From Variovorax sp. 54 (lineage in GTDB: Bacteria > Pseudomonadota > Gammaproteobacteria > Burkholderiales > Burkholderiaceae_C), in NCBI RefSeq assembly GCF_002754375.1, contig NZ_PEFF01000001.1, positions 5,411,501 through 5,475,500 on the forward strand: DNA of 64,000 nucleotides, written 5' to 3'. The notes beneath the pieces were generated by a model that had not been told where the DNA came from, ran no database searches, and saw only the letters and a program-made list of their open reading frames with translations. Of this stretch, positions 1 through 64,000 are shown piece after piece. The position numbers and the translations under genes are program-made. Numbering within the stretch: the first letter of the stretch is position 1; each line of letters starts with the position of its first letter.

Positions 1-3000
1 TGTACCGCCTGGCTGCAGACCCTGCCTTCAGCTACCGCACCGCAGAAGACGCCTCCGCCGTCGAAGTCGCCATCGGCATCTCCGCGCCTGTCGCACGCAA
101 CGTGTCCGTGGCGATGCAGTTCGCCGTCAAGGTCAACGCCGACCAGGCCGGCGAGATCCGCAACACCGCGCACAGCGCCTACAACGATGGCACCGGCCCG
201 GCCACCGTGCCTTCGAACACCATCGTCATCAGCTCCAGCCAGGCCCGCATCGGCGTGGCCAAGTCGGCGTCGACCCCGCGCGTCAACAGATCCGCTGACG
301 GCAAGACCGACGGCACGGCCACCGTGCGCTTCAGCGTCAACGTGCGCAACTACGGCACGTCATGGCTGTACGGCGTGCAGGCCGCCGACGTGATGGAAGG
401 CGCAGGCGCCACGCAGTTCGGCGCCTACAGCACGGGCGATGCACGCAGCCCCAACCAGTACACCATCGTGCCCGGCTCGATCGTGATTGCTCCGGCGCCC
501 AGCGGCGGCACCATCGCCGCTGCGAACCCCGGCTTCAAGGGCACCGCCGCCGCCTCGAACCTGCTGGCCGACGGCGCCGTGCTGCCCGCGGGCGCACAGC
601 TCACGATTCAGTTCGATGCCCGCATCAACTTCACCGGCCGCACCGGCACCTTGTTCAACACCGTCAAGGCCTCGGGTGCATTGAATGCCGGCGGCCCCGC
701 CGTGGCCCTGGACGATTCGGTCAACGGCGACAACCCCGACGCCGACGGCGACGGCAACCCCAACAACGACACCTCGCCCACACCGGTGTCCACGCAGTTG
801 CCCACGCTCACGCTGACCAAGCAGGCCTCCATCGCCCGGCGCGTGTCGCCCGGCGTCTACGAGCTGGACTACACCTTCAAGGTCACCAACACCGGCGCCG
901 TCGCCGCACCCAACGTGCGCGTGATCGACAACCTGAACTGCACCTTCGACATGGACAAGTCGAGCGGTCAGGTCGCCGCCTGGGAACTGCTGGGGCCGCC
1001 CAAGAGCGCCAACGGCAACCTCAACGCCGCCACCGGCTTCACCGGCCGCGCGACTTGCAACCGCTCCACGCAAGACAGCGCCGACCCGTTCCAGCTGCCC
1101 ACCGAAGTGGCGCTGAGCCTGACCGATGGAAGTCGTGCATTGGCCCCCGGCCAGAGCGAGCAGATCCGCCTGAGCGTGCGCATCACCGAGAAGCCTGCCG
1201 CCATCGGCGGCCGCGTCTCGCTCACCAACAAGGCCTGGGCCGCCGCCTTCGAGCAGAACACCGTCAACGTCACACCGCAGATGCTGCTGGCCGCCACGGC
1301 CACCTCGGTGCAGTCGCTGCTGGTCGATCCGCAAGGCACGGTCTACAACGCCTTGACCCGTCAACCCGTGGCCGGTGCCCTGGTCACCTACACGCGCCAG
1401 TCGTGCAGCAGCGGCACGGCCGGCCCCATCACCGCCGCAGAGATCTACGGCGCGGATTCGGGCAGCTACACGCTCAACCCCAACGGCAGCATCTCCATGA
1501 CCACGGGCGCCGACGGCGCCTACCAGTTCTACCTGCAGACGCCGCCGGTGACGGGCCTGTGCACCTACGGCATCTCGGTCACGCCCCCCGCAGGCAGCGG
1601 CTACGTCTACCCCTCGCAGTTGATCCCCGTCACTGGTGGCTCCTTCACCAGCTGCGGCGCCGTCGTGCCCAGCGCCGTGCCCCCGAAGGACGCCGACCCG
1701 ACCAGCTACTACTTCCAGGTGCAGGCCGGTGCCAAGCCCGATGGCACGCCCTGCGACGCCGTGCACAACCACATCCCGCTCGATCCGGGCAACATCCTGG
1801 GCCTGGTGCTGCGCAAGGACGGCAGCAAGCGGCAAGTCGAGTTCGGCGACTTCATCGACTACGCACTGACGGTCACCAACAAGACCGGCTTCCCGGTCAC
1901 CGGTGTGACCTTCAACGACACGCTGCCCCCGGGCTTCGCCTACGTGGCCAACAGCGTGCGCCTCAATGGGCAAGTGGTGCCCAACCCCGCTGGCGGCGCT
2001 GGCCCCGGATTGATCTTCAACTACCCCTCGCTGGTCGTTGCGCCGGATCAGTCGGCGATGGTGCGCTACCGCGTGCGCATCGGCGTGGGTGCGCCCACCA
2101 ATGGCGATGCCATCAACCGCGCCCGCGCCACCTCGGGGCCCATCCAGTCGAACCTGGCGAACTGGACCGTGCGCGTGACGGGTGGCGTGTTCTCCGACGA
2201 CGCCTTCGCCTTCGGCAAGGTATTCCTGGACTGCAAGCGCGATGGCAAGCAAGAGGGCGCCGACGAGATCGGCGTCCCAGGTGTGCGCCTGTACATGGAA
2301 GACGGCACCCACGTCGTCACCGACATCGAAGGCAAGTGGAGCCTGTACGGCTTGAAGCCCGTCACCCACGTGCTGCGCCTGGACCAGACCACGCTGCCGC
2401 TGGGCGCCAAGCTCGAAGTGCTGGACAACCGCAACTCGGGCACCCCCGAGAGCCGCTTCGTCGATCTGAAGAAGGGCGAGTTCCACAAGGCCAACTTCAT
2501 CATCACGAACTGCGATGAGAAGAGCGTCATCGCCGAAGTGGCCGCGCGCCGCGCCGCCATCGCCGCACGCCCCGACACCGAGGCCGAAGCCCAAGTGCGT
2601 CTGCGCCTGGACCCCGAAGGCAAGGTGATTCCCGTGGGCGACGTGCGCGGCCTGCCGGCCACCGGCCAGGCATTGATCAGCGGCAGCACCGGTGCAGTGC
2701 AGACGACCTCGGCACCACTGATCGCACTGCCCGTGGCCCCGGCCAACGCCAGCAGCTTTGTGAGCGGTGGTGGCGGCAGCATGGGTGGCACCCTCGGTGT
2801 GCAACCTGCAGCGCCGCTGGATGGAACCGTCCCTGCGATCCCGACGGGCAGCCTGTTCTCGCCGCTGGGCGGCCTGCCCACCTCAGGCCTGCCGTCGTCT
2901 GCTACCAGCGGATCGGCCACTGGCGTCGGCTCGCAAGCCATGCGCCCCATCGGCATGGGTGGTTCCATGTTGGAACCCCGCACCAACCCGCTGCTGCCCC

Positions 3001-6000
3001 AAGCAGCGCCGAGTCCCATCGAACTCGAGACCCTGCTGCCCCAACTCGAGAACAACACCCTGGCCTTCATCGGCCTGAAGGACCGCGACACCGTCGCCGG
3101 CCAGTCGATCAACGTGCGCGTCAAGGGAACGGCCGGTACCTCCCTGCGCCTGAGCGTGAACGGCACCGCGCTGGAAGAACGCCGCGTCGGCAAGAAGACC
3201 CAGCTGGCCTCCAAGAACATTGCGGCCTGGGAATACATCGGCGTCGCCCTGCGCCCCGGCGCCAACACCCTCAAGCTCGAAGCCGTCGACGGCTTCGGCA
3301 ACGTGCGCAGCAGCGCCGACGAGATCACCGTCATCGCCCCCGACAAGCTCGGCGCCATCGAGGTCGACCTGCCCGAGGTGGCCCGCGCCGACCTGCGCAC
3401 GCCCGTCGTCGTCAAGGTGCGCCTGATCGACGCGGCCGGCGTGCCCGTCACCGCCCGCACCCAGCTCACGCTGGAGAGCGACCGCGGCCGCTGGATGGCC
3501 GAAGACCTGAACCCCACCGAACCGGGCACGCAGGTCTTCATGGACGGCGGCGTGGCCGAGTTCCAGCTGATGCCCCCGGGCGAGCCCGGCGATGCCCGCC
3601 TGCGCGTGAGTGCCGGCACCTTCGTCAAGGAAGTGCGCCTGGCGCTGCTGCCCGAGATGCGCCCCATGATCGGCGTGGGCATCGTCGAAGGCGTGCTGGA
3701 CTTCACCAAGCGCGGCAAGCTGCCCCTGGGCGCCATGCCCGCAGGCGCTGCCTTCGAAGCCGAACTCTCGGGCCTCAAGGACGAAGGCACCCACAGCCGT
3801 GCCAGCGGGCGCGCTGCCTTCTTCTTCAAGGGCACCGTCAAGGGCGAGTACCTGCTCACCGCCGCCTACGACTCCGACAAGACGCGCAAGGACCGCCTGT
3901 TCCGCGACATCCGCCCCGACGAGTTCTATCCCATCTACGGCGACTCCGCCGTCAAGGGCTTCGACGCTCAGAGCACGCAAAAGCTCTACGTGCGCATCGA
4001 CAAGAACCGCTCCTACCTGCTGTACGGCGACTTCACCACCGCCAGCAGCACCGAGGTGCGCAACCTCAGCCAGAGCAACCGCTCGCTCACGGGCCTGAAG
4101 CACGTGTACGAAGACGAGAACGTGCGTGCCACCAGCTACGTCTCGCGCACCGCCCAGACGCAGCAGGTGGAAGAGTTCCGCGCGCTGGGCACCTCGGGCC
4201 CGTACTACCTGAGCGCCAGCAACGGCGAGTTCGTGGACAACAGCGAACAGATCGAGATCGTGGTGCGCGACCGCAACCAGCCCAACATCGTGCTGCAGCG
4301 CACGGCCGTGGCGCGCTTCGTGGACTACACGGTGGAGCCGCTGACGCGCCGGATTCTCTTCACGCACGCCATCGCCTCGATCGATGCGAACCTGAACCCG
4401 CAGTCGATCCGCGTGACCTACGAAGTGGATTCGGGTGGTCCCAAGTTCACCGTGGCCGGCACCGACGTGCAAGTGAAGATCGACGACCGTCTGCAGCTGG
4501 GCGTGGTGGCCTCTACCGACGAGAACCCGCAGAACAAGCGCAGGCTGATGGCGCTCACGGGCGTGGCGCGCATCGGTGAAAACACCAGCGTCGCCGGCGA
4601 GATGGTCAAGACCGAATCCGACGAGAAGGGCAACGGCCACGGTGTGCGTGCGGAAGCGCGCTACCAGGACGAGAAGCTCGCCGTGGTGGCCCTGGCGGCC
4701 AAGACCAGCACCCGCTTCGACAACCCCGGCGCGAGCTTCTCGGCCGGGCACGCCGAGGTCTCGGCGCGTGCCGAGTACCGCGTCGCCCCGACCCTGGCTG
4801 TGCGCGGCGAGGCGCTGTACAGCAAGGATGCGGCACAAGTCGACGAGCGCAAGGGCGCCACCGTGAGCGTGCAGAAGAAGCTCAGCGACAAGACCGTCGC
4901 CGAGGTGGGCCTGCGCCACGGCCAGAGCAACAACGCATTGGGTTCGAGCTCGGGCTTCGACTACGGCCAGATCTCCACCTACAACGGCCAGATGGGCAGC
5001 AGCATCGGCGCCAACAGCGTGACCACGCTGGGTGCAGCCGCAGCAGCGGGAAGCATCGACACCCAGAGCCAGACCACCGTGCGCGCACGCCTGTCCACTG
5101 AAGTGCCCGGCGTGGCCGGTGCGCAGGTGTTCGTCGAAGGCGAGCAGGACATCAAGGACGGCAAGCGCCACGTGCTGGCCATCGGCGGCAACTACGCCAT
5201 CACCGACAAGACCCGTGTCTATGGCCGCTACGAACTGATCTCGACGCTGAACGGCCCCTACGAGCTGGACAGCACGCAGCGCAACAACACGGGCATCGTC
5301 GGCATCGAGAGCAACTACATGGAGGGCGGGCGCGTCTACAACGAGTACCGCATCGCCGACGGCGCCGAGGGGCGCGGGGTGCAGGCGGCCATCGGGGTGC
5401 GCAACACCTTCAAGATCAACGAGCAGATCCGCGTGACCGGGGGCGTGGAGCACACGCGCGACATGAGCGGCTACAGCAACAGCAAGAACACCGGCACGGG
5501 CTATGCCGGCGGGCTGGGCGAGTCGACCGCGATCACCAGCGGCATCGAGTACATCACCGACACGATCAAGGCCAGCGGCGTGTACGAGGCGCGCTGGGGC
5601 GACGACGCGAACACGCGCCTGTTCAGTGCCGGCTTCGGCTTCAAGCTCGATGCGTCCTGGAGCCTGCTGGCGCGCAGCATCGTGAGCGACAGCGAAGGCC
5701 AGGGCACGAATGCGGGCAACGAGCGTCACCTGCAGCGCCACCAGATCGGCATCGCCTACCGGCCGGTGGACGACGACACGTGGAATGCACTGGCGCGCTA
5801 CGAGCGCCGTTCGGAGAACGTGGTGGGCGCGGGCAATGCCGCAGGGTCGCTGCAGGGCAGCAGTGTCTTCGGCGCCGACAACGGTGCGAGCCTGCCGGGA
5901 AAGACCAGTGCAGACATCGTCTCGGCGCACCTGAACTACAACCCCGAGCCGGGCAAGGCGGTGATGGCGCGCTACGCCTTCAAGCTCAGCCGCGCGGATG

Positions 6001-6722
6001 ACGGCATGCTCGCCAGCAAGTACTGGGCGCACCTGGTGCAGGCGCGCTACACGCAGGACATCAACCAGGACTGGGACTTCGGGGTGCAGGCCGGCTTGCT
6101 GTATGGCAAGGGCGGCGCGCTGCAGAAGACCTTCGGGGTCGAGGTGGGCTACCAGGTGCAGAAGAACATGTGGGTGTCGGCGGGCTACAACTTCGTGGGG
6201 TTGAGCGACCGGGACCTCACCGCCAACGAGTACACGAGCAAGGGTGCCTATGTGCGCCTGCGCTTCAAGTTCGATGAGACGCATGTGGGGTTTGCTTCGG
6301 CGGGGGAGACGAACACGGCCAAGGCTGCGAAGGCAGAGAAGCTGGCTGCGGATGCGCCTGAAGTGGCACCGCTGCCGGCACGCACCGTGCTGCAGGCCGA
6401 GGCGCTCTTCGAGCCCACGAAGTCCCTCATCAAGCCGCAGGCGCACGACACGCTGAACACGCTGGCCGCGCAGATCAAGGCGACCGAGGCCGAGGTGGTG
6501 ATCCACATCAGCCACGCCGATGCGCAAGGCAGCGCCGACGACCGCCTGCAGCTGATCGCGCAGCGGACCAACGCGGTGCGCAGCTACCTCATCGGGCACG
6601 GCGTCGATGTGCTGCGCCTGCGCACCGACACCAAAGAAGACACACCGCCCGTGGCAAGCGATGACAACGGCCCTCAGAGCCGCTGGGTCGTGATCGCCGC
6701 AGCCGCGCAAGAAACCCGCTGA
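1..6722 (+). CDS. Giant DUF11-repeat outer-membrane protein with OmpA-like C-terminus (5' truncated)
   Basis: The reading frame is open from base 3, so the true start lies upstream of the window; at least 2239 residues are visible. Order seen: repeated Ig-like DUF11 units (about nt 250-740, 800-1250 and 1790-2170, with the phrase FNDTLPPGFAYV), an SdrD-B-like module (2200-2510, starting GKVFLDCKRDG), a Gly/Pro/Ala linker (2520-3010), further Ig-like strands (3040-3650), a long stretch of alternating beta strands rich in aromatic and charged residues that reads as an outer-membrane barrel (about 3660-6290), and an OmpA-like peptidoglycan-associated domain (6370-6722, with AQRTNAVRSYLIGHGV). 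The stop is 8 bases before the next giant gene, so the two are probably co-transcribed. The role is unknown; surface display or adhesion is an inference from the architecture. Confidence 0.8.
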   Translation, partial: YRLAADPAFSYRTAEDASAVEVAIGISAPVARNVSVAMQFAVKVNADQAGEIRNTAHSAYNDGTGPATVPSNTIVISSSQARIGVAKSASTPRVNRSADGKTDGTATVRFSVNVRNYGTSWLYGVQAADVMEGAGATQFGAYSTGDARSPNQYTIVPGSIVIAPAPSGGTIAAANPGFKGTAAASNLLADGAVLPAGAQLTIQFDARINFTGRTGTLFNTVKASGALNAGGPAVALDDSVNGDNPDADGDGNPNNDTSPTPVSTQLPTLTLTKQASIARRVSPGVYELDYTFKVTNTGAVAAPNVRVIDNLNCTFDMDKSSGQVAAWELLGPPKSANGNLNAATGFTGRATCNRSTQDSADPFQLPTEVALSLTDGSRALAPGQSEQIRLSVRITEKPAAIGGRVSLTNKAWAAAFEQNTVNVTPQMLLAATATSVQSLLVDPQGTVYNALTRQPVAGALVTYTRQSCSSGTAGPITAAEIYGADSGSYTLNPNGSISMTTGADGAYQFYLQTPPVTGLCTYGISVTPPAGSGYVYPSQLIPVTGGSFTSCGAVVPSAVPPKDADPTSYYFQVQAGAKPDGTPCDAVHNHIPLDPGNILGLVLRKDGSKRQVEFGDFIDYALTVTNKTGFPVTGVTFNDTLPPGFAYVANSVRLNGQVVPNPAGGAGPGLIFNYPSLVVAPDQSAMVRYRVRIGVGAPTNGDAINRARATSGPIQSNLANWTVRVTGGVFSDDAFAFGKVFLDCKRDGKQEGADEIGVPGVRLYMEDGTHVVTDIEGKWSLYGLKPVTHVLRLDQTTLPLGAKLEVLDNRNSGTPESRFVDLKKGEFHKANFIITNCDEKSVIAEVAARRAAIAARPDTEAEAQVRLRLDPEGKVIPVGDVRGLPATGQALISGSTGAVQTTSAPLIALPVAPANASSFVSGGGGSMGGTLGVQPAAPLDGTVPAIPTGSLFSPLGGLPTSGLPSSATSGSATGVGSQAMRPIGMGGSMLEPRTNPLLPQAAPSPIELETLLPQLENNTLAFIGLKDRDTVAGQSINVRVKGTAGTSLRLSVNGTALEERRVGKKTQLASKNIAAWEYIGVALRPGANTLKLEAVDGFGNVRSSADEITVIAPDKLGAIEVDLPEVARADLRTPVVVKVRLIDAAGVPVTARTQLTLESDRGRWMAEDLNPTEPGTQVFMDGGVAEFQLMPPGEPGDARLRVSAGTFVKEVRLALLPEMRPMIGVGIVEGVLDFTKRGKLPLGAMPAGAAFEAELSGLKDEGTHSRASGRAAFFFKGTVKGEYLLTAAYDSDKTRKDRLFRDIRPDEFYPIYGDSAVKGFDAQSTQKLYVRIDKNRSYLLYGDFTTASSTEVRNLSQSNRSLTGLKHVYEDENVRATSYVSRTAQTQQVEEFRALGTSGPYYLSASNGEFVDNSEQIEIVVRDRNQPNIVLQRTAVARFVDYTVEPLTRRILFTHAIASIDANLNPQSIRVTYEVDSGGPKFTVAGTDVQVKIDDRLQLGVVASTDENPQNKRRLMALTGVARIGENTSVAGEMVKTESDEKGNGHGVRAEARYQDEKLAVVALAAKTSTRFDNPGASFSAGHAEVSARAEYRVAPTLAVRGEALYSKDAAQVDERKGATVSVQKKLSDKTVAEVGLRHGQSNNALGSSSGFDYGQISTYNGQMGSSIGANSVTTLGAAAAAGSIDTQSQTTVRARLSTEVPGVAGAQVFVEGEQDIKDGKRHVLAIGGNYAITDKTRVYGRYELISTLNGPYELDSTQRNNTGIVGIESNYMEGGRVYNEYRIADGAEGRGVQAAIGVRNTFKINEQIRVTGGVEHTRDMSGYSNSKNTGTGYAGGLGESTAITSGIEYITDTIKASGVYEARWGDDANTRLFSAGFGFKLDASWSLLARSIVSDSEGQGTNAGNERHLQRHQIGIAYRPVDDDTWNALARYERRSENVVGAGNAAGSLQGSSVFGADNGASLPGKTSADIVSAHLNYNPEPGKAVMARYAFKLSRADDGMLASKYWAHLVQARYTQDINQDWDFGVQAGLLYGKGGALQKTFGVEVGYQVQKNMWVSAGYNFVGLSDRDLTANEYTSKGAYVRLRFKFDETHVGFASAGETNTAKAAKAEKLAADAPEVAPLPARTVLQAEALFEPTKSLIKPQAHDTLNTLAAQIKATEAEVVIHISHADAQGSADDRLQLIAQRTNAVRSYLIGHGVDVLRLRTDTKEDTPPVASDDNGPQSRWVVIAAAAQETR

Positions 6723-6730
6723 ACGAGACC

Positions 6731-9700
6731 ATGATGCAAAGCAGAACGAGAAACGAAGCGGGCGGGATGGCGGTGCTCGGCGGGGTGCTGAAGGGCATGC
6801 TCGCCGCGACGGCCCTGTGGCTCTTTGCCATGCCGGGCGCGCAGGCCGCGACCGCGCCGTGCACGCCGCAGGCGGGCTTCAACACCTGCGTGGCCTTCAC
6901 CTATTCGGGCTCGGCGCAGACCTTCACGGTGCCTGCGGGCGTGTCGTCGGCGCGCGTGACGATGTGGGGGGGCGGCGGCGGCGGCTCGCTGACGGCAGGT
7001 GGAAATTCGGCCAACGGCGGCGCCGGTGGCTTCGCCGACGGGACCGTGTCGCTCACACCGGGCACCGCCATGGCGGTGACGGTGGGGCAGGGCGGACAGA
7101 ACGGAGGCACCGGCTCGACCTACGGCCGCGGTGGTGGCGGCGGCGGTGGTGCGAACGCGGGCGTTGCCGGTTCTTCCGGCGGCGGCATGAGTGCGCTGTG
7201 GAACGGCAGCACGGAGTTTTCGACAGCCGCCGCACGACTGGTCGCAGGCGGTGGCGGCGGCAGCGCCTTCTGGACTGACGTCGGCAGCCCGGTGCCGGGC
7301 GGCGGCGGTGGCACGCTCGGCGGGTCTTCCTCAGGCACGGGCGGGCGGGGCGGTACACAGTCCGCCGGCGGTGCGATCGGAACCCCGACGACTGCGGGGA
7401 CGGCGTGCCCAGGCGGTTCCGCCGGCAGTGCCTTGCAGGGCGGCACCGGGTGTTCGGCTTCGGGGGGGACCTTCGCCCAGTACGAAGGCGGCGGCGGTGG
7501 CGGCGGCGGCTGGTTCGGCGGCGGCGGGGGCCTGGCCCAGTGCAGCAACACGCCCAATCCTGTCACGGCCGGGTGTTCCTACAACGGCCCCGGTGGCGGC
7601 GGCTCGGGCTTCATCGGCACGGGGGTCACCGGTGGCGTGCTCACTGCAGGGGCCAACGGGAGCTACTCGGCGACTTCCAATCCGGGGAACACGAGTGCGC
7701 CTTACCAGTCGGGTGTCGGCGTGGGCGGGTCGCGCAGCTCGTTGACCGGGGACACCGGCGGCAACGGCCTCGTCGTCATCCAGTTCAACGTGGTCACGCT
7801 GCAGCTCGCGAAGGCCTGGTCTGCCGGTAGCAACACCAATGACGTCGCGCGCATCGTGGCCACCACGGGCGGCTCCAACTTCTTCGGCGCCAGCAACACC
7901 GCGACCTTCACCGCGACGGCACCCGCAGCCGGCAACAGCGGCACGCCCGTGGGCGTGAACATCGGCAACGTCATCACGCTGCCCGCTGAAACACTGACCA
8001 CCGGCACGCTCGCGAACTACAACACCGTGCTGTCGTGCACCGTGAACAGCGGCACGATGGCCAGCACGCTCAGTGGCACCAACGGGCAGGTGTCGAACAC
8101 GCTGACGGTCGCCCTCGGCGACATCGGCAAGGACATCGTCTGTACCTACACCAACACGCGCAAGACGGCGACCTTGCAGCTGGCCAAGTCCTGGAACCCC
8201 ACCAGCGTGACGGGCAATGTGGCAAACATCGGCGCCACCACGGGCGGGGCTGCAAACACCACGGCGTTCGCATCGACGGCACCGACGGCGAACACCAGCA
8301 CGACCGTGACCGTCGCTGCCGGCAACACGATCACGTTCCCGGCGGAAACCATGAGCTCGGGCGCACTGGCGAACTACACGACCGTGTTGTCTTGTACCGC
8401 CGGTGGCGGGACGACGGCCAACACGCTGAGCGGCACCAACGGGCAAGCGACCAACACGCTGGTGATCGGTGCGGCCGACGAGGGCAAGGCCATCGTCTGT
8501 ACCTACAGGAACACGCCGAAAACCTCCACGCTGCAACTGGCCAAGGCGTGGGGAGCGAACAGCCTCACGGGCAACGTGGCGAGCATCGGCGTGTCGTCGG
8601 GCGGCACGAACAACACCGCGGCGTTCACGGCGACGGCACCCACGGCGGCCACCAGCGGCACGGCCGTGACCGTGGCCACGGGCAACACGATCACGCTGCC
8701 GGCCGAGACCCTGACCACAGGCACGCTGGCCAACTACAACACCGTGCTGGCGTGTACCGCGGATGGCGGCACCACGGCCAACACGCTGAGCGGCACCAAC
8801 GGGCAGAACACGAACACGCTGGTGGTCGGTGCGGCCGACGCCGGCAAGGCGATCGTCTGTACCTACACCAACACGCCGAAGCAGGCGACCTTGCAGATCG
8901 CCAAGGCGTGGGGTGCGAACAGCATCACCGGCAACGTGGCGAGCCTCGGCGCGAGCACGGGCGGTGCGAACAACACCACCGCCTTCACGGCGACGGCGCC
9001 CACCGCCGCCAACAGCGGCACGGCCGTGACCGTGGTCGCCGGCAACACCATCACCTTCCCCGCGGAAACGATGACGACGGGGACGCTGGCCAACTACAAC
9101 ACGGTGCTGGCCTGTACGGCCGGTGGCGGCGCCACGGCCAACGCGCTGAGCGGCACCAACGGACAGGTCACCAACACTTTGCTGATCGGCCCGGCCGATG
9201 CGGGCAAGGCCATCGTCTGCACATACACGAATACAGGTCGTCCTCCACCTACCGTATTGCTGGGCAAGGCTCCCGGTGCGGGACCCGTTGCCAATACGAC
9301 GTTCGATTTTGTGTTGACAGGGCTTTCAAGAACGACGGCTTCCATCACCACCACGCGCTTGCAATCAGTCAATGACCCGCTAGGCAGCTCGACCGGATCG
9401 ATTGGCGTGCCAGTAACGATCACCGAAGTCGGAATCCCATCCGCCTGGTCCAACTACATCACCAGTCTCGGCTGCACAGACAGCAATTCGGCCGTCAGTG
9501 GCAATCCAGCTTCGTTTGCCGGGACAGTGAGCGGCAACGTTGCAACCATTCCCGCCGCCAACATGAGGGCCAATGCCATCCTCACCTGCACGGTGCAAAA
9601 TCGCCGGCCCTCCGTACAGATCGGAAAGGTCGTCGTGGGCACCGCCCCCGACGGTGGCAAGTTCAACCTGACCGTGTCAGGCGGGCGTCCGCAGACTGAG

Positions 9701-12700
9701 TTTCTCACCAATCCCGTGATCGATGTGTCGAGTGGCGGTTTCGGCGATCGCGTTGGTGTCGATGCGGGCAGCACGATAACGATATCTGAAACGGCTGGCA
9801 CGCTGACTTCCTTGAGCAACTACACCGCGACCGCGAGTTGCAGTTCGGGTGTCGCAGTCACACCGGTGTCGGGCACGCCGGGTGCTTTCACGCTCACTGC
9901 CCCGTCAGCGTCCGCGACGCCCGCTGCGCGAGACATTACCTGCACTATCACCAACACGCCTATCCCGCACAAGCTCCAGCTGAGAAAGACTTGGAGCGCC
10001 GGATCCTTGGCCGGCGACGCAATCAGCGTGACCACCATGGGCGGCAGTGCGAACGCAGCGATCACGTCTGTGGCGACTGCCGCGGGTAACACGACCAACG
10101 GCACGGCCGTTGATGTAGCTGTTGGCGACAACATCACGCTGCCAGTGGAGAACTTCACCAGTGGAAGCGCTGTCAACTACACCTCGACGGTCAGCTGCAA
10201 CAACAGTGTGTCGCCGCTGAGCAATGCGACTTTGCCCGCGAGCTTCACAGTAGTCGCGGCCGACACGGCAGTGTTGTGTACCTACACGAACACGCAGAAA
10301 ACGGTCACCCTGCAGGTGCACAAGGCCTGGGGCACGAACAGCGAGGTGGGTAACGTCGCCAGCATCGGCGCCACCACGGGCGGGACCAACAACACGGCTC
10401 TGTTCACCGCGACCGCACCCACGGCCGCCAACAGCGGCACGGCGGTGGTGGCGGCGGTCGGCAACACCATCACCTTCCCGGCGGAAACGATGACCACCGG
10501 CACGCTGGCCAACTACACGACCGTGCTGTCGTGTACCGCCGATGGCGGCGCCACGGCCAACGCATTGAGCGGCACCAACGGCCAGGCCAGCAACACGCTG
10601 GTGATCGGCGCGGGCGACACTGGCAAGACCATCGTCTGTACCTACACCAACACGCGCAAGACCGCGGCGGTGACGTTGTCCAAGACCTGGACCGGCGCCA
10701 TCGCCGGCGACAAGGTCAACCTGACGGTCAGCGGCAGCGCCGCCGAGGTGACAGGCGCGACCGCCGGCACGTCGACCGCGCCGGCCACCACCACCAACGC
10801 CACGGCCACCGCGGCCAGCGGTGCCACGGTGACGCTGGCCGAAGCCTTCACGGTTGGCAGCGCGGCCAACTACACGACGACGCTGGCCTGTACCAAGGTG
10901 TCGGACGGCAGCACGGTGACGCTGGCTGGCAGCGGCCTGAGCCGCACCTTCACCATGCCGTCGGACAGCGCGGTGAACTGCGCCTACACCAACACGCGCA
11001 AGACCGGGACGCTTCAGCTGTTCAAGGCCTGGAGCGCGGGCAGCACCACGGGCCACGTGGCGAGCATCGGCGCGACCACGGGCGGCGCGAGCAACACCAC
11101 CGCGTTCACGGCGACGGCGCCGACGGCCGGCAACAGCGGCACCGCAGTGTCGGTGGCCGCGGGCGACCTGCTCACGTTCCCGGCCGAGACGATGACCACG
11201 GGCACGCTGGCGAACTACACCACCGTGCTGTCGTGTACGGCCGATGGCGGCGCCACGGCGAACACGCTCAGTGGCACCAACGGGCAGGTCAGCAACACGC
11301 TGCTGGTCGGCGCGGGCGATGCGGGCAAGGCTATCGCCTGTACCTACACGAACACGCCGAAGACTGCCACGCTCCAACTGGCGAAGGCCTGGAACCCCAA
11401 CAGCATCGCCGGCAATGTGGCGAACATCGGCGCGAGCACCGGCGGATCGAACAACACCACGGCGTTCACCGCGACGGCACCCACGGGCGCCAACAGCGGC
11501 ACGGCGGTGACCGTGCAGGCAGGCAATACGATCACGCTGCCGGCCGAATCGATGGCGCCGGGCACGCTCGCCAACTACACCTCCGTGCTCGCATGTACGG
11601 CCGGCGGCGGCGCCACGGCCAACGCGCTGAGCGGCACCAACGGCCAGGTGAGCAACACGCTGCTGGTCGGCGCGGGCGACGCGGGCAAGGCCATCGTCTG
11701 TACCTACACCAACACGCCCAAGACCGTCACCGTGCAGCTGCGCAAGGCCTGGAGCGCGGACAGCACGAGCGGCGATGTGGCCAGTATCGGCGCCACCTCG
11801 GGCGGCAGCAGCAACACGGTGTTGTTCACCGCGACCGCACCTACCGCCGGCAACAGCGGCACGGCGGTGTCGATGGTCGTCGGCGGCACGCTCACGCTGC
11901 CCGCGGAGACGATGACCACGGGCTCGCTCGCCAACTACGGCACCGTGCTCGCGTGTACCGCCGACGGCGGCGCGACGACCAACCCGCTGAGCGGCACCAA
12001 CGGCCAGGTGAGCAACACGCTGGCGATCGCCGCCGCTGACGCCGGCAAGGCCATCGTGTGTACCTACACGAACGCGAAGAAGACCGTCACCCTGCAGGTG
12101 CGCAAGGCCTGGGGCGCGAACAGCGAGACGGGCAACGTTGCCAGCATCGGCGCGACCACGGGCGGTGCCAACAACACGGCCCTGTTCACCGCGACCGCGC
12201 CCACGGCCGGCAACAGCGGCACGGCGGTGATTGCAGCGGTCGGCAACACCATCACCTTCCCCGCGGAAACGATGCCCACGGGCACGCTGGCGAACTACAC
12301 GACCGTGCTGTCGTGTACCGCCGACGGCGGCGCCACGGCCAACGCACTCAGCGGCACCAACGGACAGGCCGGCAACACGCTGGTGATCGGCGCGGGCGAT
12401 GCCGGCAAGGCCATCGCCTGTACCTACAGCAACAACCGCCTGCCGACGGTGCAGATCCGCAAGCAGGCGCTGGGCGGCACGGGAACCTTCGCGTTCAGCG
12501 GCACCAACGGCTTCGGCGCGGACAGCATCAATGTCTCGGTGTCGGGCTCGACGGTGGTCGGCACCATCAAGACGCTGACCACGGCGAACACGCAGACGGT
12601 GCTGACCGAAGTCGCGGCCTCGATGCCCGGCGGCTTCGCGTTCTCGGGCGCGACCTGCACGGGCCTGGCGGGCGGGGCGAGCGCTGCGGTCGATCTGGTG

Positions 12701-13960
12701 GCGGGCACCGTCACGCTGCCTGCAGCCGGGCTGACGAACGGCACCGCCGTGGTCTGTACCTTCACCAACACGCTCGCGGCCATCGTGAGCGGTCGCGTGT
12801 TCCTGGACAACGGCATCGGCAGTGGCACGGCCAACGACGGCATCGTCAACGGTGGTGAAGGCCCGCTGTCGGGCGTGAGCGTGCGGCTGACCAACTGCGG
12901 CGCGACCGTGTACGCGAGCGCGCTCACTGACGCATCGGGCGGCTACAGCCTGAGCGTGCCGGCCGGCACGGCCACGGGCTCGGCGATGTGCGTGGAAGAG
13001 ACCAACCCGGGCACGCGCGTGTCGACGGGCGCATCGGTGGGCAATGTTGCGTTGCCGTCAGGCTCGGCAGTCGCTGCAGCGGGTGGCACCTACACGTACA
13101 CGCGCACCGGCACGCCCGACCGCATCGCCTTCAGCTGGAACGGCACGGGCCACAGCAACCTGAACTTCGGCGACGTCGACAACAGCGCCTTTGCCACCGA
13201 CGGCGCCAAGACCGGCCTGCCGGGCAGCACCGTGACCTACGCCCACACCTTCACGGCCGGCACGGGAGGGCAGGTGCGCTTCAACGTCGCGAGCGAGACG
13301 GCCACGCCGCCGATCACCGGTTGGACGACGAAGGTCTTCGCGGACGTGGGGTGCACGGGCAGCCTGCAGCCCGGCGCCGCGCAGCTGTTCCCGCCGAGTG
13401 CGGCAGCCACGCCCGTGGTGTTCGCGGGCAAGGTCTGCGTGATCGTGCAGGAGTTCATTCCCGCCACGGCACCGCTGGGCTCGAGCAACAAGGCGACGAT
13501 CCGCGCCGACTTCAGCTACACCAATGCGGCCCCGTCGCTCAGCGGCAGCTTCACGCTCGACGACCTCACGACGGTGTCGGGCGTGGCACTGGAGCTGAAG
13601 AAGGAAGTGCGCAACATCACGCAAAGCGGCACCTTCGGTGTGAACAACCAGGCCAAGTCGGGCGAGACGCTGGAGTACCGCATCACCTACACGAACAACG
13701 GTGACGCACCGATCCGCAGCATGGTCGTGAACGACATGACGCCGGGCTACACCACCTTCGTGAGCGCGACCACGGGCACCACGCCCGCGTCGCTCACGGG
13801 CTGCGTGAAGAACACGCCGGCGAATGCACCGCCGGCCGGCGCGGTGGCCTGCACCACGGTTCAGCCCGCAGGCGGCACGGGCGCGATCGACTGGCGCTTC
13901 ACCGGCACGGTCGAGCCGGGCGGCACGGGCTTCGTGCTGTTCCAGGTGAAGGTCGACTGA
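6731..13960 (+). CDS. Giant exported repeat protein, Gly-rich head and about 14 Ig-like units
   Basis: The product has 2409 residues. Residues 1-38 form a signal peptide ending GAQA. A Gly-rich domain follows (about residues 70-340), beginning with the FTVPAGVSSARVTMWGGGG-type motif of Gly-rich surface domains. From about residue 355 there are roughly 14 consecutive units near 120 residues, most opening with LQLAKAW-like words and closing with IVCTYTNT. Each typical unit has two Cys (in VLSCTADGG and IVCTYTNT), plausibly one disulfide per unit. After nt 12775 comes an SdrD-B-like module (SGRVFLDNG), then a final DUF11 unit. There is no sortase motif, autotransporter barrel or OmpA anchor, so the protein may be held by its upstream partner. 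No function is known to me. ATG 6731 has a second ATG directly after it. Confidence 0.85.
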   Translation: MMQSRTRNEAGGMAVLGGVLKGMLAATALWLFAMPGAQAATAPCTPQAGFNTCVAFTYSGSAQTFTVPAGVSSARVTMWGGGGGGSLTAGGNSANGGAGGFADGTVSLTPGTAMAVTVGQGGQNGGTGSTYGRGGGGGGGANAGVAGSSGGGMSALWNGSTEFSTAAARLVAGGGGGSAFWTDVGSPVPGGGGGTLGGSSSGTGGRGGTQSAGGAIGTPTTAGTACPGGSAGSALQGGTGCSASGGTFAQYEGGGGGGGGWFGGGGGLAQCSNTPNPVTAGCSYNGPGGGGSGFIGTGVTGGVLTAGANGSYSATSNPGNTSAPYQSGVGVGGSRSSLTGDTGGNGLVVIQFNVVTLQLAKAWSAGSNTNDVARIVATTGGSNFFGASNTATFTATAPAAGNSGTPVGVNIGNVITLPAETLTTGTLANYNTVLSCTVNSGTMASTLSGTNGQVSNTLTVALGDIGKDIVCTYTNTRKTATLQLAKSWNPTSVTGNVANIGATTGGAANTTAFASTAPTANTSTTVTVAAGNTITFPAETMSSGALANYTTVLSCTAGGGTTANTLSGTNGQATNTLVIGAADEGKAIVCTYRNTPKTSTLQLAKAWGANSLTGNVASIGVSSGGTNNTAAFTATAPTAATSGTAVTVATGNTITLPAETLTTGTLANYNTVLACTADGGTTANTLSGTNGQNTNTLVVGAADAGKAIVCTYTNTPKQATLQIAKAWGANSITGNVASLGASTGGANNTTAFTATAPTAANSGTAVTVVAGNTITFPAETMTTGTLANYNTVLACTAGGGATANALSGTNGQVTNTLLIGPADAGKAIVCTYTNTGRPPPTVLLGKAPGAGPVANTTFDFVLTGLSRTTASITTTRLQSVNDPLGSSTGSIGVPVTITEVGIPSAWSNYITSLGCTDSNSAVSGNPASFAGTVSGNVATIPAANMRANAILTCTVQNRRPSVQIGKVVVGTAPDGGKFNLTVSGGRPQTEFLTNPVIDVSSGGFGDRVGVDAGSTITISETAGTLTSLSNYTATASCSSGVAVTPVSGTPGAFTLTAPSASATPAARDITCTITNTPIPHKLQLRKTWSAGSLAGDAISVTTMGGSANAAITSVATAAGNTTNGTAVDVAVGDNITLPVENFTSGSAVNYTSTVSCNNSVSPLSNATLPASFTVVAADTAVLCTYTNTQKTVTLQVHKAWGTNSEVGNVASIGATTGGTNNTALFTATAPTAANSGTAVVAAVGNTITFPAETMTTGTLANYTTVLSCTADGGATANALSGTNGQASNTLVIGAGDTGKTIVCTYTNTRKTAAVTLSKTWTGAIAGDKVNLTVSGSAAEVTGATAGTSTAPATTTNATATAASGATVTLAEAFTVGSAANYTTTLACTKVSDGSTVTLAGSGLSRTFTMPSDSAVNCAYTNTRKTGTLQLFKAWSAGSTTGHVASIGATTGGASNTTAFTATAPTAGNSGTAVSVAAGDLLTFPAETMTTGTLANYTTVLSCTADGGATANTLSGTNGQVSNTLLVGAGDAGKAIACTYTNTPKTATLQLAKAWNPNSIAGNVANIGASTGGSNNTTAFTATAPTGANSGTAVTVQAGNTITLPAESMAPGTLANYTSVLACTAGGGATANALSGTNGQVSNTLLVGAGDAGKAIVCTYTNTPKTVTVQLRKAWSADSTSGDVASIGATSGGSSNTVLFTATAPTAGNSGTAVSMVVGGTLTLPAETMTTGSLANYGTVLACTADGGATTNPLSGTNGQVSNTLAIAAADAGKAIVCTYTNAKKTVTLQVRKAWGANSETGNVASIGATTGGANNTALFTATAPTAGNSGTAVIAAVGNTITFPAETMPTGTLANYTTVLSCTADGGATANALSGTNGQAGNTLVIGAGDAGKAIACTYSNNRLPTVQIRKQALGGTGTFAFSGTNGFGADSINVSVSGSTVVGTIKTLTTANTQTVLTEVAASMPGGFAFSGATCTGLAGGASAAVDLVAGTVTLPAAGLTNGTAVVCTFTNTLAAIVSGRVFLDNGIGSGTANDGIVNGGEGPLSGVSVRLTNCGATVYASALTDASGGYSLSVPAGTATGSAMCVEETNPGTRVSTGASVGNVALPSGSAVAAAGGTYTYTRTGTPDRIAFSWNGTGHSNLNFGDVDNSAFATDGAKTGLPGSTVTYAHTFTAGTGGQVRFNVASETATPPITGWTTKVFADVGCTGSLQPGAAQLFPPSAAATPVVFAGKVCVIVQEFIPATAPLGSSNKATIRADFSYTNAAPSLSGSFTLDDLTTVSGVALELKKEVRNITQSGTFGVNNQAKSGETLEYRITYTNNGDAPIRSMVVNDMTPGYTTFVSATTGTTPASLTGCVKNTPANAPPAGAVACTTVQPAGGTGAIDWRFTGTVEPGGTGFVLFQVKVD
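7799..12440 (+). repeat. In-frame tandem repeats, period 360 bp
   Basis: Units recur every 360 bases, for example at about 8160, 8520 and 8880 and again at 11001, 11361, 11721 and 12081. They share long near-identical DNA runs such as GCACGCTGGCCAACTAC and CTGAGCGGCACCAACGG. Units around 9240-10295 and 10659-11000 are clearly more diverged and interrupt the homogeneous blocks. The period is exactly 120 codons, so gain or loss of units keeps the frame. Such DNA is prone to recombination and to misassembly. Confidence 0.85.
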
Positions 13961-13976
13961 CGACCCGGCGGGGCGC

Positions 13977-14759
13977 TCAGGCCCTGCGCTTGAACAGCGC
14001 GGACGCGCCGCTGGCCCGCGCCACGTCGTCCGCCGCGGCCAGCAGCTGCGGGCCCAGTGCGAGCATGCGTTCTTCCGTGAGCCGCACCAGCGGCCCCGCG
14101 ATGGTGATGACGCCGATCACGCCGCCGTGCGCACCGCGCACCGGCGCGGCCATGGCGGTCATGGCGGGGGAGAACACTTCGTTGATCATCGAGAAGCCGC
14201 GCTTGCGCGTGGCGCGCAGGAACACGAGCAGCGCCTTCATGGTGGTCGGCGCCTTGGGGCCGAAATCTTCCGGCTGGCCGAAGCCTTGCTTCGCGACGAG
14301 TTGCAGCGCCTGTTCGTCCGTCATGGTCGACAGCCACGCGTGGCCCGCGGAGCTGCACGAGAGGTTCACCGACAGGCCCATGTCCGGGTCGTAGCGCAGC
14401 CCGCGCGTGGCGCCTTGCGCCTTCGCGACGAAGGTGAGTTCGTCGCCGTCGACCACCGCCAGCCGCACCAGCTCGCCCGATGCGACCGCGAGCCGATCGA
14501 GCAGCGGCTGCGCCACATCGACGATGCCGCTGTTGCTCAAGAAGCTCAGGCCCAGCGACACCAGCTTGATGGTCAGCATGTAGTCGCCATGGCTCTGGTC
14601 TTGCCGCACATAGCCGCAACGCACCAGTTCACTCAGCAGGCGATGGGTGGCGCTCAAGGGCATTTCCAGCTCGGCAGACAGCGCGGAAAGCGCGCGGCCC
14701 TCGGGGTGGCCGGAGAGGTGTTCAAGCACCTTGAAGCTGCGTTCGAGTATGGCTGTCAT
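13977..14759 (-). CDS. IclR-family transcriptional regulator (copy 1)
   Basis: The product has 260 residues, the normal IclR length. The N-terminal winged helix-turn-helix is seen in ILERSFKVLEHL and MPLSATHRLLSELV. The C-terminal effector domain carries the family's GFSMINEVFSPAMTAMAAPV stretch. It is divergent from the TRAP receptor gene at 14901 and shares a 141-base intergenic region with it, the usual arrangement for an IclR protein controlling the neighbour. By eye it is about 70 percent identical to the second IclR at 28578. IclR proteins often sense aromatic or hydroaromatic acids; the effector here is unknown. Confidence 0.9.
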   Translation of the reverse strand: MTAILERSFKVLEHLSGHPEGRALSALSAELEMPLSATHRLLSELVRCGYVRQDQSHGDYMLTIKLVSLGLSFLSNSGIVDVAQPLLDRLAVASGELVRLAVVDGDELTFVAKAQGATRGLRYDPDMGLSVNLSCSSAGHAWLSTMTDEQALQLVAKQGFGQPEDFGPKAPTTMKALLVFLRATRKRGFSMINEVFSPAMTAMAAPVRGAHGGVIGVITIAGPLVRLTEERMLALGPQLLAAADDVARASGASALFKRRA

Positions 14760-14900
14760 GAGACGACTCTAGCATTTTGCCAAGTGTTTTCACTAGTAGA
14801 AAGATTTTCCACTAAATCGATAAGATCGCGCCGTCTGGGGTCGGAGGCGCTTCTTGGCGCCCCGGCATGGATCGCTCACATCGCAAGCTGGAGAACAACT
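14760..14900. promoter_or_regulatory. Shared control region between iclR copy 1 and dctP copy 1
   Basis: This is a 141-base divergent spacer, AT-richer than its surroundings near the regulator. It holds the near-palindrome TTTCACTAGTAGAAA (14788-14802, centred on ACTAGT) and, just after it, a related ATTTTCCACTAAAT stretch (14804-14817). These are candidate IclR operator half-sites. The exact promoter elements are not clear by eye. Confidence 0.4.
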
Positions 14901-15908
14901 TTGAGAACGCTTTACCGCTCGCTGGCCACCGCCGGCCTCGCCCTCGCCCTGGTCGTTCCTGCTGTTGCGCAAGCGCAGCAGGAGCGCGTGATCCGCTTCG
15001 GCCATCTGAACAACGCCGACCATCCCGTGAGCTTCGGCGTCAAGCGCTTTGCCGAGCTGCTCTCGGCCAAGAGCGGCGGCAAGATGAAGGTGCAGGAGTT
15101 CCCCGCTTCGCAACTGGGCAATGAGATGCAGCAGCAGTCGGCCCTGCAGGGCGGCGTGCAGCAGATGTCGGCGCCGGCCACCACGTCACTGGCAGGCATC
15201 GTCAAGGAGTTCGGCCTCGTCGACTTCCCCTTCTCGGTGAACAACTTCGCGCAGGCCGATGCACTGCTCGACGGCCCGCTCGGTCAGGCGCTGATCGCCA
15301 GGCTCCCGGAGAAGGGCCTCGTCGCCTTGGGCTACTGGGATCTGGGCTTTCGCAACGTCACCAACAGCAAGCGCCCCATCGCCAAGCCTGAAGACCTCGA
15401 AGGTTTGAAGATCCGCGTGATCCCCAACCCCGTGTTCCTGGAGACCTTCAAGGCCTTCAAGGCCAACCCGGTGCCGATGCCGTTCGCCGAGCTGTACGGT
15501 GCGCTCGAAGCCAAGGCAGTGGACGGTCAGGAGAACCCGTACGCGGTGATCCTGTCGAACAAGTTCTACGAAGTGCAGAAGTTCGTGAGTGCCACGAACC
15601 ACGTGTACGCCGCCAACATCGTGCTGGTGAGCAAGAAGTTCTGGGACTCGCTCACGCCCGCCGAACAGAAGATGATGAACGACGCGGCCAACGAGGCACG
15701 CGGCTACCAGCGGCAAGTCAGCCGTGCGGCTGCGCAGAAGGCCGTGGGCGAACTGCAGGCCAAGGGCGCGCAGTTCAACGAACTCTCTGCTGCTGAGCAG
15801 AAGCGCATGCGCGACATCGCCAAGCCCGTCATCGACAAGTTCGCCGCCCAGTACGACCCCGCCATCGTCAAGCTCTACAACGACGAGCTCGTGCGCATCC
15901 GCAAGTAG
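14901..15908 (+). CDS. dctP: TRAP transporter solute-binding receptor, DctP family (copy 1)
   Basis: The product is 335 residues from a TTG start, chosen because GGAGA precedes it at a proper distance and because it gives a complete signal peptide ending PAVAQA. It is the periplasmic receptor that delivers an organic acid to a DctQM permease. Family signatures include ALGYWDLGFRNVTNSKRP and LKIRVIPNPVF, where the Arg of the second motif normally binds the substrate carboxylate. The mature part differs from the receptor at 27377-28375 at only six positions, while the signal peptides are unrelated. No dctQM lies next to this copy, so it probably shares the permease at 25035-26878. Confidence 0.92.
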   Translation: MRTLYRSLATAGLALALVVPAVAQAQQERVIRFGHLNNADHPVSFGVKRFAELLSAKSGGKMKVQEFPASQLGNEMQQQSALQGGVQQMSAPATTSLAGIVKEFGLVDFPFSVNNFAQADALLDGPLGQALIARLPEKGLVALGYWDLGFRNVTNSKRPIAKPEDLEGLKIRVIPNPVFLETFKAFKANPVPMPFAELYGALEAKAVDGQENPYAVILSNKFYEVQKFVSATNHVYAANIVLVSKKFWDSLTPAEQKMMNDAANEARGYQRQVSRAAAQKAVGELQAKGAQFNELSAAEQKRMRDIAKPVIDKFAAQYDPAIVKLYNDELVRIRK

Positions 15909-16063
15909 CGCGCCCCCACGGCTGACGAGGAATTCCTTCTTCGTTCTCGCCGGCAATTTCCGTCACTCCCACGTCTGCGCCTGCCGCCACCCGCGGCGCA
16001 GCGACACGTGCTGGGCGCGTGCGCCCGTTCGATTCCGCCATTGACCACAAAGAGGAGACTCCG

Positions 16064-17125
16064 TTGACACATTCCAGATCCTTTCCCTTCGGACTTGCAT
16101 CGGCCGCCGCGCTCGCGCTGGCATTGACTGCCTGCGGCGGAGGCGACGGCGGCGGAGGCGCGGCCTTGCCGTTCCTGCCCGTGGCGCCCGCGCCCGCTGC
16201 CTCGGCACCGCCGCCCGCACCGACCGACGAAGTGCCGCCGCCCACCGACCCGGTGGCCGAGGTCGACGACAGCTTCGACACGTACTACAACGTGTGCCGC
16301 GGCACCAACCCCAAGTGCTACAACGACTGGGGCGCCTTTGCCACCACGCCCGACCGCGTGCTGATCTACTCGCGCACCGCGGGCCCGCGCCATGCCGTGC
16401 TCGGCACGCCGATGGCGGCCGGCCTGAACCCCGCGATGAACCCCGACAACGTGATGCAGGCCGGCCTCGTGCGCATGCTGTCGGCCGAGGGCATCACGGT
16501 CGACTGGACCGAAGACGTGGCCATCCTCAGCGGCCGTATCAACAACTACAAGGCGATCATCTTCGCGAGCTCGAACCGCGACACCTTGTGGAACGGCGCC
16601 GTGAGCACCAGCCAGGACGCCGCGCGCACCGCGCTGCGCAACTACATGCGCCGCGGCGGCGGCTTCGTGGGCCTGCACAACGCCTTCGGTGCCGAATACA
16701 ACTGGCCGTACTACGAAGGCCTGCTGGGCAACGCGAACTTCTACAACCACGGGCCGAACCGCGGGGGCGATGTCGAGATCGTCTCGGACGACCCCTCGAC
16801 GAAGGACGTGCCCAAGCGCTTCTCGTTCCAGGACGAGTGGTACAACCTGATGCCCTTCCCGACGAAGGTGAAGTTCCTGGCCAAGGTCGACACCTCGACG
16901 CTGAAGCCGCTCACCTCCGCGCCGCATCCCGGCCACGCCGACTTCCATCCGGTCGCGTGGTGCCAGTACTACGACGGCGGCCGTGCCTGGCTCTCGACCC
17001 TCGGGCACAACGCGCACTCGTTCACCGCCGACCTGTCGGGCGTGGGCGCCATCGAGTTCCAGAAGCTCGTCGTGCAAGGCGTGAAGTCGGCGATGGGCCT
17101 GACACCTTTCTGCACCACTGAATAA
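16064..17125 (+). CDS. ThuA-like domain lipoprotein
   Basis: The product is 353 residues from TTG 16064, preceded by GAGGAG at good spacing. The first residues give a short lipoprotein signal with lipobox LTAC (Cys24), then a Gly stretch and a Pro/Ala linker. The rest matches the ThuA-like class I amidotransferase-like fold: VLIYSRTAGPRHAVLG near the start, GGGFVGLHNAF in the middle, and HPVAWCQYYDGGRAWLSTLG towards the end. ThuA-like domains occur with sugar and polyol oxidation systems; the reaction of this branch is not established. The linker closely resembles that of the PQQ dehydrogenase 91 bases downstream, which suggests the two are surface partners in one operon. Confidence 0.75.
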   Translation: MTHSRSFPFGLASAAALALALTACGGGDGGGGAALPFLPVAPAPAASAPPPAPTDEVPPPTDPVAEVDDSFDTYYNVCRGTNPKCYNDWGAFATTPDRVLIYSRTAGPRHAVLGTPMAAGLNPAMNPDNVMQAGLVRMLSAEGITVDWTEDVAILSGRINNYKAIIFASSNRDTLWNGAVSTSQDAARTALRNYMRRGGGFVGLHNAFGAEYNWPYYEGLLGNANFYNHGPNRGGDVEIVSDDPSTKDVPKRFSFQDEWYNLMPFPTKVKFLAKVDTSTLKPLTSAPHPGHADFHPVAWCQYYDGGRAWLSTLGHNAHSFTADLSGVGAIEFQKLVVQGVKSAMGLTPFCTTE

Positions 17126-17216
17126 CCGCGACTCCGCGGGGCCAGTGCCGCGCCGTGTGCGCGCCACCGGTCGTTTCGAACACCCCTGTTCCAACGTTCA
17201 CCGAGTAGAGACATCC

Positions 17217-19442
17217 ATGAAGAAAAAATCATTGGTCACGCTGCTGATCTCGTGCGGCGTGCTCGCATCGCCGTTGCTGATCACCGCCTGCGGCGGCTCC
17301 AGCAGCGGTGGCGGCACACCTGTGCTGCCCGTGGCGCCAGCGCCCGCGCCGCCGCCGTCGGCCGACGCACCGCCACCCGCATCGCCACCCGCAGCCGTCG
17401 CACCTGCGTCCGATCTGTCGGACTGCTGCACCGCCGGCGACAAGGACTTCCCGAAGGTCGGCGGCAACCTGGGCAACCAGAACTATTCGAGCCTGCGCAA
17501 GATCAACAAGGGCCTCGTCACGCAACTCGGTGGCGCCTGGGTCAACCAGATCGAAGGCGGCATGACCACCGGCAACAACCAGAGCACCACCGTCGTCGTC
17601 GACGGCGTGCTCTACATCGAGTCGGCGCCCGGCAACGTGGTCGCGGTGGACGGCAAGACCGGCGTGACGAAGTGGAAGTGGACCACGCCCTACGGCGGCA
17701 TCACCCGCCGCGGCGTGGCCGTCGCGAAAGACCTGGGCCTGGTGTTCACCGTCGCCACCGGCAACCGCCTCGTCGCGCTACGCACCGACACCGGCGCCGT
17801 CGAGTGGATCAAGCAGTACCCGACCAGCAGCACCGACCCCGACTACAAGGGCGCGCTGCAGAAGGTCGCGTTGGTCTATCACGACAAGCGCCTCTACCTG
17901 GGCACCAACGACGGCAACCGCGGCGCCGCGTTCTCGGCCGACGCGCTCACCGGCAAGGTGCTGACCACGTTCTGGGGCGTGCCCCGCGCGGGCGAGCTGG
18001 GCTACGACACCTGGGGCGGCGCGCCCGACGCGGCACGCACCGGTGCCACGCCGTGGATCCATCCCGCGGTCGATCCCGAGCTGGGCCTGGTGTACTGGAC
18101 CTTCGGCAACGTGCGCGGCGGTTCGTCGCAAGACGGTTCCTCGCGCCCGGGCCAGAACCTGTTCGCCAATTCCATCGTCGCGCTCGACCTCAAGAGCGGC
18201 GAGTACAAGTGGCACTTCCAGTCGGTGCACCACGACATCTGGGACATGGACAACGTGATGTCGCCCGTGCTCGCCGACGTGAAGATCGACGGCAAGGACC
18301 GCAAGGTCGTCATCTACGGCAGCAAGACGGGCATGTACTACATCCTCGATCGCAAGGACGGCACTGCGCCGCTGGGCATCGACGAAGTGCCCGTGAAGCA
18401 GGATGCCCGCCAGGCCAGCTGGCCCACGCAGCCGCTGCCGCGCCAGGGCGCCTGGACCGAGACCTGCATCGTCGACCAGCCGCTGGGCACGGCCATTCCG
18501 GGCGACCCGAACCGCGCGGTGCCCAACTACACCAAGGGCTGCCTGTACGACGCGCACTGGGACGTGCCGATCCTGTCCATTCCGGGCCACGGCGGCGGTG
18601 CCAACTGGAACCACCAGTCGTTCAGCCAGCGCACGGGCCTGGTCTACACGGGCATGGGCTACGTGTCGGCGGCACACTCGCTCAGCGAGTCGAGCAACGG
18701 CCTGCGCCCGCCGGGCACCTACATGACCGGCGCGGTCGTGGCGGTCGATCCGAGCACCAACCTTGTCAAGTGGAAGAAGCCGCTGCCGTACTCGGTGGCG
18801 CACGGCAACGGCATCCTGAGCACGGCCTCCGACCTGTTGTTCATCGGGCAGCCCGACGGCAACCTGCTGGCGCTCGATGCGCAGGACGGCACCGAGCTGT
18901 GGCGCTTCCAGACCGGCGCGGCGATCAGCGCGAGCCCGGTCTCCTACGAGATCGACGGCGAGCAGTACATCGCGGTGTTCTCGGGCGGCACCAGCATTCC
19001 GTACGGCGACTCGGCACCGCGCGGCGACCGGCTGTGGGCCTTCAAGGTCGGCGGCGCGGTGACCGCGGCTGCCACGCCGACACCGCCCGTGGTGCGGCGG
19101 CCCGTGTCGGGCGCGGCGGTGGAGGGCGCGGCACTGCCGACGCCGAACACCGTGTTCCTGGCGCGCGTGCAAACGCCGACGAACGAGCCCGGCGCGACCG
19201 AGTCGACGGCCGTGAATGCGATGACGCCGACCTTCATGCGCGTGCCGGTGAACACCGTCGTGACCTTCACGAACCCGGCCACCAATGCCAACACGCATTG
19301 CGCCACGCAGTTCTTCGAAGGCCGCTTCAATCTGAGGCTGACCCCGGGCCAGTCGCAGACCCACACCTTTGACACGCCGGGCGAATACTTTTACAACGAC
19401 TGCCATAGCCCGCGTCCGACGGGAAAGATCGTCGTTTATTGA
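17217..19442 (+). CDS. PQQ-dependent dehydrogenase lipoprotein with C-terminal cupredoxin-like domain
   Basis: The product has 741 residues. Lipobox ITAC (Cys25) is followed by a Pro/Ala linker, then a PQQ beta-propeller with repeated W-motif blades such as GVTKWKWTTPYGG, GEYKWHFQSVHHDIWDMD and GTELWRFQTGAAISASPV. The HHDIWDMD segment resembles the active-site Asp region of glucose/quinate-type PQQ dehydrogenases. There is no CxxCH haem motif. The last 100 residues instead form a cupredoxin-like domain with NTHCATQFFEG and FYNDCHSPRPTGK, where one His and an adjacent Cys-His are present but the usual CxxHxxxxM spacing and Met are missing. The gene is 36 bases upstream of pqqA, so enzyme and cofactor synthesis are probably linked. 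Substrate is unproven. Confidence 0.85.
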   Translation: MKKKSLVTLLISCGVLASPLLITACGGSSSGGGTPVLPVAPAPAPPPSADAPPPASPPAAVAPASDLSDCCTAGDKDFPKVGGNLGNQNYSSLRKINKGLVTQLGGAWVNQIEGGMTTGNNQSTTVVVDGVLYIESAPGNVVAVDGKTGVTKWKWTTPYGGITRRGVAVAKDLGLVFTVATGNRLVALRTDTGAVEWIKQYPTSSTDPDYKGALQKVALVYHDKRLYLGTNDGNRGAAFSADALTGKVLTTFWGVPRAGELGYDTWGGAPDAARTGATPWIHPAVDPELGLVYWTFGNVRGGSSQDGSSRPGQNLFANSIVALDLKSGEYKWHFQSVHHDIWDMDNVMSPVLADVKIDGKDRKVVIYGSKTGMYYILDRKDGTAPLGIDEVPVKQDARQASWPTQPLPRQGAWTETCIVDQPLGTAIPGDPNRAVPNYTKGCLYDAHWDVPILSIPGHGGGANWNHQSFSQRTGLVYTGMGYVSAAHSLSESSNGLRPPGTYMTGAVVAVDPSTNLVKWKKPLPYSVAHGNGILSTASDLLFIGQPDGNLLALDAQDGTELWRFQTGAAISASPVSYEIDGEQYIAVFSGGTSIPYGDSAPRGDRLWAFKVGGAVTAAATPTPPVVRRPVSGAAVEGAALPTPNTVFLARVQTPTNEPGATESTAVNAMTPTFMRVPVNTVVTFTNPATNANTHCATQFFEGRFNLRLTPGQSQTHTFDTPGEYFYNDCHSPRPTGKIVVY

Positions 19443-19478
19443 TATGTCCCTCAACCCCAACCCTGAAGGAGCAATGCG

Positions 19479-19553
19479 ATGAAGTGGTGCAAGCCTGAGT
19501 TTGAAGAAATGCGTTTCGGTTTCGAAATCACGATGTACATTTCCGCGCGCTGA
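19479..19553 (+). CDS. pqqA: PqqA, precursor peptide of pyrroloquinoline quinone
   Basis: The product is a 24-residue peptide starting MKWCKPEFEEMRFG and ending ITMYISAR. Glu16 and Tyr20 are spaced E-x-x-x-Y, the pair that PqqE cross-links and from which PQQ is built. AAGGAG (19466-19471) sits 7 bases before the ATG. The gene lies 36 bases after the PQQ dehydrogenase and is followed at once by a strong hairpin, then pqqB. This is the normal PqqA form with no sign of damage. Confidence 0.97.
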   Translation: MKWCKPEFEEMRFGFEITMYISAR

Positions 19554-19567
19554 GCGCGGCCCCCACA

Positions 19568-19599
19568 CGGCACCGGCCTCGCGCCGGTGCCGTTTTTTT
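19568..19599 (+). terminator. Hairpin plus T-tract between pqqA and pqqB
   Basis: A perfect 10-bp stem CGGCACCGGC / GCCGGTGCCG (19568-19577 and 19583-19592) with a 5-base loop is followed by seven T. It looks like a rho-independent terminator, yet it sits inside the pqq gene set 12 bases before pqqB. Partial read-through would give more pqqA peptide transcript than transcript for the enzymes, which fits the stoichiometry of a peptide substrate. Confidence 0.88.
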
Positions 19600-19610
19600 G
19601 TTGGGCCCCC

Positions 19611-20531
19611 ATGAAGATTCTGGTGCTGGGTTCGGGAGCGGGCGGTGGCTTCCCTCAATGGAATTGCAATTGCCGTCTGTGCGCCGGCCAGCGAAGCGGG
19701 CAGGTGCGGGCCACGCCCCGCACGCAGAGTTCGATCGCGGTGTCGGCCGACGGCGAACGCTGGATCTTGCTGAACGCTTCCCCCGACCTCGGCGCGCAAC
19801 TGCGCGCCTCGCCGGCCCTGTGGCCGCGTCACGGACTGCGCCATTCGCCGATCGAGGCAGTGGTGCTGATGGACTCTCAAATCGACCACGTCGCAGGCCT
19901 GCTGAGCCTGCGTGAAGGGCAGCGGTTGCAGCTGTACTGCACGCCCGAGGCGCATGACGACCTCAGCGGCAGCCTGCCGCTGCTGCGCACGCTCGAGAGC
20001 TACTGCGGCGTGACCTGGCACCCGTTGTCGCTCGAGCGTGGCGGTGGTGCCTGGCATGACATCGCCGGCCTGCGGCTGCAGGCACTGCCGGTGCCCGGCA
20101 AGGCACCACCGTATTCGCCGCGCCGCCAGACCGAGGCGCGCAGCGAGAACGCCGCGGTGCTCATCGAAGACCCCGCCACCGGCAAGCGCGTGCTCTATGC
20201 GCCGGGCCTGGCACAGGTCGGCGAGGCCGAGCGCCGCAGCCTCGATGCCTGCGACTGCGTGCTCGTCGACGGCACCTTCTGGACCGAAGACGAGATGGTC
20301 GCGGCCGGCCTCGGCAAGAAGCACGCGGCCGACATGGGCCACCTGCCGCAATGCGACGGGCCGCATGGCCCCGGCATGCTGCAGGCGCTCGACGCTTGCG
20401 CTGCACAACGCAAGGTGCTCATCCACATCAACAACAGCAACCCCATCCTGGACGAAGACGGGCCGGAGCGCGCACAGCTCGTGCGCCGCGGCATCGAGGT
20501 CGCATTCGACGGCATGGCCCTGGAGATCTGA
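19611..20531 (+). CDS. pqqB: PqqB, PQQ biosynthesis metallo-hydrolase-fold protein
   Basis: The product is 306 residues from ATG 19611 ([20 protein letters not shown]), the hallmark PqqB start; the frame runs further upstream but through the terminator. The Gly-rich start, [11 protein letters not shown] and the [15 protein letters not shown] segments are typical of this metallo-beta-lactamase-fold family. PqqB is thought to hydroxylate the cross-linked Glu-Tyr intermediate before PqqC acts. It ends 4 bases before the GTG of pqqC. Confidence 0.96.
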
Positions 20532-20535
20532 AAAC

Positions 20536-21273
20536 GTGACAGCAGACAAACAAGACCCGTGGTCCCCGGAAGAGTTCGAAGCGAGGCTGCGCGCCATGGA
20601 GTCGCGCTACCACAGCCACCACCCGTTCAACCGGCGGCTCAATGCGGGCGAGCTGCAGCCCTTCCAGGTGCGCGGCTGGGTGGCAAACCGCTTCTACTAC
20701 CAGTGCCGCATTCCGGTGAAGGACGCCGCCGTGCTGTCGAACTGCGACGACCGCGCGACGCGCCGGCGCTGGGTGGTGCGCATGCTCGACCACGACGGGC
20801 ATGGCGACCATGAAGGCGCCAACGCGGGCGGCATCGAGATATGGACCCGGCTCGGCATTGCCACCGGCCTGGCGCGCGAGGTGCTCGAGTCGCATGCGCT
20901 CGTGGTGCCCGGCGTGCGCTTCGCGGTCGATGCGTATGTCAACTTCGCGCGCACGGCGCCGTGGCAGGAGGCGGTGATTTCGTCGCTCACCGAGATGTTC
21001 GCGCCGCGCATCCACAAGGACCGGCTTGCGGGATGGCCCACGCACTACCCGTGGATCGACACCTCGAGCCTGGACTACTTTCGCAGCCGTATTCCGCTGG
21101 CCGACCGGGACGTCGAGCACGGCCTCGAAGTGGCGATGCAGTGGTGCACCACGCGCGAGCGGCAGCAGCGTGCGCTGCACATCCTGGGCTTCAAGCTCGA
21201 CATCCTCTGGGCCCTGCTCGACGCGATCGAGAAGGCTTATCCCGACGACCTTCCGAAAGAACAGCAGCCATGA
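20536..21273 (+). CDS. pqqC: PqqC, pyrroloquinoline-quinone synthase
   Basis: The product is 245 residues from GTG 20536. It catalyses the last step, ring closure and oxidation of the intermediate to PQQ, without cofactor. The conserved [13 protein letters not shown] and [11 protein letters not shown] segments that line the active site are intact, as are [16 protein letters not shown] and the length. The gene overlaps pqqD by four bases (ATGA), so translation is probably coupled. Confidence 0.96.
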
Positions 21274-21539
21274 CCGCATGGACCGACGATGCCCAGCCGG
21301 CGCTCACCTCGATGTACCGCATGCAGTGGGAAGAGGCGCAGCAGTGCCACGTGCTGCTGTTCCCCGAGGGCATGATCAAGCTCAACGGGCCGGCGGCCGA
21401 GATCCTTCAGCGCTGCGACGGCAAGACCTCGGTGGCCGCGCTCGTGGCCGACCTGGAGCACACCTTCGGCGAGAGCGACCTGCACGCCGACGTGCTCGAA
21501 TTTCTGGAGCAGGCCCATGGACGCCACTGGGTCCGCTGA
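21270..21539 (+). CDS. pqqD: PqqD, PqqA peptide chaperone
   Basis: The product has 89 residues and reads [20 protein letters not shown] at the start. PqqD binds PqqA and presents it to the radical SAM enzyme PqqE. It contains the conserved [20 protein letters not shown] region and is a free-standing small protein, not fused to PqqC or PqqE as in some organisms. It overlaps pqqC by 4 bases and pqqE by 23 bases. Confidence 0.95.
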
Positions 21540-22686
21540 GCCGCAAACCGGCGCCACGGCCAAGCCGCCGCTGTGGCTGCTGGCCGAGCTGACCTACCGC
21601 TGCCCGCTGCACTGCGCCTTCTGCTCCAACCCGGTCGACTACACGCGCTACCGCGAAGAGCTGGACACGGCCGAATGGATTCGCGTGTTCCGCGAAGCAC
21701 GCGCGATGGGCGCGGTGCAGCTGGGCTTCTCGGGCGGCGAACCGCTGCTGCGCGACGACCTGCCCGAACTGGTCGCGGCGGCGCACGAGCTCGGCTTCTA
21801 TACCAACCTGATCACCTCGGGCGTGGGCCTCACGCCGCAGCGTGCCGAGACGTTGAAGCGCGCGGGGCTGGACCACATCCAGCTGTCGTTCCAGGACTCG
21901 AGCCGCGAGCTCAACGACTTCCTCAGCTCCACGAAGACCTTCGACCTCAAGCAGCGCGTGGCCCGCACCATCAAGGACCTCGGCTACCCGATGGTGCTGA
22001 ACTGCGTGATGCACCGCTACAACCTGCCGCACGTGGGCCGCATCATCGAGATGGCCGAGGCGATGGAGGCCGACTTTCTCGAACTCGCCAACGTGCAGTA
22101 CTACGGCTGGGCCTGGCGCAACCGCGAGATGCTGATGCCCTCGCGCGACATGCTGGCCACGGCCGAGGCGGTGGTGGAAACCCATCGCCCGCGCCTGGAC
22201 GGCCGCATGAAGATCCTCTGGGTGGTGCCCGACTACGCCGAGGGCAAGCCCAAGCCCTGCATGGCGGGGTGGGGCAGCGTGTTCCTCGTGGTCGCGCCCG
22301 ACGGCGTGGCGCTGCCGTGCCACAGCGCGCGCATGCTGCCCGGGCTCGACTTTCCCAATGTGCGCGAGCACAGCGTCCGCAGCATCTGGCAGGAGAGCCC
22401 GGCCTTCGGCGCCTACCGTGGCACGGGCTGGATGAGCAGCACCTGCCAGAGCTGCGACGAGAAGGAGAAGGACCACGGCGGCTGCCGCTGCCAGGCCTTC
22501 CTGCTGGCGGGCGATGCGGCGGCCACGGACCCGGTGTGCCCGAAGAGCCCGCGGCATGACGAGGTCGAGGCGATGGTCAAGGCGGCGGGTGATCCGCGCG
22601 ACCTCGGCACGCCGATCCGTTTCGTGCCGGGCGCGCGGCGTGCAGGCGACCTCGTCTTTCGCACCGACGCGAATGCATTGGGTTGA
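21517..22686 (+). CDS. pqqE: PqqE, radical SAM enzyme cross-linking PqqA Glu and Tyr
   Basis: The product has 389 residues. The radical SAM cluster motif CPLHCAFC (Cys29, Cys33, Cys36) is followed by GFSGGEPLLR. The C-terminal part has the SPASM-type Cys set (CHSARMLPG, CQSCDEKEKDHGGCRCQ) that binds auxiliary iron-sulfur clusters. It forms the first carbon-carbon bond between Glu and Tyr of PqqA. The ATG at 21517 lies inside the end of pqqD; the next in-frame signal would cut conserved sequence, so this start is kept. Confidence 0.96.
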   Translation: MDATGSAEPQTGATAKPPLWLLAELTYRCPLHCAFCSNPVDYTRYREELDTAEWIRVFREARAMGAVQLGFSGGEPLLRDDLPELVAAAHELGFYTNLITSGVGLTPQRAETLKRAGLDHIQLSFQDSSRELNDFLSSTKTFDLKQRVARTIKDLGYPMVLNCVMHRYNLPHVGRIIEMAEAMEADFLELANVQYYGWAWRNREMLMPSRDMLATAEAVVETHRPRLDGRMKILWVVPDYAEGKPKPCMAGWGSVFLVVAPDGVALPCHSARMLPGLDFPNVREHSVRSIWQESPAFGAYRGTGWMSSTCQSCDEKEKDHGGCRCQAFLLAGDAAATDPVCPKSPRHDEVEAMVKAAGDPRDLGTPIRFVPGARRAGDLVFRTDANALG

Positions 22687-22698
22687 GAAGGTGCCCCG

Positions 22699-23631
22699 AT
22701 GACGATCACCCATCGCCTGCCTCTGGACGGCGGGCATGTGATGCACGTCGAGGAGCACGGCAACCCGGCGGGCCTGCCCGTGGTGGTGCTGCATGGCGGA
22801 CCGGGCTCGGGCTGCTCGCCGCTGTTGCGTCGGGACTTCGATCCGGCGCACTACCGCATCGTCTGCCCCGACCAGCGCGGTTCGGGCCTCAGCACACCCA
22901 CAGGATCGATCGAACACAACACGCTCGCCGATCTGCTGGCCGACTTGCGTTGCCTGCGCGCGCACCTGCGCATCGACCGATGGCTGGTGGTGGGCGGCTC
23001 GTGGGGCGCCACGCTGGCGCTGATGCATGCGCTCGATGCACCCGAGGCCGTCGCGGGCCTGCTGCTGCGCAACGTGTTCCTCGCGCGCCAAAGCGATATC
23101 GATGCGCTCTTCGCCGGAGCCCTGCGGCACGACAGTCCCGCATGGCAAGAACTGTGGGACGAGGCCGAGCGCAGGCAATGCCCGGTGACGGTGCCGATCG
23201 CCGAGGTCTTCGCGCACGGCACCTGGGCGCGGCAGTGCGAGCTGACACGCTGCTGGTTCGATTGGGAACAGCGCCTCGCCACCGGCGGCGCTGCGCCGCC
23301 GATCGACGAAGCGATGCTGCCGCGGCTCGTGGCGCGGTACCGCGTGCAGAGCCACTACCTGCGGCATGGCTGTTGGCTCGGCGCACCCACGCTGCTGCAG
23401 CGCTGCGCCGCAATGCCTGTTGTGCCCACGCTGATCGTGCATGGCACGCAGGACGCGCTGTGTCCGCCCGAGGGCGCCCAGGCACTGGCGCAGGTGCTGG
23501 GCGCGCCGCTGCAGTGGGCGCAGGGCGCGGGCCACGACCCGACGCATCCGGCCATCGCCGCGGCCATGCAGCAGGCGCTGCGCGACTACGCGGCCACGCA
23601 GGCCTTCGGCGTCAGCGCAGCCGCGCCTTGA
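22699..23631 (+). CDS. Proline-iminopeptidase-like alpha/beta hydrolase (S33) at the end of the pqq operon
   Basis: The product has 310 residues. It shows the S33 pattern: HGGPGSG oxyanion loop, DQRGSGLS, nucleophile elbow GGSWGATLAL with Ser in the centre, and a late Asp and His (GTQDALCPPEGA, GAGHDPTHP). Enzymes of this family cleave N-terminal Pro or nearby residues from peptides. It starts 12 bases after pqqE with GAGAAGG before it, so it is likely in the same transcript. No pqqF-type protease is present in the window. A role in processing modified PqqA is an inference. Its end overlaps the convergent ELW-repeat gene by 20 bases. Confidence 0.85.
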   Translation: MTITHRLPLDGGHVMHVEEHGNPAGLPVVVLHGGPGSGCSPLLRRDFDPAHYRIVCPDQRGSGLSTPTGSIEHNTLADLLADLRCLRAHLRIDRWLVVGGSWGATLALMHALDAPEAVAGLLLRNVFLARQSDIDALFAGALRHDSPAWQELWDEAERRQCPVTVPIAEVFAHGTWARQCELTRCWFDWEQRLATGGAAPPIDEAMLPRLVARYRVQSHYLRHGCWLGAPTLLQRCAAMPVVPTLIVHGTQDALCPPEGAQALAQVLGAPLQWAQGAGHDPTHPAIAAAMQQALRDYAATQAFGVSAAAP

Positions 23632-25030
23632 GCGGATCGCCGATCAGTGTCACCTTGCCGTCCTTGCGATAGGACCACAGCCGGTCGTTGCCATGGCCGT
23701 CGTCGGCCACGAAGAGCACCGCATCGCCGAGCGCACGAAAGCCCAGCGGCATGGCGTGGCGTTCGTCCGCGGCAAGGTCGGCCACGGCGCGCGTGCCGGC
23801 CGGTGTGCCGTCGCTGGTCCAGGGCTCGACACCCCGGCCACCGCCGCCGTTCGCCGCGAACCACAGGCGCGAACCGATGACGGCGAAGCGCGCCGGCGAG
23901 CCGTTCTCTGCGCCCGGTGCGATGTCCTTCACGCGCACCGTGCCCGCTGCTGTGCCGTCGCTGCGCCACAGCTCCGCGCCCGACACGCCGTCGGTCGCGG
24001 CGAAGTAGAGCTTGCCGCTCATCACGGCGATCGCGCTCGACACGGAGCCGCTCGGTCCCGGCCGGATGTCCTTCACCAGCGCCGTGCCCTTCGCGGTGCC
24101 GTCGGTCTTCCACAGCTCGATGCCGTGCACGCCGTCGTCGGCCGAGAAGTACAGCGTGCGGCCCAGCACCGCCAGGTGCGCCGGCCGTGAGGGCGCGGCG
24201 CCGGGGCGCAGGTCTTTCACCAGCTGCGTGCCGTGTTCGGTGCCGTCGCTCTTCCACAGCTCGGCGCCGTGCTCGCCGTCGTGCGCGGTGAAGTAGACGT
24301 CGTTGCCCACGGCCGTGAGGTTCTGGATGCCCGCGTCCTCGAGGCCCGGGCGGATGTCCTTCACCAGGCGCGTGTGCTCGGGCGTGCCGTCGGTCACCCA
24401 GAGCTCGTGGCCCTGCGTGCGCGTGGTCGCGGTGAAAAACAGGCGCGGGCCGGCGACGGTGAGCTGGCGGGTGAGGGCGCGCGGCCCGGCGTCGACGGCG
24501 GACACGCGCGTGGTGCCCTTCGCATCGCCCGTGGTCTTCCACACCTGGAAGCCGGTCTGGCCGTCGTCGGCCACGAAGTAGAGCGCGTCGCGGAACACCG
24601 TCAGCTCGTTGGGCATCGACCCTTCCTCGCCGGGGCGCAGGTCGATCACCTGCGCCGTGCCGGCGGCGGTGCCGTCGGTGCGCCACAGTTCCAGCCCGCT
24701 CGCGCCGTCGGTGGCCGTGGTGTAGACGTGGCCCTTGAACGCAACCTGACCGGCAGGGAACGACCCCCGAAAGCCGGGCCTTATGTCTTTCAACAAGGTC
24801 GTGCCGGCGTTGCTGCCGTCGGTGACCCACAGCTCCTGGCCGGTCGCGACATGGAAGGCGCTGAACACCATCTTGCCGCTGCCCAGCGGCGCGAGGCCGG
24901 AGGGCGCGATGAAGGCCAGCCGCTGGCGCTGCTCGGGCAGCACCTCGCGCTCGGGGTCTTGCGCAAGGTCTTGTGCAGCGGCAGGCAGGGCCGCGAGCAG
25001 GGCGAGCACGGCGAGGCAAAGGGTGCGCAC
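23612..25030 (-). CDS. Exported ELW-repeat (beta-propeller-like) protein
   Basis: The product is 472 residues from a GTG start with a signal peptide ending PAAAQ. About eight repeats of roughly 48 residues follow, each with the core G-x-ELW-x-TDGT-x-x-GT and then VKDIRPG, for example GIELWKTDGTAKGTALVKDI. The final one is degenerate. Such repeats are found in extracellular or periplasmic proteins and suggest a beta-propeller; no catalytic residues are evident. The GTG is 4 bases after the dctM stop, so it is almost certainly the last gene of the dctP-aroQ-dctQ-dctM operon. Its role with a TRAP transporter is unknown to me. Confidence 0.8.
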   Translation of the reverse strand: MRTLCLAVLALLAALPAAAQDLAQDPEREVLPEQRQRLAFIAPSGLAPLGSGKMVFSAFHVATGQELWVTDGSNAGTTLLKDIRPGFRGSFPAGQVAFKGHVYTTATDGASGLELWRTDGTAAGTAQVIDLRPGEEGSMPNELTVFRDALYFVADDGQTGFQVWKTTGDAKGTTRVSAVDAGPRALTRQLTVAGPRLFFTATTRTQGHELWVTDGTPEHTRLVKDIRPGLEDAGIQNLTAVGNDVYFTAHDGEHGAELWKSDGTEHGTQLVKDLRPGAAPSRPAHLAVLGRTLYFSADDGVHGIELWKTDGTAKGTALVKDIRPGPSGSVSSAIAVMSGKLYFAATDGVSGAELWRSDGTAAGTVRVKDIAPGAENGSPARFAVIGSRLWFAANGGGGRGVEPWTSDGTPAGTRAVADLAADERHAMPLGFRALGDAVLFVADDGHGNDRLWSYRKDGKVTLIGDPLKARLR

Positions 25031-25034
25031 CGGC

Positions 25035-26315
25035 TCAGCCCCCGAACCACCGCGCCGGCACGATCACCAGCTGCGGAAACGCCACCATCACGAACAGGAT
25101 CGCGAACTCGGCCAGCATGAACGGCACCACGCCGCGCGTGACGTCGTCCATCGAGATCTTGCCGACGCCGGCCACCACGTTGAGCACCGTGCCCACCGGC
25201 GGCGTGACGAGGCCGATCGAGTTGTTGATGATGAACAGCACGCCGAAGTACACGGGGTCGATGCCGGCCGCCTTCACCACCGGCATGAGCACCGGCGTGA
25301 GGATAAGGATGGTCGGCGTCATGTCCATCGCCGTGCCCACCACCATCACGAGCACCATGATCGCGATCATGAGCAGCATCTGGTTGCCCATGAACGGCTC
25401 CAGCATGCCCACGATCTTCGAGGGCAGGTCGGCCACCGTGATGAGCCAGGCGCTCACCATGGCCGCGGCGATCAGGAACATCACGATGGCGCTGGTCTTG
25501 GCCGCATTCACGAAGATGGCGTACAGGTCGCGCCAGGTGATCTCGCGGTACACCACCGTCGACACGAAGAGCGCGTACACGGCGGCCACCACCGCGGCCT
25601 CGGTGGGCGTGAACACGCCCATGCGCAGGCCCACGAGAATGATCACCGGCAGCATCAGCGCCCACAGCGCGTTGCGGAAGGCGGCGGCAATTTCGGCCGA
25701 CGACTTGCGCGGCGGCGGCACGATTTTTTCGCGCCGCACCAGCCAGGCCCAGGTGATCCACAGCGCGCCGCCGATCAGCAGGCCCGGCACGATGGCCGCG
25801 AGAAACAGCTTGGAGATCGACACGTTGGCCGCCACGCCGAAGATCACCAAGCCGATGCTCGGCGGGATCACGGGGCCGATCACGCCGGTGGCCGCAATGA
25901 GGCCGGCCGCGCGCGGCTTGTCGTGGCCCGCGCGCACCATCATCGGCAGCAGCAGCGCGGTGAGCGCGGCGGCGTCGGCCACGGCCGAACCCGAGAGCGC
26001 CGACAGCAGGCAGCCCGCCATGATGGTCACGTAGCCCAGGCCGCCCTTCACATGGCCGACGAGCGCGAGCGCGAAGTCGACGATGCGCTTGGACAGCCCG
26101 CCCACGTTCATGATCTCGCCCGCGAGCATGAAGAAGGGCACGGCCAGCAGCGGAAAGCTGTCGGCGCCGCCGATCACGTTCTGCGTGAGGATCTGCGCGT
26201 CGAACAGGTCGAGGTGCCACATCAGTGCGACACCGCTGGCCAGCAGCGAGAAGGCGATGGGAATGCCCATCGCCATGGCAAGCAACAGCGAGCCGACGAA
26301 AACAACGATGGTCAT
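25035..26315 (-). CDS. dctM: TRAP transporter large permease, DctM family
   Basis: The product has 426 residues and about 12 hydrophobic segments. It is the ion-coupled transport subunit of a tripartite TRAP carrier. The family start MTIVVFVGSLLLAMAMGIPI, the PFFMLAGEIMN segment and GLVTPPVGTVLNVVAGVG are clear. It overlaps dctQ by 4 bases (ATGA), and is followed after 4 bases by the ELW-repeat gene. Cargo is not readable from sequence; the aroQ gene inside the operon points to a hydroaromatic acid. Confidence 0.94.
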   Translation of the reverse strand: MTIVVFVGSLLLAMAMGIPIAFSLLASGVALMWHLDLFDAQILTQNVIGGADSFPLLAVPFFMLAGEIMNVGGLSKRIVDFALALVGHVKGGLGYVTIMAGCLLSALSGSAVADAAALTALLLPMMVRAGHDKPRAAGLIAATGVIGPVIPPSIGLVIFGVAANVSISKLFLAAIVPGLLIGGALWITWAWLVRREKIVPPPRKSSAEIAAAFRNALWALMLPVIILVGLRMGVFTPTEAAVVAAVYALFVSTVVYREITWRDLYAIFVNAAKTSAIVMFLIAAAMVSAWLITVADLPSKIVGMLEPFMGNQMLLMIAIMVLVMVVGTAMDMTPTILILTPVLMPVVKAAGIDPVYFGVLFIINNSIGLVTPPVGTVLNVVAGVGKISMDDVTRGVVPFMLAEFAILFVMVAFPQLVIVPARWFGG

Positions 26316-26878
26316 GGCCGTGCCCCCGGTTCCTTGGCGTCCTGCGAACCCAGGATCTGCTGCAGCTGCACCGCTTCTTCCGACTCCTGCACCATCACCA
26401 GCTCATGGTCGGCGATGCGGCCCGTGAGCAGGCGCAGCAGGTCGAGCGCCAGGATGAGTCCGGCCAGCACCGAGAACACGATGCCCGAGGCGTAGACGAT
26501 GGCCATCGACGCGCCGGTGACGGGCGCCGTCACGTCCCAGTTGATGCGCGCCTGCGCGATGCTGCCCTGCAGCAGCAGCCAGACGATGTAGAGCATGACC
26601 ACATGGCCGACGGCCAGGCAGATCTTCTTGCCGATGGGGGGCAGCTTCTGCACCACCATGTCGACACCCAGGTGGCCGTGCTCCTTCAGCGCCACCACGG
26701 CGCCCAGGAAGGTCATCCAGATGAAGAGCCAGCGCGAGATTTCCTCGGACACCGTGATGCCCGAGTTGAAACCGTAGCGCAGCACCACGTTGCCGAACAC
26801 GAGCACGACCATGACCGCGAGCGCGGTCGCGATCAGCGCCTCGATGCCGGTGCAGCACCGGTCGAGCCAGCGGGTCAT
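26312..26878 (-). CDS. dctQ: TRAP transporter small permease, DctQ family
   Basis: The product is 188 residues from ATG 26878. Four membrane segments and the conserved EEISRWLFIWMTFLGAVVAL stretch identify the small TRAP membrane subunit that links the receptor to DctM. The start overlaps the aroQ stop by 4 bases, and its stop overlaps the dctM start by 4 bases, so all three are translationally coupled. The C-terminus carries an unusual 30-residue polar, Glu/Gln-rich tail. Confidence 0.93.
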   Translation of the reverse strand: MTRWLDRCCTGIEALIATALAVMVVLVFGNVVLRYGFNSGITVSEEISRWLFIWMTFLGAVVALKEHGHLGVDMVVQKLPPIGKKICLAVGHVVMLYIVWLLLQGSIAQARINWDVTAPVTGASMAIVYASGIVFSVLAGLILALDLLRLLTGRIADHELVMVQESEEAVQLQQILGSQDAKEPGARP

Positions 26879-27336
26879 GCCGCGGCCTGTGCTTGCGCCT
26901 GCGCCTGGCGCTGCATGTCGACCAGCGCGCGCAACGCGGCCAGGTACGACAGCGGGCCCAGGCCCTGGACCGTGCCCTTCACCGCCGGCGAGATGATCGA
27001 ATGCGCGCGCCATGCCTCGCGCGCGGCGATGTTGGACATGTGGACCTCGATGGTCGGGAACGGCATGGCCTTGATCGCGTCGTGCAGCGGCACGCCGTGC
27101 TGCGTGAGGCCGGCGGGGTTCACCAGTGCGCCTTGCGCATCGTCGATATGGGTGTGCAGGAAGTCGATCAGGTCGCCTTCGTGGTTCGACTGGATGGTTT
27201 CGAGCGTCACGCCGAGTTCGACGGCGAGCGCCTGCAGCTGCGCGTTGATTTCGGCGAGCGTGGTCTTGCCGTAGATGTGGGGTTCGCGGCGACCGAACAG
27301 GTTGAGGTTGGGGCCGTGGAGAACGAGGATCTTCAT
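26875..27336 (-). CDS. aroQ: Type II 3-dehydroquinate dehydratase inside a TRAP operon
   Basis: The product is 153 residues from ATG 27336 (MKILVLHGPNLNLFGRREP). It interconverts 3-dehydroquinate and 3-dehydroshikimate. The type II active-site words are present: NLNLFGRREPHIYG with the catalytic Arg and Tyr, QSNHEGDLID, and HMSNIAAREAWRAHS with the catalytic His. It ends in a QAQAQAQ-rich tail. It lies between dctP and dctQ, with a 40-base gap to dctP and a 4-base overlap with dctQ. This placement suggests a catabolic (QuiB-like) rather than biosynthetic role, though the sequence alone does not separate them. Confidence 0.92.
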   Translation of the reverse strand: MKILVLHGPNLNLFGRREPHIYGKTTLAEINAQLQALAVELGVTLETIQSNHEGDLIDFLHTHIDDAQGALVNPAGLTQHGVPLHDAIKAMPFPTIEVHMSNIAAREAWRAHSIISPAVKGTVQGLGPLSYLAALRALVDMQRQAQAQAQAAA

Positions 27337-27376
27337 GGGGAGCTTCGGTGAGGGACTGACTGGCTTGCTGACTTGT

Positions 27377-28375
27377 TTACTTGCGGATGCGTGCGAGCTC
27401 GTCGTTGTAGAGCTTGACGATGGCGGGGTCGTACTGGGCGGCGAACTTGTCGATGACGGGCTTGGCGATCTCGCGCATGCGCTTCTGCTCGGGCGCACTG
27501 AGTTCGTTGAACTGCGCGCCCTTGGCCTGCAGGTCGCCCACGGCCTTCTGTGCGGCGGCGCGGCTCACCTGCCGCTGGTAACCGCGTGCCTCGTTGGCCG
27601 CGTCGTTCATCATCTTCTGCTCGGCCGGCGTGAGCGAGTCCCAGAACTTCTTGCTCACCAGCACGATGTTGGCTGCGTACACGTGGTTTGTGGCGCTGAC
27701 GAACTTCTGCACTTCGTAGAACTTGTTCGACAGGATCACCGCATACGGGTTCTCCTGGCCATCGACCGCCTTGGCTTCGAGGGCACCGTACAGCTCGGCG
27801 AAAGGCATCGGCACCGGGTTGGCCTTGAAGGCCTTGAAGGTCTCCAGGAACACGGGGTTGGGGATCACGCGGATCTTCAAGCCTTCGAGGTCTTCAGGCT
27901 TGGTGATCGGGCGCTTGCTGTTGGTGACGTTGCGAAAGCCCAGATCCCAGTAGCCCAAGGCGACGAGGCCCTTCTCCGGGAGCTTGGCGATCAGCGCCTG
28001 GCCGAGTGGTCCATCGAGCAGTGCATCGGCCTGCGCGAAGTTGTTCACCGAGAAGGGAAAGTCGACCAGGCCGAACTCCTTGACGATGCCGGCGAGCGAT
28101 GTGGTGGCCGGTGCCGACATCTGCTGCACGCCGCCCTGCAGGGCCGACTGCTGCTGCATCTCGTTGCCCAGCTGCGAAGCAGGGAACTCCTGCACCTTCA
28201 TCTTGCCGCCGCTCTTGGCCGAGAGCAGCTCGGCAAAGCGCTTGACGCCGAAGCTCACGGGATGGTCGGCGTTGTTCAGGTGGCCGAAGCGGATCACGCG
28301 CTCCTGCTGCGCCCACGACGGGGCGGTGAGACCGGCGCACAGGCCGGCCACGGCAAGCATACGAAGAAGTTTCAC
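27377..28375 (-). CDS. dctP: TRAP transporter solute-binding receptor, DctP family (copy 2)
   Basis: The product has 332 residues with a signal peptide ending APSWA, then QQERVIRFGHLNNADHPV. It heads the operon dctP-aroQ-dctQ-dctM-ELW and is divergent from iclR copy 2. Its mature region is nearly the same as copy 1 at 14901, with substitutions only at R/K, A/T, E/D, A/P, D/E and V/A. DNA similarity starts at the mature N-terminus and stops at the stop codon (TAA here, TAG in copy 1). That pattern fits gene conversion or a recent coding-only copy. Confidence 0.93.
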   Translation of the reverse strand: MKLLRMLAVAGLCAGLTAPSWAQQERVIRFGHLNNADHPVSFGVKRFAELLSAKSGGKMKVQEFPASQLGNEMQQQSALQGGVQQMSAPATTSLAGIVKEFGLVDFPFSVNNFAQADALLDGPLGQALIAKLPEKGLVALGYWDLGFRNVTNSKRPITKPEDLEGLKIRVIPNPVFLETFKAFKANPVPMPFAELYGALEAKAVDGQENPYAVILSNKFYEVQKFVSATNHVYAANIVLVSKKFWDSLTPAEQKMMNDAANEARGYQRQVSRAAAQKAVGDLQAKGAQFNELSAPEQKRMREIAKPVIDKFAAQYDPAIVKLYNDELARIRK

Positions 28376-28475
28376 GAAGGGTCCTCAGGCGGGAAGGAAG
28401 AAAAAGGGGAAGAAGGAGGGAACAGAGGGGAAGAAAAAATGCAGGACGGAGGCGATCGTATTTTTGTTGGAAAGA

Positions 28476-28492
28476 ATTTCCATAATGGAAAT
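28476..28492. promoter_or_regulatory. Perfect palindrome, candidate IclR operator
   Basis: ATTTCCATAATGGAAAT is a perfect 7-3-7 palindrome in the 202-base spacer between divergent dctP copy 2 and iclR copy 2. A further GGAAAGAATTTCC overlaps its left side, so two overlapping dyads exist. Its place and symmetry suit an IclR dimer site controlling one or both genes. Confidence 0.55.
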
Positions 28493-28577
28493 CCCTTCCC
28501 CGAGTTCTGATACGCTGGCGACCCACGAGCGGCGGGCCTCATCGCCCGCGTTGACGAGACGACACCCGGAGGACGAA

Positions 28578-29360
28578 ATGAGCGGAATACTGGAACGCAG
28601 CTTCAAGGTGCTGGAACATCTGGCGGAGCATCCCGAGGGGTGCGCGCTGTCGGCGTTGGCCAGCGAATTGCAGATTCCATTGAGTGCATCGCACCGATTG
28701 CTTGCGGAGCTCATCCGCTGCGGCTACGTGCGGCAAGAGGCGCGCGACGGCCACTACGTGCTGACCATCAAGCTGGTGTCGATCAGCCTGTCGTTCCTCA
28801 GCCGCTCGGGCATCGTCGACATCGCGCAGCCGTTGCTCGACCAGCTGGCCTCGACCTCGGGCGAGCTCGTGCGCCTGGCGGTGGTCGACGGTGAAGACCT
28901 GACCTTCGTCGCCAAGGCGCAGGGCGCCACGCACGGCCTGCGCTACGACCCCGACATGGGCTTGTCGGTGGCGCTCTCGTGCAGCGCGGCCGGGCACGCG
29001 TGGCTGTCCACCATGGGCGAAGACGACGCGATGGCGCTCGTCGCCAAGAAGGGGCTGGGCAAGCCCGAGGACTTCGGCCCCAAGGCACCGACCTCGCTCA
29101 AGGCCGTGATGGCTTTCGTGAAGGCGGCGCGCCAGCGCGGCTTCAGCATGATCAACGAGGTGTTCGCTCCCGCGATGACCGCCATGGCCGCGCCCGTGTT
29201 CGGCGCCGACGGCACGGCAATCGGGGTCGTCACCATCGCGGGCCCGTCGGTGCGGCTCACGCCGCAACGCATGGAAGCGCTCGGGCCGGCGCTGTGCCAG
29301 GCCGCCGAAGAGGTGGCGCGCGCCAGCGGGGCCTCGGCGTTGTTCAAGAAGAGGGCGTAG
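28578..29360 (+). CDS. IclR-family transcriptional regulator (copy 2)
   Basis: The product is 260 residues from ATG 28578 with GGAGGA just upstream. HTH segment ILERSFKVLEHLAEHPEG and IPLSASHRLLAELI; effector domain with GFSMINEVFAPAMTAMAAPV. It is the paralogue of the regulator at 13977 and sits in the mirrored position beside the near-identical dctP. The two regulators have diverged far more than their dctP neighbours, which argues for old duplication plus recent exchange between the dctP genes. A third dctP follows 45 bases downstream and is probably co-transcribed. Confidence 0.9.
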   Translation: MSGILERSFKVLEHLAEHPEGCALSALASELQIPLSASHRLLAELIRCGYVRQEARDGHYVLTIKLVSISLSFLSRSGIVDIAQPLLDQLASTSGELVRLAVVDGEDLTFVAKAQGATHGLRYDPDMGLSVALSCSAAGHAWLSTMGEDDAMALVAKKGLGKPEDFGPKAPTSLKAVMAFVKAARQRGFSMINEVFAPAMTAMAAPVFGADGTAIGVVTIAGPSVRLTPQRMEALGPALCQAAEEVARASGASALFKKRA

Positions 29361-29405
29361 GCCCTGCCGGTTTCACCACCCCCAAAAAGAGAAGGAGACA
29401 TCGCC

Positions 29406-30425
29406 ATGAAGACGAAGCATTCGAAGCGCACCCTGTTGATGGCCGCCGTGGCGGCGGCCGTTGCGTTCGCCGCCCCCGGCGCGTTCGCGCAGCTCAAGGA
29501 GCGCACCATCAAGTTCGCGTTCCAGAACCAGGCCGGCCATCCGCAGGCGCAGGGCGCGCAGAAGTTCGCCGACCTCGTGGCCGCGAAGTCGGGCGGCAAG
29601 ATCACCGTGAAGCTGTTCCCCGGCGGCACGCTCGGCGGCGACCTGCAGACCGTGTCGGCGCTGCAGGGCGGCACGGTGGAGATGACCGTGCTCAACGCCG
29701 GCATCCTGTCGGCGCAGGTGAAGGAGTTCGCGGCCTACGACTTCCCGTTCCTCTTCAACAGCGGCAAGGAAGCCGACGTGGTCACCGACGGGCCCTTCGG
29801 CCAGAAGATGATGGCCAAGCTGGAAGACAAGGCGCTGCACGGCCTGGGCTACTGGGACCTGGGCTTTCGCAACCTGACGAACAGCAAGCGCCCGATCGTC
29901 AAGGCCGACGACATCGCGGGCCTGAAGATCCGCGTGATCCAGTCGCCGATCTACATCGACATGTTCAGCGCGCTGGGCGCCAACGCCACGCCGCTGCCGT
30001 TCCCCGAGCTGTACCCGGCGCTCGACCAGAAGGCGGTCGACGGCCAGGAGAACCCGAACACGACCATCCTGTCGTCCAAGTTTGCGGAAGTGCAGAAGTA
30101 CATCACCCAGACCCGCCACATCTACAACCCGCAGGCGCTGCTGATCAGCCGCAAGACCTGGGACGGCATGAGCGCCGACGAAAAGAAGATCGTCAACGAG
30201 GCCGCCGCCGAAGCGACCGTGTTCCAGCGCCAGGCCTCGCGCGGCGCCGCCGACAGCGCACTCGACGCGCTCAAGAAGGCCGGCATGACCGTCTCCGAGC
30301 TGCCGCCCGAAGAGATGGCGAAGCTGCGCGCCAAGGTGAAGCCGGTGATCGACAAGTACACGGCCTCGGTCGGCGAGGCCACCGTCAAGGAGCTGATGGC
30401 GGAGATCGAGAAGGCGCGCAAGTAG
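29406..30425 (+). CDS. dctP: TRAP transporter solute-binding receptor, DctP family (third, diverged)
   Basis: The product has 339 residues with a signal peptide ending PGAFA. It shares GLGYWDLGFRNLTNSKRPI and LKIRVIQSPIY with the other two receptors but is only moderately similar overall, so it may bind a related but different acid. GAGAAGGAGA lies ahead of the ATG. It follows iclR copy 2 by 45 bases and has no permease partner of its own in the window. Confidence 0.92.
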   Translation: MKTKHSKRTLLMAAVAAAVAFAAPGAFAQLKERTIKFAFQNQAGHPQAQGAQKFADLVAAKSGGKITVKLFPGGTLGGDLQTVSALQGGTVEMTVLNAGILSAQVKEFAAYDFPFLFNSGKEADVVTDGPFGQKMMAKLEDKALHGLGYWDLGFRNLTNSKRPIVKADDIAGLKIRVIQSPIYIDMFSALGANATPLPFPELYPALDQKAVDGQENPNTTILSSKFAEVQKYITQTRHIYNPQALLISRKTWDGMSADEKKIVNEAAAEATVFQRQASRGAADSALDALKKAGMTVSELPPEEMAKLRAKVKPVIDKYTASVGEATVKELMAEIEKARK

Positions 30426-30432
30426 GCGCCGG

Positions 30433-30458
30433 GCGCGCAACGATTTTTCGTTGCGCGC
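30433..30458. terminator. Strong hairpin between convergent dctP and formaldehyde dehydrogenase
   Basis: A perfect 10-bp stem GCGCGCAACG / CGTTGCGCGC with loop ATTTTT lies 8 bases after the dctP stop and 18 bases before the end of the convergent gene. There is no long T-tract, so it may act as a two-way transcript end or a 3' stabiliser rather than a classical terminator. Confidence 0.5.
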
Positions 30459-30475
30459 GATGCCTTTGAACCGCG

Positions 30476-31582
<1,107 letters not shown>

Positions 31583-31619
31583 GGATGTCGGAGAAGTGGG
31601 TGTTTCGAACGGGGGATGG

Positions 31620-32657
31620 TCAAGCTGCGCATGGCTCGGCGGTTGCTGCCGTGGCCTGCCGGTCGCGTCGATCGCGTTGGTCGCGCAGTTGCGCTTCCGT
31701 ATCGCGAATCCAGTGGGCCAGGGCAACGCTGTGCTCGAACAATGAATAGCGTGCGCCATCGCCATAGTCGGGCAGATCGATGATCTCGGTCGTGACGTAG
31801 CGAAGCCGGCTGTCGGGGTTGTCGAGGTGCGCCGCCAGAACCTTGCGCACCACTTCCTTCGTGGGTTCGAGCTTGTAGGCGAACCATTCAGAGTGCCACT
31901 CACCGGGACGGGGGCGCATGAACGGGTATTGGCAAGCTCGCCCCATGCGCCCGTCGGGATGGGACGCCCAGAGGTTCCGCGGCCCGCCAGGCGCGACCGG
32001 GCGCACCGCGTGCCACAGCGTCATGTTTTCGGCGATCCAGAGGTCGACGATGTTGTCCGGCTCGAACGGATCGAGGATCAGCCGACCGGACTCGACATCG
32101 GCGCGAAGGTCGCACACGTCCTGTTCCTGCGGGCTCTCGAGCTTGATGAGCACATGGCTGTGGTCGAGCAGGAAGTTGAAGGGCATGCCCGCCTCGCGCA
32201 CCTTCCGGGCCACGGCCAACACGCGCCGCACATCCTCCGACCACATGTAGATGTGGACCTCGAAGGTAATGTCGATTCCCGTGCGCTGGCCCGCTTCGTA
32301 GGCCAACCGGTAGAACGCGACGACTTCATCGTCGCTCAGCGGATGGCCGTCCGCATGCTGGTTGAACAGCATGATGTTGTGGCATTCGCCGCCGGAGTTT
32401 CTTGTCAGCTGAATGTTCTTGAGCAGCAGTGCTTCGTCGCGTCCGGCGGTGTAGGTCCACAGGCCGGTGAGCATGGGCAGGTCGTGCTTTTCCGAGGCGC
32501 GCAGGTACTCGGCTTCCTGGCCCGGCTGTGGCAGGCGGTCGAAAAAGTCGAACACCCCCGAATGCTTGACCATGCGGAACTGTTCGTCGATCGACGGCGG
32601 CGAGCCGGGCGCGTGCTGAGCGCCGCGGCCGTTGCATCCCAATAGCAGTCGTTTCAT
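31620..32657 (-). CDS. Unassigned TIM-barrel-like protein in the demethylase cluster
   Basis: The product is 345 residues from ATG 32657, with AGGAG 9 bases before it. It begins [12 protein letters not shown] and has scattered acidic and His residues in strand ends ([47 protein letters not shown]). That layout resembles xylose-isomerase-like metal-binding TIM barrels, though I cannot assign a family with certainty. The C-terminal 20 residues are an Arg/Asp/Ala-rich tail. It lies 10 bases downstream of the Rieske oxygenase gene and 37 bases upstream of formaldehyde dehydrogenase, so it is very likely in the same transcript and acts on the same substrate or product. Confidence 0.6.
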
Positions 32658-32667
32658 ATTTTTTCTC

Positions 32668-33723
32668 CTAGGCGCGCTGCAGCACGATGGGTTCGCCGGG
32701 CAGCGTGGCGGTCTCCTCTCGGGCAAGGCGTTCGAGCGCGCGGCGCACGCGCACCGAGGCGTTGTCGATGGCCAGGCGCAGCGAGCCGCTCTGCAGGTCG
32801 CCGCTGTTGCGCTGGATGGCGCCGAGCAGCACGCGGTCCTCGTCGAAGGTGTCGATGTAGGCGCGCCGCAGATTGGCGGACACCTCTTCGTCGCCGCGGG
32901 CAAAGGTGCGCAACACGAACCAGAAGTAGTGCGTGGCGTCGGCCGACTCCGGGGTGAGCATGGCGTACGACAGCGTCCGGTACTGGCGATCGCGCGAGGC
33001 ATCGTCGCGCGCGCTGCCGGCGTCCACCGCGCCCATGTCGACCAGCGAAATGTTGGGCAGGAAGAGCGAATAGAACTGCCAGCGGTCGACCAGGCCTGCA
33101 AAGTCGCCGTACTGCTGCATCACCGCCACCGGTTGCGAGTTCTCGATCCAGCGGCCGACGACGACGGTGTCGCCGTCCTGCTCGACAGCGAGGGGAACGT
33201 CGGCGGCGTCCACGCCGCCGATCGTCTTCTTATGGACGAAGCTCGTGTGTGCCGGATCGACCAGGTTGTCCAGAATGTTCTCGATGCTGGCCGGAAAGCG
33301 CGTGTACGGGCCCTCGATGCAGTCCCAGCCCACAGCGCCATGGTTCCTGCATTCGAACAGGCTGTCCGCGTCGGCTTTCGCGGCGTCGCCCGGCCAGAAC
33401 CACACCAGCCCGTAGCGTTCGACACACGGGTAGGAGCGCACCTTGGCGGTGGGCGGAATGTTGGCCTGGCTCGGAATGCGCACGCACGTTCCCGCGCAGT
33501 CGAACTCGAGGCCGTGGTAGGGGCAGGCCAGGACGTCACCCTTCAGCTCCCCGAGCGACAAGGGGGCGCCCTTGTGCGGACAGCGGTCGAGCAGCATGGC
33601 CGGTGTGCCGTCTTCCGTGCGGAACAATACGGCGCTCTCGCCGAAGAAGCTCCTGGCAAGCAGGGTCCGGCCCACTTCATTGCTCCAGGCGGCGGCATAC
33701 CAGCGATTCTTGATCCATTGCAT
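32668..33723 (-). CDS. Rieske non-haem iron oxygenase, VanA/demethylase type
   Basis: The product has 351 residues. The Rieske cluster is bound by CPHKGAPL (Cys48, His50) and CPYHGLEFD (Cys67, His70). The mononuclear iron site follows in DNLVDPAHTSFVH (Asp156, His159, His164). Size and spacing fit the single-component-oxygenase group that includes vanillate O-demethylase and methylxanthine N-demethylases rather than dihydroxylating ring dioxygenases. The reductase is encoded 27 bases upstream in the same direction. The natural substrate is unknown; the purine-type permease next door hints at a methylated purine or pyrimidine. Confidence 0.88.
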   Translation of the reverse strand: MQWIKNRWYAAAWSNEVGRTLLARSFFGESAVLFRTEDGTPAMLLDRCPHKGAPLSLGELKGDVLACPYHGLEFDCAGTCVRIPSQANIPPTAKVRSYPCVERYGLVWFWPGDAAKADADSLFECRNHGAVGWDCIEGPYTRFPASIENILDNLVDPAHTSFVHKKTIGGVDAADVPLAVEQDGDTVVVGRWIENSQPVAVMQQYGDFAGLVDRWQFYSLFLPNISLVDMGAVDAGSARDDASRDRQYRTLSYAMLTPESADATHYFWFVLRTFARGDEEVSANLRRAYIDTFDEDRVLLGAIQRNSGDLQSGSLRLAIDNASVRVRRALERLAREETATLPGEPIVLQRA

Positions 33724-33750
33724 CTGTGGTTTCTCCTGTGGTGTCAGTGG

Positions 33751-34719
33751 TCAGATGTCCAGCACGAGCCGCGCGCTCCGGGCGCGCGAAACGCAGATGC
33801 ACATCGTCTTGTTGCCGGCCTTCTGTTCCGGCGTCAGCGCGTAGTCCAGGTGCTCGGGCACGCCGTCGAGCACCGGCACGGCGCACGCCCCGCATTCGCC
33901 GCGACGGCAATCGAAGAGCGGGTCCAGGCCTGCGGCAATGAGGGTGTCGAGAATGCTGGTGGACTGCCCCACCTGCAGCCTGCGGTGCGACCGGGCCAGC
34001 TCGACTTCGAAGGGCGCATCGTCCGCCTTTACCGCCGGCGCGCTGAACAGTTCGAAGTGCAGCTGGCTGCGTGGCCAGCCGAGCGCCTCGCCCGTTGCCA
34101 GGACCGCATCGATCATGGGTTGCGGGCCGCAGACGTAGACATGCACACCGGGATGGGGCTGGGCAAGGAGGGTGCCCAGCGGCATGCCTTGCGACGGGTC
34201 GCCACCGTCGAAGTACAGGTGGGCCCGGTCGTCGTACGCCGTGTGCAGCCATTGCGCATAGGCCATGTTTTCAGGCGTGCGGGCGACGTAGTGCAATTCG
34301 AACGACTGGCCTGCGTCAGCGAGCACTTGCGCCATCGCGATGATCGGCGTGATGCCGATGCCGCCGGCCAGCAGCAGGTGCTGCGTGGCATCTGCTGCCA
34401 GCGCGAAATCGTTCTTCGGTGCGCAGGCGCGAAGCACCGTGCCGACGCGGACTTCCTCGCACATGTAGGCAGAACCGCCCGCGCTGGCCTGGGCGCGCTG
34501 CACGGCAATCCGGTAGAAGCCGGTCTGCTCGGTGGCGTTGATCAACGAGTAGCAGCGTTCGATGGCGCCTTGCGGACCAGGCAGAGTGAAACGCAGGTGT
34601 GCGCCGGCGTCGAAGCGCGGTAGCGGCGCGCCGTCACGGCTGCGCAATTCCAGCTCGCGGATGTGCGGGGTCAGCGTGCGCGCCGCCGTCACCTGCAGCA
34701 TCAATGCATCGTTGTCCAT
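33751..34719 (-). CDS. Phthalate-dioxygenase-reductase/VanB-type oxidoreductase
   Basis: The product is 322 residues from ATG 34719 with CAGGAGA before it. Domain order is FMN binding (CYSLINATEQTG), NAD binding (LLAGGIGITPIIAM, VYVCGPQPMID) and a C-terminal plant-type 2Fe-2S domain (CRRGECGACAVPVLDG, then CICVSRA). It passes electrons from NAD(P)H to the Rieske oxygenase at 32668. It is the first gene of the minus-strand operon, and its upstream region carries the duplicated palindromic element. Confidence 0.92.
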   Translation of the reverse strand: MDNDALMLQVTAARTLTPHIRELELRSRDGAPLPRFDAGAHLRFTLPGPQGAIERCYSLINATEQTGFYRIAVQRAQASAGGSAYMCEEVRVGTVLRACAPKNDFALAADATQHLLLAGGIGITPIIAMAQVLADAGQSFELHYVARTPENMAYAQWLHTAYDDRAHLYFDGGDPSQGMPLGTLLAQPHPGVHVYVCGPQPMIDAVLATGEALGWPRSQLHFELFSAPAVKADDAPFEVELARSHRRLQVGQSTSILDTLIAAGLDPLFDCRRGECGACAVPVLDGVPEHLDYALTPEQKAGNKTMCICVSRARSARLVLDI

Positions 34720-34801
34720 CGTGTCTCCTGTGCAGCTCGTGGGTCGAGCGTTGTTGCAGGCAACTCTAGCCAGCGAGCAGGACAGAAGCACCGGGGAACC
34801 T

Positions 34802-34899
34802 TCGATTCCGGGAACCGAGAAATCCGATAGTGCCGTGGCCGTGGCCGTGGCCTTGGCGCTGTCGATTCCGGGAATCGCAAAATCCGATAGTTCCCGGAA
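34802..34899. promoter_or_regulatory. Duplicated 30-bp element with internal palindrome, candidate operator array
   Basis: Two direct copies of a 30-base element, 27 of 30 bases matching, lie at 34802-34831 and 34862-34891, exactly 60 bases apart. Each holds CGATTCCGGGAAYCG; the second copy is a perfect 7-1-7 palindrome (34863-34877). The core appears a third time in reverse as TTCCCGGAA (34891-34899). The array lies in the 435-base spacer between the divergent reductase and NCS2 permease genes. Otherwise the spacer shows only a short GTGGCC repeat near 34834. The LysR protein at 36525 is the obvious candidate binder. Confidence 0.65.
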
Positions 34900-35154
34900 A
34901 ATGGCAAGGGAACGGGTGCGACCGCGGACAGGAAATGCCGCGGAAACCCGCATGGATGCTAGTTTCCACACGGATTCGATGGTGTCGCAGGAGCAGCTCG
35001 AGGACGTGAATGCGGCGGGAAAATAGGGCCCGCCCATGGATTGCAAACTGCGTTTCGAGGAACGACGATGGCGGCGCCGAAGCGACACCGTCGCGACGGC
35101 CGACCGGGGACGCAGACTTTCCCGCCCAGCACAAGAACCTACGAGACGCCGATC

Positions 35155-36498
35155 ATGAATCACCCGACCCGCAATGCCGTGCATCCTGTCGACGCATGGC
35201 TTCCTCCCGGCAAGAACCTGCTGCTCGCCTTGCAGCATCTGCTGGTGATGTACGCCGCCGCGGTATCCATCCCCATCGTGGTGGGCAACGCCATCGGGCT
35301 CGCGCACGATCAGATCGTGATGCTGATCAGTGCGGACCTGTTCGCCTGCGGCATTGCCACGCTGATCCAGACGGTCGGGTTCTGGAAGTTCGGCGTGCGC
35401 CTGCCGCTGATCCAGGGCTGCAGCTTCGTGGCCGTGACGCCCATGATCCTCATCGGCCAGGCGCACGGCATGCCGGCCGTCTATGGCGCGACGATTGCCG
35501 CCGGCATTTTCTGCATGCTCATTGCGCCGCTGTTCGGGAAGATCAAGCGCTTTTTCCCGCCCGTGGTGATGGGCACGACCATCTTGCTGATCGGCTTGTC
35601 GCTGATGCCGGTCGGCGTGCGCTGGGCCGCGGGCGGGGTGCCCAAGGCGGCCGACTACGGCTCGGTGGAGAACCTCACGCTGGCGGCGATCTCGCTGGGA
35701 TCGGTGTTGCTGATCTACGGCTTCGGCCGGGGCCTGCTTCGCAACACCGCAGTCCTGGTGGGGCTGCTGGTGGGCACCGCCGTCGCCGCGCTGATGGGCC
35801 GCACCGATTTCTCCAAGGTGGCAACCGAGGGCTGGTTCGGCGTCGTCACGCCGTTCGCCTTCGGCATGCCTGTCTTCGATCCGCTGTCGATCCTGCTGAT
35901 GTGCGTCGCGATGATGGTGATCATCACCGAGGTGACGGCGGACTTCTTTGCCGTCGGGGAAATGGTCGGCAAGGAAATCGGCGACCAGGAGATTGCCAAT
36001 GGCCTGCGCGCCGACGGCCTGTCCACCGTGCTCGGCGGCGTTCTCAACACCTTCCCGTACTGCGCCTACAACGCCAACGTCGGGCTCGTTGCGATGTCCG
36101 GAGTGCGCAGTCGATGGGTGGTCGCGACGACGGGTGTCCTGCTACTGGTGCTGGGCATGTTCCCGAAGCTGGCCGCCGTGTTCGCCTCGATGCCGCTGGC
36201 CGTGCTCGGCGGTGCGGCCATCGTGATGTTCGCGATGATCGCCACCACCGGCATCCGGATTCTCGGCAAGGTGGACCTCAAGAACGGCAACAACGCGCTG
36301 GTGATCGCTGCCAGCCTTGGTGTCGGCATGATCACGGTGGCGGTGCCGGGCTTCTACGAGAAGCTCGACGGCACGATCAAGCTCTTCCTGCACAGCGGAA
36401 TCACGACGGGCTGCGTCACCGCCATCGTGCTCAACGCGCTGTTCAATGGCAAGGCAAGAGGAGCCGACACAGCGGCGCAGCCTGCGCCCGTGGTGTAG
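35155..36498 (+). CDS. NCS2-family purine/pyrimidine permease (xanthine/urate type)
   Basis: The product is 447 residues from ATG 35155 (MNHPTRNAVHPVDAWLPPGK); the frame extends upstream to 35041 but that part is not conserved-looking. About 12 to 14 membrane segments. NCS2 landmarks: LLALQHLLVMYAAAVSIPI at the start, LPLIQGCSFVAVTPMI, the substrate-site helix with ITEVTADFFAVGE, and LNTFPYCAYNANVGLVAMSG. These match bacterial xanthine/uric-acid carriers. It is divergent from the Rieske operon and followed 26 bases later by a LysR gene. It suggests that the cluster's substrate is a purine-like compound. Confidence 0.9.
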   Translation: MNHPTRNAVHPVDAWLPPGKNLLLALQHLLVMYAAAVSIPIVVGNAIGLAHDQIVMLISADLFACGIATLIQTVGFWKFGVRLPLIQGCSFVAVTPMILIGQAHGMPAVYGATIAAGIFCMLIAPLFGKIKRFFPPVVMGTTILLIGLSLMPVGVRWAAGGVPKAADYGSVENLTLAAISLGSVLLIYGFGRGLLRNTAVLVGLLVGTAVAALMGRTDFSKVATEGWFGVVTPFAFGMPVFDPLSILLMCVAMMVIITEVTADFFAVGEMVGKEIGDQEIANGLRADGLSTVLGGVLNTFPYCAYNANVGLVAMSGVRSRWVVATTGVLLLVLGMFPKLAAVFASMPLAVLGGAAIVMFAMIATTGIRILGKVDLKNGNNALVIAASLGVGMITVAVPGFYEKLDGTIKLFLHSGITTGCVTAIVLNALFNGKARGADTAAQPAPVV

Positions 36499-36524
36499 TC
36501 TTGGCGCCCGTTGGAGGCGTGGCC

Positions 36525-37490
36525 ATGAAAGTTCTGAGCGACCAGTTGGATGGGTTTCTTCTGCGCCTTCTGGTCGCGGTGGTCGAGGAAAAGAGCGTGT
36601 CGCGCGCCGCCCACCGGCTCAATCTGCCGCAGTCGACGGTCAGCGCCGGGTTGACGCGGCTGCGTGCCATATTCAACGACCCCTTGCTTGTGCGTGGCCG
36701 CAATTCCATGGTGCCCACCGACCGCATGGTGACGCTCTATGACCGGCTGCGCGGCCTGTCCGAAGAGATGGAGGCGCTCTGCGCCACGCGGTCCGAAACC
36801 GAACCCACTGAAATCACGCGCGAGTTCCACATCGGGGCCATGGACTATGTGAGTTCCCGCTTCATCCCCGACATCATCGCGCGCCTCCTTCGGGAAATGC
36901 CGCACGCGTCGATCCATATCCACCCGCTCCCGCTCGATGTCGACTATCAGGAAGACCTGGAGAACGGCGTGCTCGACCTGGTGATCGGCAACTCCGCCAT
37001 GCCTGCGGAGAATCTTCACCTGTACCCGCTTTTCGAGGACGAAATCGTCTGCCTCGTGCGCCAGGGCCATCCCTTACTGCGCACCGGTGTCACGCAGGCG
37101 GCCTACCTGGAAGCGGACCATCTCGGCCTGATTCCGGTCAACGCGAACCAGCTGGGCGTGATCGACGCCTACCTGGCCCAGGTCGGGCTGCGCCGCCGGG
37201 TGAAGGTGGTGCTGCCTTACTTCAACAATGTGCCCAACCTGCTGGCGCAATCCGACCTGGTCTTCACCACCTGTCGGCGCTTTGCGCAAGCACACGCCGA
37301 GGGCTCACCGCTTCAGATCGTGGCTGCGCCGATCGACTTTCCGGCGATGCGTTTTCACCTCCTGTGGCACGAGCGGACGCATCGGTCCGTCGCATGCCGC
37401 CAGATGCGCGAGCTGGTCGCCGGGGCCATCGGTCGATCGACCGCGTCGCCCCCCGCCGGCGACGGCCCGTCTTCGGCTTCGACGCCTTGA
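36525..37490 (+). CDS. LysR-family regulator of the Rieske/permease cluster
   Basis: The product is 321 residues from ATG 36525 with TTGGAGGCG upstream. The N-terminal HTH is read in EKSVSRAAHRLNLPQSTVS, and the effector domain begins near REFHIGAMDYVSSRF, a form seen in the NodD/NahR-like group of LysR proteins. It ends in a disordered Ser/Pro/Ala tail. It follows the permease by 26 bases, probably in one transcript, and is the best candidate to bind the duplicated palindrome at 34802-34899. Confidence 0.9.
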   Translation: MKVLSDQLDGFLLRLLVAVVEEKSVSRAAHRLNLPQSTVSAGLTRLRAIFNDPLLVRGRNSMVPTDRMVTLYDRLRGLSEEMEALCATRSETEPTEITREFHIGAMDYVSSRFIPDIIARLLREMPHASIHIHPLPLDVDYQEDLENGVLDLVIGNSAMPAENLHLYPLFEDEIVCLVRQGHPLLRTGVTQAAYLEADHLGLIPVNANQLGVIDAYLAQVGLRRRVKVVLPYFNNVPNLLAQSDLVFTTCRRFAQAHAEGSPLQIVAAPIDFPAMRFHLLWHERTHRSVACRQMRELVAGAIGRSTASPPAGDGPSSASTP

Positions 37491-37643
37491 ATCCAGCGTT
37501 TCCTGGCCCGCTGCGACCGCGTGCCGCCCGACCCCCGCAATGTTTCAAGTTGGGGCGTCACCACACCAGGCACCCCAAACGACGCACCTTCTGAGGGCTT
37601 TTCGCCTCAATCTGGTTCTCCAATCCGGCAAAATGCAGGATTC

Positions 37644-37657
37644 GCATAAGGTTATGC
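37644..37657. promoter_or_regulatory. Perfect palindrome upstream of gdhA
   Basis: GCATAAGGTTATGC is a perfect 6-2-6 palindrome, 26 bases before the gdhA start and within the 193-base spacer after the LysR gene. The location suits a repressor or nitrogen-response operator. The binding protein cannot be named from the sequence. Confidence 0.4.
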
Positions 37658-37683
37658 ACCGTTTTGGAAAACAGAGGATTGGA

Positions 37684-39027
37684 ATGAAGCACGCATCCGC
37701 CGGGGGGTTCCTCGCACACGTCGCACAACGCAACCCCGGACAGCCCGAGTACCTGCAGGCCGTGACCGAGGTCATGGAAAGCCTCTGGCCGTACATCGAA
37801 AAGCACCCCAAGTACACGAGCCACAGCCTGCTGGAGCGGCTGGTCGAGCCCGAGCGTGTGATCATGTTCCGCATCTCCTGGGTGGACGACCACGGCGAGG
37901 TGCAGGTCAACCGCGGTTTCCGCATCCAGCACAGCCTGGCCATCGGCCCCTACAAGGGCGGCATGCGCTTCCACCCCTCGGTGAACCTGTCGATCCTGAA
38001 GTTCCTGGCCTTCGAGCAGACCTTCAAGAACGCGCTGACCACGCTGCCCATGGGCGGCGGCAAGGGCGGCGCCGACTTCGACCCCAAGGGCAAGAGCCAG
38101 GGCGAGGTGATGCGCTTCTGCCAGGCACTCGTGACCGAGCTGTTCCGCCACGTGGGCTCCGACACCGACGTGCCGGCCGGCGACGTGGGCGTGGGCGGGC
38201 GCGAGGTCGGCTTCATGGCCGGCATGGTCAAGAAGCTCACCAACCGCGCCGACTGCGTGTTCACCGGCAAGGGCCTGAGCTTCGGCGGTTCGCTGATCCG
38301 CCCTGAAGCCACCGGCTACGGCAACGTCTACTTCGCGCAGGAAATGCTCAAGCGCAAGGGCCGCAGCTTCGACGGCCTGCGCGTGAGCGTCTCGGGCGCG
38401 GGCAACGTGGCGCAGTACACCATCGAGAAGGCCATGGCGCTGGGCGCCAAGGTGGTCACCGTGTCCGACTCGAGCGGCACCGTGGTCGACGAGGAGGGCT
38501 TCACGCCCGAAAAACTCGCCGTGCTGATGGACGTGAAGAACCACCTCTACGGCCGCGTGAGCGACTACGCCGAGCGCACCGGCACCCGCTTTGTGGCCGG
38601 TGCGACGCCGTGGCACGTGCCGGTCGACGTGGCACTGCCCAGCGCCACGCAGAACGAGCTCAACGAGGAAGACGCGCGCACGCTGGTGAAGAACGGCGTG
38701 GTGTGCGTGGCCGAAGGCGCCAACATGCCCTCGACCATCGAGGCCGTGAAGGTGCTCGAAGGCCACGGCGTGCTGTATGCGCCGGGCAAGGCGAGCAACG
38801 CGGGTGGCGTGGCCACATCGGGCCTGGAGATGAGCCAGAACGCGGCGCGCCTGGTATGGACGCGCGATGAGGTCGATGCGCGCCTGCTGCAGATCATGCA
38901 AGGCATCCACGAGTCGTGCCTGCACTACGGTTCGCGCGCCGACGGCAGCGTGAGCTACGTGGACGGCGCGAACATCGCTGGCTTCGTGCGCGTGGCCGAT
39001 GCGATGCTGGCGCAGGGCGTGGTCTGA
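37684..39027 (+). CDS. gdhA: NADP-specific glutamate dehydrogenase
   Basis: The product is 447 residues, the same length as the E. coli enzyme. It makes glutamate from 2-oxoglutarate and ammonia. Conserved stretches are intact: GPYKGGMRFHPSVNLSILKF, the catalytic-lysine region TLPMGGGKGGADFDP, PAGDIGVGG-like PAGDVGVGGREVGF, and the Rossmann segment VSGAGNVAQY. The start at 37684 is preferred for length and a GAGG upstream; an in-frame ATG at 37654 would add ten residues. It stands alone as a transcription unit. Confidence 0.96.
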   Translation: MKHASAGGFLAHVAQRNPGQPEYLQAVTEVMESLWPYIEKHPKYTSHSLLERLVEPERVIMFRISWVDDHGEVQVNRGFRIQHSLAIGPYKGGMRFHPSVNLSILKFLAFEQTFKNALTTLPMGGGKGGADFDPKGKSQGEVMRFCQALVTELFRHVGSDTDVPAGDVGVGGREVGFMAGMVKKLTNRADCVFTGKGLSFGGSLIRPEATGYGNVYFAQEMLKRKGRSFDGLRVSVSGAGNVAQYTIEKAMALGAKVVTVSDSSGTVVDEEGFTPEKLAVLMDVKNHLYGRVSDYAERTGTRFVAGATPWHVPVDVALPSATQNELNEEDARTLVKNGVVCVAEGANMPSTIEAVKVLEGHGVLYAPGKASNAGGVATSGLEMSQNAARLVWTRDEVDARLLQIMQGIHESCLHYGSRADGSVSYVDGANIAGFVRVADAMLAQGVV

Positions 39028-39054
39028 CGCCGCACCCCTGAAAGCGACCTCTCT

Positions 39055-39408
39055 TTGCGCGTGCCGCGTCGCAAGCTGCATCTCGCCTGGGCCCTGCTGG
39101 CGGCAGCGTTCGGCTCCGGCGTTCATGCGGCGGGCGGCACGTCTGCGCTGCCCTGGCACACGCGCGGCGAAGTGCTCGAATACCAGGCCTGCGGCTGTGC
39201 CGATGCGTGCTGGGTGGCGCAGGTGCGCAGCGTGCGAACGAAGGCGCTGAAGGCCCGGCTGCGTTGCGATTGCGAGCGTCTGTTCTACAGACCCGGTCCG
39301 CGGGAACCCGAGCGCGTGGTGTCGCAGCGTTGCGAGCCGAACGACAGCAGCGACAAGCCGCAGGCGATCAGCCAGACGCTGGAGCGCTTGCTCGTCACAG
39401 CTCGATGA
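39055..39408 (+). CDS. Small exported Cys-rich protein of unknown function
   Basis: The product is about 117 residues from TTG 39055 (a GTG at 39061 is an alternative). It has a basic N-terminus and a hydrophobic segment ending SGVHAAGG, which looks like a signal peptide, then EYQACGCADACW and LRCDCERLFYRPG, giving several Cys that may pair or bind metal. No family is recognised. It overlaps the convergent small gene at 39395 by 14 bases. It follows gdhA by 27 bases without a clear promoter. Confidence 0.55.
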   Translation: MRVPRRKLHLAWALLAAAFGSGVHAAGGTSALPWHTRGEVLEYQACGCADACWVAQVRSVRTKALKARLRCDCERLFYRPGPREPERVVSQRCEPNDSSDKPQAISQTLERLLVTAR

Positions 39409-39634
39409 ACGAAGAGGTCGCCTTGTTCAGGGCCAGGCGGCCCTTCGCGGTGATCGATTCCACCTGGGCCAGCTGACGGATCGCGCGTTCGTCGGGCGTG
39501 CGCTCCGACGGCGGAATGAACGCAGTCACGAGGTCGGCGGCACGCAGCACGCGCAGCCTGTCGATGTCTGCGGGCGTGTGGAGGACGTATGGCAATTTCT
39601 GCTCGGCGATGGTCCGAAGAAATTCCATGGACAT
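39395..39634 (-). CDS. Small conserved hypothetical protein
   Basis: The product is 79 residues from ATG 39634, supported by AAGGAG seven bases upstream. It starts MSMEFLRTIAEQKLPYVLHT and has a middle part LRVLRAADLVTAFIPPSER, mostly helical and soluble in appearance. No domain is recognised. It is convergent with the Cys-rich small gene. The 164 bases upstream up to the next gene show no distinct structure. Confidence 0.6.
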   Translation of the reverse strand: MSMEFLRTIAEQKLPYVLHTPADIDRLRVLRAADLVTAFIPPSERTPDERAIRQLAQVESITAKGRLALNKATSSFIEL

Positions 39635-39798
39635 GGGTCGTCTCCTTGGGTTGAGGGAGGGCGGTTCGGACATTGTGCGCACAAACAATTAGCGCTGTCT
39701 AAACCCTGCGCCGGGCATGCCTTTGGTGCGTGTACCGAAGTGTTCTTTTTGCAAGCGCAAACGACTCCGGTGTGCCGCTTTGTTTCTGCGGTGTCCGC

Positions 39799-40926
39799 TT
39801 AGCGCGGGGCCGCGTGCATAGGCCACGCAGTGGTGTCGGGCCGCAGCAGGTGCCAGACCACCGGATCGATGCCGTCGAAAGTCGCACGGTAGCGATCGGA
39901 CAGCCGGTTCTCGTCGGTCACGTCGCGAATCACGATGCCGTCGATGCGCTGCGGATGCGCGCGGAACACCTGCGCATAAATCTCCGGATCGGCCTCGCCC
40001 GAATCGCCCACGAGCACGAAGCGGCGCTGCGGAAATTCGGCCAACAGTCGCTCGATCACGCCGAGCTTGTGCGCGCGCGATTCCTCGCCACTGGGGATCA
40101 GCGTGCGCCAGGTCGTGCTCTCGCGCAGGTGCATGCTGCCGGCGGGAAAGTCGGCGTCGCGAATGAAGTCGGTGAGCGCGGGGTACAGCTGGATCGGGCT
40201 GCCCGAGAGGTAATGAAAGCGCGTGCCGGGCGCCTGCGCCAGCGCGCGGTAGTGCGCCGCCATGCCCGGCGTGGCCTCGAAGCGGCGCGCGAAGGTGTTC
40301 AGCAGCATCTCGCGCCGGTCGCGCACCTGCGTGCGCTTGATGGTGTCGTCGATGTCCGAGATGACCGACACGCCCTGCGCCGGCACGATCTGCGCACGGC
40401 CGCGAAAGCGCGGCAGCAGCTCGCCCGGGCCGGTCACGCCATGGAAGGGCAGCCACTCCTGCGACGACGGGATGTGCGAGGCCTCGACGACCGCGCGCAG
40501 GTTGCTGCGGCCGTCGGCACCCGTGGGCGGCATCGTGAGGCGCGTGGCCGAGCCGTCGAAGACGACGTCGATCACCTTGTCTTCTTCCGACTCGGCATGG
40601 AACAGCGCGGTGCGCTGGCTGAAGCGCAGCCGCGCGGCCGGCGAGAGCTTCTTCAGGCTCATGCCGAGGTAGCGCGCGAGCGCGGCGTCCAGGCCCCAGC
40701 GGTGTTCGCGCTCGAACACCCAGGCGTGCACATCGACCTCGATTCGGCCGTCGGCGGTGGGGCGCGCGGTGCCGGGCATGAAGAGTGCCTCTTCGTCGGC
40801 CTCGAGCGGCCCGGCGGCATGCAGGGCCTGCAGCGGCGCGAGGCCGGCGAGCAGGGCGGCACCGGCCAGCACGGTGCGCCGCGACAGTTGCGGCGAGGTA
40901 CCGGGCGCGCGGTGCTTGGTCGTCAT
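39799..40926 (-). CDS. App1-type (DUF2183) phosphatase-domain protein with Tat signal
   Basis: The product has 375 residues. A twin-arginine signal (SRRTVLAGAALLAGLAPLQA) leads into a domain with HAD-like words: SDIDDTIKRTQV (catalytic Asp pair), LSGSPIQLYPAL and GDSGEADPEIY. This is the DUF2183 family named after yeast App1 phosphatidate phosphatase. Bacterial members have unclear substrates; phospholipid or phosphate-ester hydrolysis in the periplasm is an inference. Its start overlaps the folA stop by 4 bases, so it is coupled to thyA-folA. Confidence 0.85.
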   Translation of the reverse strand: MTTKHRAPGTSPQLSRRTVLAGAALLAGLAPLQALHAAGPLEADEEALFMPGTARPTADGRIEVDVHAWVFEREHRWGLDAALARYLGMSLKKLSPAARLRFSQRTALFHAESEEDKVIDVVFDGSATRLTMPPTGADGRSNLRAVVEASHIPSSQEWLPFHGVTGPGELLPRFRGRAQIVPAQGVSVISDIDDTIKRTQVRDRREMLLNTFARRFEATPGMAAHYRALAQAPGTRFHYLSGSPIQLYPALTDFIRDADFPAGSMHLRESTTWRTLIPSGEESRAHKLGVIERLLAEFPQRRFVLVGDSGEADPEIYAQVFRAHPQRIDGIVIRDVTDENRLSDRYRATFDGIDPVVWHLLRPDTTAWPMHAAPR

Positions 40927-41441
40927 GCAGTGATGCGTTCGTAGGTCACGAAGCTGAAGGGCAGGCCGTCCTTGGCCGAGACGTGCGACTCACGCTGCGT
41001 CTCGTGCCACACGGCGGCATCGAGCACGGGCGCGTGCGCGTCGCCTTCGTAGTCGCGTGCGATCTCGGTGACCACGGCGCGCTGGGCCAGCGGCTCGGCT
41101 TCGGCGTAGATCTGTGCGCCGCCGATCACCCAGATGTCGGGCGCGTCCGACGGCGTGCACAGTGACAGCGCATCGGGCAGGCTGCCGACCGCTTGCGCGC
41201 CTTCGGCCTGCCAGTCGGTTTGTCGCGTGACCACGATGTTCCGGCGACCCGGCAGCGGGCGAAAGCGCGGTGGCAGGGAGTCCCAGGTCTTGCGACCCAT
41301 GATCACGGGCGCGCCCGCGGTCTGCTGCTTGAAGTGCGCCATGTCCTCCGGCAGGTGCCAGGGAATGGTGTTGTTCACGCCGATCACGCCATTGGCGGCG
41401 CGAGCGAAGATGAGGTTGATGCGGGGCGTGGCGGCGCTCAT
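40923..41441 (-). CDS. folA: Dihydrofolate reductase
   Basis: The product is 172 residues from ATG 41441. It reduces dihydrofolate with NADPH. Seen: LIFARAANGVIGVNNTIPWH with the Trp-His substrate loop, EDMAHFKQQTAGAPVIMGRK and WVIGGAQIYAEAEPLAQ. It follows thyA by 5 bases, a common pairing since thymidylate synthase produces dihydrofolate. Standard length for a chromosomal enzyme. Confidence 0.95.
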   Translation of the reverse strand: MSAATPRINLIFARAANGVIGVNNTIPWHLPEDMAHFKQQTAGAPVIMGRKTWDSLPPRFRPLPGRRNIVVTRQTDWQAEGAQAVGSLPDALSLCTPSDAPDIWVIGGAQIYAEAEPLAQRAVVTEIARDYEGDAHAPVLDAAVWHETQRESHVSAKDGLPFSFVTYERITA

Positions 41442-41446
41442 CGCGT

Positions 41447-42286
41447 TCACACCGCCACCGGCGCCTTGATCGGATCGCCGTGCTTGTAGTCGAGCACCTC
41501 GAAGTCTTCGTACTGGTAGTCGAAGATCGAATCGGGCTTGCGCTTGATGTGCAGCGTGGGGTAGGGGTACGGGTCGCGGCTGAGCTGCAGCTTCACCTGT
41601 TCGGCGTGGTTGCTGTAGATGTGGCAGTCGCCGCCGGTCCAGATGAAGTCGCCCACGTCGAGGTCGCACTGCTGCGCGACCATGTGCGTGAGCAGCGCGT
41701 AGCTGGCGATGTTGAAGGGCACGCCCAGGAAGATGTCGGCGCTGCGCTGGTAGAGCTGGCAGCTGAGCTTGCCGCGCTCGCCTTCGGCCTGCGGCGGCGC
41801 CACGTAGAACTGGAAGAAGGCATGGCAGGGCATGAGCGCCATCTTCGACAGCTCGGCCACGTTCCAGGCGCTCACAATGATGCGGCGCGAGTCGGGGTTG
41901 GTCTTCAGGGTTTTGATGACGTCGGAGATCTGGTCGATGTGGCCGCCGTCGGGCGTGGGCCAGCTGCGCCACTGCACGCCGTACACCGGGCCCAGGTCGC
42001 CGTCTTCGCGCGCCCATTCGTCCCAGATGCTGACGCCGCGTTCCTTGAGCCAGTTGTTGTTGCTCGAGCCGGTCAGGAACCACAGCAGTTCCTGGATGAT
42101 GGACTTCAGGTGCACCTTCTTCGTGGTCACCAGCGGAAAGCCCTCGTTCAGGTCGAAGCGCATCTGGTGGCCGAACACGCTCTTGGTGCCCGTGCCAGTG
42201 CGGTCGCTCTTGAACACGCCGTGCGTATCGACATGGCGCATGAAGTCTTCGTACTGGGAGCGGATGGGGCGGGTGGACGAGGTCAT
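41447..42286 (-). CDS. thyA: Thymidylate synthase
   Basis: The product is 279 residues from ATG 42286. It methylates dUMP using methylene-tetrahydrofolate. The catalytic Cys lies in [14 protein letters not shown]; the phosphate-binding Arg in [20 protein letters not shown]; the C-terminal half has [20 protein letters not shown] and [10 protein letters not shown]. First gene of thyA-folA-App1-like operon. Only 36 bases separate it from the divergent nitrile hydratase gene, so the promoters must overlap or one lies inside a coding region. Confidence 0.96.
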
Positions 42287-42322
42287 TTTGGGAATTTTAC
42301 GGGGCGGCGCTAGGATCGGCCG

Positions 42323-42961
42323 ATGACCGGCCATGACCACTCCCACGACCATTCCCATGACCACAGCGAACTCGGCGAGATGGACCTGCGCGTGCGCGCC
42401 CTCGAAAGCGTGCTCACCCAAAAGGGCTACATCGACCCCGCCGCGCTCGACGCGCTGATCGACACCTACCAGACCCGCATCGGCCCGCGCAACGGCGCAC
42501 GGGTGGTGGCGCGGGCGTGGGTCGACCAGACCTTCCATGAATGGCTGATGGCCGATGCCACCGCGGCGATCGCCTCGCTCGGCTACACGGGCCGCCAGGG
42601 CGAGCACATGGTGGCCGTGGCCAACACCGACGACCAGCACCACATGGTCGTCTGCACGCTGTGCAGCTGCTACCCCTGGCCGGTGCTCGGCCTGCCGCCC
42701 ACCTGGTACAAGAGCGCGCCGTACCGCTCGCGCGCCGTGAAAGACCCGCGCGGCGTGCTGGCCGACTTCGGCACCACCTTGCCCCAGAACACCCGCATCC
42801 GCGTCTGGGACTCGACCGCCGAGGTGCGCTACCTCGTGATCCCGCAGCGCCCCGTCGGCACCGAGGGCTGGAGCGAGGAGGAACTCGCAGCGCTGGTCTC
42901 GCGCGATTCGATGATCGGTACGCGCGTGGTCGAGGCGCCTTCAGCAAGGAGTGCTGCATGA
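42323..42961 (+). CDS. nthA: Nitrile hydratase alpha subunit, cobalt type, with His-rich N-terminus
   Basis: The product has 212 residues. The metal-binding loop reads [11 protein letters not shown] (Cys111, Cys114, Cys116). Thr between the first Cys and Leu is the signature of cobalt enzymes (iron enzymes have Ser there). The enzyme hydrates nitriles to amides in the cytoplasm. The first 15 residues contain three H-D-H-S-like repeats ([16 protein letters not shown]), an unusual His/Asp tail that might bind metal. It overlaps the beta-subunit gene by 4 bases. Confidence 0.93.
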
Positions 42962-43623
42962 CCTACACGACCCACGCCGACCTCGGCGGGCAACCCGGCT
43001 TCGGCCCGGTCACGCCCGAACCCGAAGGCGAGCTGTTCCATGGCGCGTGGGAGCCGCGCGCGCTGGCGCTCACGCTCGCGATGGGCGCGACCGGCTCCTG
43101 GAACATCGATGCGAGCCGTGCCGCGCGCGAGACGCTGCCGAACTACCGCGACCTGAGCTACTACCAGATCTGGCTCGGCGCGCTGGAGCAGCTGATGTTG
43201 CAGCGCGGCCAGGTCTTCGCGGACGAGATTGCATCCGGCGAGATGCGCCACCCGGCCGCACCGGTCGCCCGCGTGCTGCAGGCCGCGAACGTGCCTGCCG
43301 TGCTCGCCAAGGGCTCGGGCACCGAACGCCCCGCATCGGCGCCCGCGCGCTTCGCGGTCGGCCAGGCCGTGCGCATGCACCTCGGCCGCGTCGACCACCA
43401 CACGCGCCTGCCGGGCTATGTGCAGGGCAAACGCGGCACGATCGAACACATCCACGGCGCGCACGTGTTCGCGGATGCGAATGCGCAGGGCCTGGGCGAG
43501 CAGCCGCAATGGCTCTACACCGTGGTCTTCGACGAGGCCGAGCTGTGGGGCGACGACGTGCCGCGCCAGAACCTCGCGGTGTCGGTCGATGCGTGGGAAA
43601 GCTACCTGGAGCCCGCGGCATGA
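42958..43623 (+). CDS. nthB: Nitrile hydratase beta subunit
   Basis: The product has 221 residues. N-terminal [20 protein letters not shown] and [20 protein letters not shown] are typical, as is the SH3-like C-terminal barrel with [20 protein letters not shown]. It forms the active dimer with NthA. The ATG overlaps the nthA stop, and its stop overlaps the next gene, so all three are translationally coupled. Confidence 0.93.
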
Positions 43624-43997
43624 AGGCGAACGACATGCCGCCACTCGCACTCGCCCCGGGCATGCCGCGCGACGCCGACGGGCCGGTGTTCAGGGAGCCG
43701 TGGGAGGCGCAGGCCTTCGCGATGACGCTGGCGCTGCACGAGCGCGGGCTGTTCAGCTGGGTCGAATGGGCCGAGGCGCTGGCCACCCAGATCACCGCCG
43801 CGCAAGCCGCGGGCGATCCGGACACGGGCGACACCTACTACCGCCACTGGCTCGCCGCGCTCGAAGGCCTCGTGGCAAGCAAGGGCGCAAGTTCCGGTGA
43901 TGAGCTGGCCCGTTACCGCCACGCCTGGGACCACGCGGCGGAGCGCACGCCGCATGGGCAGCCGATCGAGTTGCGCGGTGAAGACTTTTCCGGCTGA
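43620..43997 (+). CDS. Nitrile hydratase accessory/activator protein (beta-N-like)
   Basis: The product has 125 residues and resembles the N-terminal half of a nitrile hydratase beta subunit (FREPWEAQAFAMTLALHERG, then DTYYRHWLAALEGLVASKG). Such small proteins (P14K/NhlE type) act as metal-loading subunit-swapping chaperones for cobalt nitrile hydratases. It overlaps nthB by 4 bases and completes the alpha-beta-activator operon. No amidase or aldoxime dehydratase is adjacent. Confidence 0.87.
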   Translation: MKANDMPPLALAPGMPRDADGPVFREPWEAQAFAMTLALHERGLFSWVEWAEALATQITAAQAAGDPDTGDTYYRHWLAALEGLVASKGASSGDELARYRHAWDHAAERTPHGQPIELRGEDFSG

Positions 43998-44013
43998 GTG
44001 TCTTGTCTTGCTC

Positions 44014-44118
44014 CTTCCCCCGCTGGGGGAAGGTTGGGATGGGGGCTGCCCCCGCATTTGGCGTGGTGCCCCATCGAAGGCCGCGTGCCCCCACCCCGGC
44101 CCTCCCCGGGAGGGGAGG
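44014..44118. repeat. Palindromic intergenic elements between convergent genes (REP-like)
   Basis: Two GC-rich dyads lie between the nitrile hydratase operon and the convergent oxidase. One is CCTTCCCCC / GGGGGAAGG (44014-44034, 3-base loop). The other is CCTCCCC / GGGGAGG (44101-44118, 4-base loop). Between them is a GGGGGCTGCCCCC-type stretch. Layout and composition look like dispersed REP-type units or transcript ends; no T-tract follows. Confidence 0.5.
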
Positions 44119-44136
44119 GAGAAATGCCCGGGGGCC

Positions 44137-45561
44137 TCAGACGCGGATCACGCGGCCCGGGTTGAGGATGTTCTTCGGATCAAGCCCGCGCTTGATCGCC
44201 CGCATCATTTCCAGCGCCACCGGCGACTTGTGCTTCTCGAGCTTGTCGACCTTGAGCGAACCCACGCCATGCTCGGCCGAGAACGAGCCACCGAACTGTT
44301 CGACTGCGTCGTAGACCAGCGTGTTGATGCGCTCTTCCTCGTTCTTCAAAAACGCCTTGGTGTCGATGTTCTCGGGCGCCTGCACGTTGTAGTGCAGGTT
44401 GCCGTCGCCCAGGTGGCCGAAGTTCACCAGCCGCACGCCGGCGATCTCGCGTTTCAGCAGCGCGTCGGTGGCTTCCACGAAGGCCGGGATGCGCGACACC
44501 GGGATCGAGATGTCGTGCTTGATGTTCAACCCTTCCTCGGCCTGCGCGAGCGGAATGTTCTCGCGGATGTGCCAGAGCTGGTGCGCCTGCGTGAGGTTTT
44601 CGGCCACCACCGCGTCGCTCACGCAGCCGTCTTCGAAGGCAGTTTCGAGCAGCGCTTCGAAGCGCGCGCGGGCGTGGTCTTCGGACTCGCTGTCGGAGTT
44701 CTCGAGCAGCACGCAGTAGGGCACGGCCTCGTCATGGATGAAGGGCACGCGCAGCTGCGGCATGTGCTTGTCGACCAGGCTCAGCGCAAACTTGCCCATC
44801 ACCTCGAAGCCGGTCAGGCCCGAGCCCAGGTGCTTGTGCGCCAGGCCCAGCAGCGTGACCGCGTGGTCGAGCGAAGGCACGGCCGTCCAGGCCGTGAGTT
44901 GCGCGGCGGGCAGCGGGTACAGCTTCATGGTCGCGGCGGTGATGACGCCCAGCGTGCCTTCGCTTCCCACGATCAGGTCGCGCAGGTCGTAGCCCGTGTT
45001 GTCCTTGCGCAGGCCGCTCGTGCCTTCCCAGATCTCGCCCTGCGGCGTGACCACTTCGAGGCCCAGGCACAGGTCGCGCGTGTTGCCGTAGCGCACGACC
45101 TGCGTGCCGCCCGCGTTGGTGGCCAGGTTGCCGCCGATGGTGCAACTGCCCTCGGCCGCGAGGCTCAGCGGGAACAGGTAGCCGGCTTTCTCGGCCGTCT
45201 CTTGCAGCGTCTGCAGGATGCAGCCGGCCTCGACGGTCATCGTGAGGTTGGCGGCGTCGATGTTGCGGATCGCGTTCAGGCGTTGCAGGCTCAGCACCAC
45301 CTGCGTGCCGCTGTCGTCGGGAATGGAACCGACCGCCAGGCCGGTGTTGCCACCCTGCGGAATGACGGCCGTGCCGGCCGCGGCGCAGGCCTTGACCACG
45401 TCGGCCACCTGCTGCGCATTGGCCGGGCGCACCACGGCGAGCGATTTGCCGCGCGCGCGCTTGCGCCAGTCCTGTTCGTAGGCGGTGAGGTCGCCCTCGT
45501 TCAGCACATGCGAGGCGCCGACGATGGCGCGCAGTTGGTCGATGAGAGAGGAAGTGGTCAT
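44137..45561 (-). CDS. FAD-linked oxidase/2-hydroxyacid dehydrogenase, GlcD family
   Basis: The product is 474 residues from ATG 45561. The FAD-binding PCMH domain shows VIPQGGNTGLAVGS and CTIGGNLATNAGGTQVVRYG; the C-terminal FAD-oxidase domain has RLVNFGHLGDGNLHYNV and SFSAEHGVGSLK with the metal-ligand His and Glu. This group includes glycolate, D-lactate and D-2-hydroxyglutarate dehydrogenases. Single-subunit form with no GlcE or GlcF nearby favours D-2-hydroxyglutarate or D-lactate dehydrogenase. The start overlaps the DUF2069 gene stop by 4 bases. Confidence 0.9.
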   Translation of the reverse strand: MTTSSLIDQLRAIVGASHVLNEGDLTAYEQDWRKRARGKSLAVVRPANAQQVADVVKACAAAGTAVIPQGGNTGLAVGSIPDDSGTQVVLSLQRLNAIRNIDAANLTMTVEAGCILQTLQETAEKAGYLFPLSLAAEGSCTIGGNLATNAGGTQVVRYGNTRDLCLGLEVVTPQGEIWEGTSGLRKDNTGYDLRDLIVGSEGTLGVITAATMKLYPLPAAQLTAWTAVPSLDHAVTLLGLAHKHLGSGLTGFEVMGKFALSLVDKHMPQLRVPFIHDEAVPYCVLLENSDSESEDHARARFEALLETAFEDGCVSDAVVAENLTQAHQLWHIRENIPLAQAEEGLNIKHDISIPVSRIPAFVEATDALLKREIAGVRLVNFGHLGDGNLHYNVQAPENIDTKAFLKNEEERINTLVYDAVEQFGGSFSAEHGVGSLKVDKLEKHKSPVALEMMRAIKRGLDPKNILNPGRVIRV

Positions 45562-45977
45562 TGGGCGGAAGCCTCCAGGGGACGGGCAGCGGCAGCAGCG
45601 GCCTTGGCGTGACGCAGGCGAAGGCGCACATGCCACGCGCAGGCTGCGAAGAGCACGAGGCACAGCAGCACCTCGATGAGCGCAAGGATTTGCCCCACGC
45701 CGTTGGTATCGCTCCAGGCGCGCACCACGCCTTCGGTGAAGTAGAGCCAGATCATCAGGCTGACCCAGCGGTAGGTGTACATGCGGTTCTTGTAGAGCCC
45801 TGCGAGCGGAATGACCAGCGGCAGCACCTTGAGCGCAAGCAGCGAGCCGCCCGGGCGCAGCGGCGCCAGCCACAGCTCCCAGGCCAGGCCCAGCACGATC
45901 AGGCCGACGAGGCTGCCCACGGCAAACCAACGGGTGGCGCGGACGGAAGAGGGAGGAAGCGGCTGATTGGCATTCAT
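45558..45977 (-). CDS. DUF2069 small inner-membrane protein
   Basis: The product is 139 residues from ATG 45977 with four predicted membrane segments (for example WFAVGSLVGLIVLGLAWELW). It contains GLYKNRMYTYRWVSLMIWLY and FTEGVVRAW, which are typical DUF2069 words. Function unknown in the family. It is translationally coupled to the FAD-linked oxidase and divergent from the YihY-type gene. Confidence 0.85.
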   Translation of the reverse strand: MNANQPLPPSSVRATRWFAVGSLVGLIVLGLAWELWLAPLRPGGSLLALKVLPLVIPLAGLYKNRMYTYRWVSLMIWLYFTEGVVRAWSDTNGVGQILALIEVLLCLVLFAACAWHVRLRLRHAKAAAAAARPLEASAQ

Positions 45978-46009
45978 GAGCGGGATACCGCGGAACCGGC
46001 TTTGCCGGG

Positions 46010-46075
46010 CCGCTGGTATCGCCCCCGGTGAGGGGGTTGGCGCAGCGACACGAAGTGCGCGGAGGCTGGGGGAGA
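46010..46075. repeat. Possible dispersed intergenic repeat
   Basis: The spacer between divergent DUF2069 and YihY-type genes has a CCCCC / GGGGG hairpin (46022-46036) followed by GCGCAGCGACACGAAGTGCG. Its make-up differs from the flanks and looks like the short intergenic repeats common in Comamonadaceae genomes. A second copy is not present in this window, so this rests on appearance only. Confidence 0.3.
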
Positions 46076-46086
46076 GTTCAACTCCT

Positions 46087-47298
46087 ATGATACCGGCCAT
46101 GAATCGTCGGCAGCTTTGGAGGGATCTTTCGCGCTTTCCTTGGCGCAACACCGCAGCAGTGCTGGGCGAGCGTTTCCGCGAAGACCGCCTCGGCCTCACA
46201 GCGAGCAGCCTGACCTTCACCACCACCATCGCCATGGTGCCGTTCTTCACCGTGGCGCTCGCGCTGTTCACCGTGTTCCCGATGTTCGCCACCATGCAGG
46301 GCCGCCTGCAGCGCTGGCTGATCGAGAGCCTGATTCCCGACAACATCGCGCGCCAGGTGCTGGGCTACCTGAACCAGTTCGCGAGCAAGGCCGGCGGCCT
46401 GGGCATCGCGGGCCTGGTGGTGCTGCTGATCACTGCCATTGCGCTGATCCTCACCGTCGACAAGACGCTCAACAACATCTGGCGCGTGCGCACGCCGCGG
46501 CCGTTGGCGCAGCGGGTGCTGATCTACTGGGCCACCATCACGCTGGGGCCGCTGATCCTTGCGGTGAGCCTGTCGACCACCTCGTATGTGTTCACCGCCT
46601 CGCGCGGCGTGGTGGGCGTGAGCATCGTGAAGCTGGTCTTCGACACCTTCGAATTCGTGCTGCTCGCGGCCGGCATGGCCGCGCTGTACCACTACGTGCC
46701 GAACACCACGGTGCGCTGGTCGCACGCCTGGGCCGGCGGCCTCTTCGTGGCGGCCGCCATCGAGATCGCCAAGCGCGTGCTCGGCTACTACCTGAGCCTG
46801 GTGCCGACCTACTCGGTGCTGTACGGCGCCTTTGCCACCTTTCCGATCCTGCTGGTGTGGATCTACGTGGCGTGGGTGATCGTGCTGCTGGGCGCCGTCA
46901 TCGCGGCCTACCTGCCGAGCCTGCTGGTGGGCGTGGCGCGCCGGGGCGGTGCGGCGGGCTGGCCGATGCAGCTCGCGATGGAAGTGCTGCAGCATCTGGC
47001 GCGCGCGCAGGCCACGCCGGCCAAGGGCATGGGTGCGAGCGAGCTGCTGACGCGCATGCGGGTCGACGGGCTGCAGCTGGTGCCGGTGATCGACACGCTG
47101 GTGCGGCTCGACTGGATCGCGCCGCTGGCCGAGGAGCCCGCCAACCAGGACCCGCGCTACGTGCTGCTGGCCGACCCGTCGACGCCCATCGAGCCGCTGC
47201 TGCGCGAGCTGCTGATGCCGCGCGCCGAACCGTTGGAAGACCTGTGGCAGAAGGGCCCGCTGCACACGCTGCGGCTGGGCGACGTGCTATTGATCTAG
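46087..47298 (+). CDS. YihY/UPF0761 family inner-membrane protein
   Basis: The product is 403 residues (a second ATG at 46099 is possible). About six membrane segments, with SSLTFTTTIAMVPFFTVALA, the family core NNIWRVRTPRP, and YSVLYGAFATFPILLVWIY. The family was once annotated as ribonuclease BN, a reading now rejected; the true role is unclear. The C-terminal 110 residues form a soluble winged-helix-like part (GASELLTRMRVDGLQLVPVI), typical of the longer betaproteobacterial form. Confidence 0.87.
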   Translation: MIPAMNRRQLWRDLSRFPWRNTAAVLGERFREDRLGLTASSLTFTTTIAMVPFFTVALALFTVFPMFATMQGRLQRWLIESLIPDNIARQVLGYLNQFASKAGGLGIAGLVVLLITAIALILTVDKTLNNIWRVRTPRPLAQRVLIYWATITLGPLILAVSLSTTSYVFTASRGVVGVSIVKLVFDTFEFVLLAAGMAALYHYVPNTTVRWSHAWAGGLFVAAAIEIAKRVLGYYLSLVPTYSVLYGAFATFPILLVWIYVAWVIVLLGAVIAAYLPSLLVGVARRGGAAGWPMQLAMEVLQHLARAQATPAKGMGASELLTRMRVDGLQLVPVIDTLVRLDWIAPLAEEPANQDPRYVLLADPSTPIEPLLRELLMPRAEPLEDLWQKGPLHTLRLGDVLLI

Positions 47299-47320
47299 GA
47301 GCATTCTGGCGTTCGGGCCG

Positions 47321-47671
47321 TCAGATCTTGACCCGGCCCGCCCAGATGTCGCGGTACATCGTCCAGTCACCCATGAAGGAATACAGCGGGCGCTTGAACG
47401 AGGCCGGCTTGTTCTTCTCGAAGCCGAAATGCCCGACCCAGGCGAAGCCGTAGCCCGCCACCAGCCCGGCCAGCAGCCACCATGGGTTCATCGTGACCAC
47501 CAGGGCCACGAGGCAGAGCAGCGAAATCGTCGAGCCCGCGAAATGCAGCCGCCGGCAGGTGACGTTGGCGTGCTCGGTCAGATAGAAGGGATAGAACTGC
47601 GCAAAGCTCGTGAAGCGGCGCGGATCGACCGGAGCCGGGGTGGCCGACGCGGCAGGGGTGGAGGTGTTCAT
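47321..47671 (-). CDS. Mpo1-like (DUF962) membrane protein
   Basis: The product is 116 residues from ATG 47671. It reads FAQFYPFYLTEHANVTCRRL, then two membrane segments, then VGHFGFEKNKPASFKRPLYS. The His residues of these motifs match the metal ligands of yeast Mpo1, a 2-hydroxy fatty acid dioxygenase. Bacterial members are uncharacterised. It is convergent with the YihY-type gene, 22 bases away. Confidence 0.85.
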   Translation of the reverse strand: MNTSTPAASATPAPVDPRRFTSFAQFYPFYLTEHANVTCRRLHFAGSTISLLCLVALVVTMNPWWLLAGLVAGYGFAWVGHFGFEKNKPASFKRPLYSFMGDWTMYRDIWAGRVKI

Positions 47672-47769
47672 CGTGGGTCTCCTGCGCCCCGCAGGGGCTT
47701 TGTTGATAATAGCCACGAGCCTGCGGACGCACCACCCGGGTTCGCCATCCCACCTTCACCGTATCCACT

Positions 47770-48153
47770 TTGAGCGCTGTTCCCGCCGTCCCCGCCGCTT
47801 CTTCTGCCGATGCCAACGCGCCGTGGGTCGTCTGCCTGTGCGCCGAATGGTGCGGCACCTGCCGCGACTACCGGCCGCTGCTGGTCGGGCTGGCAAAGGC
47901 GCACCCGCAGTTCCGCTTCGCCTGGGTCGACATCGAAGACCACGCCGAGATCGCCGACGCCTTCGACGTCGAGACCTTTCCGACCTTGCTGGTGGCGGGC
48001 GCCGACGGCACGCGCTTTCTGGGTCCGCTGCTGCCGCACATCGAGACGCTGTCGCGCCTGCTCGGCGCGCTGCAGCCGCCGCAACCTTCCAGCCTCGACG
48101 TCGACCTGCTGCTGGCCGTGCTCGAGAAAAAGCCCGCGGTCTTCGCGGTCTGA
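47770..48153 (+). CDS. Thioredoxin-fold protein with CGTC motif
   Basis: The product is 127 residues from TTG 47770. The redox site is AEWCGTCRDYRPLL; the cis-Pro loop is ETFPTLLVAGADG. No signal peptide, so it is probably cytoplasmic. It uses CGTC instead of the CGPC of standard thioredoxin, as in many thioredoxin-like proteins. It precedes the SDR gene by 25 bases. Confidence 0.85.
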   Translation: MSAVPAVPAASSADANAPWVVCLCAEWCGTCRDYRPLLVGLAKAHPQFRFAWVDIEDHAEIADAFDVETFPTLLVAGADGTRFLGPLLPHIETLSRLLGALQPPQPSSLDVDLLLAVLEKKPAVFAV

Positions 48154-48178
48154 CTGACCCCTTCGGAGCCTCCCTCCC

Positions 48179-48844
48179 ATGAACATCCTGATCTTTGGCG
48201 CCACCGGCATGGTGGGGCAGGGCGTGCTGCGCGAGTGCCTGCTGGCGCCCGATGTGGAACGTGTGGTGGCCGTGGGGCGCAGCGCCACCGGGCAGCAGCA
48301 TCCCAAGCTGCAGGACCTGGTGCACAAAGACATGTACGACTACCGCGCCATCGAGTCGCAGCTGACGGGCTTCGATGCCTGCTTCTTCTGCCTGGGCGTG
48401 TCGTCGGTCGGCATGAAGGAGCCCGAGTACAAGCACATCACCTACGACCTGACGATCGCGGCGGCCACCGTGCTGGCGCGGCTCAATCCGGGCATGACCT
48501 TCACCTACGTGACGGGCGCGGGCACCGACAGCAGCGAGCGCGGTGAACGCATGTGGGCGCGTGTGAAGGGCGCGACCGAGAACGCGCTGATGCGCCTGCC
48601 GTTCCGCGCGTCCTACATGTTCCGGCCCGGCATGATCCAGCCGCTGCACGGCGTGCGCTCGAAGACGCCGCTGTACGACGCCGCGATCGTCGTGCTCAAG
48701 CCCGTGCTCGGGCTGGCCCACCGCTGGTGGCCCGACCGCGTGACCACCACCGAGAAGGTGGGCCGCGCGATGCTCACGGTGGCGCGCCAGGGCGCGCGCA
48801 AGGTGCTGCTCGACCCGGCGGACATCAACGCGCTGGGCAGTTAA
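48179..48844 (+). CDS. Atypical SDR / NAD(P)-binding epimerase-like protein
   Basis: The product has 221 residues. The dinucleotide-binding motif is FGATGMVGQGVLREC. The middle has FFCLGVSSVGMKEPEYKHIT and a TYVTGAGTDSSE segment at the place of the SDR active-site strand, and later RPGMIQPLHGVRS. The standard YxxxK pair is not apparent, so it may be a non-catalytic or atypical member. Substrate unknown. Confidence 0.8.
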   Translation: MNILIFGATGMVGQGVLRECLLAPDVERVVAVGRSATGQQHPKLQDLVHKDMYDYRAIESQLTGFDACFFCLGVSSVGMKEPEYKHITYDLTIAAATVLARLNPGMTFTYVTGAGTDSSERGERMWARVKGATENALMRLPFRASYMFRPGMIQPLHGVRSKTPLYDAAIVVLKPVLGLAHRWWPDRVTTTEKVGRAMLTVARQGARKVLLDPADINALGS

Positions 48845-48869
48845 GCCGCCCAGCGCTCTTCGCAGTTCT

Positions 48870-49676
48870 TCAGCCCGCGACGAAGTCGCGCAGCGCGAAC
48901 AGCACCTCGTCCGGCGCCTCGCTCATCAGCGCATGGCCAGCGTGCACCGTCACTACCTTGGCATTGCGCGCCTTGCTCACCAACGCCTTGGTGGCGCGTG
49001 GTGGCGTCATCTGGTCGGCGTCGCCGAGCAGGAACAGCACGGGGCACTGCACCTTCTCCATCGCCGCTTCGCCGTTCGCGTAGTCGTTGCAGGCCTTGAA
49101 GCCGATGTGGAACACATTGGCCTCGCGGTTGCTCGCGAGCACGCGGCGCATGAGCGCGCGCGAGCTGCCGTACAGCCACGTGCCCGGGCCGAGCGACGAC
49201 GGCGGCGGCGCCAGCAGCGAGTGCGAAAAGGTGTTGACCATCGCGATGGCGCGCTGCGGATCGCTCACCGAGCTTTCGAGCAGCGCGGGCGACACCACCA
49301 TCGGGTAGGCCGTGCCGACCATCGCAAGCTGCGTGATGCGCTCGGGCGCGCGCGCTGCGGTTTCGAGCGCGATCAGCGAGCCGAAGCTGTGGCCGATGAG
49401 TGCGGCCTTCTGCACGCCCGCTGCGTCGAGCAGCGCAATGACGAACTGCGCCGCGTCTTCCACGCTGGCCGGCGGCGCGCCGGCGCTCTTGCAGTGGCCC
49501 GGCAGGTCGACCGCCAGCACGTTCCAGCCGTGGTTGGCGAACCAGCGGCTTTGCAGAATCCACACGCTGTGGTCGTTGAGCACGCCGTGGATGAACACCA
49601 CCGTGGGCTTGGCCGCATCGAAGGGCTTGCCGGCGGTGTAGCAGTAGGTGCTGTGGCCGTTGACGGTGTAGTGCAT
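48870..49676 (-). CDS. Alpha/beta hydrolase
   Basis: The product is 268 residues from ATG 49676 (a GTG at 49685 would overlap the upstream gene). Signs of the fold: FIHGVLNDHSVW, DLPGHCKS, nucleophile elbow GHSFGSLIAL, LLGDADQMTPP and the late His in HAGHALM. Cytoplasmic by lack of a signal. It follows the sulfhydrylase gene with no gap and is likely in its transcript. The substrate cannot be told; the family includes esterases and haloperoxidase-like enzymes. Confidence 0.82.
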   Translation of the reverse strand: MHYTVNGHSTYCYTAGKPFDAAKPTVVFIHGVLNDHSVWILQSRWFANHGWNVLAVDLPGHCKSAGAPPASVEDAAQFVIALLDAAGVQKAALIGHSFGSLIALETAARAPERITQLAMVGTAYPMVVSPALLESSVSDPQRAIAMVNTFSHSLLAPPPSSLGPGTWLYGSSRALMRRVLASNREANVFHIGFKACNDYANGEAAMEKVQCPVLFLLGDADQMTPPRATKALVSKARNAKVVTVHAGHALMSEAPDEVLFALRDFVAG

Positions 49677-49677
49677 G

Positions 49678-50988
49678 TCAGGCACCCGCCTTTTCCGCGG
49701 CCTTCAGCGCGCGCTTGAGGTCGTCGATCAGGTCGGCCGGGTCTTCCAGGCCGATCGACAGGCGGATCGTGCCCTGCGAAATGCCCGCGCCCGCCAGTGC
49801 CTCGTCGGTCATGCGGAAGTGCGTGGTGCTCGCCGGGTGAATCACCAGGCTGCGGCAGTCGCCCACGTTGGCCAGGTGGCTGAACAGCTTGAGCGCCTCG
49901 ATGAAGGCCTTGCCCTGCGCGCGGCTGCCCTTGATGTCGAAGCTGAACACCGCGCCGGCGCCGCGCGCGCCGTGGCGCAGCAGCTTCTGCGCGAGCGCAT
50001 GGCTCGGGTGCGACTCGATCAGCGGGTGGCCCACGCGCGACACGAACGGGTGCGTGGACAGGAACTCGACCACCTTCTGCGTGTTGTCGATGTGGCGCTC
50101 CATGCGCAGCGGCAGCGTCTCGATGCCCTGCAATATCAGCCACGCCGTGTGCGGGCTCATCGAGGCGCCGAAGTCGCGCAGGCCTTCGCGGCGCGCGCGC
50201 AGCAGGAAGGCGCCGACGGTGCTTTCCTCACTGAACACCATGTTGTGGAAGCCGTCGTAGGCCTGCGTGAGCTCGGCGAACTTGCCCGACTTTTCCCAAT
50301 CGAAGCTGCCGCCGTCGACCACCACACCACCAATGACGGTGCCGTGGCCCGACAGGAACTTGGTGGCCGAGTGGTAGACCAAGTCGGCGCCCCAGTCGAA
50401 GGGCTTGATGAGGTAGGGCGAGGTGAGCGTGGAGTCGACCAGCAGCGGCACGCCGGCTTCGTGGGCGATGTCGCTCACGGCGGGAATGTCGAGCACATCG
50501 AGGCCCGGATTGCCCACGGTTTCCCCGAAGAAGAGCTTGGTCTCGGGCCGCACCGCGGCGCGCCAGCCGTCGAGGTCGCCGGGCTTCACGAAGGTGGTGT
50601 CGATGCCGAAGCGGCGCATCGTGTAATGCAGCAGGTTCTGCGAGCCACCGTACAGCGCCGTGCTCGCGACGATGTGCGAGCCCGCGCCCATCAGCGTGGC
50701 CACCGACAGGTGCAACGCCGCCTGGCCGCTGGCCGTGGCAATGGCGCCGATGCCGCCTTCGAGCGCCGACACGCGCTGCTCCAGCACCGCGTTGGTCGGG
50801 TTGCTGATGCGCGAATACACGTGGCCCGCGCGCTCCAGGTTGAAGAGCGCGGCGGCGTGGTCGCTGGATTCGAAGACGAAGGAGGTCGTCAGGTGGATGG
50901 GAACGGCCCGCGCACCGGTGGTGGGGTCGGGGGCGGCGCCGGCGTGCAGCGCGAGGGTGTCGAAACCGGGGTCGGAATAACCGGGCAT
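49678..50988 (-). CDS. metY: O-acetylhomoserine (or O-succinylhomoserine) sulfhydrylase
   Basis: The product is 436 residues from ATG 50988. PLP-dependent Cys/Met metabolism enzyme: YSRISNPTNAVLEQRVSALE at the start, ATASGQAALHLSVATLMGAG, and the PLP lysine in YHSATKFLSGHGTVIGG. It forms homocysteine directly from activated homoserine and sulfide. The length of about 430, with the long insertion before HPASTTH, favours MetY over the shorter MetB/MetC group. Confidence 0.88.
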   Translation of the reverse strand: MPGYSDPGFDTLALHAGAAPDPTTGARAVPIHLTTSFVFESSDHAAALFNLERAGHVYSRISNPTNAVLEQRVSALEGGIGAIATASGQAALHLSVATLMGAGSHIVASTALYGGSQNLLHYTMRRFGIDTTFVKPGDLDGWRAAVRPETKLFFGETVGNPGLDVLDIPAVSDIAHEAGVPLLVDSTLTSPYLIKPFDWGADLVYHSATKFLSGHGTVIGGVVVDGGSFDWEKSGKFAELTQAYDGFHNMVFSEESTVGAFLLRARREGLRDFGASMSPHTAWLILQGIETLPLRMERHIDNTQKVVEFLSTHPFVSRVGHPLIESHPSHALAQKLLRHGARGAGAVFSFDIKGSRAQGKAFIEALKLFSHLANVGDCRSLVIHPASTTHFRMTDEALAGAGISQGTIRLSIGLEDPADLIDDLKRALKAAEKAGA

Positions 50989-51136
50989 GAAGGCCTTTCT
51001 GTTGTCTCTTCGCAATGCCCCGTGACGCGTGCAATGCATGCACAGGCGACAGGGGCGTTCGGGTCGGCGTCGATTGTGGGCTATATTCAAATTGGCACGA
51101 CGCCGAGAACGACGAATCCCCGAGAGGAGCACCACC

Positions 51137-51595
51137 ATGAAAGTCAGCGACATTCTTCGCGTCAAGGGCAACACGCTCTTCACCATCACGCCCGACGACC
51201 CGCTGGCGGAAGCCGCCCAGACCATGGCGGACAAGGACATCGGTTCGCTGGTGGTCATGGAGCACGGCGACCTGGTCGGCATGCTCACGTTCCGTGAAGT
51301 GATCATGGCCGTCGTCAAAAACGGCGGCCAGGTCGGGACCACGCTGGTGCGCAAGGCCATGGACGACGCGCCGGTCACCTGCACCCTCGAAACCGACCTC
51401 GACGAAATCCGCCGCATCATGCTGGAACGCCACGCGCGCTACATGCCCGTGATGGACAAGCGCATGCTCATGGGCGTGATCAGCTTCTACGACGTGGCCA
51501 AGGCCGTGGTCGACGCGCAGAACTTCGAGAACAAGATGCTCAAGGCGTACATCCGCGACTGGCCGGAAGACGAGAGCAACGAGAAGGCGGGCTGA
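51137..51595 (+). CDS. Tandem CBS-domain protein
   Basis: The product is 152 residues from ATG 51137 with GAGAGGAGC upstream. Two CBS motifs cover nearly the whole protein (residues 10-65 and 75-130); landmarks are ADKDIGSLVVMEHGDLVGML and ERHARYMPVMDKRMLMGVIS. Stand-alone CBS pairs usually sense adenine nucleotides. No effector domain is attached. A TATATT (51082-51087) upstream may be its -10 element. Confidence 0.88.
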   Translation: MKVSDILRVKGNTLFTITPDDPLAEAAQTMADKDIGSLVVMEHGDLVGMLTFREVIMAVVKNGGQVGTTLVRKAMDDAPVTCTLETDLDEIRRIMLERHARYMPVMDKRMLMGVISFYDVAKAVVDAQNFENKMLKAYIRDWPEDESNEKAG

Positions 51596-51626
51596 GCCTT
51601 TCAGCCAGCCACCGGCCGACTGACCG

Positions 51627-52619
51627 CTACTCTCGGATGTTGGCGGTCTGCACGATCTTTTGATTGCGTGCGTACTCGGCATGCACAAATTTCCCGAACG
51701 CCTCCGGCGTTCCGCTGCCCGGCAATGCGCCTTGCTCCGCCAGCTTGGCGCGCACGCCTTCCTCCTGCAGCACCGCATTCAGTTCCTGGTTGAGCCGCGC
51801 CACCACGGCCGGCGGCGTTTTCGCGGGCGCGAAGATGCCGGTCCAGCTCACCATGTCGTAGCCCTTCAGGCCGGGCATCTCGTTGAAGGTGGGCACCTGC
51901 GACAGCGCCGGCAGACGCTGGCTGCCGGTGATGCCCAAAGCCTTCAGTCGCTTGCCGTTCACATGCGGAATGGCGCTGGTGCTCACCAGCATCGCAAGGT
52001 CGACCTGGTCGCCGATCACGTCGGTGGCGATCTGCGCACCGCCGCGGTAGGGCACGTGCGTCACGAAGATGCCGCTGCGCTCCTTGAGCAGTTCCATCGC
52101 CAGTTGCAGCACGGTGCCCACGCCCGAGGTGGCGTAGTTGTAGTGGCCGGGCTGGGCCTTCGCGAGCTTCACGAAGTCGGCGTAGCTGCGCACGTCGAGG
52201 CCGGGGCGCGCCACCAGCACCATCGGCGCGGTGTTGAGCAGGCCGACGGGCGCCAGGTCTTTGAGCGGATCGAAGCGGAAGGCCGAGGGGTTGACCAGCC
52301 GGCCGATGGCGATGGCGCTGTCGGGGCCGACCACCAGCGTGTAGCCGTCGGGCGCCGCGCTCACGGCCTTGGCCACGCCGATGGCGCCACCCGCGCCGCT
52401 CACGTTGTCGATCACGACCGACTGCTTGAGCCGCTCGCCCAGGCGCTGCGCGATGAGACGGGCGTTGACGTCCACGCTGCCGCCGGCGGTGAAGGGCACG
52501 ATCAGCGTGACGGGCTTGGCGGCGGGCCAGGCCGGCTGGGCGAAGGCACCCGTGGGCAGGGCGGTACAGAGTGCAGCGGCAAGGATCAGGCGGCGGTTCG
52601 TGGTCATGGCGGGGTTCAT
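51627..52619 (-). CDS. Bug-family (TctC-like) periplasmic receptor coupled to a deaminase gene
   Basis: The product is 330 residues from ATG 52619, which overlaps the stop of the deaminase gene (ATGA); an inner ATG at 52607 is possible. Signal peptide ends PTGAFAQ. Bug features: VTLIVPFTAGGSVDVNARLI, AAPDGYTLVVGPDSA and THVPYRGGAQIATDVIGDQV. These receptors bind carboxylates or related small molecules; no TctAB permease is nearby, which is common for the huge Bug families of Burkholderiales. Confidence 0.9.
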   Translation of the reverse strand: MNPAMTTNRRLILAAALCTALPTGAFAQPAWPAAKPVTLIVPFTAGGSVDVNARLIAQRLGERLKQSVVIDNVSGAGGAIGVAKAVSAAPDGYTLVVGPDSAIAIGRLVNPSAFRFDPLKDLAPVGLLNTAPMVLVARPGLDVRSYADFVKLAKAQPGHYNYATSGVGTVLQLAMELLKERSGIFVTHVPYRGGAQIATDVIGDQVDLAMLVSTSAIPHVNGKRLKALGITGSQRLPALSQVPTFNEMPGLKGYDMVSWTGIFAPAKTPPAVVARLNQELNAVLQEEGVRAKLAEQGALPGSGTPEAFGKFVHAEYARNQKIVQTANIRE

Positions 52620-53728
52620 CCGGGGAAGGGTGTGGCGGAAGGCGTGGGTTCGGAGGGCAGGCGGGCGCGCAGCGCGTCGAAGGCGGTGCTCCATTCGGTG
52701 CGCCACTGGCGGCGCTGCGTGTCGTCGATCCACGCGCCGTCCAGGCCGTTGTGCATGAAGCCGCGCAGGTCGTCCAGGCCGAAACCGAAGTCGCGCACCA
52801 TCATCAGCCAGGCGCCCGTGGGCGTGACCTGGTGCAGCGTCGGGTCGTCGGTGTTCGGGTGGATGCGCAGGCCCAGGCCGGGCATGCGGCGGATGGGGTG
52901 GTCAATGGCCCAACGTTCGGGCGGCAGCGTGCGCAGGTAGTAGGAGTTGGTCGGCACGACCGTGAAGATCACCCCGCGGTCTGCACATTCACGCGCAAAG
53001 TCGGGCTGGTCGACCACCGTGTAGCCGTGGTCGATGCGGTCGACCTGCAGCAGCTCGAGCGCGGTGCGCACATGGGTCCAGGGCATGCCGAACTCGCCGG
53101 CGTGCGCGGTGGTCTTCAGGCCGGCTTTTTTCGCATCGGCATACGCCCGCGCGAACAGCTCGGGCGGCCGGTCGTTTTCGCGGTAGTCGATGCCGATGCC
53201 GATCACTTCGTCGCAGCGGTGGGCCTTGACCCACTCGACCATCTCCACGGCCGCCTCGGCGCTGGCCTCGCGGTCGATGGCGGCGATGAGCCGTCCGGTG
53301 ATGCCGAACTCTTGCTGTGCATCCTGGATCGCGCGGACGATGGCGCCCTGCGCGAGCGGGTACGCAATGCCCGAGCCGTGCACCGTGCCGGTCGGGTTCC
53401 AGAAGAACTCCGCGTAGCGCACCTGGTGCGAGGCTGCGTCCTGCAGGTATTCGAGGGTGAGCTGGTACAGGTCGCCGGCGCTGCGCACCAGCTGGGCGTC
53501 GAGCGCGCGCAGCACGCGCAGCACGCCCACGGGCTTTTCGCCGCGCGTGTAGAAGCCGTCGATTTCCGCGTCGGCCAGCGGTGCGCCGGCGCGCTGGTTG
53601 AGCTGGCGGAAGGTGGCGTGGCGCACGGTGCCGAAGAGGTGGCAGTGCAGCTCCACCTTGGGAATCTCGCGCAGCATCGCTTCGAGCGCGAAAGGAGCTG
53701 GCGTGGACGTGGGCGCGGCAAGGGTCAT
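52616..53728 (-). CDS. add: Adenosine deaminase family protein
   Basis: The product has 370 residues. Metal-binding VELHCHLFG (HxH), TTAHAGEFG, the catalytic IDHGYTV and the Asp pair in HPNTDDPTLH are all present, so it is likely an active deaminase. It is somewhat longer than classical adenosine deaminase, and coupling to a Bug receptor is unusual, so the substrate may be another purine-like compound. The divergent LysR gene at 53814 probably controls it. Confidence 0.85.
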   Translation of the reverse strand: MTLAAPTSTPAPFALEAMLREIPKVELHCHLFGTVRHATFRQLNQRAGAPLADAEIDGFYTRGEKPVGVLRVLRALDAQLVRSAGDLYQLTLEYLQDAASHQVRYAEFFWNPTGTVHGSGIAYPLAQGAIVRAIQDAQQEFGITGRLIAAIDREASAEAAVEMVEWVKAHRCDEVIGIGIDYRENDRPPELFARAYADAKKAGLKTTAHAGEFGMPWTHVRTALELLQVDRIDHGYTVVDQPDFARECADRGVIFTVVPTNSYYLRTLPPERWAIDHPIRRMPGLGLRIHPNTDDPTLHQVTPTGAWLMMVRDFGFGLDDLRGFMHNGLDGAWIDDTQRRQWRTEWSTAFDALRARLPSEPTPSATPFPG

Positions 53729-53776
53729 GCGGCGCAGTCTAGGCAGTGCGTACTCATAAGGAAAATTTTGAATTTC

Positions 53777-53797
53777 TATAATTTGATTCATTGAATC
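53777..53797. promoter_or_regulatory. TATAAT box and dyad in the add/lysR spacer
   Basis: The 85-base divergent spacer is very AT-rich for this genome. It holds a consensus TATAAT on the plus strand (53777-53782) and right after it GATTCATTGAATC (53785-53797), a perfect 6-1-6 palindrome. The dyad would overlap the start of lysR transcription, as expected for LysR autoregulation. Confidence 0.5.
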
Positions 53798-53813
53798 GAT
53801 AACCAGGACGCCC

Positions 53814-54716
53814 ATGGCCGCCTTGCCCCTGCGTGCACTCACGCTGCGCCAGCTGCAGTGTTTCTCGGTGCTGGTCGAGGAAGGGCACTTCGGCCGCGCC
53901 GCGCGCCGGCTCGCCATCACGCAGCCCGCGCTGAGCAACGCGATCAAGCAGATGGAAAAGCTGCTCGGCGCCGAGCTGCTGACCCGCTCCACCCACCGGC
54001 TCGAACTCACGCCCGTCGGCGCCGAGGTGCTGGCGCGCACCGACTTTCTTGTCCACACCTTCGAGGTGGCGCTGCGCGACATCGAAAGCACGGTGCAGCG
54101 CGGCCGGGCTTATGTGCGCGTGGGCGTGATCCCCTCGGCCAGCGCGCGCGTCGCGGCGGCGGCGGCCGACTTCCTGCAGCAGCGCGGCGAGGTCGAACTG
54201 GCCTGGCGCGACGCGCCGTCCACGGTGCTGCTGGCCGAGCTGCGCAGCGGCCAGCTCGACATGGCCGTGGCCGCGATCACCGAGCCGCCGGGCGGGCTGG
54301 CATGCATCGACCTGTTCCGCGACCCGCTGGTGCTGGTGGTGCGGCGCGACCACGCGCTGGCGGCGGCCGGCGAAGCGCGCTGGGAGGCCATCGGCAGCGA
54401 GCGCCTCGTGCTGTTCGAAAGCGGCAGCATGCCGGCGCTGGGCGATCCGGCGCGCGCGCAGTTTGCGCAGGGCGCGCAGCCGTACCGCGTGAGCTATTCC
54501 GAAACGCTCTATGCGCTGGTGCGCAGCGGGCAGGCGCTGGGGCTGATGCCGCAGCTGTACACCTCGTCGCTGCGCGACCCCGAGCTGGCCGTGGTGCCAC
54601 TGTCGGCGCCGCGCATCGAGCGGCGCGTGGTGCTGGCCTACCTGCCGGGGCCGATGCGCAATGTGGCGGCGCAGGAGCTCATCGGTTTTTTGCGCGAGCG
54701 GTTGCCGCAGGCTTAG
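53814..54716 (+). CDS. LysR-family regulator
   Basis: The product has 300 residues. HTH region: EEGHFGRAARRLAITQPALS and IKQMEKLLGAELLTR. The effector domain has AYVRVGVIPSASARVAAAAA and the conserved closing strands. It is divergent from the deaminase-Bug operon across 85 bases containing a dyad. Its end overlaps the convergent GNAT gene by 4 bases. Confidence 0.92.
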   Translation: MAALPLRALTLRQLQCFSVLVEEGHFGRAARRLAITQPALSNAIKQMEKLLGAELLTRSTHRLELTPVGAEVLARTDFLVHTFEVALRDIESTVQRGRAYVRVGVIPSASARVAAAAADFLQQRGEVELAWRDAPSTVLLAELRSGQLDMAVAAITEPPGGLACIDLFRDPLVLVVRRDHALAAAGEARWEAIGSERLVLFESGSMPALGDPARAQFAQGAQPYRVSYSETLYALVRSGQALGLMPQLYTSSLRDPELAVVPLSAPRIERRVVLAYLPGPMRNVAAQELIGFLRERLPQA

Positions 54717-55411
54717 GCGGGTTCCAACATCGCCATGCGCGTTTCGCTACTGAAACGCTCCAGCGTCCAGCCGTCGCCGAGCATGAACATGCGCGTGTGC
54801 AGCTGCGACAGCGTGTCGCCGTCCACCTCGTCGCCGAGATAACTCAGGCGTTTTTCGCGCAGGTCGACAAAGCCCGTCGTGTGGTCGCGCCCCAGGCGCA
54901 GCCACAGCGCATGCGCGCCCGGCGACTGGCGCGCGCCGCTCATCAGGCACATGCCGCTGCCGAGCGCCCAGCGGTACACGGCCGTGGCCAGCCCGCGCCG
55001 CTGGTAGGCGGGGTCGTACTGCGAATGCGGCGCGCGGAGGTGGCGGTCGGCGCGACGGTCGAGTTCGATGAGGCGGTTGAACACGGTGTAGCCGACCAGC
55101 CGCTGGTGGCGCACGTCCTCGATGTACACGTAGGTCTCGCCATCGGCCTCGCGAAAGCGCGCGCGCAGGTCGGGGTCGTCCAGGCGCAGCGCGGGCAGGT
55201 CCTGCACGCGGTCGCCCATGGCGCGCATGCGCTCGTACACGGGCGTCAGCGGCTCGCTCGGGCGACCCTTCTTCGGATCGACGTCGATGCGCAGTTCGGC
55301 CGGCCGCAGGAAGCGGCGGCGCAGCGCGTCGAACGACAGCCACGCGGGCCAGGGCGGCAGGGCAGGCGAAGGCGAAAACGGGACGGAAGGGGAGCAGGCA
55401 AGAGCCACCAC
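54713..55411 (-). CDS. GNAT-family N-acetyltransferase-like protein
   Basis: The product is 232 residues from GTG 55411, with GAGGA 8 bases before it. The acetyl-CoA-binding word is YQRRGLATAVYRWAL, followed by hydrophobic strands. The N-terminal 30 residues are Pro/Ser-rich. It has the arrangement of a GNAT with an extra N-terminal part that I cannot match to a named subfamily. A promoter and short upstream ORF (55623-55784) may belong to its leader. Confidence 0.7.
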   Translation of the reverse strand: MVALACSPSVPFSPSPALPPWPAWLSFDALRRRFLRPAELRIDVDPKKGRPSEPLTPVYERMRAMGDRVQDLPALRLDDPDLRARFREADGETYVYIEDVRHQRLVGYTVFNRLIELDRRADRHLRAPHSQYDPAYQRRGLATAVYRWALGSGMCLMSGARQSPGAHALWLRLGRDHTTGFVDLREKRLSYLGDEVDGDTLSQLHTRMFMLGDGWTLERFSSETRMAMLEPA

Positions 55412-55622
55412 GGGGAAATCCTCACAACGAACACGACGACGAAGCGGACGAGGCTCTTCCGCGCGGCACAGGGCCGAAGGCGGAAAGAAGGTCGGACGCT
55501 GGGGAAGTGGTGCGTTGCCCGGGCCGATCGATCAAGCGATCGGGGCCAGGGCGCGCGACCGCGCGGGGCAGGTGCCCGACGGTCGATGTGCGCTGAAGAA
55601 AAAAGGAGGCTGACCGCCGGGC

Positions 55623-55748
55623 TCAGGGATGTGCGAGGGTCTGCTGCGACCTCGCCGTCATTGCAGCGGGCGCGCGCACGCGCGCATCGCCCGGGGCCGC
55701 GCAGGCCGCCGTGCGATCGAAACCGGCAATGAAAACCATGACGTTCAT
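55623..55748 (-). CDS. Possible leaderless short ORF upstream of the GNAT gene
   Basis: A 41-codon frame starts MNVMVFIAGFDRTAAC. Its ATG lies 7 bases after a TACAAT box with a well-spaced -35, so the transcript would start at or next to the ATG, without room for a ribosome binding site. It ends 211 bases before the GNAT start. The rest of the 426-base gap (55412-55837) shows nothing else convincing. It could be a regulatory leader peptide or chance. Confidence 0.35.
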   Translation of the reverse strand: MNVMVFIAGFDRTAACAAPGDARVRAPAAMTARSQQTLAHP

Positions 55749-55755
55749 AGGGTCG

Positions 55756-55784
55756 ATTGTAGGAGGCCGGGGGCGTTCGGGCAA
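55756..55784 (-). promoter_or_regulatory. Sigma-70-like promoter upstream of the short ORF and GNAT gene
   Basis: On the minus strand TTGCCC (55779-55784) and TACAAT (55756-55761) are separated by exactly 17 bases. TACAAT differs from consensus at one position, notable in such GC-rich DNA. The ATG of the short ORF begins 7 bases downstream. Confidence 0.5.
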
Positions 55785-55837
55785 CCAAAGCCCCCGCGGT
55801 CTCTGCCAGATTGGGTTGCGCGGCTGCCGCGTAGTGC

Positions 55838-57058
55838 TCAGTGAAGCTCGTCAGCCGCGTGGATCGTCTCGCGCACGCGCGGGTAGATCTGCGTGTTCCA
55901 TTTGCTGCCGCTGAACACGCCGTAGTGCCCGACGCCGGCCTGCAGGTGGTGCGTCTTGAGGTACGGGCGGATGCCGCTGCACAGGTCTTGCGCGGCCACG
56001 GTCTGGCCGACCGCGCAGATGTCGTCGCGCTCGCCTTCCACCGTGAGCAGCGCGGTGCGGCGGATGGCTGCGGGGTTCACGGTGCGGCCGGCCACGGTGA
56101 GCACGCCGCGCGGCAGGTCGTAGGTCTGGAACACGCGCTCGACGGTCTCCAGGTAGAACTCGGCCGGCAGGTCGTTCACTGCCAGGTACTCGTCGTAGAA
56201 GTCGGCGATGGTGCGGGCCTTGTCGAGCTCGCCTTCGACGAGCAGGCGCTCCATGTCCTCGAACTGCTTCTTGTGGCGCTCGGGGTTCATGCTCATGAAG
56301 GCCGTGAGCTGCAGAAAGCCCGGGTACACGCGCCGCATCGCGCCCGCATGCGGCCACGGCACATGGCTGATGAGGTTGCGGCGAAACCACTCGATGGGCT
56401 TGCTGGTCGCGAGCACGTTCACGCCGGTTGGGTTGATGCGGCAATCGACCGGGCCCGCCATCAGCGTGAGGCTGCGCGGCGTGGCCGGATGGTCGTCTTC
56501 CGCCATGAGCGCGGTCGCGGCCAGTGCGGCCACGCAGGGCTGGCACACGGCGACCATGTGCGCGCCCGGGCCCATGGCTTCGACGAAGCGGACCAGCTGC
56601 AGCGTGTAGTCGTCGAGTCCGAAGCCGCCGTGCCACAGCGGCACGTCGCGCGCGTTGTGCCAGTCGGTCAGGTACACGTCGTGGTCGCGCAGCAGGGTGC
56701 GCACGGTTTCGCGCAGGAGCGTCGCGAAATGGCCCGACAGTGGTGCGACCAGCAGCACGCGCGGGTGCACCGCTTCGGTGTGCGCCTTGCGAAAGTGCAG
56801 CAAGGTGCCGAAAGGCGAGACCAGTGCGACCTCTTCGTGCACGGGCACGTCGGTGCCGTCGACCATGACCGAGTCGATGCCGTAGTCGGGCCGCGTGTGG
56901 GTGAGCCGCATGCGCGAGAAGACCTCGCAGCGCGCGGCCATGCGCCGCAGCGCGGTGCGATCCGTGCCGTCCTGCCAGAGTGCGCGGCCCAGGTACTGCG
57001 CGGTGAGTCGCCATGGCGAGAGCAGGTCGGCCTGGTTCTGGTAAGCGCGGTACAGCAT
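55838..57058 (-). CDS. phaZ: Intracellular polyhydroxyalkanoate depolymerase
   Basis: The product is 406 residues from ATG 57058. It breaks down stored PHB granules. The catalytic Cys sits in the lipase-box-like MVAVCQPCVAAL, the Cys form typical of intracellular PhaZ. Other family words: MLYRAYQNQADLLSPWR at the start, VYLTDWHNARDVPLWHGGF, and the closing His in AGVGHYGVFSG. No signal peptide. Presence implies PHB storage, as expected for this bacterial group. Confidence 0.92.
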   Translation of the reverse strand: MLYRAYQNQADLLSPWRLTAQYLGRALWQDGTDRTALRRMAARCEVFSRMRLTHTRPDYGIDSVMVDGTDVPVHEEVALVSPFGTLLHFRKAHTEAVHPRVLLVAPLSGHFATLLRETVRTLLRDHDVYLTDWHNARDVPLWHGGFGLDDYTLQLVRFVEAMGPGAHMVAVCQPCVAALAATALMAEDDHPATPRSLTLMAGPVDCRINPTGVNVLATSKPIEWFRRNLISHVPWPHAGAMRRVYPGFLQLTAFMSMNPERHKKQFEDMERLLVEGELDKARTIADFYDEYLAVNDLPAEFYLETVERVFQTYDLPRGVLTVAGRTVNPAAIRRTALLTVEGERDDICAVGQTVAAQDLCSGIRPYLKTHHLQAGVGHYGVFSGSKWNTQIYPRVRETIHAADELH

Positions 57059-57149
57059 GCATCGGTTGCAGGCAAGTTGTGGGCCAACACGCACGGCATC
57101 TCATGGCACGGCGCTTGCACACACCCCGCATCGTCCAAGGAGTGTCGCG

Positions 57150-57806
57150 ATGGCCAAACCCGTTCTCACGATCAGCAGCAAGAACTACGGCGCGTGGTCG
57201 CTGCGCGGCTGGCTGGTGTGCAGGCTCGCGGGGCTGGACTTCAGCGAGAAGGTCATCCCGCCCGACGATCCGGCCATGAAGGCCGAGATGCTGTTGCTGT
57301 CGTCGTCGATGCTGGTGCCCTCGCTGCAGCACGGCGGCATCAAGGTGTGGGACACGCTGGCCATCGGCGAATACCTGAACGAGATCAAGCCCAAGGTCGG
57401 CCTGCTGCCTGCCGACGCCGCGGCACGCGCGCACTGCCGCGCCATCTGCGGCGAGATGCACTCGGGCTTCGCCTCGATGCGCGGCGCGCTGCCGATGAAC
57501 ATCAAGGCCCGCTTCAAGAACTTCAAGGTGTGGTCGCGCGCGCAGGGCGACATCGACCGCATCGTCGCCATCTGGCGCGAGTGCCTCAAGGCCTACGGCG
57601 GCCCCTTCCTGTTCGGCAAGCAGCCCGGCATGGCCGACGCGATGTACGCGCCCGTGGTCACGCGCTTCCTGAGCTACGACGTGGCGCTCGACAGCACCTG
57701 CGCCGCCTACTGCAAGCGCGTGATGGAGCTGCCCGCCATGAAGGAATGGGTGGCCGCCGCGCTGCAGGAGCCCGACGAGATCGACGAGCTCGACGCCGAG
57801 TTCTGA
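57150..57806 (+). CDS. Glutathione S-transferase-like protein
   Basis: The product is 218 residues from ATG 57150 with AAGGAG upstream. The thioredoxin-like N-terminal half has SSKNYGAWSLRGWLVCRLAG and, at the glutathione-binding turn, LVPSLQHGGIKVWDTLAIGEYL. The C-terminal half is helical. The SSKNYSxWS-like start is typical of a bacterial GST group of unknown substrate. It is divergent from phaZ (91-base spacer). Confidence 0.87.
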   Translation: MAKPVLTISSKNYGAWSLRGWLVCRLAGLDFSEKVIPPDDPAMKAEMLLLSSSMLVPSLQHGGIKVWDTLAIGEYLNEIKPKVGLLPADAAARAHCRAICGEMHSGFASMRGALPMNIKARFKNFKVWSRAQGDIDRIVAIWRECLKAYGGPFLFGKQPGMADAMYAPVVTRFLSYDVALDSTCAAYCKRVMELPAMKEWVAAALQEPDEIDELDAEF

Positions 57807-57813
57807 CGCTTGT

Positions 57814-58641
57814 TCAGGGGCTCGCGGGCGGCAGGCCGAGGCCTTCTTGTCGCAGCCGGCGCTCGATGCTCTGCGCCGCCTGCTGCAGGTCGCCCAGGTG
57901 CGCCGTCACGATCTCGCGCTCGCTCTTCACCGTCGGCAGCCACGCGCAGCTGAGGCACCCCACCACCTGCTCGCCCAGCCGCACCGGCACCGACACCGCA
58001 CCGAAGCGGTCGGGCGAATCGAGGCTGGTGGACGTGGGGTCGCGCGCCGCGTAGCCCTGGTCGCGTGCGTGCGCCACCATGCGGCGGATGCTGTCGGGGC
58101 GCCTCGCGCCGCGGTCGAAATCGTTCGGTGAGCGCGCCAGTGCGGCGAGGATTTCTCGCCGCTCCTCTTCGGGGCAGAACGCAAGGTAGCAACGCCCGAG
58201 CGACGACAACAGCATCGGCGGGCGAAAGCCCAGCGCGCGGTAGTTCACGGCGAGGCCGTTGCGCGGCCGGTCGGTGTCGAGGATCAGCATGGCCGTGCCG
58301 TCGCGCACGCCGAGGTCGATCGGCCACGGCACCAGCCGCTGCAGCGTGGCACGCGGTGATGCGGCCAACGCTGTGAGGCGCGTGCGCCACGCCGCTGCGG
58401 CGCCTGACTGGCCGGTGGCCGAAGTGGGCACGTAGCGTTTTTCCAGCTCGTTGCGCTCCACCCAGCCGGCCTGCTGCAGCGTCTTCAGGATGCGCAGCAG
58501 CGTGGCCTTTGACATGCCGGTCTGCCGGTGCAGCTCCTGCAGCGTGACGGCCGACGAACGCTGGATCGCCAGCATCACGTCGAGCCCGCGGCGCAGTGCG
58601 TCGATCGACTTCACGCTCTGCGCGCCGGTGGTGTCTGACAT
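57814..58641 (-). CDS. IclR-family regulator of the Bug/Rieske unit
   Basis: The product is 275 residues from ATG 58641. HTH: ALRRGLDVMLAIQRSSAVTL and TGMSKATLLRILKTLQQAGW. The effector domain begins near LVPWPIDLGVRDG and includes RPPMLLSSLGRCYLAFCPEE. It is divergent from the Bug receptor, and the spacer contains a perfect dyad. Control of the Bug-Rieske pair in response to an aromatic acid is the likely role. Confidence 0.9.
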   Translation of the reverse strand: MSDTTGAQSVKSIDALRRGLDVMLAIQRSSAVTLQELHRQTGMSKATLLRILKTLQQAGWVERNELEKRYVPTSATGQSGAAAAWRTRLTALAASPRATLQRLVPWPIDLGVRDGTAMLILDTDRPRNGLAVNYRALGFRPPMLLSSLGRCYLAFCPEEERREILAALARSPNDFDRGARRPDSIRRMVAHARDQGYAARDPTSTSLDSPDRFGAVSVPVRLGEQVVGCLSCAWLPTVKSEREIVTAHLGDLQQAAQSIERRLRQEGLGLPPASP

Positions 58642-58662
58642 GCCGCCTCCGAAGAAAAAAGG

Positions 58663-58675
58663 TTCACTGAGTGAA
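58663..58675. promoter_or_regulatory. Perfect dyad, candidate IclR operator
   Basis: TTCACTGAGTGAA is a 6-1-6 palindrome 21 bases upstream of the IclR start codon and within the 115-base spacer to the Bug gene. A TATAT follows directly on the plus strand, so the site could block or activate the Bug-Rieske promoter. Confidence 0.5.
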
Positions 58676-58756
58676 ACTATATCTTCTGGCAGCGCGGCGG
58701 CATTCCTACAGTCCGATGACACCCAACGTCGTCCCACCGAGAAGGAAAACAACATC

Positions 58757-59740
58757 ATGTTTCACCAACGAAACGCGCTCCTTGCCGCTGCAGGAGCCAT
58801 TCTTTTGCTGTGTGTCGCCACGGCGTCCCTGGCGCAGTCGTGGCCGACGAAGCCGATCACCATCGTCGTCGCCTACCCGGCCGGCGGCGACACCGACGCC
58901 ATCGCGCGTGCCTACGCCGAGAAGCTCGCGCAGCGCGTCGGGCAGCCGGTGCTCGTCGACAACCGCCCCGGCGCGAGCGGCATGATCGGCAACGCCTGGG
59001 TCGCGAAGGCACCGGCCGACGGCTACACGCTGCTCTTCACGCCCAGCACCTTCCCCATCGCGCAGCACGTGCTGAAGGCCGGCCCCGGCGTGGCGCACGA
59101 CGTGGTGAAAGACTTCACCCCCATCGTGAAGACCGGCAACATCCCGGTGCTGATGGTCACGGCGCCCACGAGCGGCATCCAGAACGTGGCGCAGCTCGTG
59201 GCCGGCGCCAAGGCCGGCAAGGCCTTCACCTACGGCACGCCGGGCACGGGCTCGCCGATGCACATCGCGGGCGAGCTCTTCAACAAGGACGCAGGCATTG
59301 CCATCGCGCATGCGCCGTACCGCGGCGTGGCGCCGGTGGTCAACGACACGTTGGGCGGCCACGTGAGCGTGGGCTGGATCACGCCCGGCGCGGTGGCGGC
59401 CCACATTGCCGCCGGCAAGCTGGTGCCGCTGGCCGTGGCCGAGCGCCAGCGCACGAAGCTCATGCCCCACGTGCCCACCTTCCTGGAGCTGGGCTACCGC
59501 GACATGGACGTGAGCGCCTGGATGGGCCTGCTCGGGCCGAAGGCCCTGCCGGCCGAGGTCGTGCAGACGCTCAACCGCCACTTCAACGAGATCCTGAAGA
59601 TGCCCGACGTGCAGGCCCGCATGGCCGCGCTGGGCATCGAGCCCGTGGGCGGCGCACCGGCCGTGCTGGCACAGCAGATCAGCGACGACGACCAGCGCTT
59701 CGGCAAGCTGGTGCGCGAGTTCGGCATCCGCGCCGATTGA
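58757..59740 (+). CDS. Bug-family (TctC-like) periplasmic receptor next to a Rieske oxygenase
   Basis: The product is 327 residues from ATG 58757, signal peptide ending TASLAQ. Bug signatures: ITIVVAYPAGGDTDAIARAY, APADGYTLLFTPSTFPIA and YGTPGTGSPMHIAGELF. It is followed 29 bases later by the Rieske oxygenase gene. No membrane subunits are present. It likely senses or delivers the aromatic substrate of that oxygenase. Confidence 0.92.
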   Translation: MFHQRNALLAAAGAILLLCVATASLAQSWPTKPITIVVAYPAGGDTDAIARAYAEKLAQRVGQPVLVDNRPGASGMIGNAWVAKAPADGYTLLFTPSTFPIAQHVLKAGPGVAHDVVKDFTPIVKTGNIPVLMVTAPTSGIQNVAQLVAGAKAGKAFTYGTPGTGSPMHIAGELFNKDAGIAIAHAPYRGVAPVVNDTLGGHVSVGWITPGAVAAHIAAGKLVPLAVAERQRTKLMPHVPTFLELGYRDMDVSAWMGLLGPKALPAEVVQTLNRHFNEILKMPDVQARMAALGIEPVGGAPAVLAQQISDDDQRFGKLVREFGIRAD

Positions 59741-59769
59741 CGACAAGCAGACAGACAAGGAGACGATGC

Positions 59770-61104
59770 ATGTTGAGCGAAGAAAAGAACCGCCTGCTGA
59801 CCGAAGTGGGTCCGGGCAAGCCCATGGGCGACTACCTGCGCCGCTACTGGCACCCGATCGCCGGTGCCAGCGAGTTCGACGACAAGGCCGTGAAGCCGCT
59901 GCGCATCCTCGGCGAAGACCTGGTGCTCTACAAGGACCTGAGCGGCAACTACGGCCTCGTCGATCGGCGCTGCCCGCACCGCAACGCCGACATGTCGTAC
60001 GGCTACGTGGAGAAATGCGGCCTGCGCTGCAGCTACCACGGCTGGCAGTACGACACGAGCGGCCAGTGCATCCACCAGCCCTTTGAAGAAACGCTGGACC
60101 CCGACGCGCGCATGCGCAAGAACACGAAGATCAAGGCCTACCCTGTGCAGGAAAAGGCCGGCCTGCTGTGGGCCTACATGGGCCCGCAGCCCGCGCCGCT
60201 GCTGCCCGACTGGGAACTCTTCAACTGCAGGAACGGTTTCGCGCAGGCCGTGTTCGCCGAGATTCCCTGCAACTGGTTCCAGTGCCAGGAAAACTCCATC
60301 GACCCCGTGCACTTCGAGTGGACGCACAACAACTGGACCACGCGCCTGCAGGGCGACGAAGGCCCCTACGTGCCCACGCACCTGAAGCTGGCCTTCGAAG
60401 AGTTCGAGCACGGCTTTGTCTACAAGCGCCTGCGCGGCGGCGAGCGCGAAGACAACGTGATGTGGACCACGGGCCGCGTCACGCTGTGGCCCAACGGGTT
60501 CTTTCTCGGGCACCACTTCGAATGGCGCGTGCCCATCGACGACCACCACACGCTGAGCGTGCTGTGGGTGCTCAGCCGCGTGCCCACCGAGCAGGAGCCG
60601 TATGTGCAGGAACGCATTCCCTCGTGGTACGGCCCCATCAAAGATTCGATCACGGGCCGCTGGATCACCAGCCATGTCGCCAACCAGGACTTCGTCGTGT
60701 GGGTGGGGCAGGGCACCGTGACCGACCGCACGCGCGAGAAGCTGGGCCAGAGCGACAAGGGCATCGTGATGATGCGCCGGCGTTTTTTTGAAGAGCTCGA
60801 GTCGATGCAGTCCGACCCGTCGCACGAGCCCAAGGGCCTGATCCGCGACCCCGAGAAGAACCACGACGTGTGCCTGCCGTCGGCCTGCCGCGACGAGATG
60901 CTGCACGGCCTGCCGCGCGAGGAACTGGCGGCGCATCCGCTGCTGGGGCCGTACCTGAAGGACTTCTTCGGGCAGGCCGGGCAGCCTGACGATGTGCGTG
61001 CGGCCTACGAGAAGGCCATCGGCCAGAAGGTCGAGGGCGCGAGTTTCTTCAAGGTACACGGGGGCGCGTCGGACGCCGAGGTGGAAACGCAAGAAGCTGC
61101 GTAA
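59770..61104 (+). CDS. Rieske oxygenase, phthalate-4,5-dioxygenase-like large subunit
   Basis: The product is 444 residues from ATG 59770. Rieske ligands: RRCPHRNADM (Cys68, His70) and RCSYHGWQYD (Cys87, His90). The mononuclear iron site lies in QENSIDPVHFEWTH (Asp178, His181, His186). Length and motif style fit the phthalate dioxygenase-type single-oxygenase group, which need a separate reductase; none lies adjacent. The substrate is probably an aromatic carboxylate or related compound taken up via the upstream receptor. Confidence 0.9.
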   Translation: MLSEEKNRLLTEVGPGKPMGDYLRRYWHPIAGASEFDDKAVKPLRILGEDLVLYKDLSGNYGLVDRRCPHRNADMSYGYVEKCGLRCSYHGWQYDTSGQCIHQPFEETLDPDARMRKNTKIKAYPVQEKAGLLWAYMGPQPAPLLPDWELFNCRNGFAQAVFAEIPCNWFQCQENSIDPVHFEWTHNNWTTRLQGDEGPYVPTHLKLAFEEFEHGFVYKRLRGGEREDNVMWTTGRVTLWPNGFFLGHHFEWRVPIDDHHTLSVLWVLSRVPTEQEPYVQERIPSWYGPIKDSITGRWITSHVANQDFVVWVGQGTVTDRTREKLGQSDKGIVMMRRRFFEELESMQSDPSHEPKGLIRDPEKNHDVCLPSACRDEMLHGLPREELAAHPLLGPYLKDFFGQAGQPDDVRAAYEKAIGQKVEGASFFKVHGGASDAEVETQEAA

Positions 61105-61187
61105 CGCACGCTGTGATCCGGGTCTTTGCGCCGGGGCTCGCGGTGTTGCGCACAGCGTGTGAACATCCCTTGTCGGGAGCACACGCC

Positions 61188-61835
61188 GTGAAGTTTCGTG
61201 ATCGCGCACAGGCCGGCCGCCAGCTCGCTGCGTTGCTGCAGCGGCGCGGCGGTTTTCCGGACGCCGTGGTGCTGGCGCTGCCGCGCGGCGGCGTGCCGGT
61301 GGCCTTCGAGGTGGCGTGCGCGCTGCGCTTGCCGCTCGACGTGCTGGTGGTCCGCAAGCTCGGCCTGCCTGAACAACCCGAGTACGCCTTCGGCGCGCTC
61401 GCGGGCGATGGCGTGCCCGAGATCGACGCGCACCTGGTGCGCACGCTGGACCTGCGGCCGTCGGAGATCGACGCCGTGGTCCGCGCCGAACGCGCCGAGC
61501 TGGCGCGCCGCACGCAGGTCTACCGAGGTGCTCGCCCGGCGTGCGATGTGCAAGGCCGCACGGTGCTCGTGATCGACGACGGGCTTGCCACCGGCGCCAC
61601 GATGCGCGCGGCCGTTCGCGGGCTGCGGCGGCAGGGCGCCGGCACCATCGTCGCCGCCGTGCCTGTGGGCTCGCCCGAGGCCTGCGAGGTCTTGCAGCGC
61701 GAAGCCGACGATGTGCTGTGCGTGCGCTGTCCCACGGTGTTTCGGGCGGTCGGCGCCTGGTACGGCGACTTCTCGCAGACGACGGATGAAGAGGTGTGCG
61801 CGCTGCTGGCGCAAGCGCGCAGCGAAGCGCTCTAG
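61188..61835 (+). CDS. Phosphoribosyltransferase-domain protein
   Basis: The product is 215 residues from GTG 61188 (VKFRDRAQAGRQLA), chosen because family members start with this RFRDR-like motif and GGGAG stands 7 bases before; a longer frame from 61113 is not needed. The PRPP-binding loop is VLVIDDGLATGATMRA. The same family often lies by dienelactone hydrolase genes; its substrate is not known. It overlaps the convergent gene by 4 bases. Confidence 0.85.
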   Translation: MKFRDRAQAGRQLAALLQRRGGFPDAVVLALPRGGVPVAFEVACALRLPLDVLVVRKLGLPEQPEYAFGALAGDGVPEIDAHLVRTLDLRPSEIDAVVRAERAELARRTQVYRGARPACDVQGRTVLVIDDGLATGATMRAAVRGLRRQGAGTIVAAVPVGSPEACEVLQREADDVLCVRCPTVFRAVGAWYGDFSQTTDEEVCALLAQARSEAL

Positions 61836-62179
61836 CGCCGGAACATCCGCAGGTCGAGCGCGCTTTCTTCGCCCAGCCACATCGCATGCGTCGTGTGGTC
61901 CGCGAAGTCGTCGCCGGTCACGCCGTGCACGAAGATGTCGAGGCCGTTGCGGTTGGCGTCGAGCCAGCCGATGACCTCGTCGAACTCGGCGGCGTCGAAG
62001 GCCAACTGACAGCTCCAGTGCGGGTGCGGGCCGACGAGGCGTTCGTGCACGCGGCCCACCACCACCATCAGCTCGTGGCCCGCCCGCTCGCAGAGGGCGC
62101 GCGCCTGCGCCACCGTATCGGGTGCGAAGTAGATGTGGGCGTGGTACTGGGCGTAGAGGTTTTCGGGGCGGCGCGGCAT
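61832..62179 (-). CDS. DOPA 4,5-dioxygenase-family protein
   Basis: The product has 115 residues. It matches the small DOPA dioxygenase family: YHAHIYFAPDTVAQARAL at the start, VGPHPHWSCQLAF in the middle and DIFVHGVTGDDFADHTTHA at the end, with His residues that can bind iron. Fungal and plant homologues open the catechol ring of DOPA; bacterial function is unproven. It follows the DUF4166 gene by 7 bases. Confidence 0.85.
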   Translation of the reverse strand: MPRRPENLYAQYHAHIYFAPDTVAQARALCERAGHELMVVVGRVHERLVGPHPHWSCQLAFDAAEFDEVIGWLDANRNGLDIFVHGVTGDDFADHTTHAMWLGEESALDLRMFRR

Positions 62180-62186
62180 GGTGGGC

Positions 62187-62804
62187 TCATTGTGAACCGA
62201 GGCGGAAGCGGCCGCTGTAGCGAAACACGTCGCCGAACCAGCGGTGGCGCAGCAGCATCTTCATGGTGAAGTGGTCGGGGTCGGACGGGTCGGGCCGTTC
62301 CTCGACATAGGCGGTGCCGAGAAAGAGGCCCAGCGGCAGCGGAATGCGCAGCCCCGCGATGCGCCAGATGTAGCCCCTGTCGCGGAACACCACCGCGCCG
62401 TCTTCCGCGCTCACCGCCAGGCGCATGCCGATGCCGAAGCGCACGTATTCGATCACCTCGCTACCTTGCCTCGCGTCGTGTTCCATGTGCGAACGGAAAT
62501 GGAAGGGCGGCCTGCCCGGGAAGTGGAAGACGCGGTCCCAGTAGAGGCGGGCGTTGTCGGGGTGGCAGCGGTAGTGCACCTCGATCGGCACGTGGGTACC
62601 CTGGTGCGGCACCAGCGCGCCGAACAGCCGGCCGAAGGGCATCAGCAACGCGGCCCACGGGGCGTGCCAGACCTCGCTCATGGCGCCGCGCACGCACACG
62701 TAGTCGTCGGAGAACGGCGCCATCGTGTAGTGGCGGCGGATGACGTCGCCGAGCTGGTTCCATGCGGGGCCGAGCGCCTGCTGGAAGACGGGGGGCGCGC
62801 TCAT
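62187..62804 (-). CDS. DUF4166 protein
   Basis: The product has 205 residues with FQQALGPAWNQLGDVIRRHY at the start and HVPIEVHYRCHPDNARLYW, FHFRSHMEHD later, the pattern of DUF4166. Function unknown. It overlaps the SRPBCC membrane gene upstream by 4 bases and continues to the DOPA dioxygenase-like gene, so the minus-strand genes from the window edge to 61832 look like one operon. Confidence 0.8.
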   Translation of the reverse strand: MSAPPVFQQALGPAWNQLGDVIRRHYTMAPFSDDYVCVRGAMSEVWHAPWAALLMPFGRLFGALVPHQGTHVPIEVHYRCHPDNARLYWDRVFHFPGRPPFHFRSHMEHDARQGSEVIEYVRFGIGMRLAVSAEDGAVVFRDRGYIWRIAGLRIPLPLGLFLGTAYVEERPDPSDPDHFTMKMLLRHRWFGDVFRYSGRFRLGSQ

Positions 62805-63841
62805 CCTGCCACCGCCACGGTGGCTTCACTGCGCGCCTTGTAGAAGCGCAGGATGTTCTCGGAAGCGTCGCCAAGCAGGAACTGCATGACCGGGTCCGCA
62901 TACCAGTTGAAGCGCGTGCTCAGCCGCCACGACACCGCGACGCGCAGCTCGGTGCCACCGTCGCGCGGGGTCAGCGTGTAGGTGGCGTCGCGCAGGTCGA
63001 AGTACTGGCCGCCGATCATCACGTGGTCGTCGAGCGCGCCGGCAGGGAAGGACTCGGGCGTGAAGCGGAAGCGCCACTTCAGCAGGCGGTTGGGTTGCCA
63101 CTCGGTGACGACCTCTTCGAAGTGCACGTTCTTCTGCCACCGCACCTGGCGCACGCGGCCCGCGGGCGTGTCGACGGTCACGCCCGACACCGGCATCGGC
63201 ACGCCGGCGCGGTAGGCCCACGCGTCGCCGACTTCGCTGGGGCGGATGTCGCGCGCGGCGTTGAGTTCGTGCCACACGCGTTCGGCCGGCGCGGCAATGA
63301 AGAGCGTGCGCGAGGTGTTCGAGAACTGGTCCGGGTTGGGCCATTGCGGCTCGATGCCGCCGAGCAGCAGCGGCACCAGGGCGAAGCTGTACAGCGCGGG
63401 CTTGGGCCAGTTGGTGATCCGGCACACGATGCCCATGGCCAGCCCGCCGACGCTGCCCATCACCGCGAACAGCGGCACGATGAAGGCGGCGCAGATGATG
63501 CCCTCGATGAACACCATCAGCGTGCCGCCGACGAACAGCGCGGTGGCCACCCACGGCGCCCAGAGGTAGTAGCCCCAGCTGCGCCGCTCGATGCGCTCGG
63601 CCATGTACACCGTGACCGCGCCGCACGCCGCGGGCGCGAGATAGACGAAGGAGCCCAGCATGGCCGAGAAGGGCTCGCCGGGCCCGCCGCCGAAGACGAT
63701 GCGCAGCACGAACGCGATCGCCGCGCCGGCGAACATGGGCCAGAACCAGCCGAAGGGCATGCCGCGCACGGGCTTCTTGGCCGGCACTTCGTCGTTAGGG
63801 GCCAGATCGGCGAGCTTGCTTTCTTCGGGATCGGTGCGCAT
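62801..63841 (-). CDS. Membrane protein with C-terminal SRPBCC-like domain
   Basis: The product is 346 residues. Residues 1-25 are polar; four membrane segments follow (about 28-160, e.g. GWFWPMFAGAAIAFVLRIVF). The second half begins with TSRTLFIAAPAERVWHELNA, a typical SRPBCC/polyketide-cyclase start, and ends in a long helix before ENILRFYKARSEA. It may bind a hydrophobic ligand at the membrane; the role is not known. Its stop overlaps the DUF4166 start by 4 bases. Confidence 0.78.
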   Translation of the reverse strand: MRTDPEESKLADLAPNDEVPAKKPVRGMPFGWFWPMFAGAAIAFVLRIVFGGGPGEPFSAMLGSFVYLAPAACGAVTVYMAERIERRSWGYYLWAPWVATALFVGGTLMVFIEGIICAAFIVPLFAVMGSVGGLAMGIVCRITNWPKPALYSFALVPLLLGGIEPQWPNPDQFSNTSRTLFIAAPAERVWHELNAARDIRPSEVGDAWAYRAGVPMPVSGVTVDTPAGRVRQVRWQKNVHFEEVVTEWQPNRLLKWRFRFTPESFPAGALDDHVMIGGQYFDLRDATYTLTPRDGGTELRVAVSWRLSTRFNWYADPVMQFLLGDASENILRFYKARSEATVAVAG

Positions 63842-63871
63842 GGAAACCTCTTCTCCTTTTCTTGTGGGGGC

Positions 63872-64000
63872 TCAGTCGGCGCGGCGTCGGGCCGTCACCA
63901 TGGCGTAGTCGAAGTCGCGCCAGAACATGCCCAGCGCGAGCGCGCAGTAGCTGGCCACGATGTGCTTGCGGCGCCAGGGGCTGAGCTTGCCGCGCGCCTT
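63872..64000 (-). CDS. 3' end of a gene running off the window edge
   Basis: The final 42 codons of a minus-strand frame are visible, ending FDYAMVTARRRAD and a TGA, 30 bases before the SRPBCC gene with AAGGAGAAGAGG between them. The piece is too short to name a family. Position suggests it belongs to the same operon. Confidence 0.55.
   Translation of the reverse strand, partial: KARGKLSPWRRKHIVASYCALALGMFWRDFDYAMVTARRRAD

Follow-up and report, generated by a model that had tools for sequence, protein, structure and literature searches.

Inverted dctP receptor genes homogenised between two iclR-dctP modules of different ancestry in Variovorax

Introduction

How can two receptor genes stay almost identical while the regulators beside them have diverged? 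The question is raised by a window of 64,000 nucleotides from Variovorax sp. 54, the whole stretch of DNA analysed here, in which two copies of dctP, dctP-L (14901-15908, plus strand) and dctP-R (27377-28375, minus strand), lie in inverted orientation with 95% identity and 11,470 nt between them. The initial annotation proposed that this arrangement is either a slow phase-switch or the relic of an old duplication kept alike by gene conversion. In Salmonella, gene conversion between tufA and tufB was reportedly linked with chromosomal inversion (Hughes, 2000).

Results

The left module consists of iclR-L (13977..14759, minus strand), an IclR-family regulator of lineage A (Pfam IclR_C/HTH_IclR), of a likely IclR-L operator, TTTTCACTAGTAGAAAGATTTTCCA (14787..14811, plus), whose pattern is matched exactly nowhere else in the genome, and of dctP-L, whose TTG start codon at 14901 was picked by eye and whose product is a TRAP solute receptor with an A-lineage signal peptide and a homogenised mature part. 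It is followed on the plus strand by thuA (16064..17125, PF06283, start picked by eye), encoding a ThuA-domain lipoprotein-like protein, by a PQQ-type dehydrogenase with a lipoprotein-like N-terminus (17217..19442, PF01011), by the pqqA peptide EFEEMRFGFEITMY (19479..19553), by pqqB, pqqC, pqqD and pqqE (19611..22686), and by an alpha/beta-hydrolase-like gene (22699..23631), named by eye from its translation. The PQQ-dehydrogenase and pqq region named by the initial annotation is recovered, by Pfam for the dehydrogenase, pqqB (Lactamase_B_2) and pqqC (TENA/PQQC), and by eye from the sequence for pqqA, pqqD and pqqE. All NCBIfam matches of the dehydrogenase lie under their cut-offs, and a quinate pathway was rejected as the function, with 177 bits against the cut-off of 833 bits for TIGR03074 (membrane-bound glucose/quinate/shikimate family).

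The minus strand carries an ELW-x-TDGT repeat gene (23612..25030, with 144-nt repeats), a frequent neighbour within B-type clusters, then dctM (25035..26315, TRAP large permease, PF06808), dctQ (26312..26878, TRAP small permease), a gene for an aroQ-like class II dehydroquinase (26875..27336, PF01220), dctP-R, the TRAP solute receptor of this operon, and a likely IclR-R operator, GATTTCCATTATGGAAA (28477..28493), whose pattern recurs nowhere else in the window's genome. Beyond it lie iclR-R (28578..29360, plus), an IclR-family regulator of lineage B, and dctP3 (29406..30425, plus; TIGR00787), a third, diverged TRAP receptor with 49% identity to dctP-R. The assignment to a TRAP (DctP-QM) transporter is based on the receptor (TIGR00787) and DctM (TIGR00786), both above cut-off, and for DctQ on position and a sub-threshold YiaM-type NCBIfam match (94.5 bits versus a cut-off of 260). 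The second-best structure match of dctP-R is PDB 7bbr (1.6e-73), which we take to be CxaP. A second aroQ match, 49% identical, is found elsewhere in the genome.

The pair is present in nine Variovorax genomes: five with both copies assembled (the window's, G000, and G033, G038, G076 and G079) and four drafts (G101-G104) broken within both dctPs. When the two loci were aligned at the DNA level, the ends of identity proved sharp. The arms of the main inverted repeat, 14973..15907 (plus) and 27378..28312 (minus), are 935 nt long and 95% complementary, which bears out the mirror orientation and the interval of about 11.5 kb given in the initial annotation; a second repeat corresponds to the two iclR genes (779 nt, 75%). 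Global alignment revealed no extended identity beyond the mature dctP and iclR. Identity within dctP runs from the mature N-terminus (AQQERVIRFGH, the signal-peptide cleavage site before it being judged by eye) to the stop codon, and the signal peptides, the intergenic regions and the IclR regulators (about 75%) differ between the two sides. The mature proteins differ by the six residues already counted, corresponding to 48 of 921 nucleotides, and mature dctP copies are 94-95% identical in the five resolved genomes. For the regulators, previously thought to differ at roughly 30 percent of positions, the figure is about 25% of residues: the iclR-L protein of the window is 75.4% identical to the iclR-R protein of G038, which equals the window's own. 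Divergence is thus far from uniform across dctP (95%) and iclR (~75%).

The origin of the two modules was examined with dctP and iclR trees of 64 loci, taken from 92 listed dctP matches after leaving out four duplicate loci and 24 others, among them fragments of collapsed drafts, that had no adjacent divergent iclR, no recognisable mature start or fewer than 300 aligned residues. In the dctP tree, all 10 copies from the five genomes form one group (100/99) adjoining four single-copy B genomes (98/95); the deeper node that joins the remaining B loci is weak (76/95). The left and right copies of one genome group together in G033 (100/92), in G079 (90/92) and, though SH-aLRT support is weak, in G076 (94/18); G000 and G038 show no resolved pairing. 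The regulators behave differently: the five from the left side fall in a clade with five single-copy A-type Variovorax loci (99/95), versus a position inside B for the five from the right side (100/100). Each lineage occurs alone in other Comamonadaceae. For dctP, AU tests rejected a clade of left copies (p 3e-5), a clade of right copies (p 1.5e-6) and the grouping of dctP-L with the five A-type dctPs (p 3e-9); for iclR, they rejected a single clade of all copies (p 1e-5). At diagnostic sites, defined as positions fixed differently between the five A-type and four B-type loci, the left side of the window is A-like in iclR (64/73), the intergenic region (14/15) and the signal peptide (12/16), versus 5/21 in mature dctP-L and 8/21 in mature dctP-R. 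The other four left copies give 60-66/73, 14-15/15 and 12-13/16, with 7-9/21 in the mature part. Lineage A therefore comprises iclR-L with its promoter region as well as the signal peptide of dctP-L, and lineage B comprises iclR-R; the flanks retain a locus-specific history, and the left module is of mixed ancestry, with a mature receptor part that does not share the origin of its regulator and signal peptide.

These trees weigh heavily against a simple scenario in which an iclR-dctP unit was duplicated recently, in tandem or inverted, with fast divergence of iclR and purifying selection on dctP. Such selection is consistent with the strong constraint on the receptor protein (dN between the two copies of 0.004-0.011). 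However, synonymous sites are homogenised as well: between the two copies of a genome, mature dctP has a dS of 0.21-0.30 in all five genomes, against 0.72-0.74 for iclR in the four where it could be computed. We consider this scenario highly improbable, and since mature dctP falls beside B-type sequences at either locus and the regulators belong to two lineages, duplication in place is ruled out by the iclR tree and its AU test. The simple version of the old-duplication relic must be abandoned, as two separate, older lineages gave rise to the regulators, promoters and signal peptides.

The other half of that proposal, maintenance by gene conversion, is strongly supported by the dctP tree, the AU tests, the dS values and the drafts. 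In G101-G104, 513-810 nt are missing inside both dctPs, and an inner contig of ~11.7 kb has both its ends at the same dctP position, which indicates repeat collapse and thus copies that are identical or nearly so; the collapse is less clean in G101, where the outer contigs end at different dctP positions. Site patterns over 10 non-independent genome pairs (47 locus-preserved versus 41 crossed) reveal no locus memory. Paralogues are closer within a genome than orthologues between genomes, as in concerted evolution, clearly so between the two species groups and in G033 and G079, weakly in G076, and homogenisation reaches synonymous sites and is confined to the homologous tract. That the receptor genes of the two regulatory modules have been homogenised by recurrent gene conversion is therefore strongly supported. 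The process is not continuous in the lineages of G000, G038 and G079, since their dS between copies (0.21-0.28) is above the 0.06-0.25 that most neighbouring genes show between G000 and G038, the closest pair.

In three close pairs of genomes, dctP orthologues have a dS of 0.22-0.32, compared with 0.06-0.21 for most neighbours and 0.25-0.31 for the hydrolase-like gene. This elevation fits a swapping of labels between exchanging copies, and it would also fit the import into either locus of dctP alleles from other strains, whose DNA would be able to recombine with either copy. Against import as the source of homogenisation, in place of intrachromosomal conversion, stand the pairing of copies within the genome in G033 and G079 and the collapse of both copies within one genome in four drafts, and we regard it as unlikely.

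An inverted repeat of this geometry could also recombine to flip the 11.5 kb segment between its arms. The inversion would exchange aroQ-dctQ-dctM and thuA-PQQ dehydrogenase-pqq between the two regulator, promoter and signal-peptide ends, placing the permease operon under IclR-L and the PQQ-dehydrogenase operon under IclR-R. As the receptor genes themselves form the repeats, such an event would swap the downstream operons and hardly alter the receptors. An adaptive, slow phase variation of this kind appears improbable. Its precedent is recombination between inverted repeats in Salmonella, which yields inversions as a by-product (available text of PMC8262849 and PMC5485169), and a run of eight crossed sites between G000 and G038 (p 0.044 by shuffling) is what a double crossover would leave; however, this run concerns one of 10 pairs and fails correction, the number of runs is ordinary (p 0.465), and it was rejected as a footprint. 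No recombinase was noticed among the genes identified in the 13.9-30.4 kb block. Comparison of gene order showed a conserved inverted layout and the same isomer in 5/5 genomes where each copy could be placed, instead of the two orientations expected of an invertible segment, and the proposed phase-switch finds no support in these five, the four drafts being broken at precisely this point.

The operators were counted genome-wide in 13 genomes, the nine with the pair and four single-copy B genomes other than 110B (L012) and SP61_3 (L013). The IclR-R operator pattern, GATTTCCATNRTGGAAA, has exactly two occurrences in each of the four single-copy B genomes searched, one between iclR and dctP and one upstream of thuA, and exactly one in each of the nine two-copy genomes, where it is missing before thuA, which now lies downstream of iclR-L/dctP-L. 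Conversely, the 25 letters of the likely IclR-L operator are identical in the nine two-copy genomes, each with one exact match to the pattern, versus none in the four single-copy B genomes even with up to three mismatches. A promoter and terminator scan of two short stretches, including the R promoter region, returned no promoter-like site in either and is therefore uninformative. The regulon thus appears, from sequence, to be split between two regulators with a shared receptor kept uniform; both the IclR operators and transcription running on from dctP-L into thuA are predicted.

Discussion

We propose, with a probability of about 0.88 for the explanation as a whole, that the locus is a cluster for periplasmic oxidation and TRAP uptake in which a receptor gene heads each operon with its own IclR regulator beside it, and that these modules of two lineages have undergone recurrent homogenisation of dctP between the inverted copies. 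It can be hypothesised that an A-lineage iclR-dctP module came to be placed ahead of thuA in a B-lineage cluster, displacing the thuA promoter together with its IclR-R operator, and that its mature dctP was then overwritten by the B-type copy, the putative direction of this first conversion. Since then, recombination between the inverted copies would have homogenised dctP repeatedly, and because conversion halts where homology ends, signal peptides, promoters and regulators remain different. The outcome would be a single receptor protein under two controls, IclR-L probably governing dctP-thuA-PQQ dehydrogenase and IclR-R dctP-aroQ-dctQ-dctM, if the predicted operator binding and read-through hold.

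The closest parallel is the tufA/tufB pair of Salmonella, likewise an inverse pair of protein-coding genes whose identity stops at the coding boundaries and which is homogenised by conversion with inversion as a by-product (available text of PMC5485169 and PMC8262849). In those texts, inversions account for 5/59 recombinants (PMC8262849) and, among events selected at one tuf position, for almost half (PMC5485169). In contrast to tufA/tufB, the Variovorax pair lies 11.5 kb apart within one metabolic cluster, encodes a periplasmic receptor, is 94-95% identical in the five resolved genomes and has signal peptides and regulators that differ in ancestry between the copies. Long-lasting concerted evolution in prokaryotes has been described for 26 genes, in most cases over more than about 500 My (PMC6053082, text as available). 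The pair resembles these cases in that paralogues of one genome resemble each other more than they do their orthologues and synonymous sites are homogenised, but it is restricted to one subgroup of a genus; the words 'transporter', 'promoter' and 'inverted' are absent from the main text of that source, as available. Periplasmic sugar oxidation combined with TRAP uptake is known from Advenella mimigardefordensis (Meinert 2017; CxaP, Schaefer 2021; both as cited in the available text of PMC11574862), which shares the association of periplasmic oxidation with a TRAP transporter, unlike the Variovorax cluster's additional aroQ-like, ThuA and ELW-repeat genes and two receptor copies.

The locus offers a clean natural case of concerted evolution in one coding segment whose attached promoters, signal peptides and regulators have histories that stay distinct and can be traced. 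It also shows a regulon apparently caught mid-split, with an operator found twice per genome in four relatives and once here, the second operon now lying behind another regulator. As nine genomes carry the pair and four close relatives do not, the rates of conversion and inversion and the selection against the flipped isomer become measurable in this soil bacterium. A more speculative reading, to which we give little credence, is that the inverted receptor pair is itself a selected recombination hotspot, with inversions acting as a slow switch of IclR control over oxidation and uptake and a minority isomer present in populations; if so, conversion would keep one receptor common to two operons and inversions would be unavoidable.

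Among titles in the literature naming Variovorax and gene conversion together, none pointed to such a pair. Across 399 sampled genomes of the family, with the five best candidates scored per genome in a search to which collapsed pairs are invisible, two matches at 1e-160 were found only in the window's own genome. Within the genus, G054 carries a second dctP copy, 77% identical, on another contig.

Results and discussion

The genome of Variovorax sp. 54 is assembled as one contig of 6.64 Mb, and its nearest named relatives are Variovorax, with V. boronicumulans NBRC 103145 as the best match. The locus occupies a block at 13.98-30.43 kb, whose left end carries iclR-L (13977-14759, minus strand) followed by dctP-L (14901-15908, plus). 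To the right of dctP-L lie, all on the plus strand, a ThuA-domain gene, a PQQ-type dehydrogenase gene, pqqA-E and a hydrolase-like gene (pqqA, pqqD, pqqE and the last being named by eye), then, all on the minus strand, an ELW-repeat gene, dctM, dctQ, an aroQ-like gene and dctP-R (27377-28375), and at the right end iclR-R (28578-29360) and dctP3, a third receptor gene, both plus. The dctP genes are inverted repeats with arms of 935 nt and 95% identity, and the regulators match at 75%. The near-identical inverted pair bracketing about 11.5 kb, as described by the initial annotation, is confirmed by the 11,470 nt separating the arms and by the mature parts, which differ at 48 of 921 nt and 6 residues. 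The alignment of both loci that it had proposed gave sharp limits of identity, from the mature N-terminus to the stop codon.

Among 101 Variovorax genomes searched for dctP at 1e-150, 50 had at least one match and five a close pair: the window's own genome (G000), G038, G033, G076 and G079. A second copy in G054 (77%) lies on a separate contig. Scanning named genomes revealed contigs of 11.7-11.9 kb ending inside dctP on both sides in CC172, PgBe293 and Root473, and a contig beginning beside iclR-R in MEDvA23. In a whole-genome search, each of these four drafts (G101-G104) had the inner segment on a contig of its own, 11,588-11,863 nt long and cut at one and the same dctP position at its two ends. 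Outer contigs terminate in dctP and the middle of the gene (513-810 nt) is missing from the assemblies, a pattern such as an assembler leaves where two copies are identical; the collapse is less clean in G101, whose two outer contigs end at different dctP positions. The pair is very likely present in about nine of the 101 genomes, these collapsed drafts included. No other genome with two matches at 1e-160 was found among 399 sampled family genomes (the window's own included), in a search that scored five candidates per genome and that collapsed pairs escape.

Single-copy iclR-dctP loci are of two kinds, A, with a regulator nearer iclR-L, and B, with one nearer iclR-R. In trees of iclR and mature dctP built from the same 64 loci, the regulators and the receptors of the five readable pairs have different histories. 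The five L regulators group together (83/84) and share a clade with five A-type Variovorax (99/95), while the five R regulators (96/94) are nested inside B (100/100). All ten mature dctP copies form one group (100/99), which adjoins the single-copy B genomes G050, G099, G086 and G093 (98/95), the deeper join with the remaining B loci being weak (76/95). The L and R copies pair by genome in G033 (100/92), G079 (90/92) and G076 (94, SH-aLRT 18), and G000 and G038 show no resolved pairing. AU tests on dctP rejected a clade of the L copies (3e-5), one of the R copies (1.5e-6) and the grouping of L with the five A-type dctPs (3e-9); on iclR, a single clade of all copies was rejected (1e-5). At sites fixed differently between five A and four B loci, the L side of the window is A-like in iclR (64/73), the intergenic region (14/15) and the signal peptide (12/16); in the mature part, dctP-L is A-like at 5 and dctP-R at 8 of 21 sites, and the other four L copies at 7-9 of 21. 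These sites place an ancestry break near the junction of signal peptide and mature protein.

At synonymous sites the L and R copies of dctP diverge by 0.21-0.30 and those of iclR, computed in four of the five genomes, by 0.72-0.74. Selection on the protein alone is ruled out as the homogeniser, because purifying selection leaves synonymous sites unhomogenised. Both the synonymous homogenisation and the regulators of two clades are accounted for by recurrent, homology-limited gene conversion, and we conclude that the feature is real and represents concerted evolution of inverted copies through gene conversion. From the initial proposal of an old duplication kept alike by conversion, the conversion is retained on these values. 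A fresh duplication is set aside, being unable to yield regulators from two clades. The mechanism is already known; what is new is a further case with an informative regulatory twist.

Conversion may also be a reason for the raised ortholog divergence of dctP in the three closest genomes (dS 0.22-0.32), which exceeds that of most neighbours (0.06-0.21; in G000/G038 the upper value is that of pqqC and the ELW gene). At 0.25-0.31, the hydrolase-like gene is as high as dctP. Were L and R to exchange labels, ortholog divergence would approach the neighbours' value with half the L-R divergence added. Averaged over four pairings, dctP dS in G000/G038 is 0.244, against an expected value of about 0.12 + 0.11, and the other two close pairs (0.302 and 0.328) lie somewhat above the estimate. 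Imports of dctP from other strains would have a similar effect on ortholog divergence. Site patterns across ten genome pairs (47 preserved vs 41 crossed) retain no memory of locus.

Two Salmonella studies report inversions in 5 of 59 recombinants between inverted copies (PMC8262849) and in nearly half of those events that had been selected at a single tuf position (PMC5485169), so that inversions are expected to arise at the dctP pair too. The slow phase-switch suggested by the initial annotation finds no support: gene order in relatives showed the inverted layout kept and one isomer, iclR-L/dctP/thuA with iclR-R/dctP/aroQ, in all five readable genomes, including the draft G079, whose copies lie on two contigs and were each assigned from their flanks. 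This uniformity would fit selection against the flipped form, but chance may also account for it, depending on how many events there have been. A run of eight crossed sites (p 0.044) was discounted as evidence of inversion, as it occurred in one of ten genome pairs and the number of runs gave p 0.465.

A-type and B-type promoters have in common an arrangement of TTTCC/GGAAA half-sites. Each of the four single-copy B genomes searched has exactly two sites of the B-form operator GATTTCCATNRTGGAAA, one in the iclR-dctP gap and the other some 0.2-0.3 kb upstream of the thuA match; all nine two-copy genomes have exactly one, the thuA site being gone. Its reversed control pattern was absent from all 13 genomes. 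From this difference we infer that the ancestral IclR-R probably governed both operons. In two-copy genomes the thuA-PQQ dehydrogenase genes are placed behind dctP-L with its own IclR, and a scan of the stretch between dctP-L and thuA, a weak test, found no terminator-like site. The L-form operator has one exact match in each of the nine and, with up to three mismatches allowed, none in the four single-copy B genomes; in G033 and G076 this relaxed search also catches the R site. The predicted L operator (14787-14811) contains TAGTAGAAA in all nine and TAGTGGAAA or TAATGGAAA in the five A-type single-copy loci listed; the TAGTAGAAA half-site is conserved and perhaps weakened. Ramlibacter pallidus, with a single dctP directly upstream of thuA-dehydrogenase and an operator-like site ahead, is an independent precedent for dctP/thuA coupling.

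The best structure matches of the receptor are 4p47 and 7bbr, the latter being CxaP, a sugar-acid receptor of Advenella, in which a TRAP transporter is reportedly fed by periplasmic oxidation. The dehydrogenase with adjoining pqq genes and the TRAP system match this logic, and by analogy a role in periplasmic oxidation followed by import of the resulting acid would fit. A quinate reading is weakened because the dehydrogenase scores far below the glucose/quinate/shikimate model. The top NCBIfam match of the dehydrogenase (17217-19442), below cut-off, is 'acido-empty-quinoprotein group A', despite the adjoining pqqA-E. The aroQ-like protein (26875-27336) has NPAGLTQHG where class II dehydroquinases have NPGAxTHTS, and a second AroQ-like gene lies elsewhere in the genome; the protein at this locus may act on another substrate.

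The surroundings of the locus vary. About 7 kb to the right of dctP3 (30426-37519; class III alcohol dehydrogenase-like and Rieske oxygenase-like genes, both named by eye, and others) is absent in G038 and Root473, where, beyond dctP3, the sequence resumes almost at once at window position about 37.52 kb, and in G079, where the same junction follows about 0.6 kb of other sequence; this reflects either insertion in the window genome or loss in the others. On the left, a 2409-residue repetitive protein with 360-nt repeats (6731-13960) ends 16 nt from iclR-L; its end is also found in G079; in G038, the 1.9 kb on the far side of iclR-L has no match to it. In the single-copy genomes G086 and G093 (loci L091 and L094), thuA-dehydrogenase directly adjoins the ELW gene and the cluster lacks pqqB, pqqC and pqqE. 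The lone dctP seen in R. pallidus (L034:5185-14399) and in a Paracidovorax wautersii MAG (L064:5790-11426) sits differently relative to thuA and aroQ, so that dctP appears to shift from one operon to the other.
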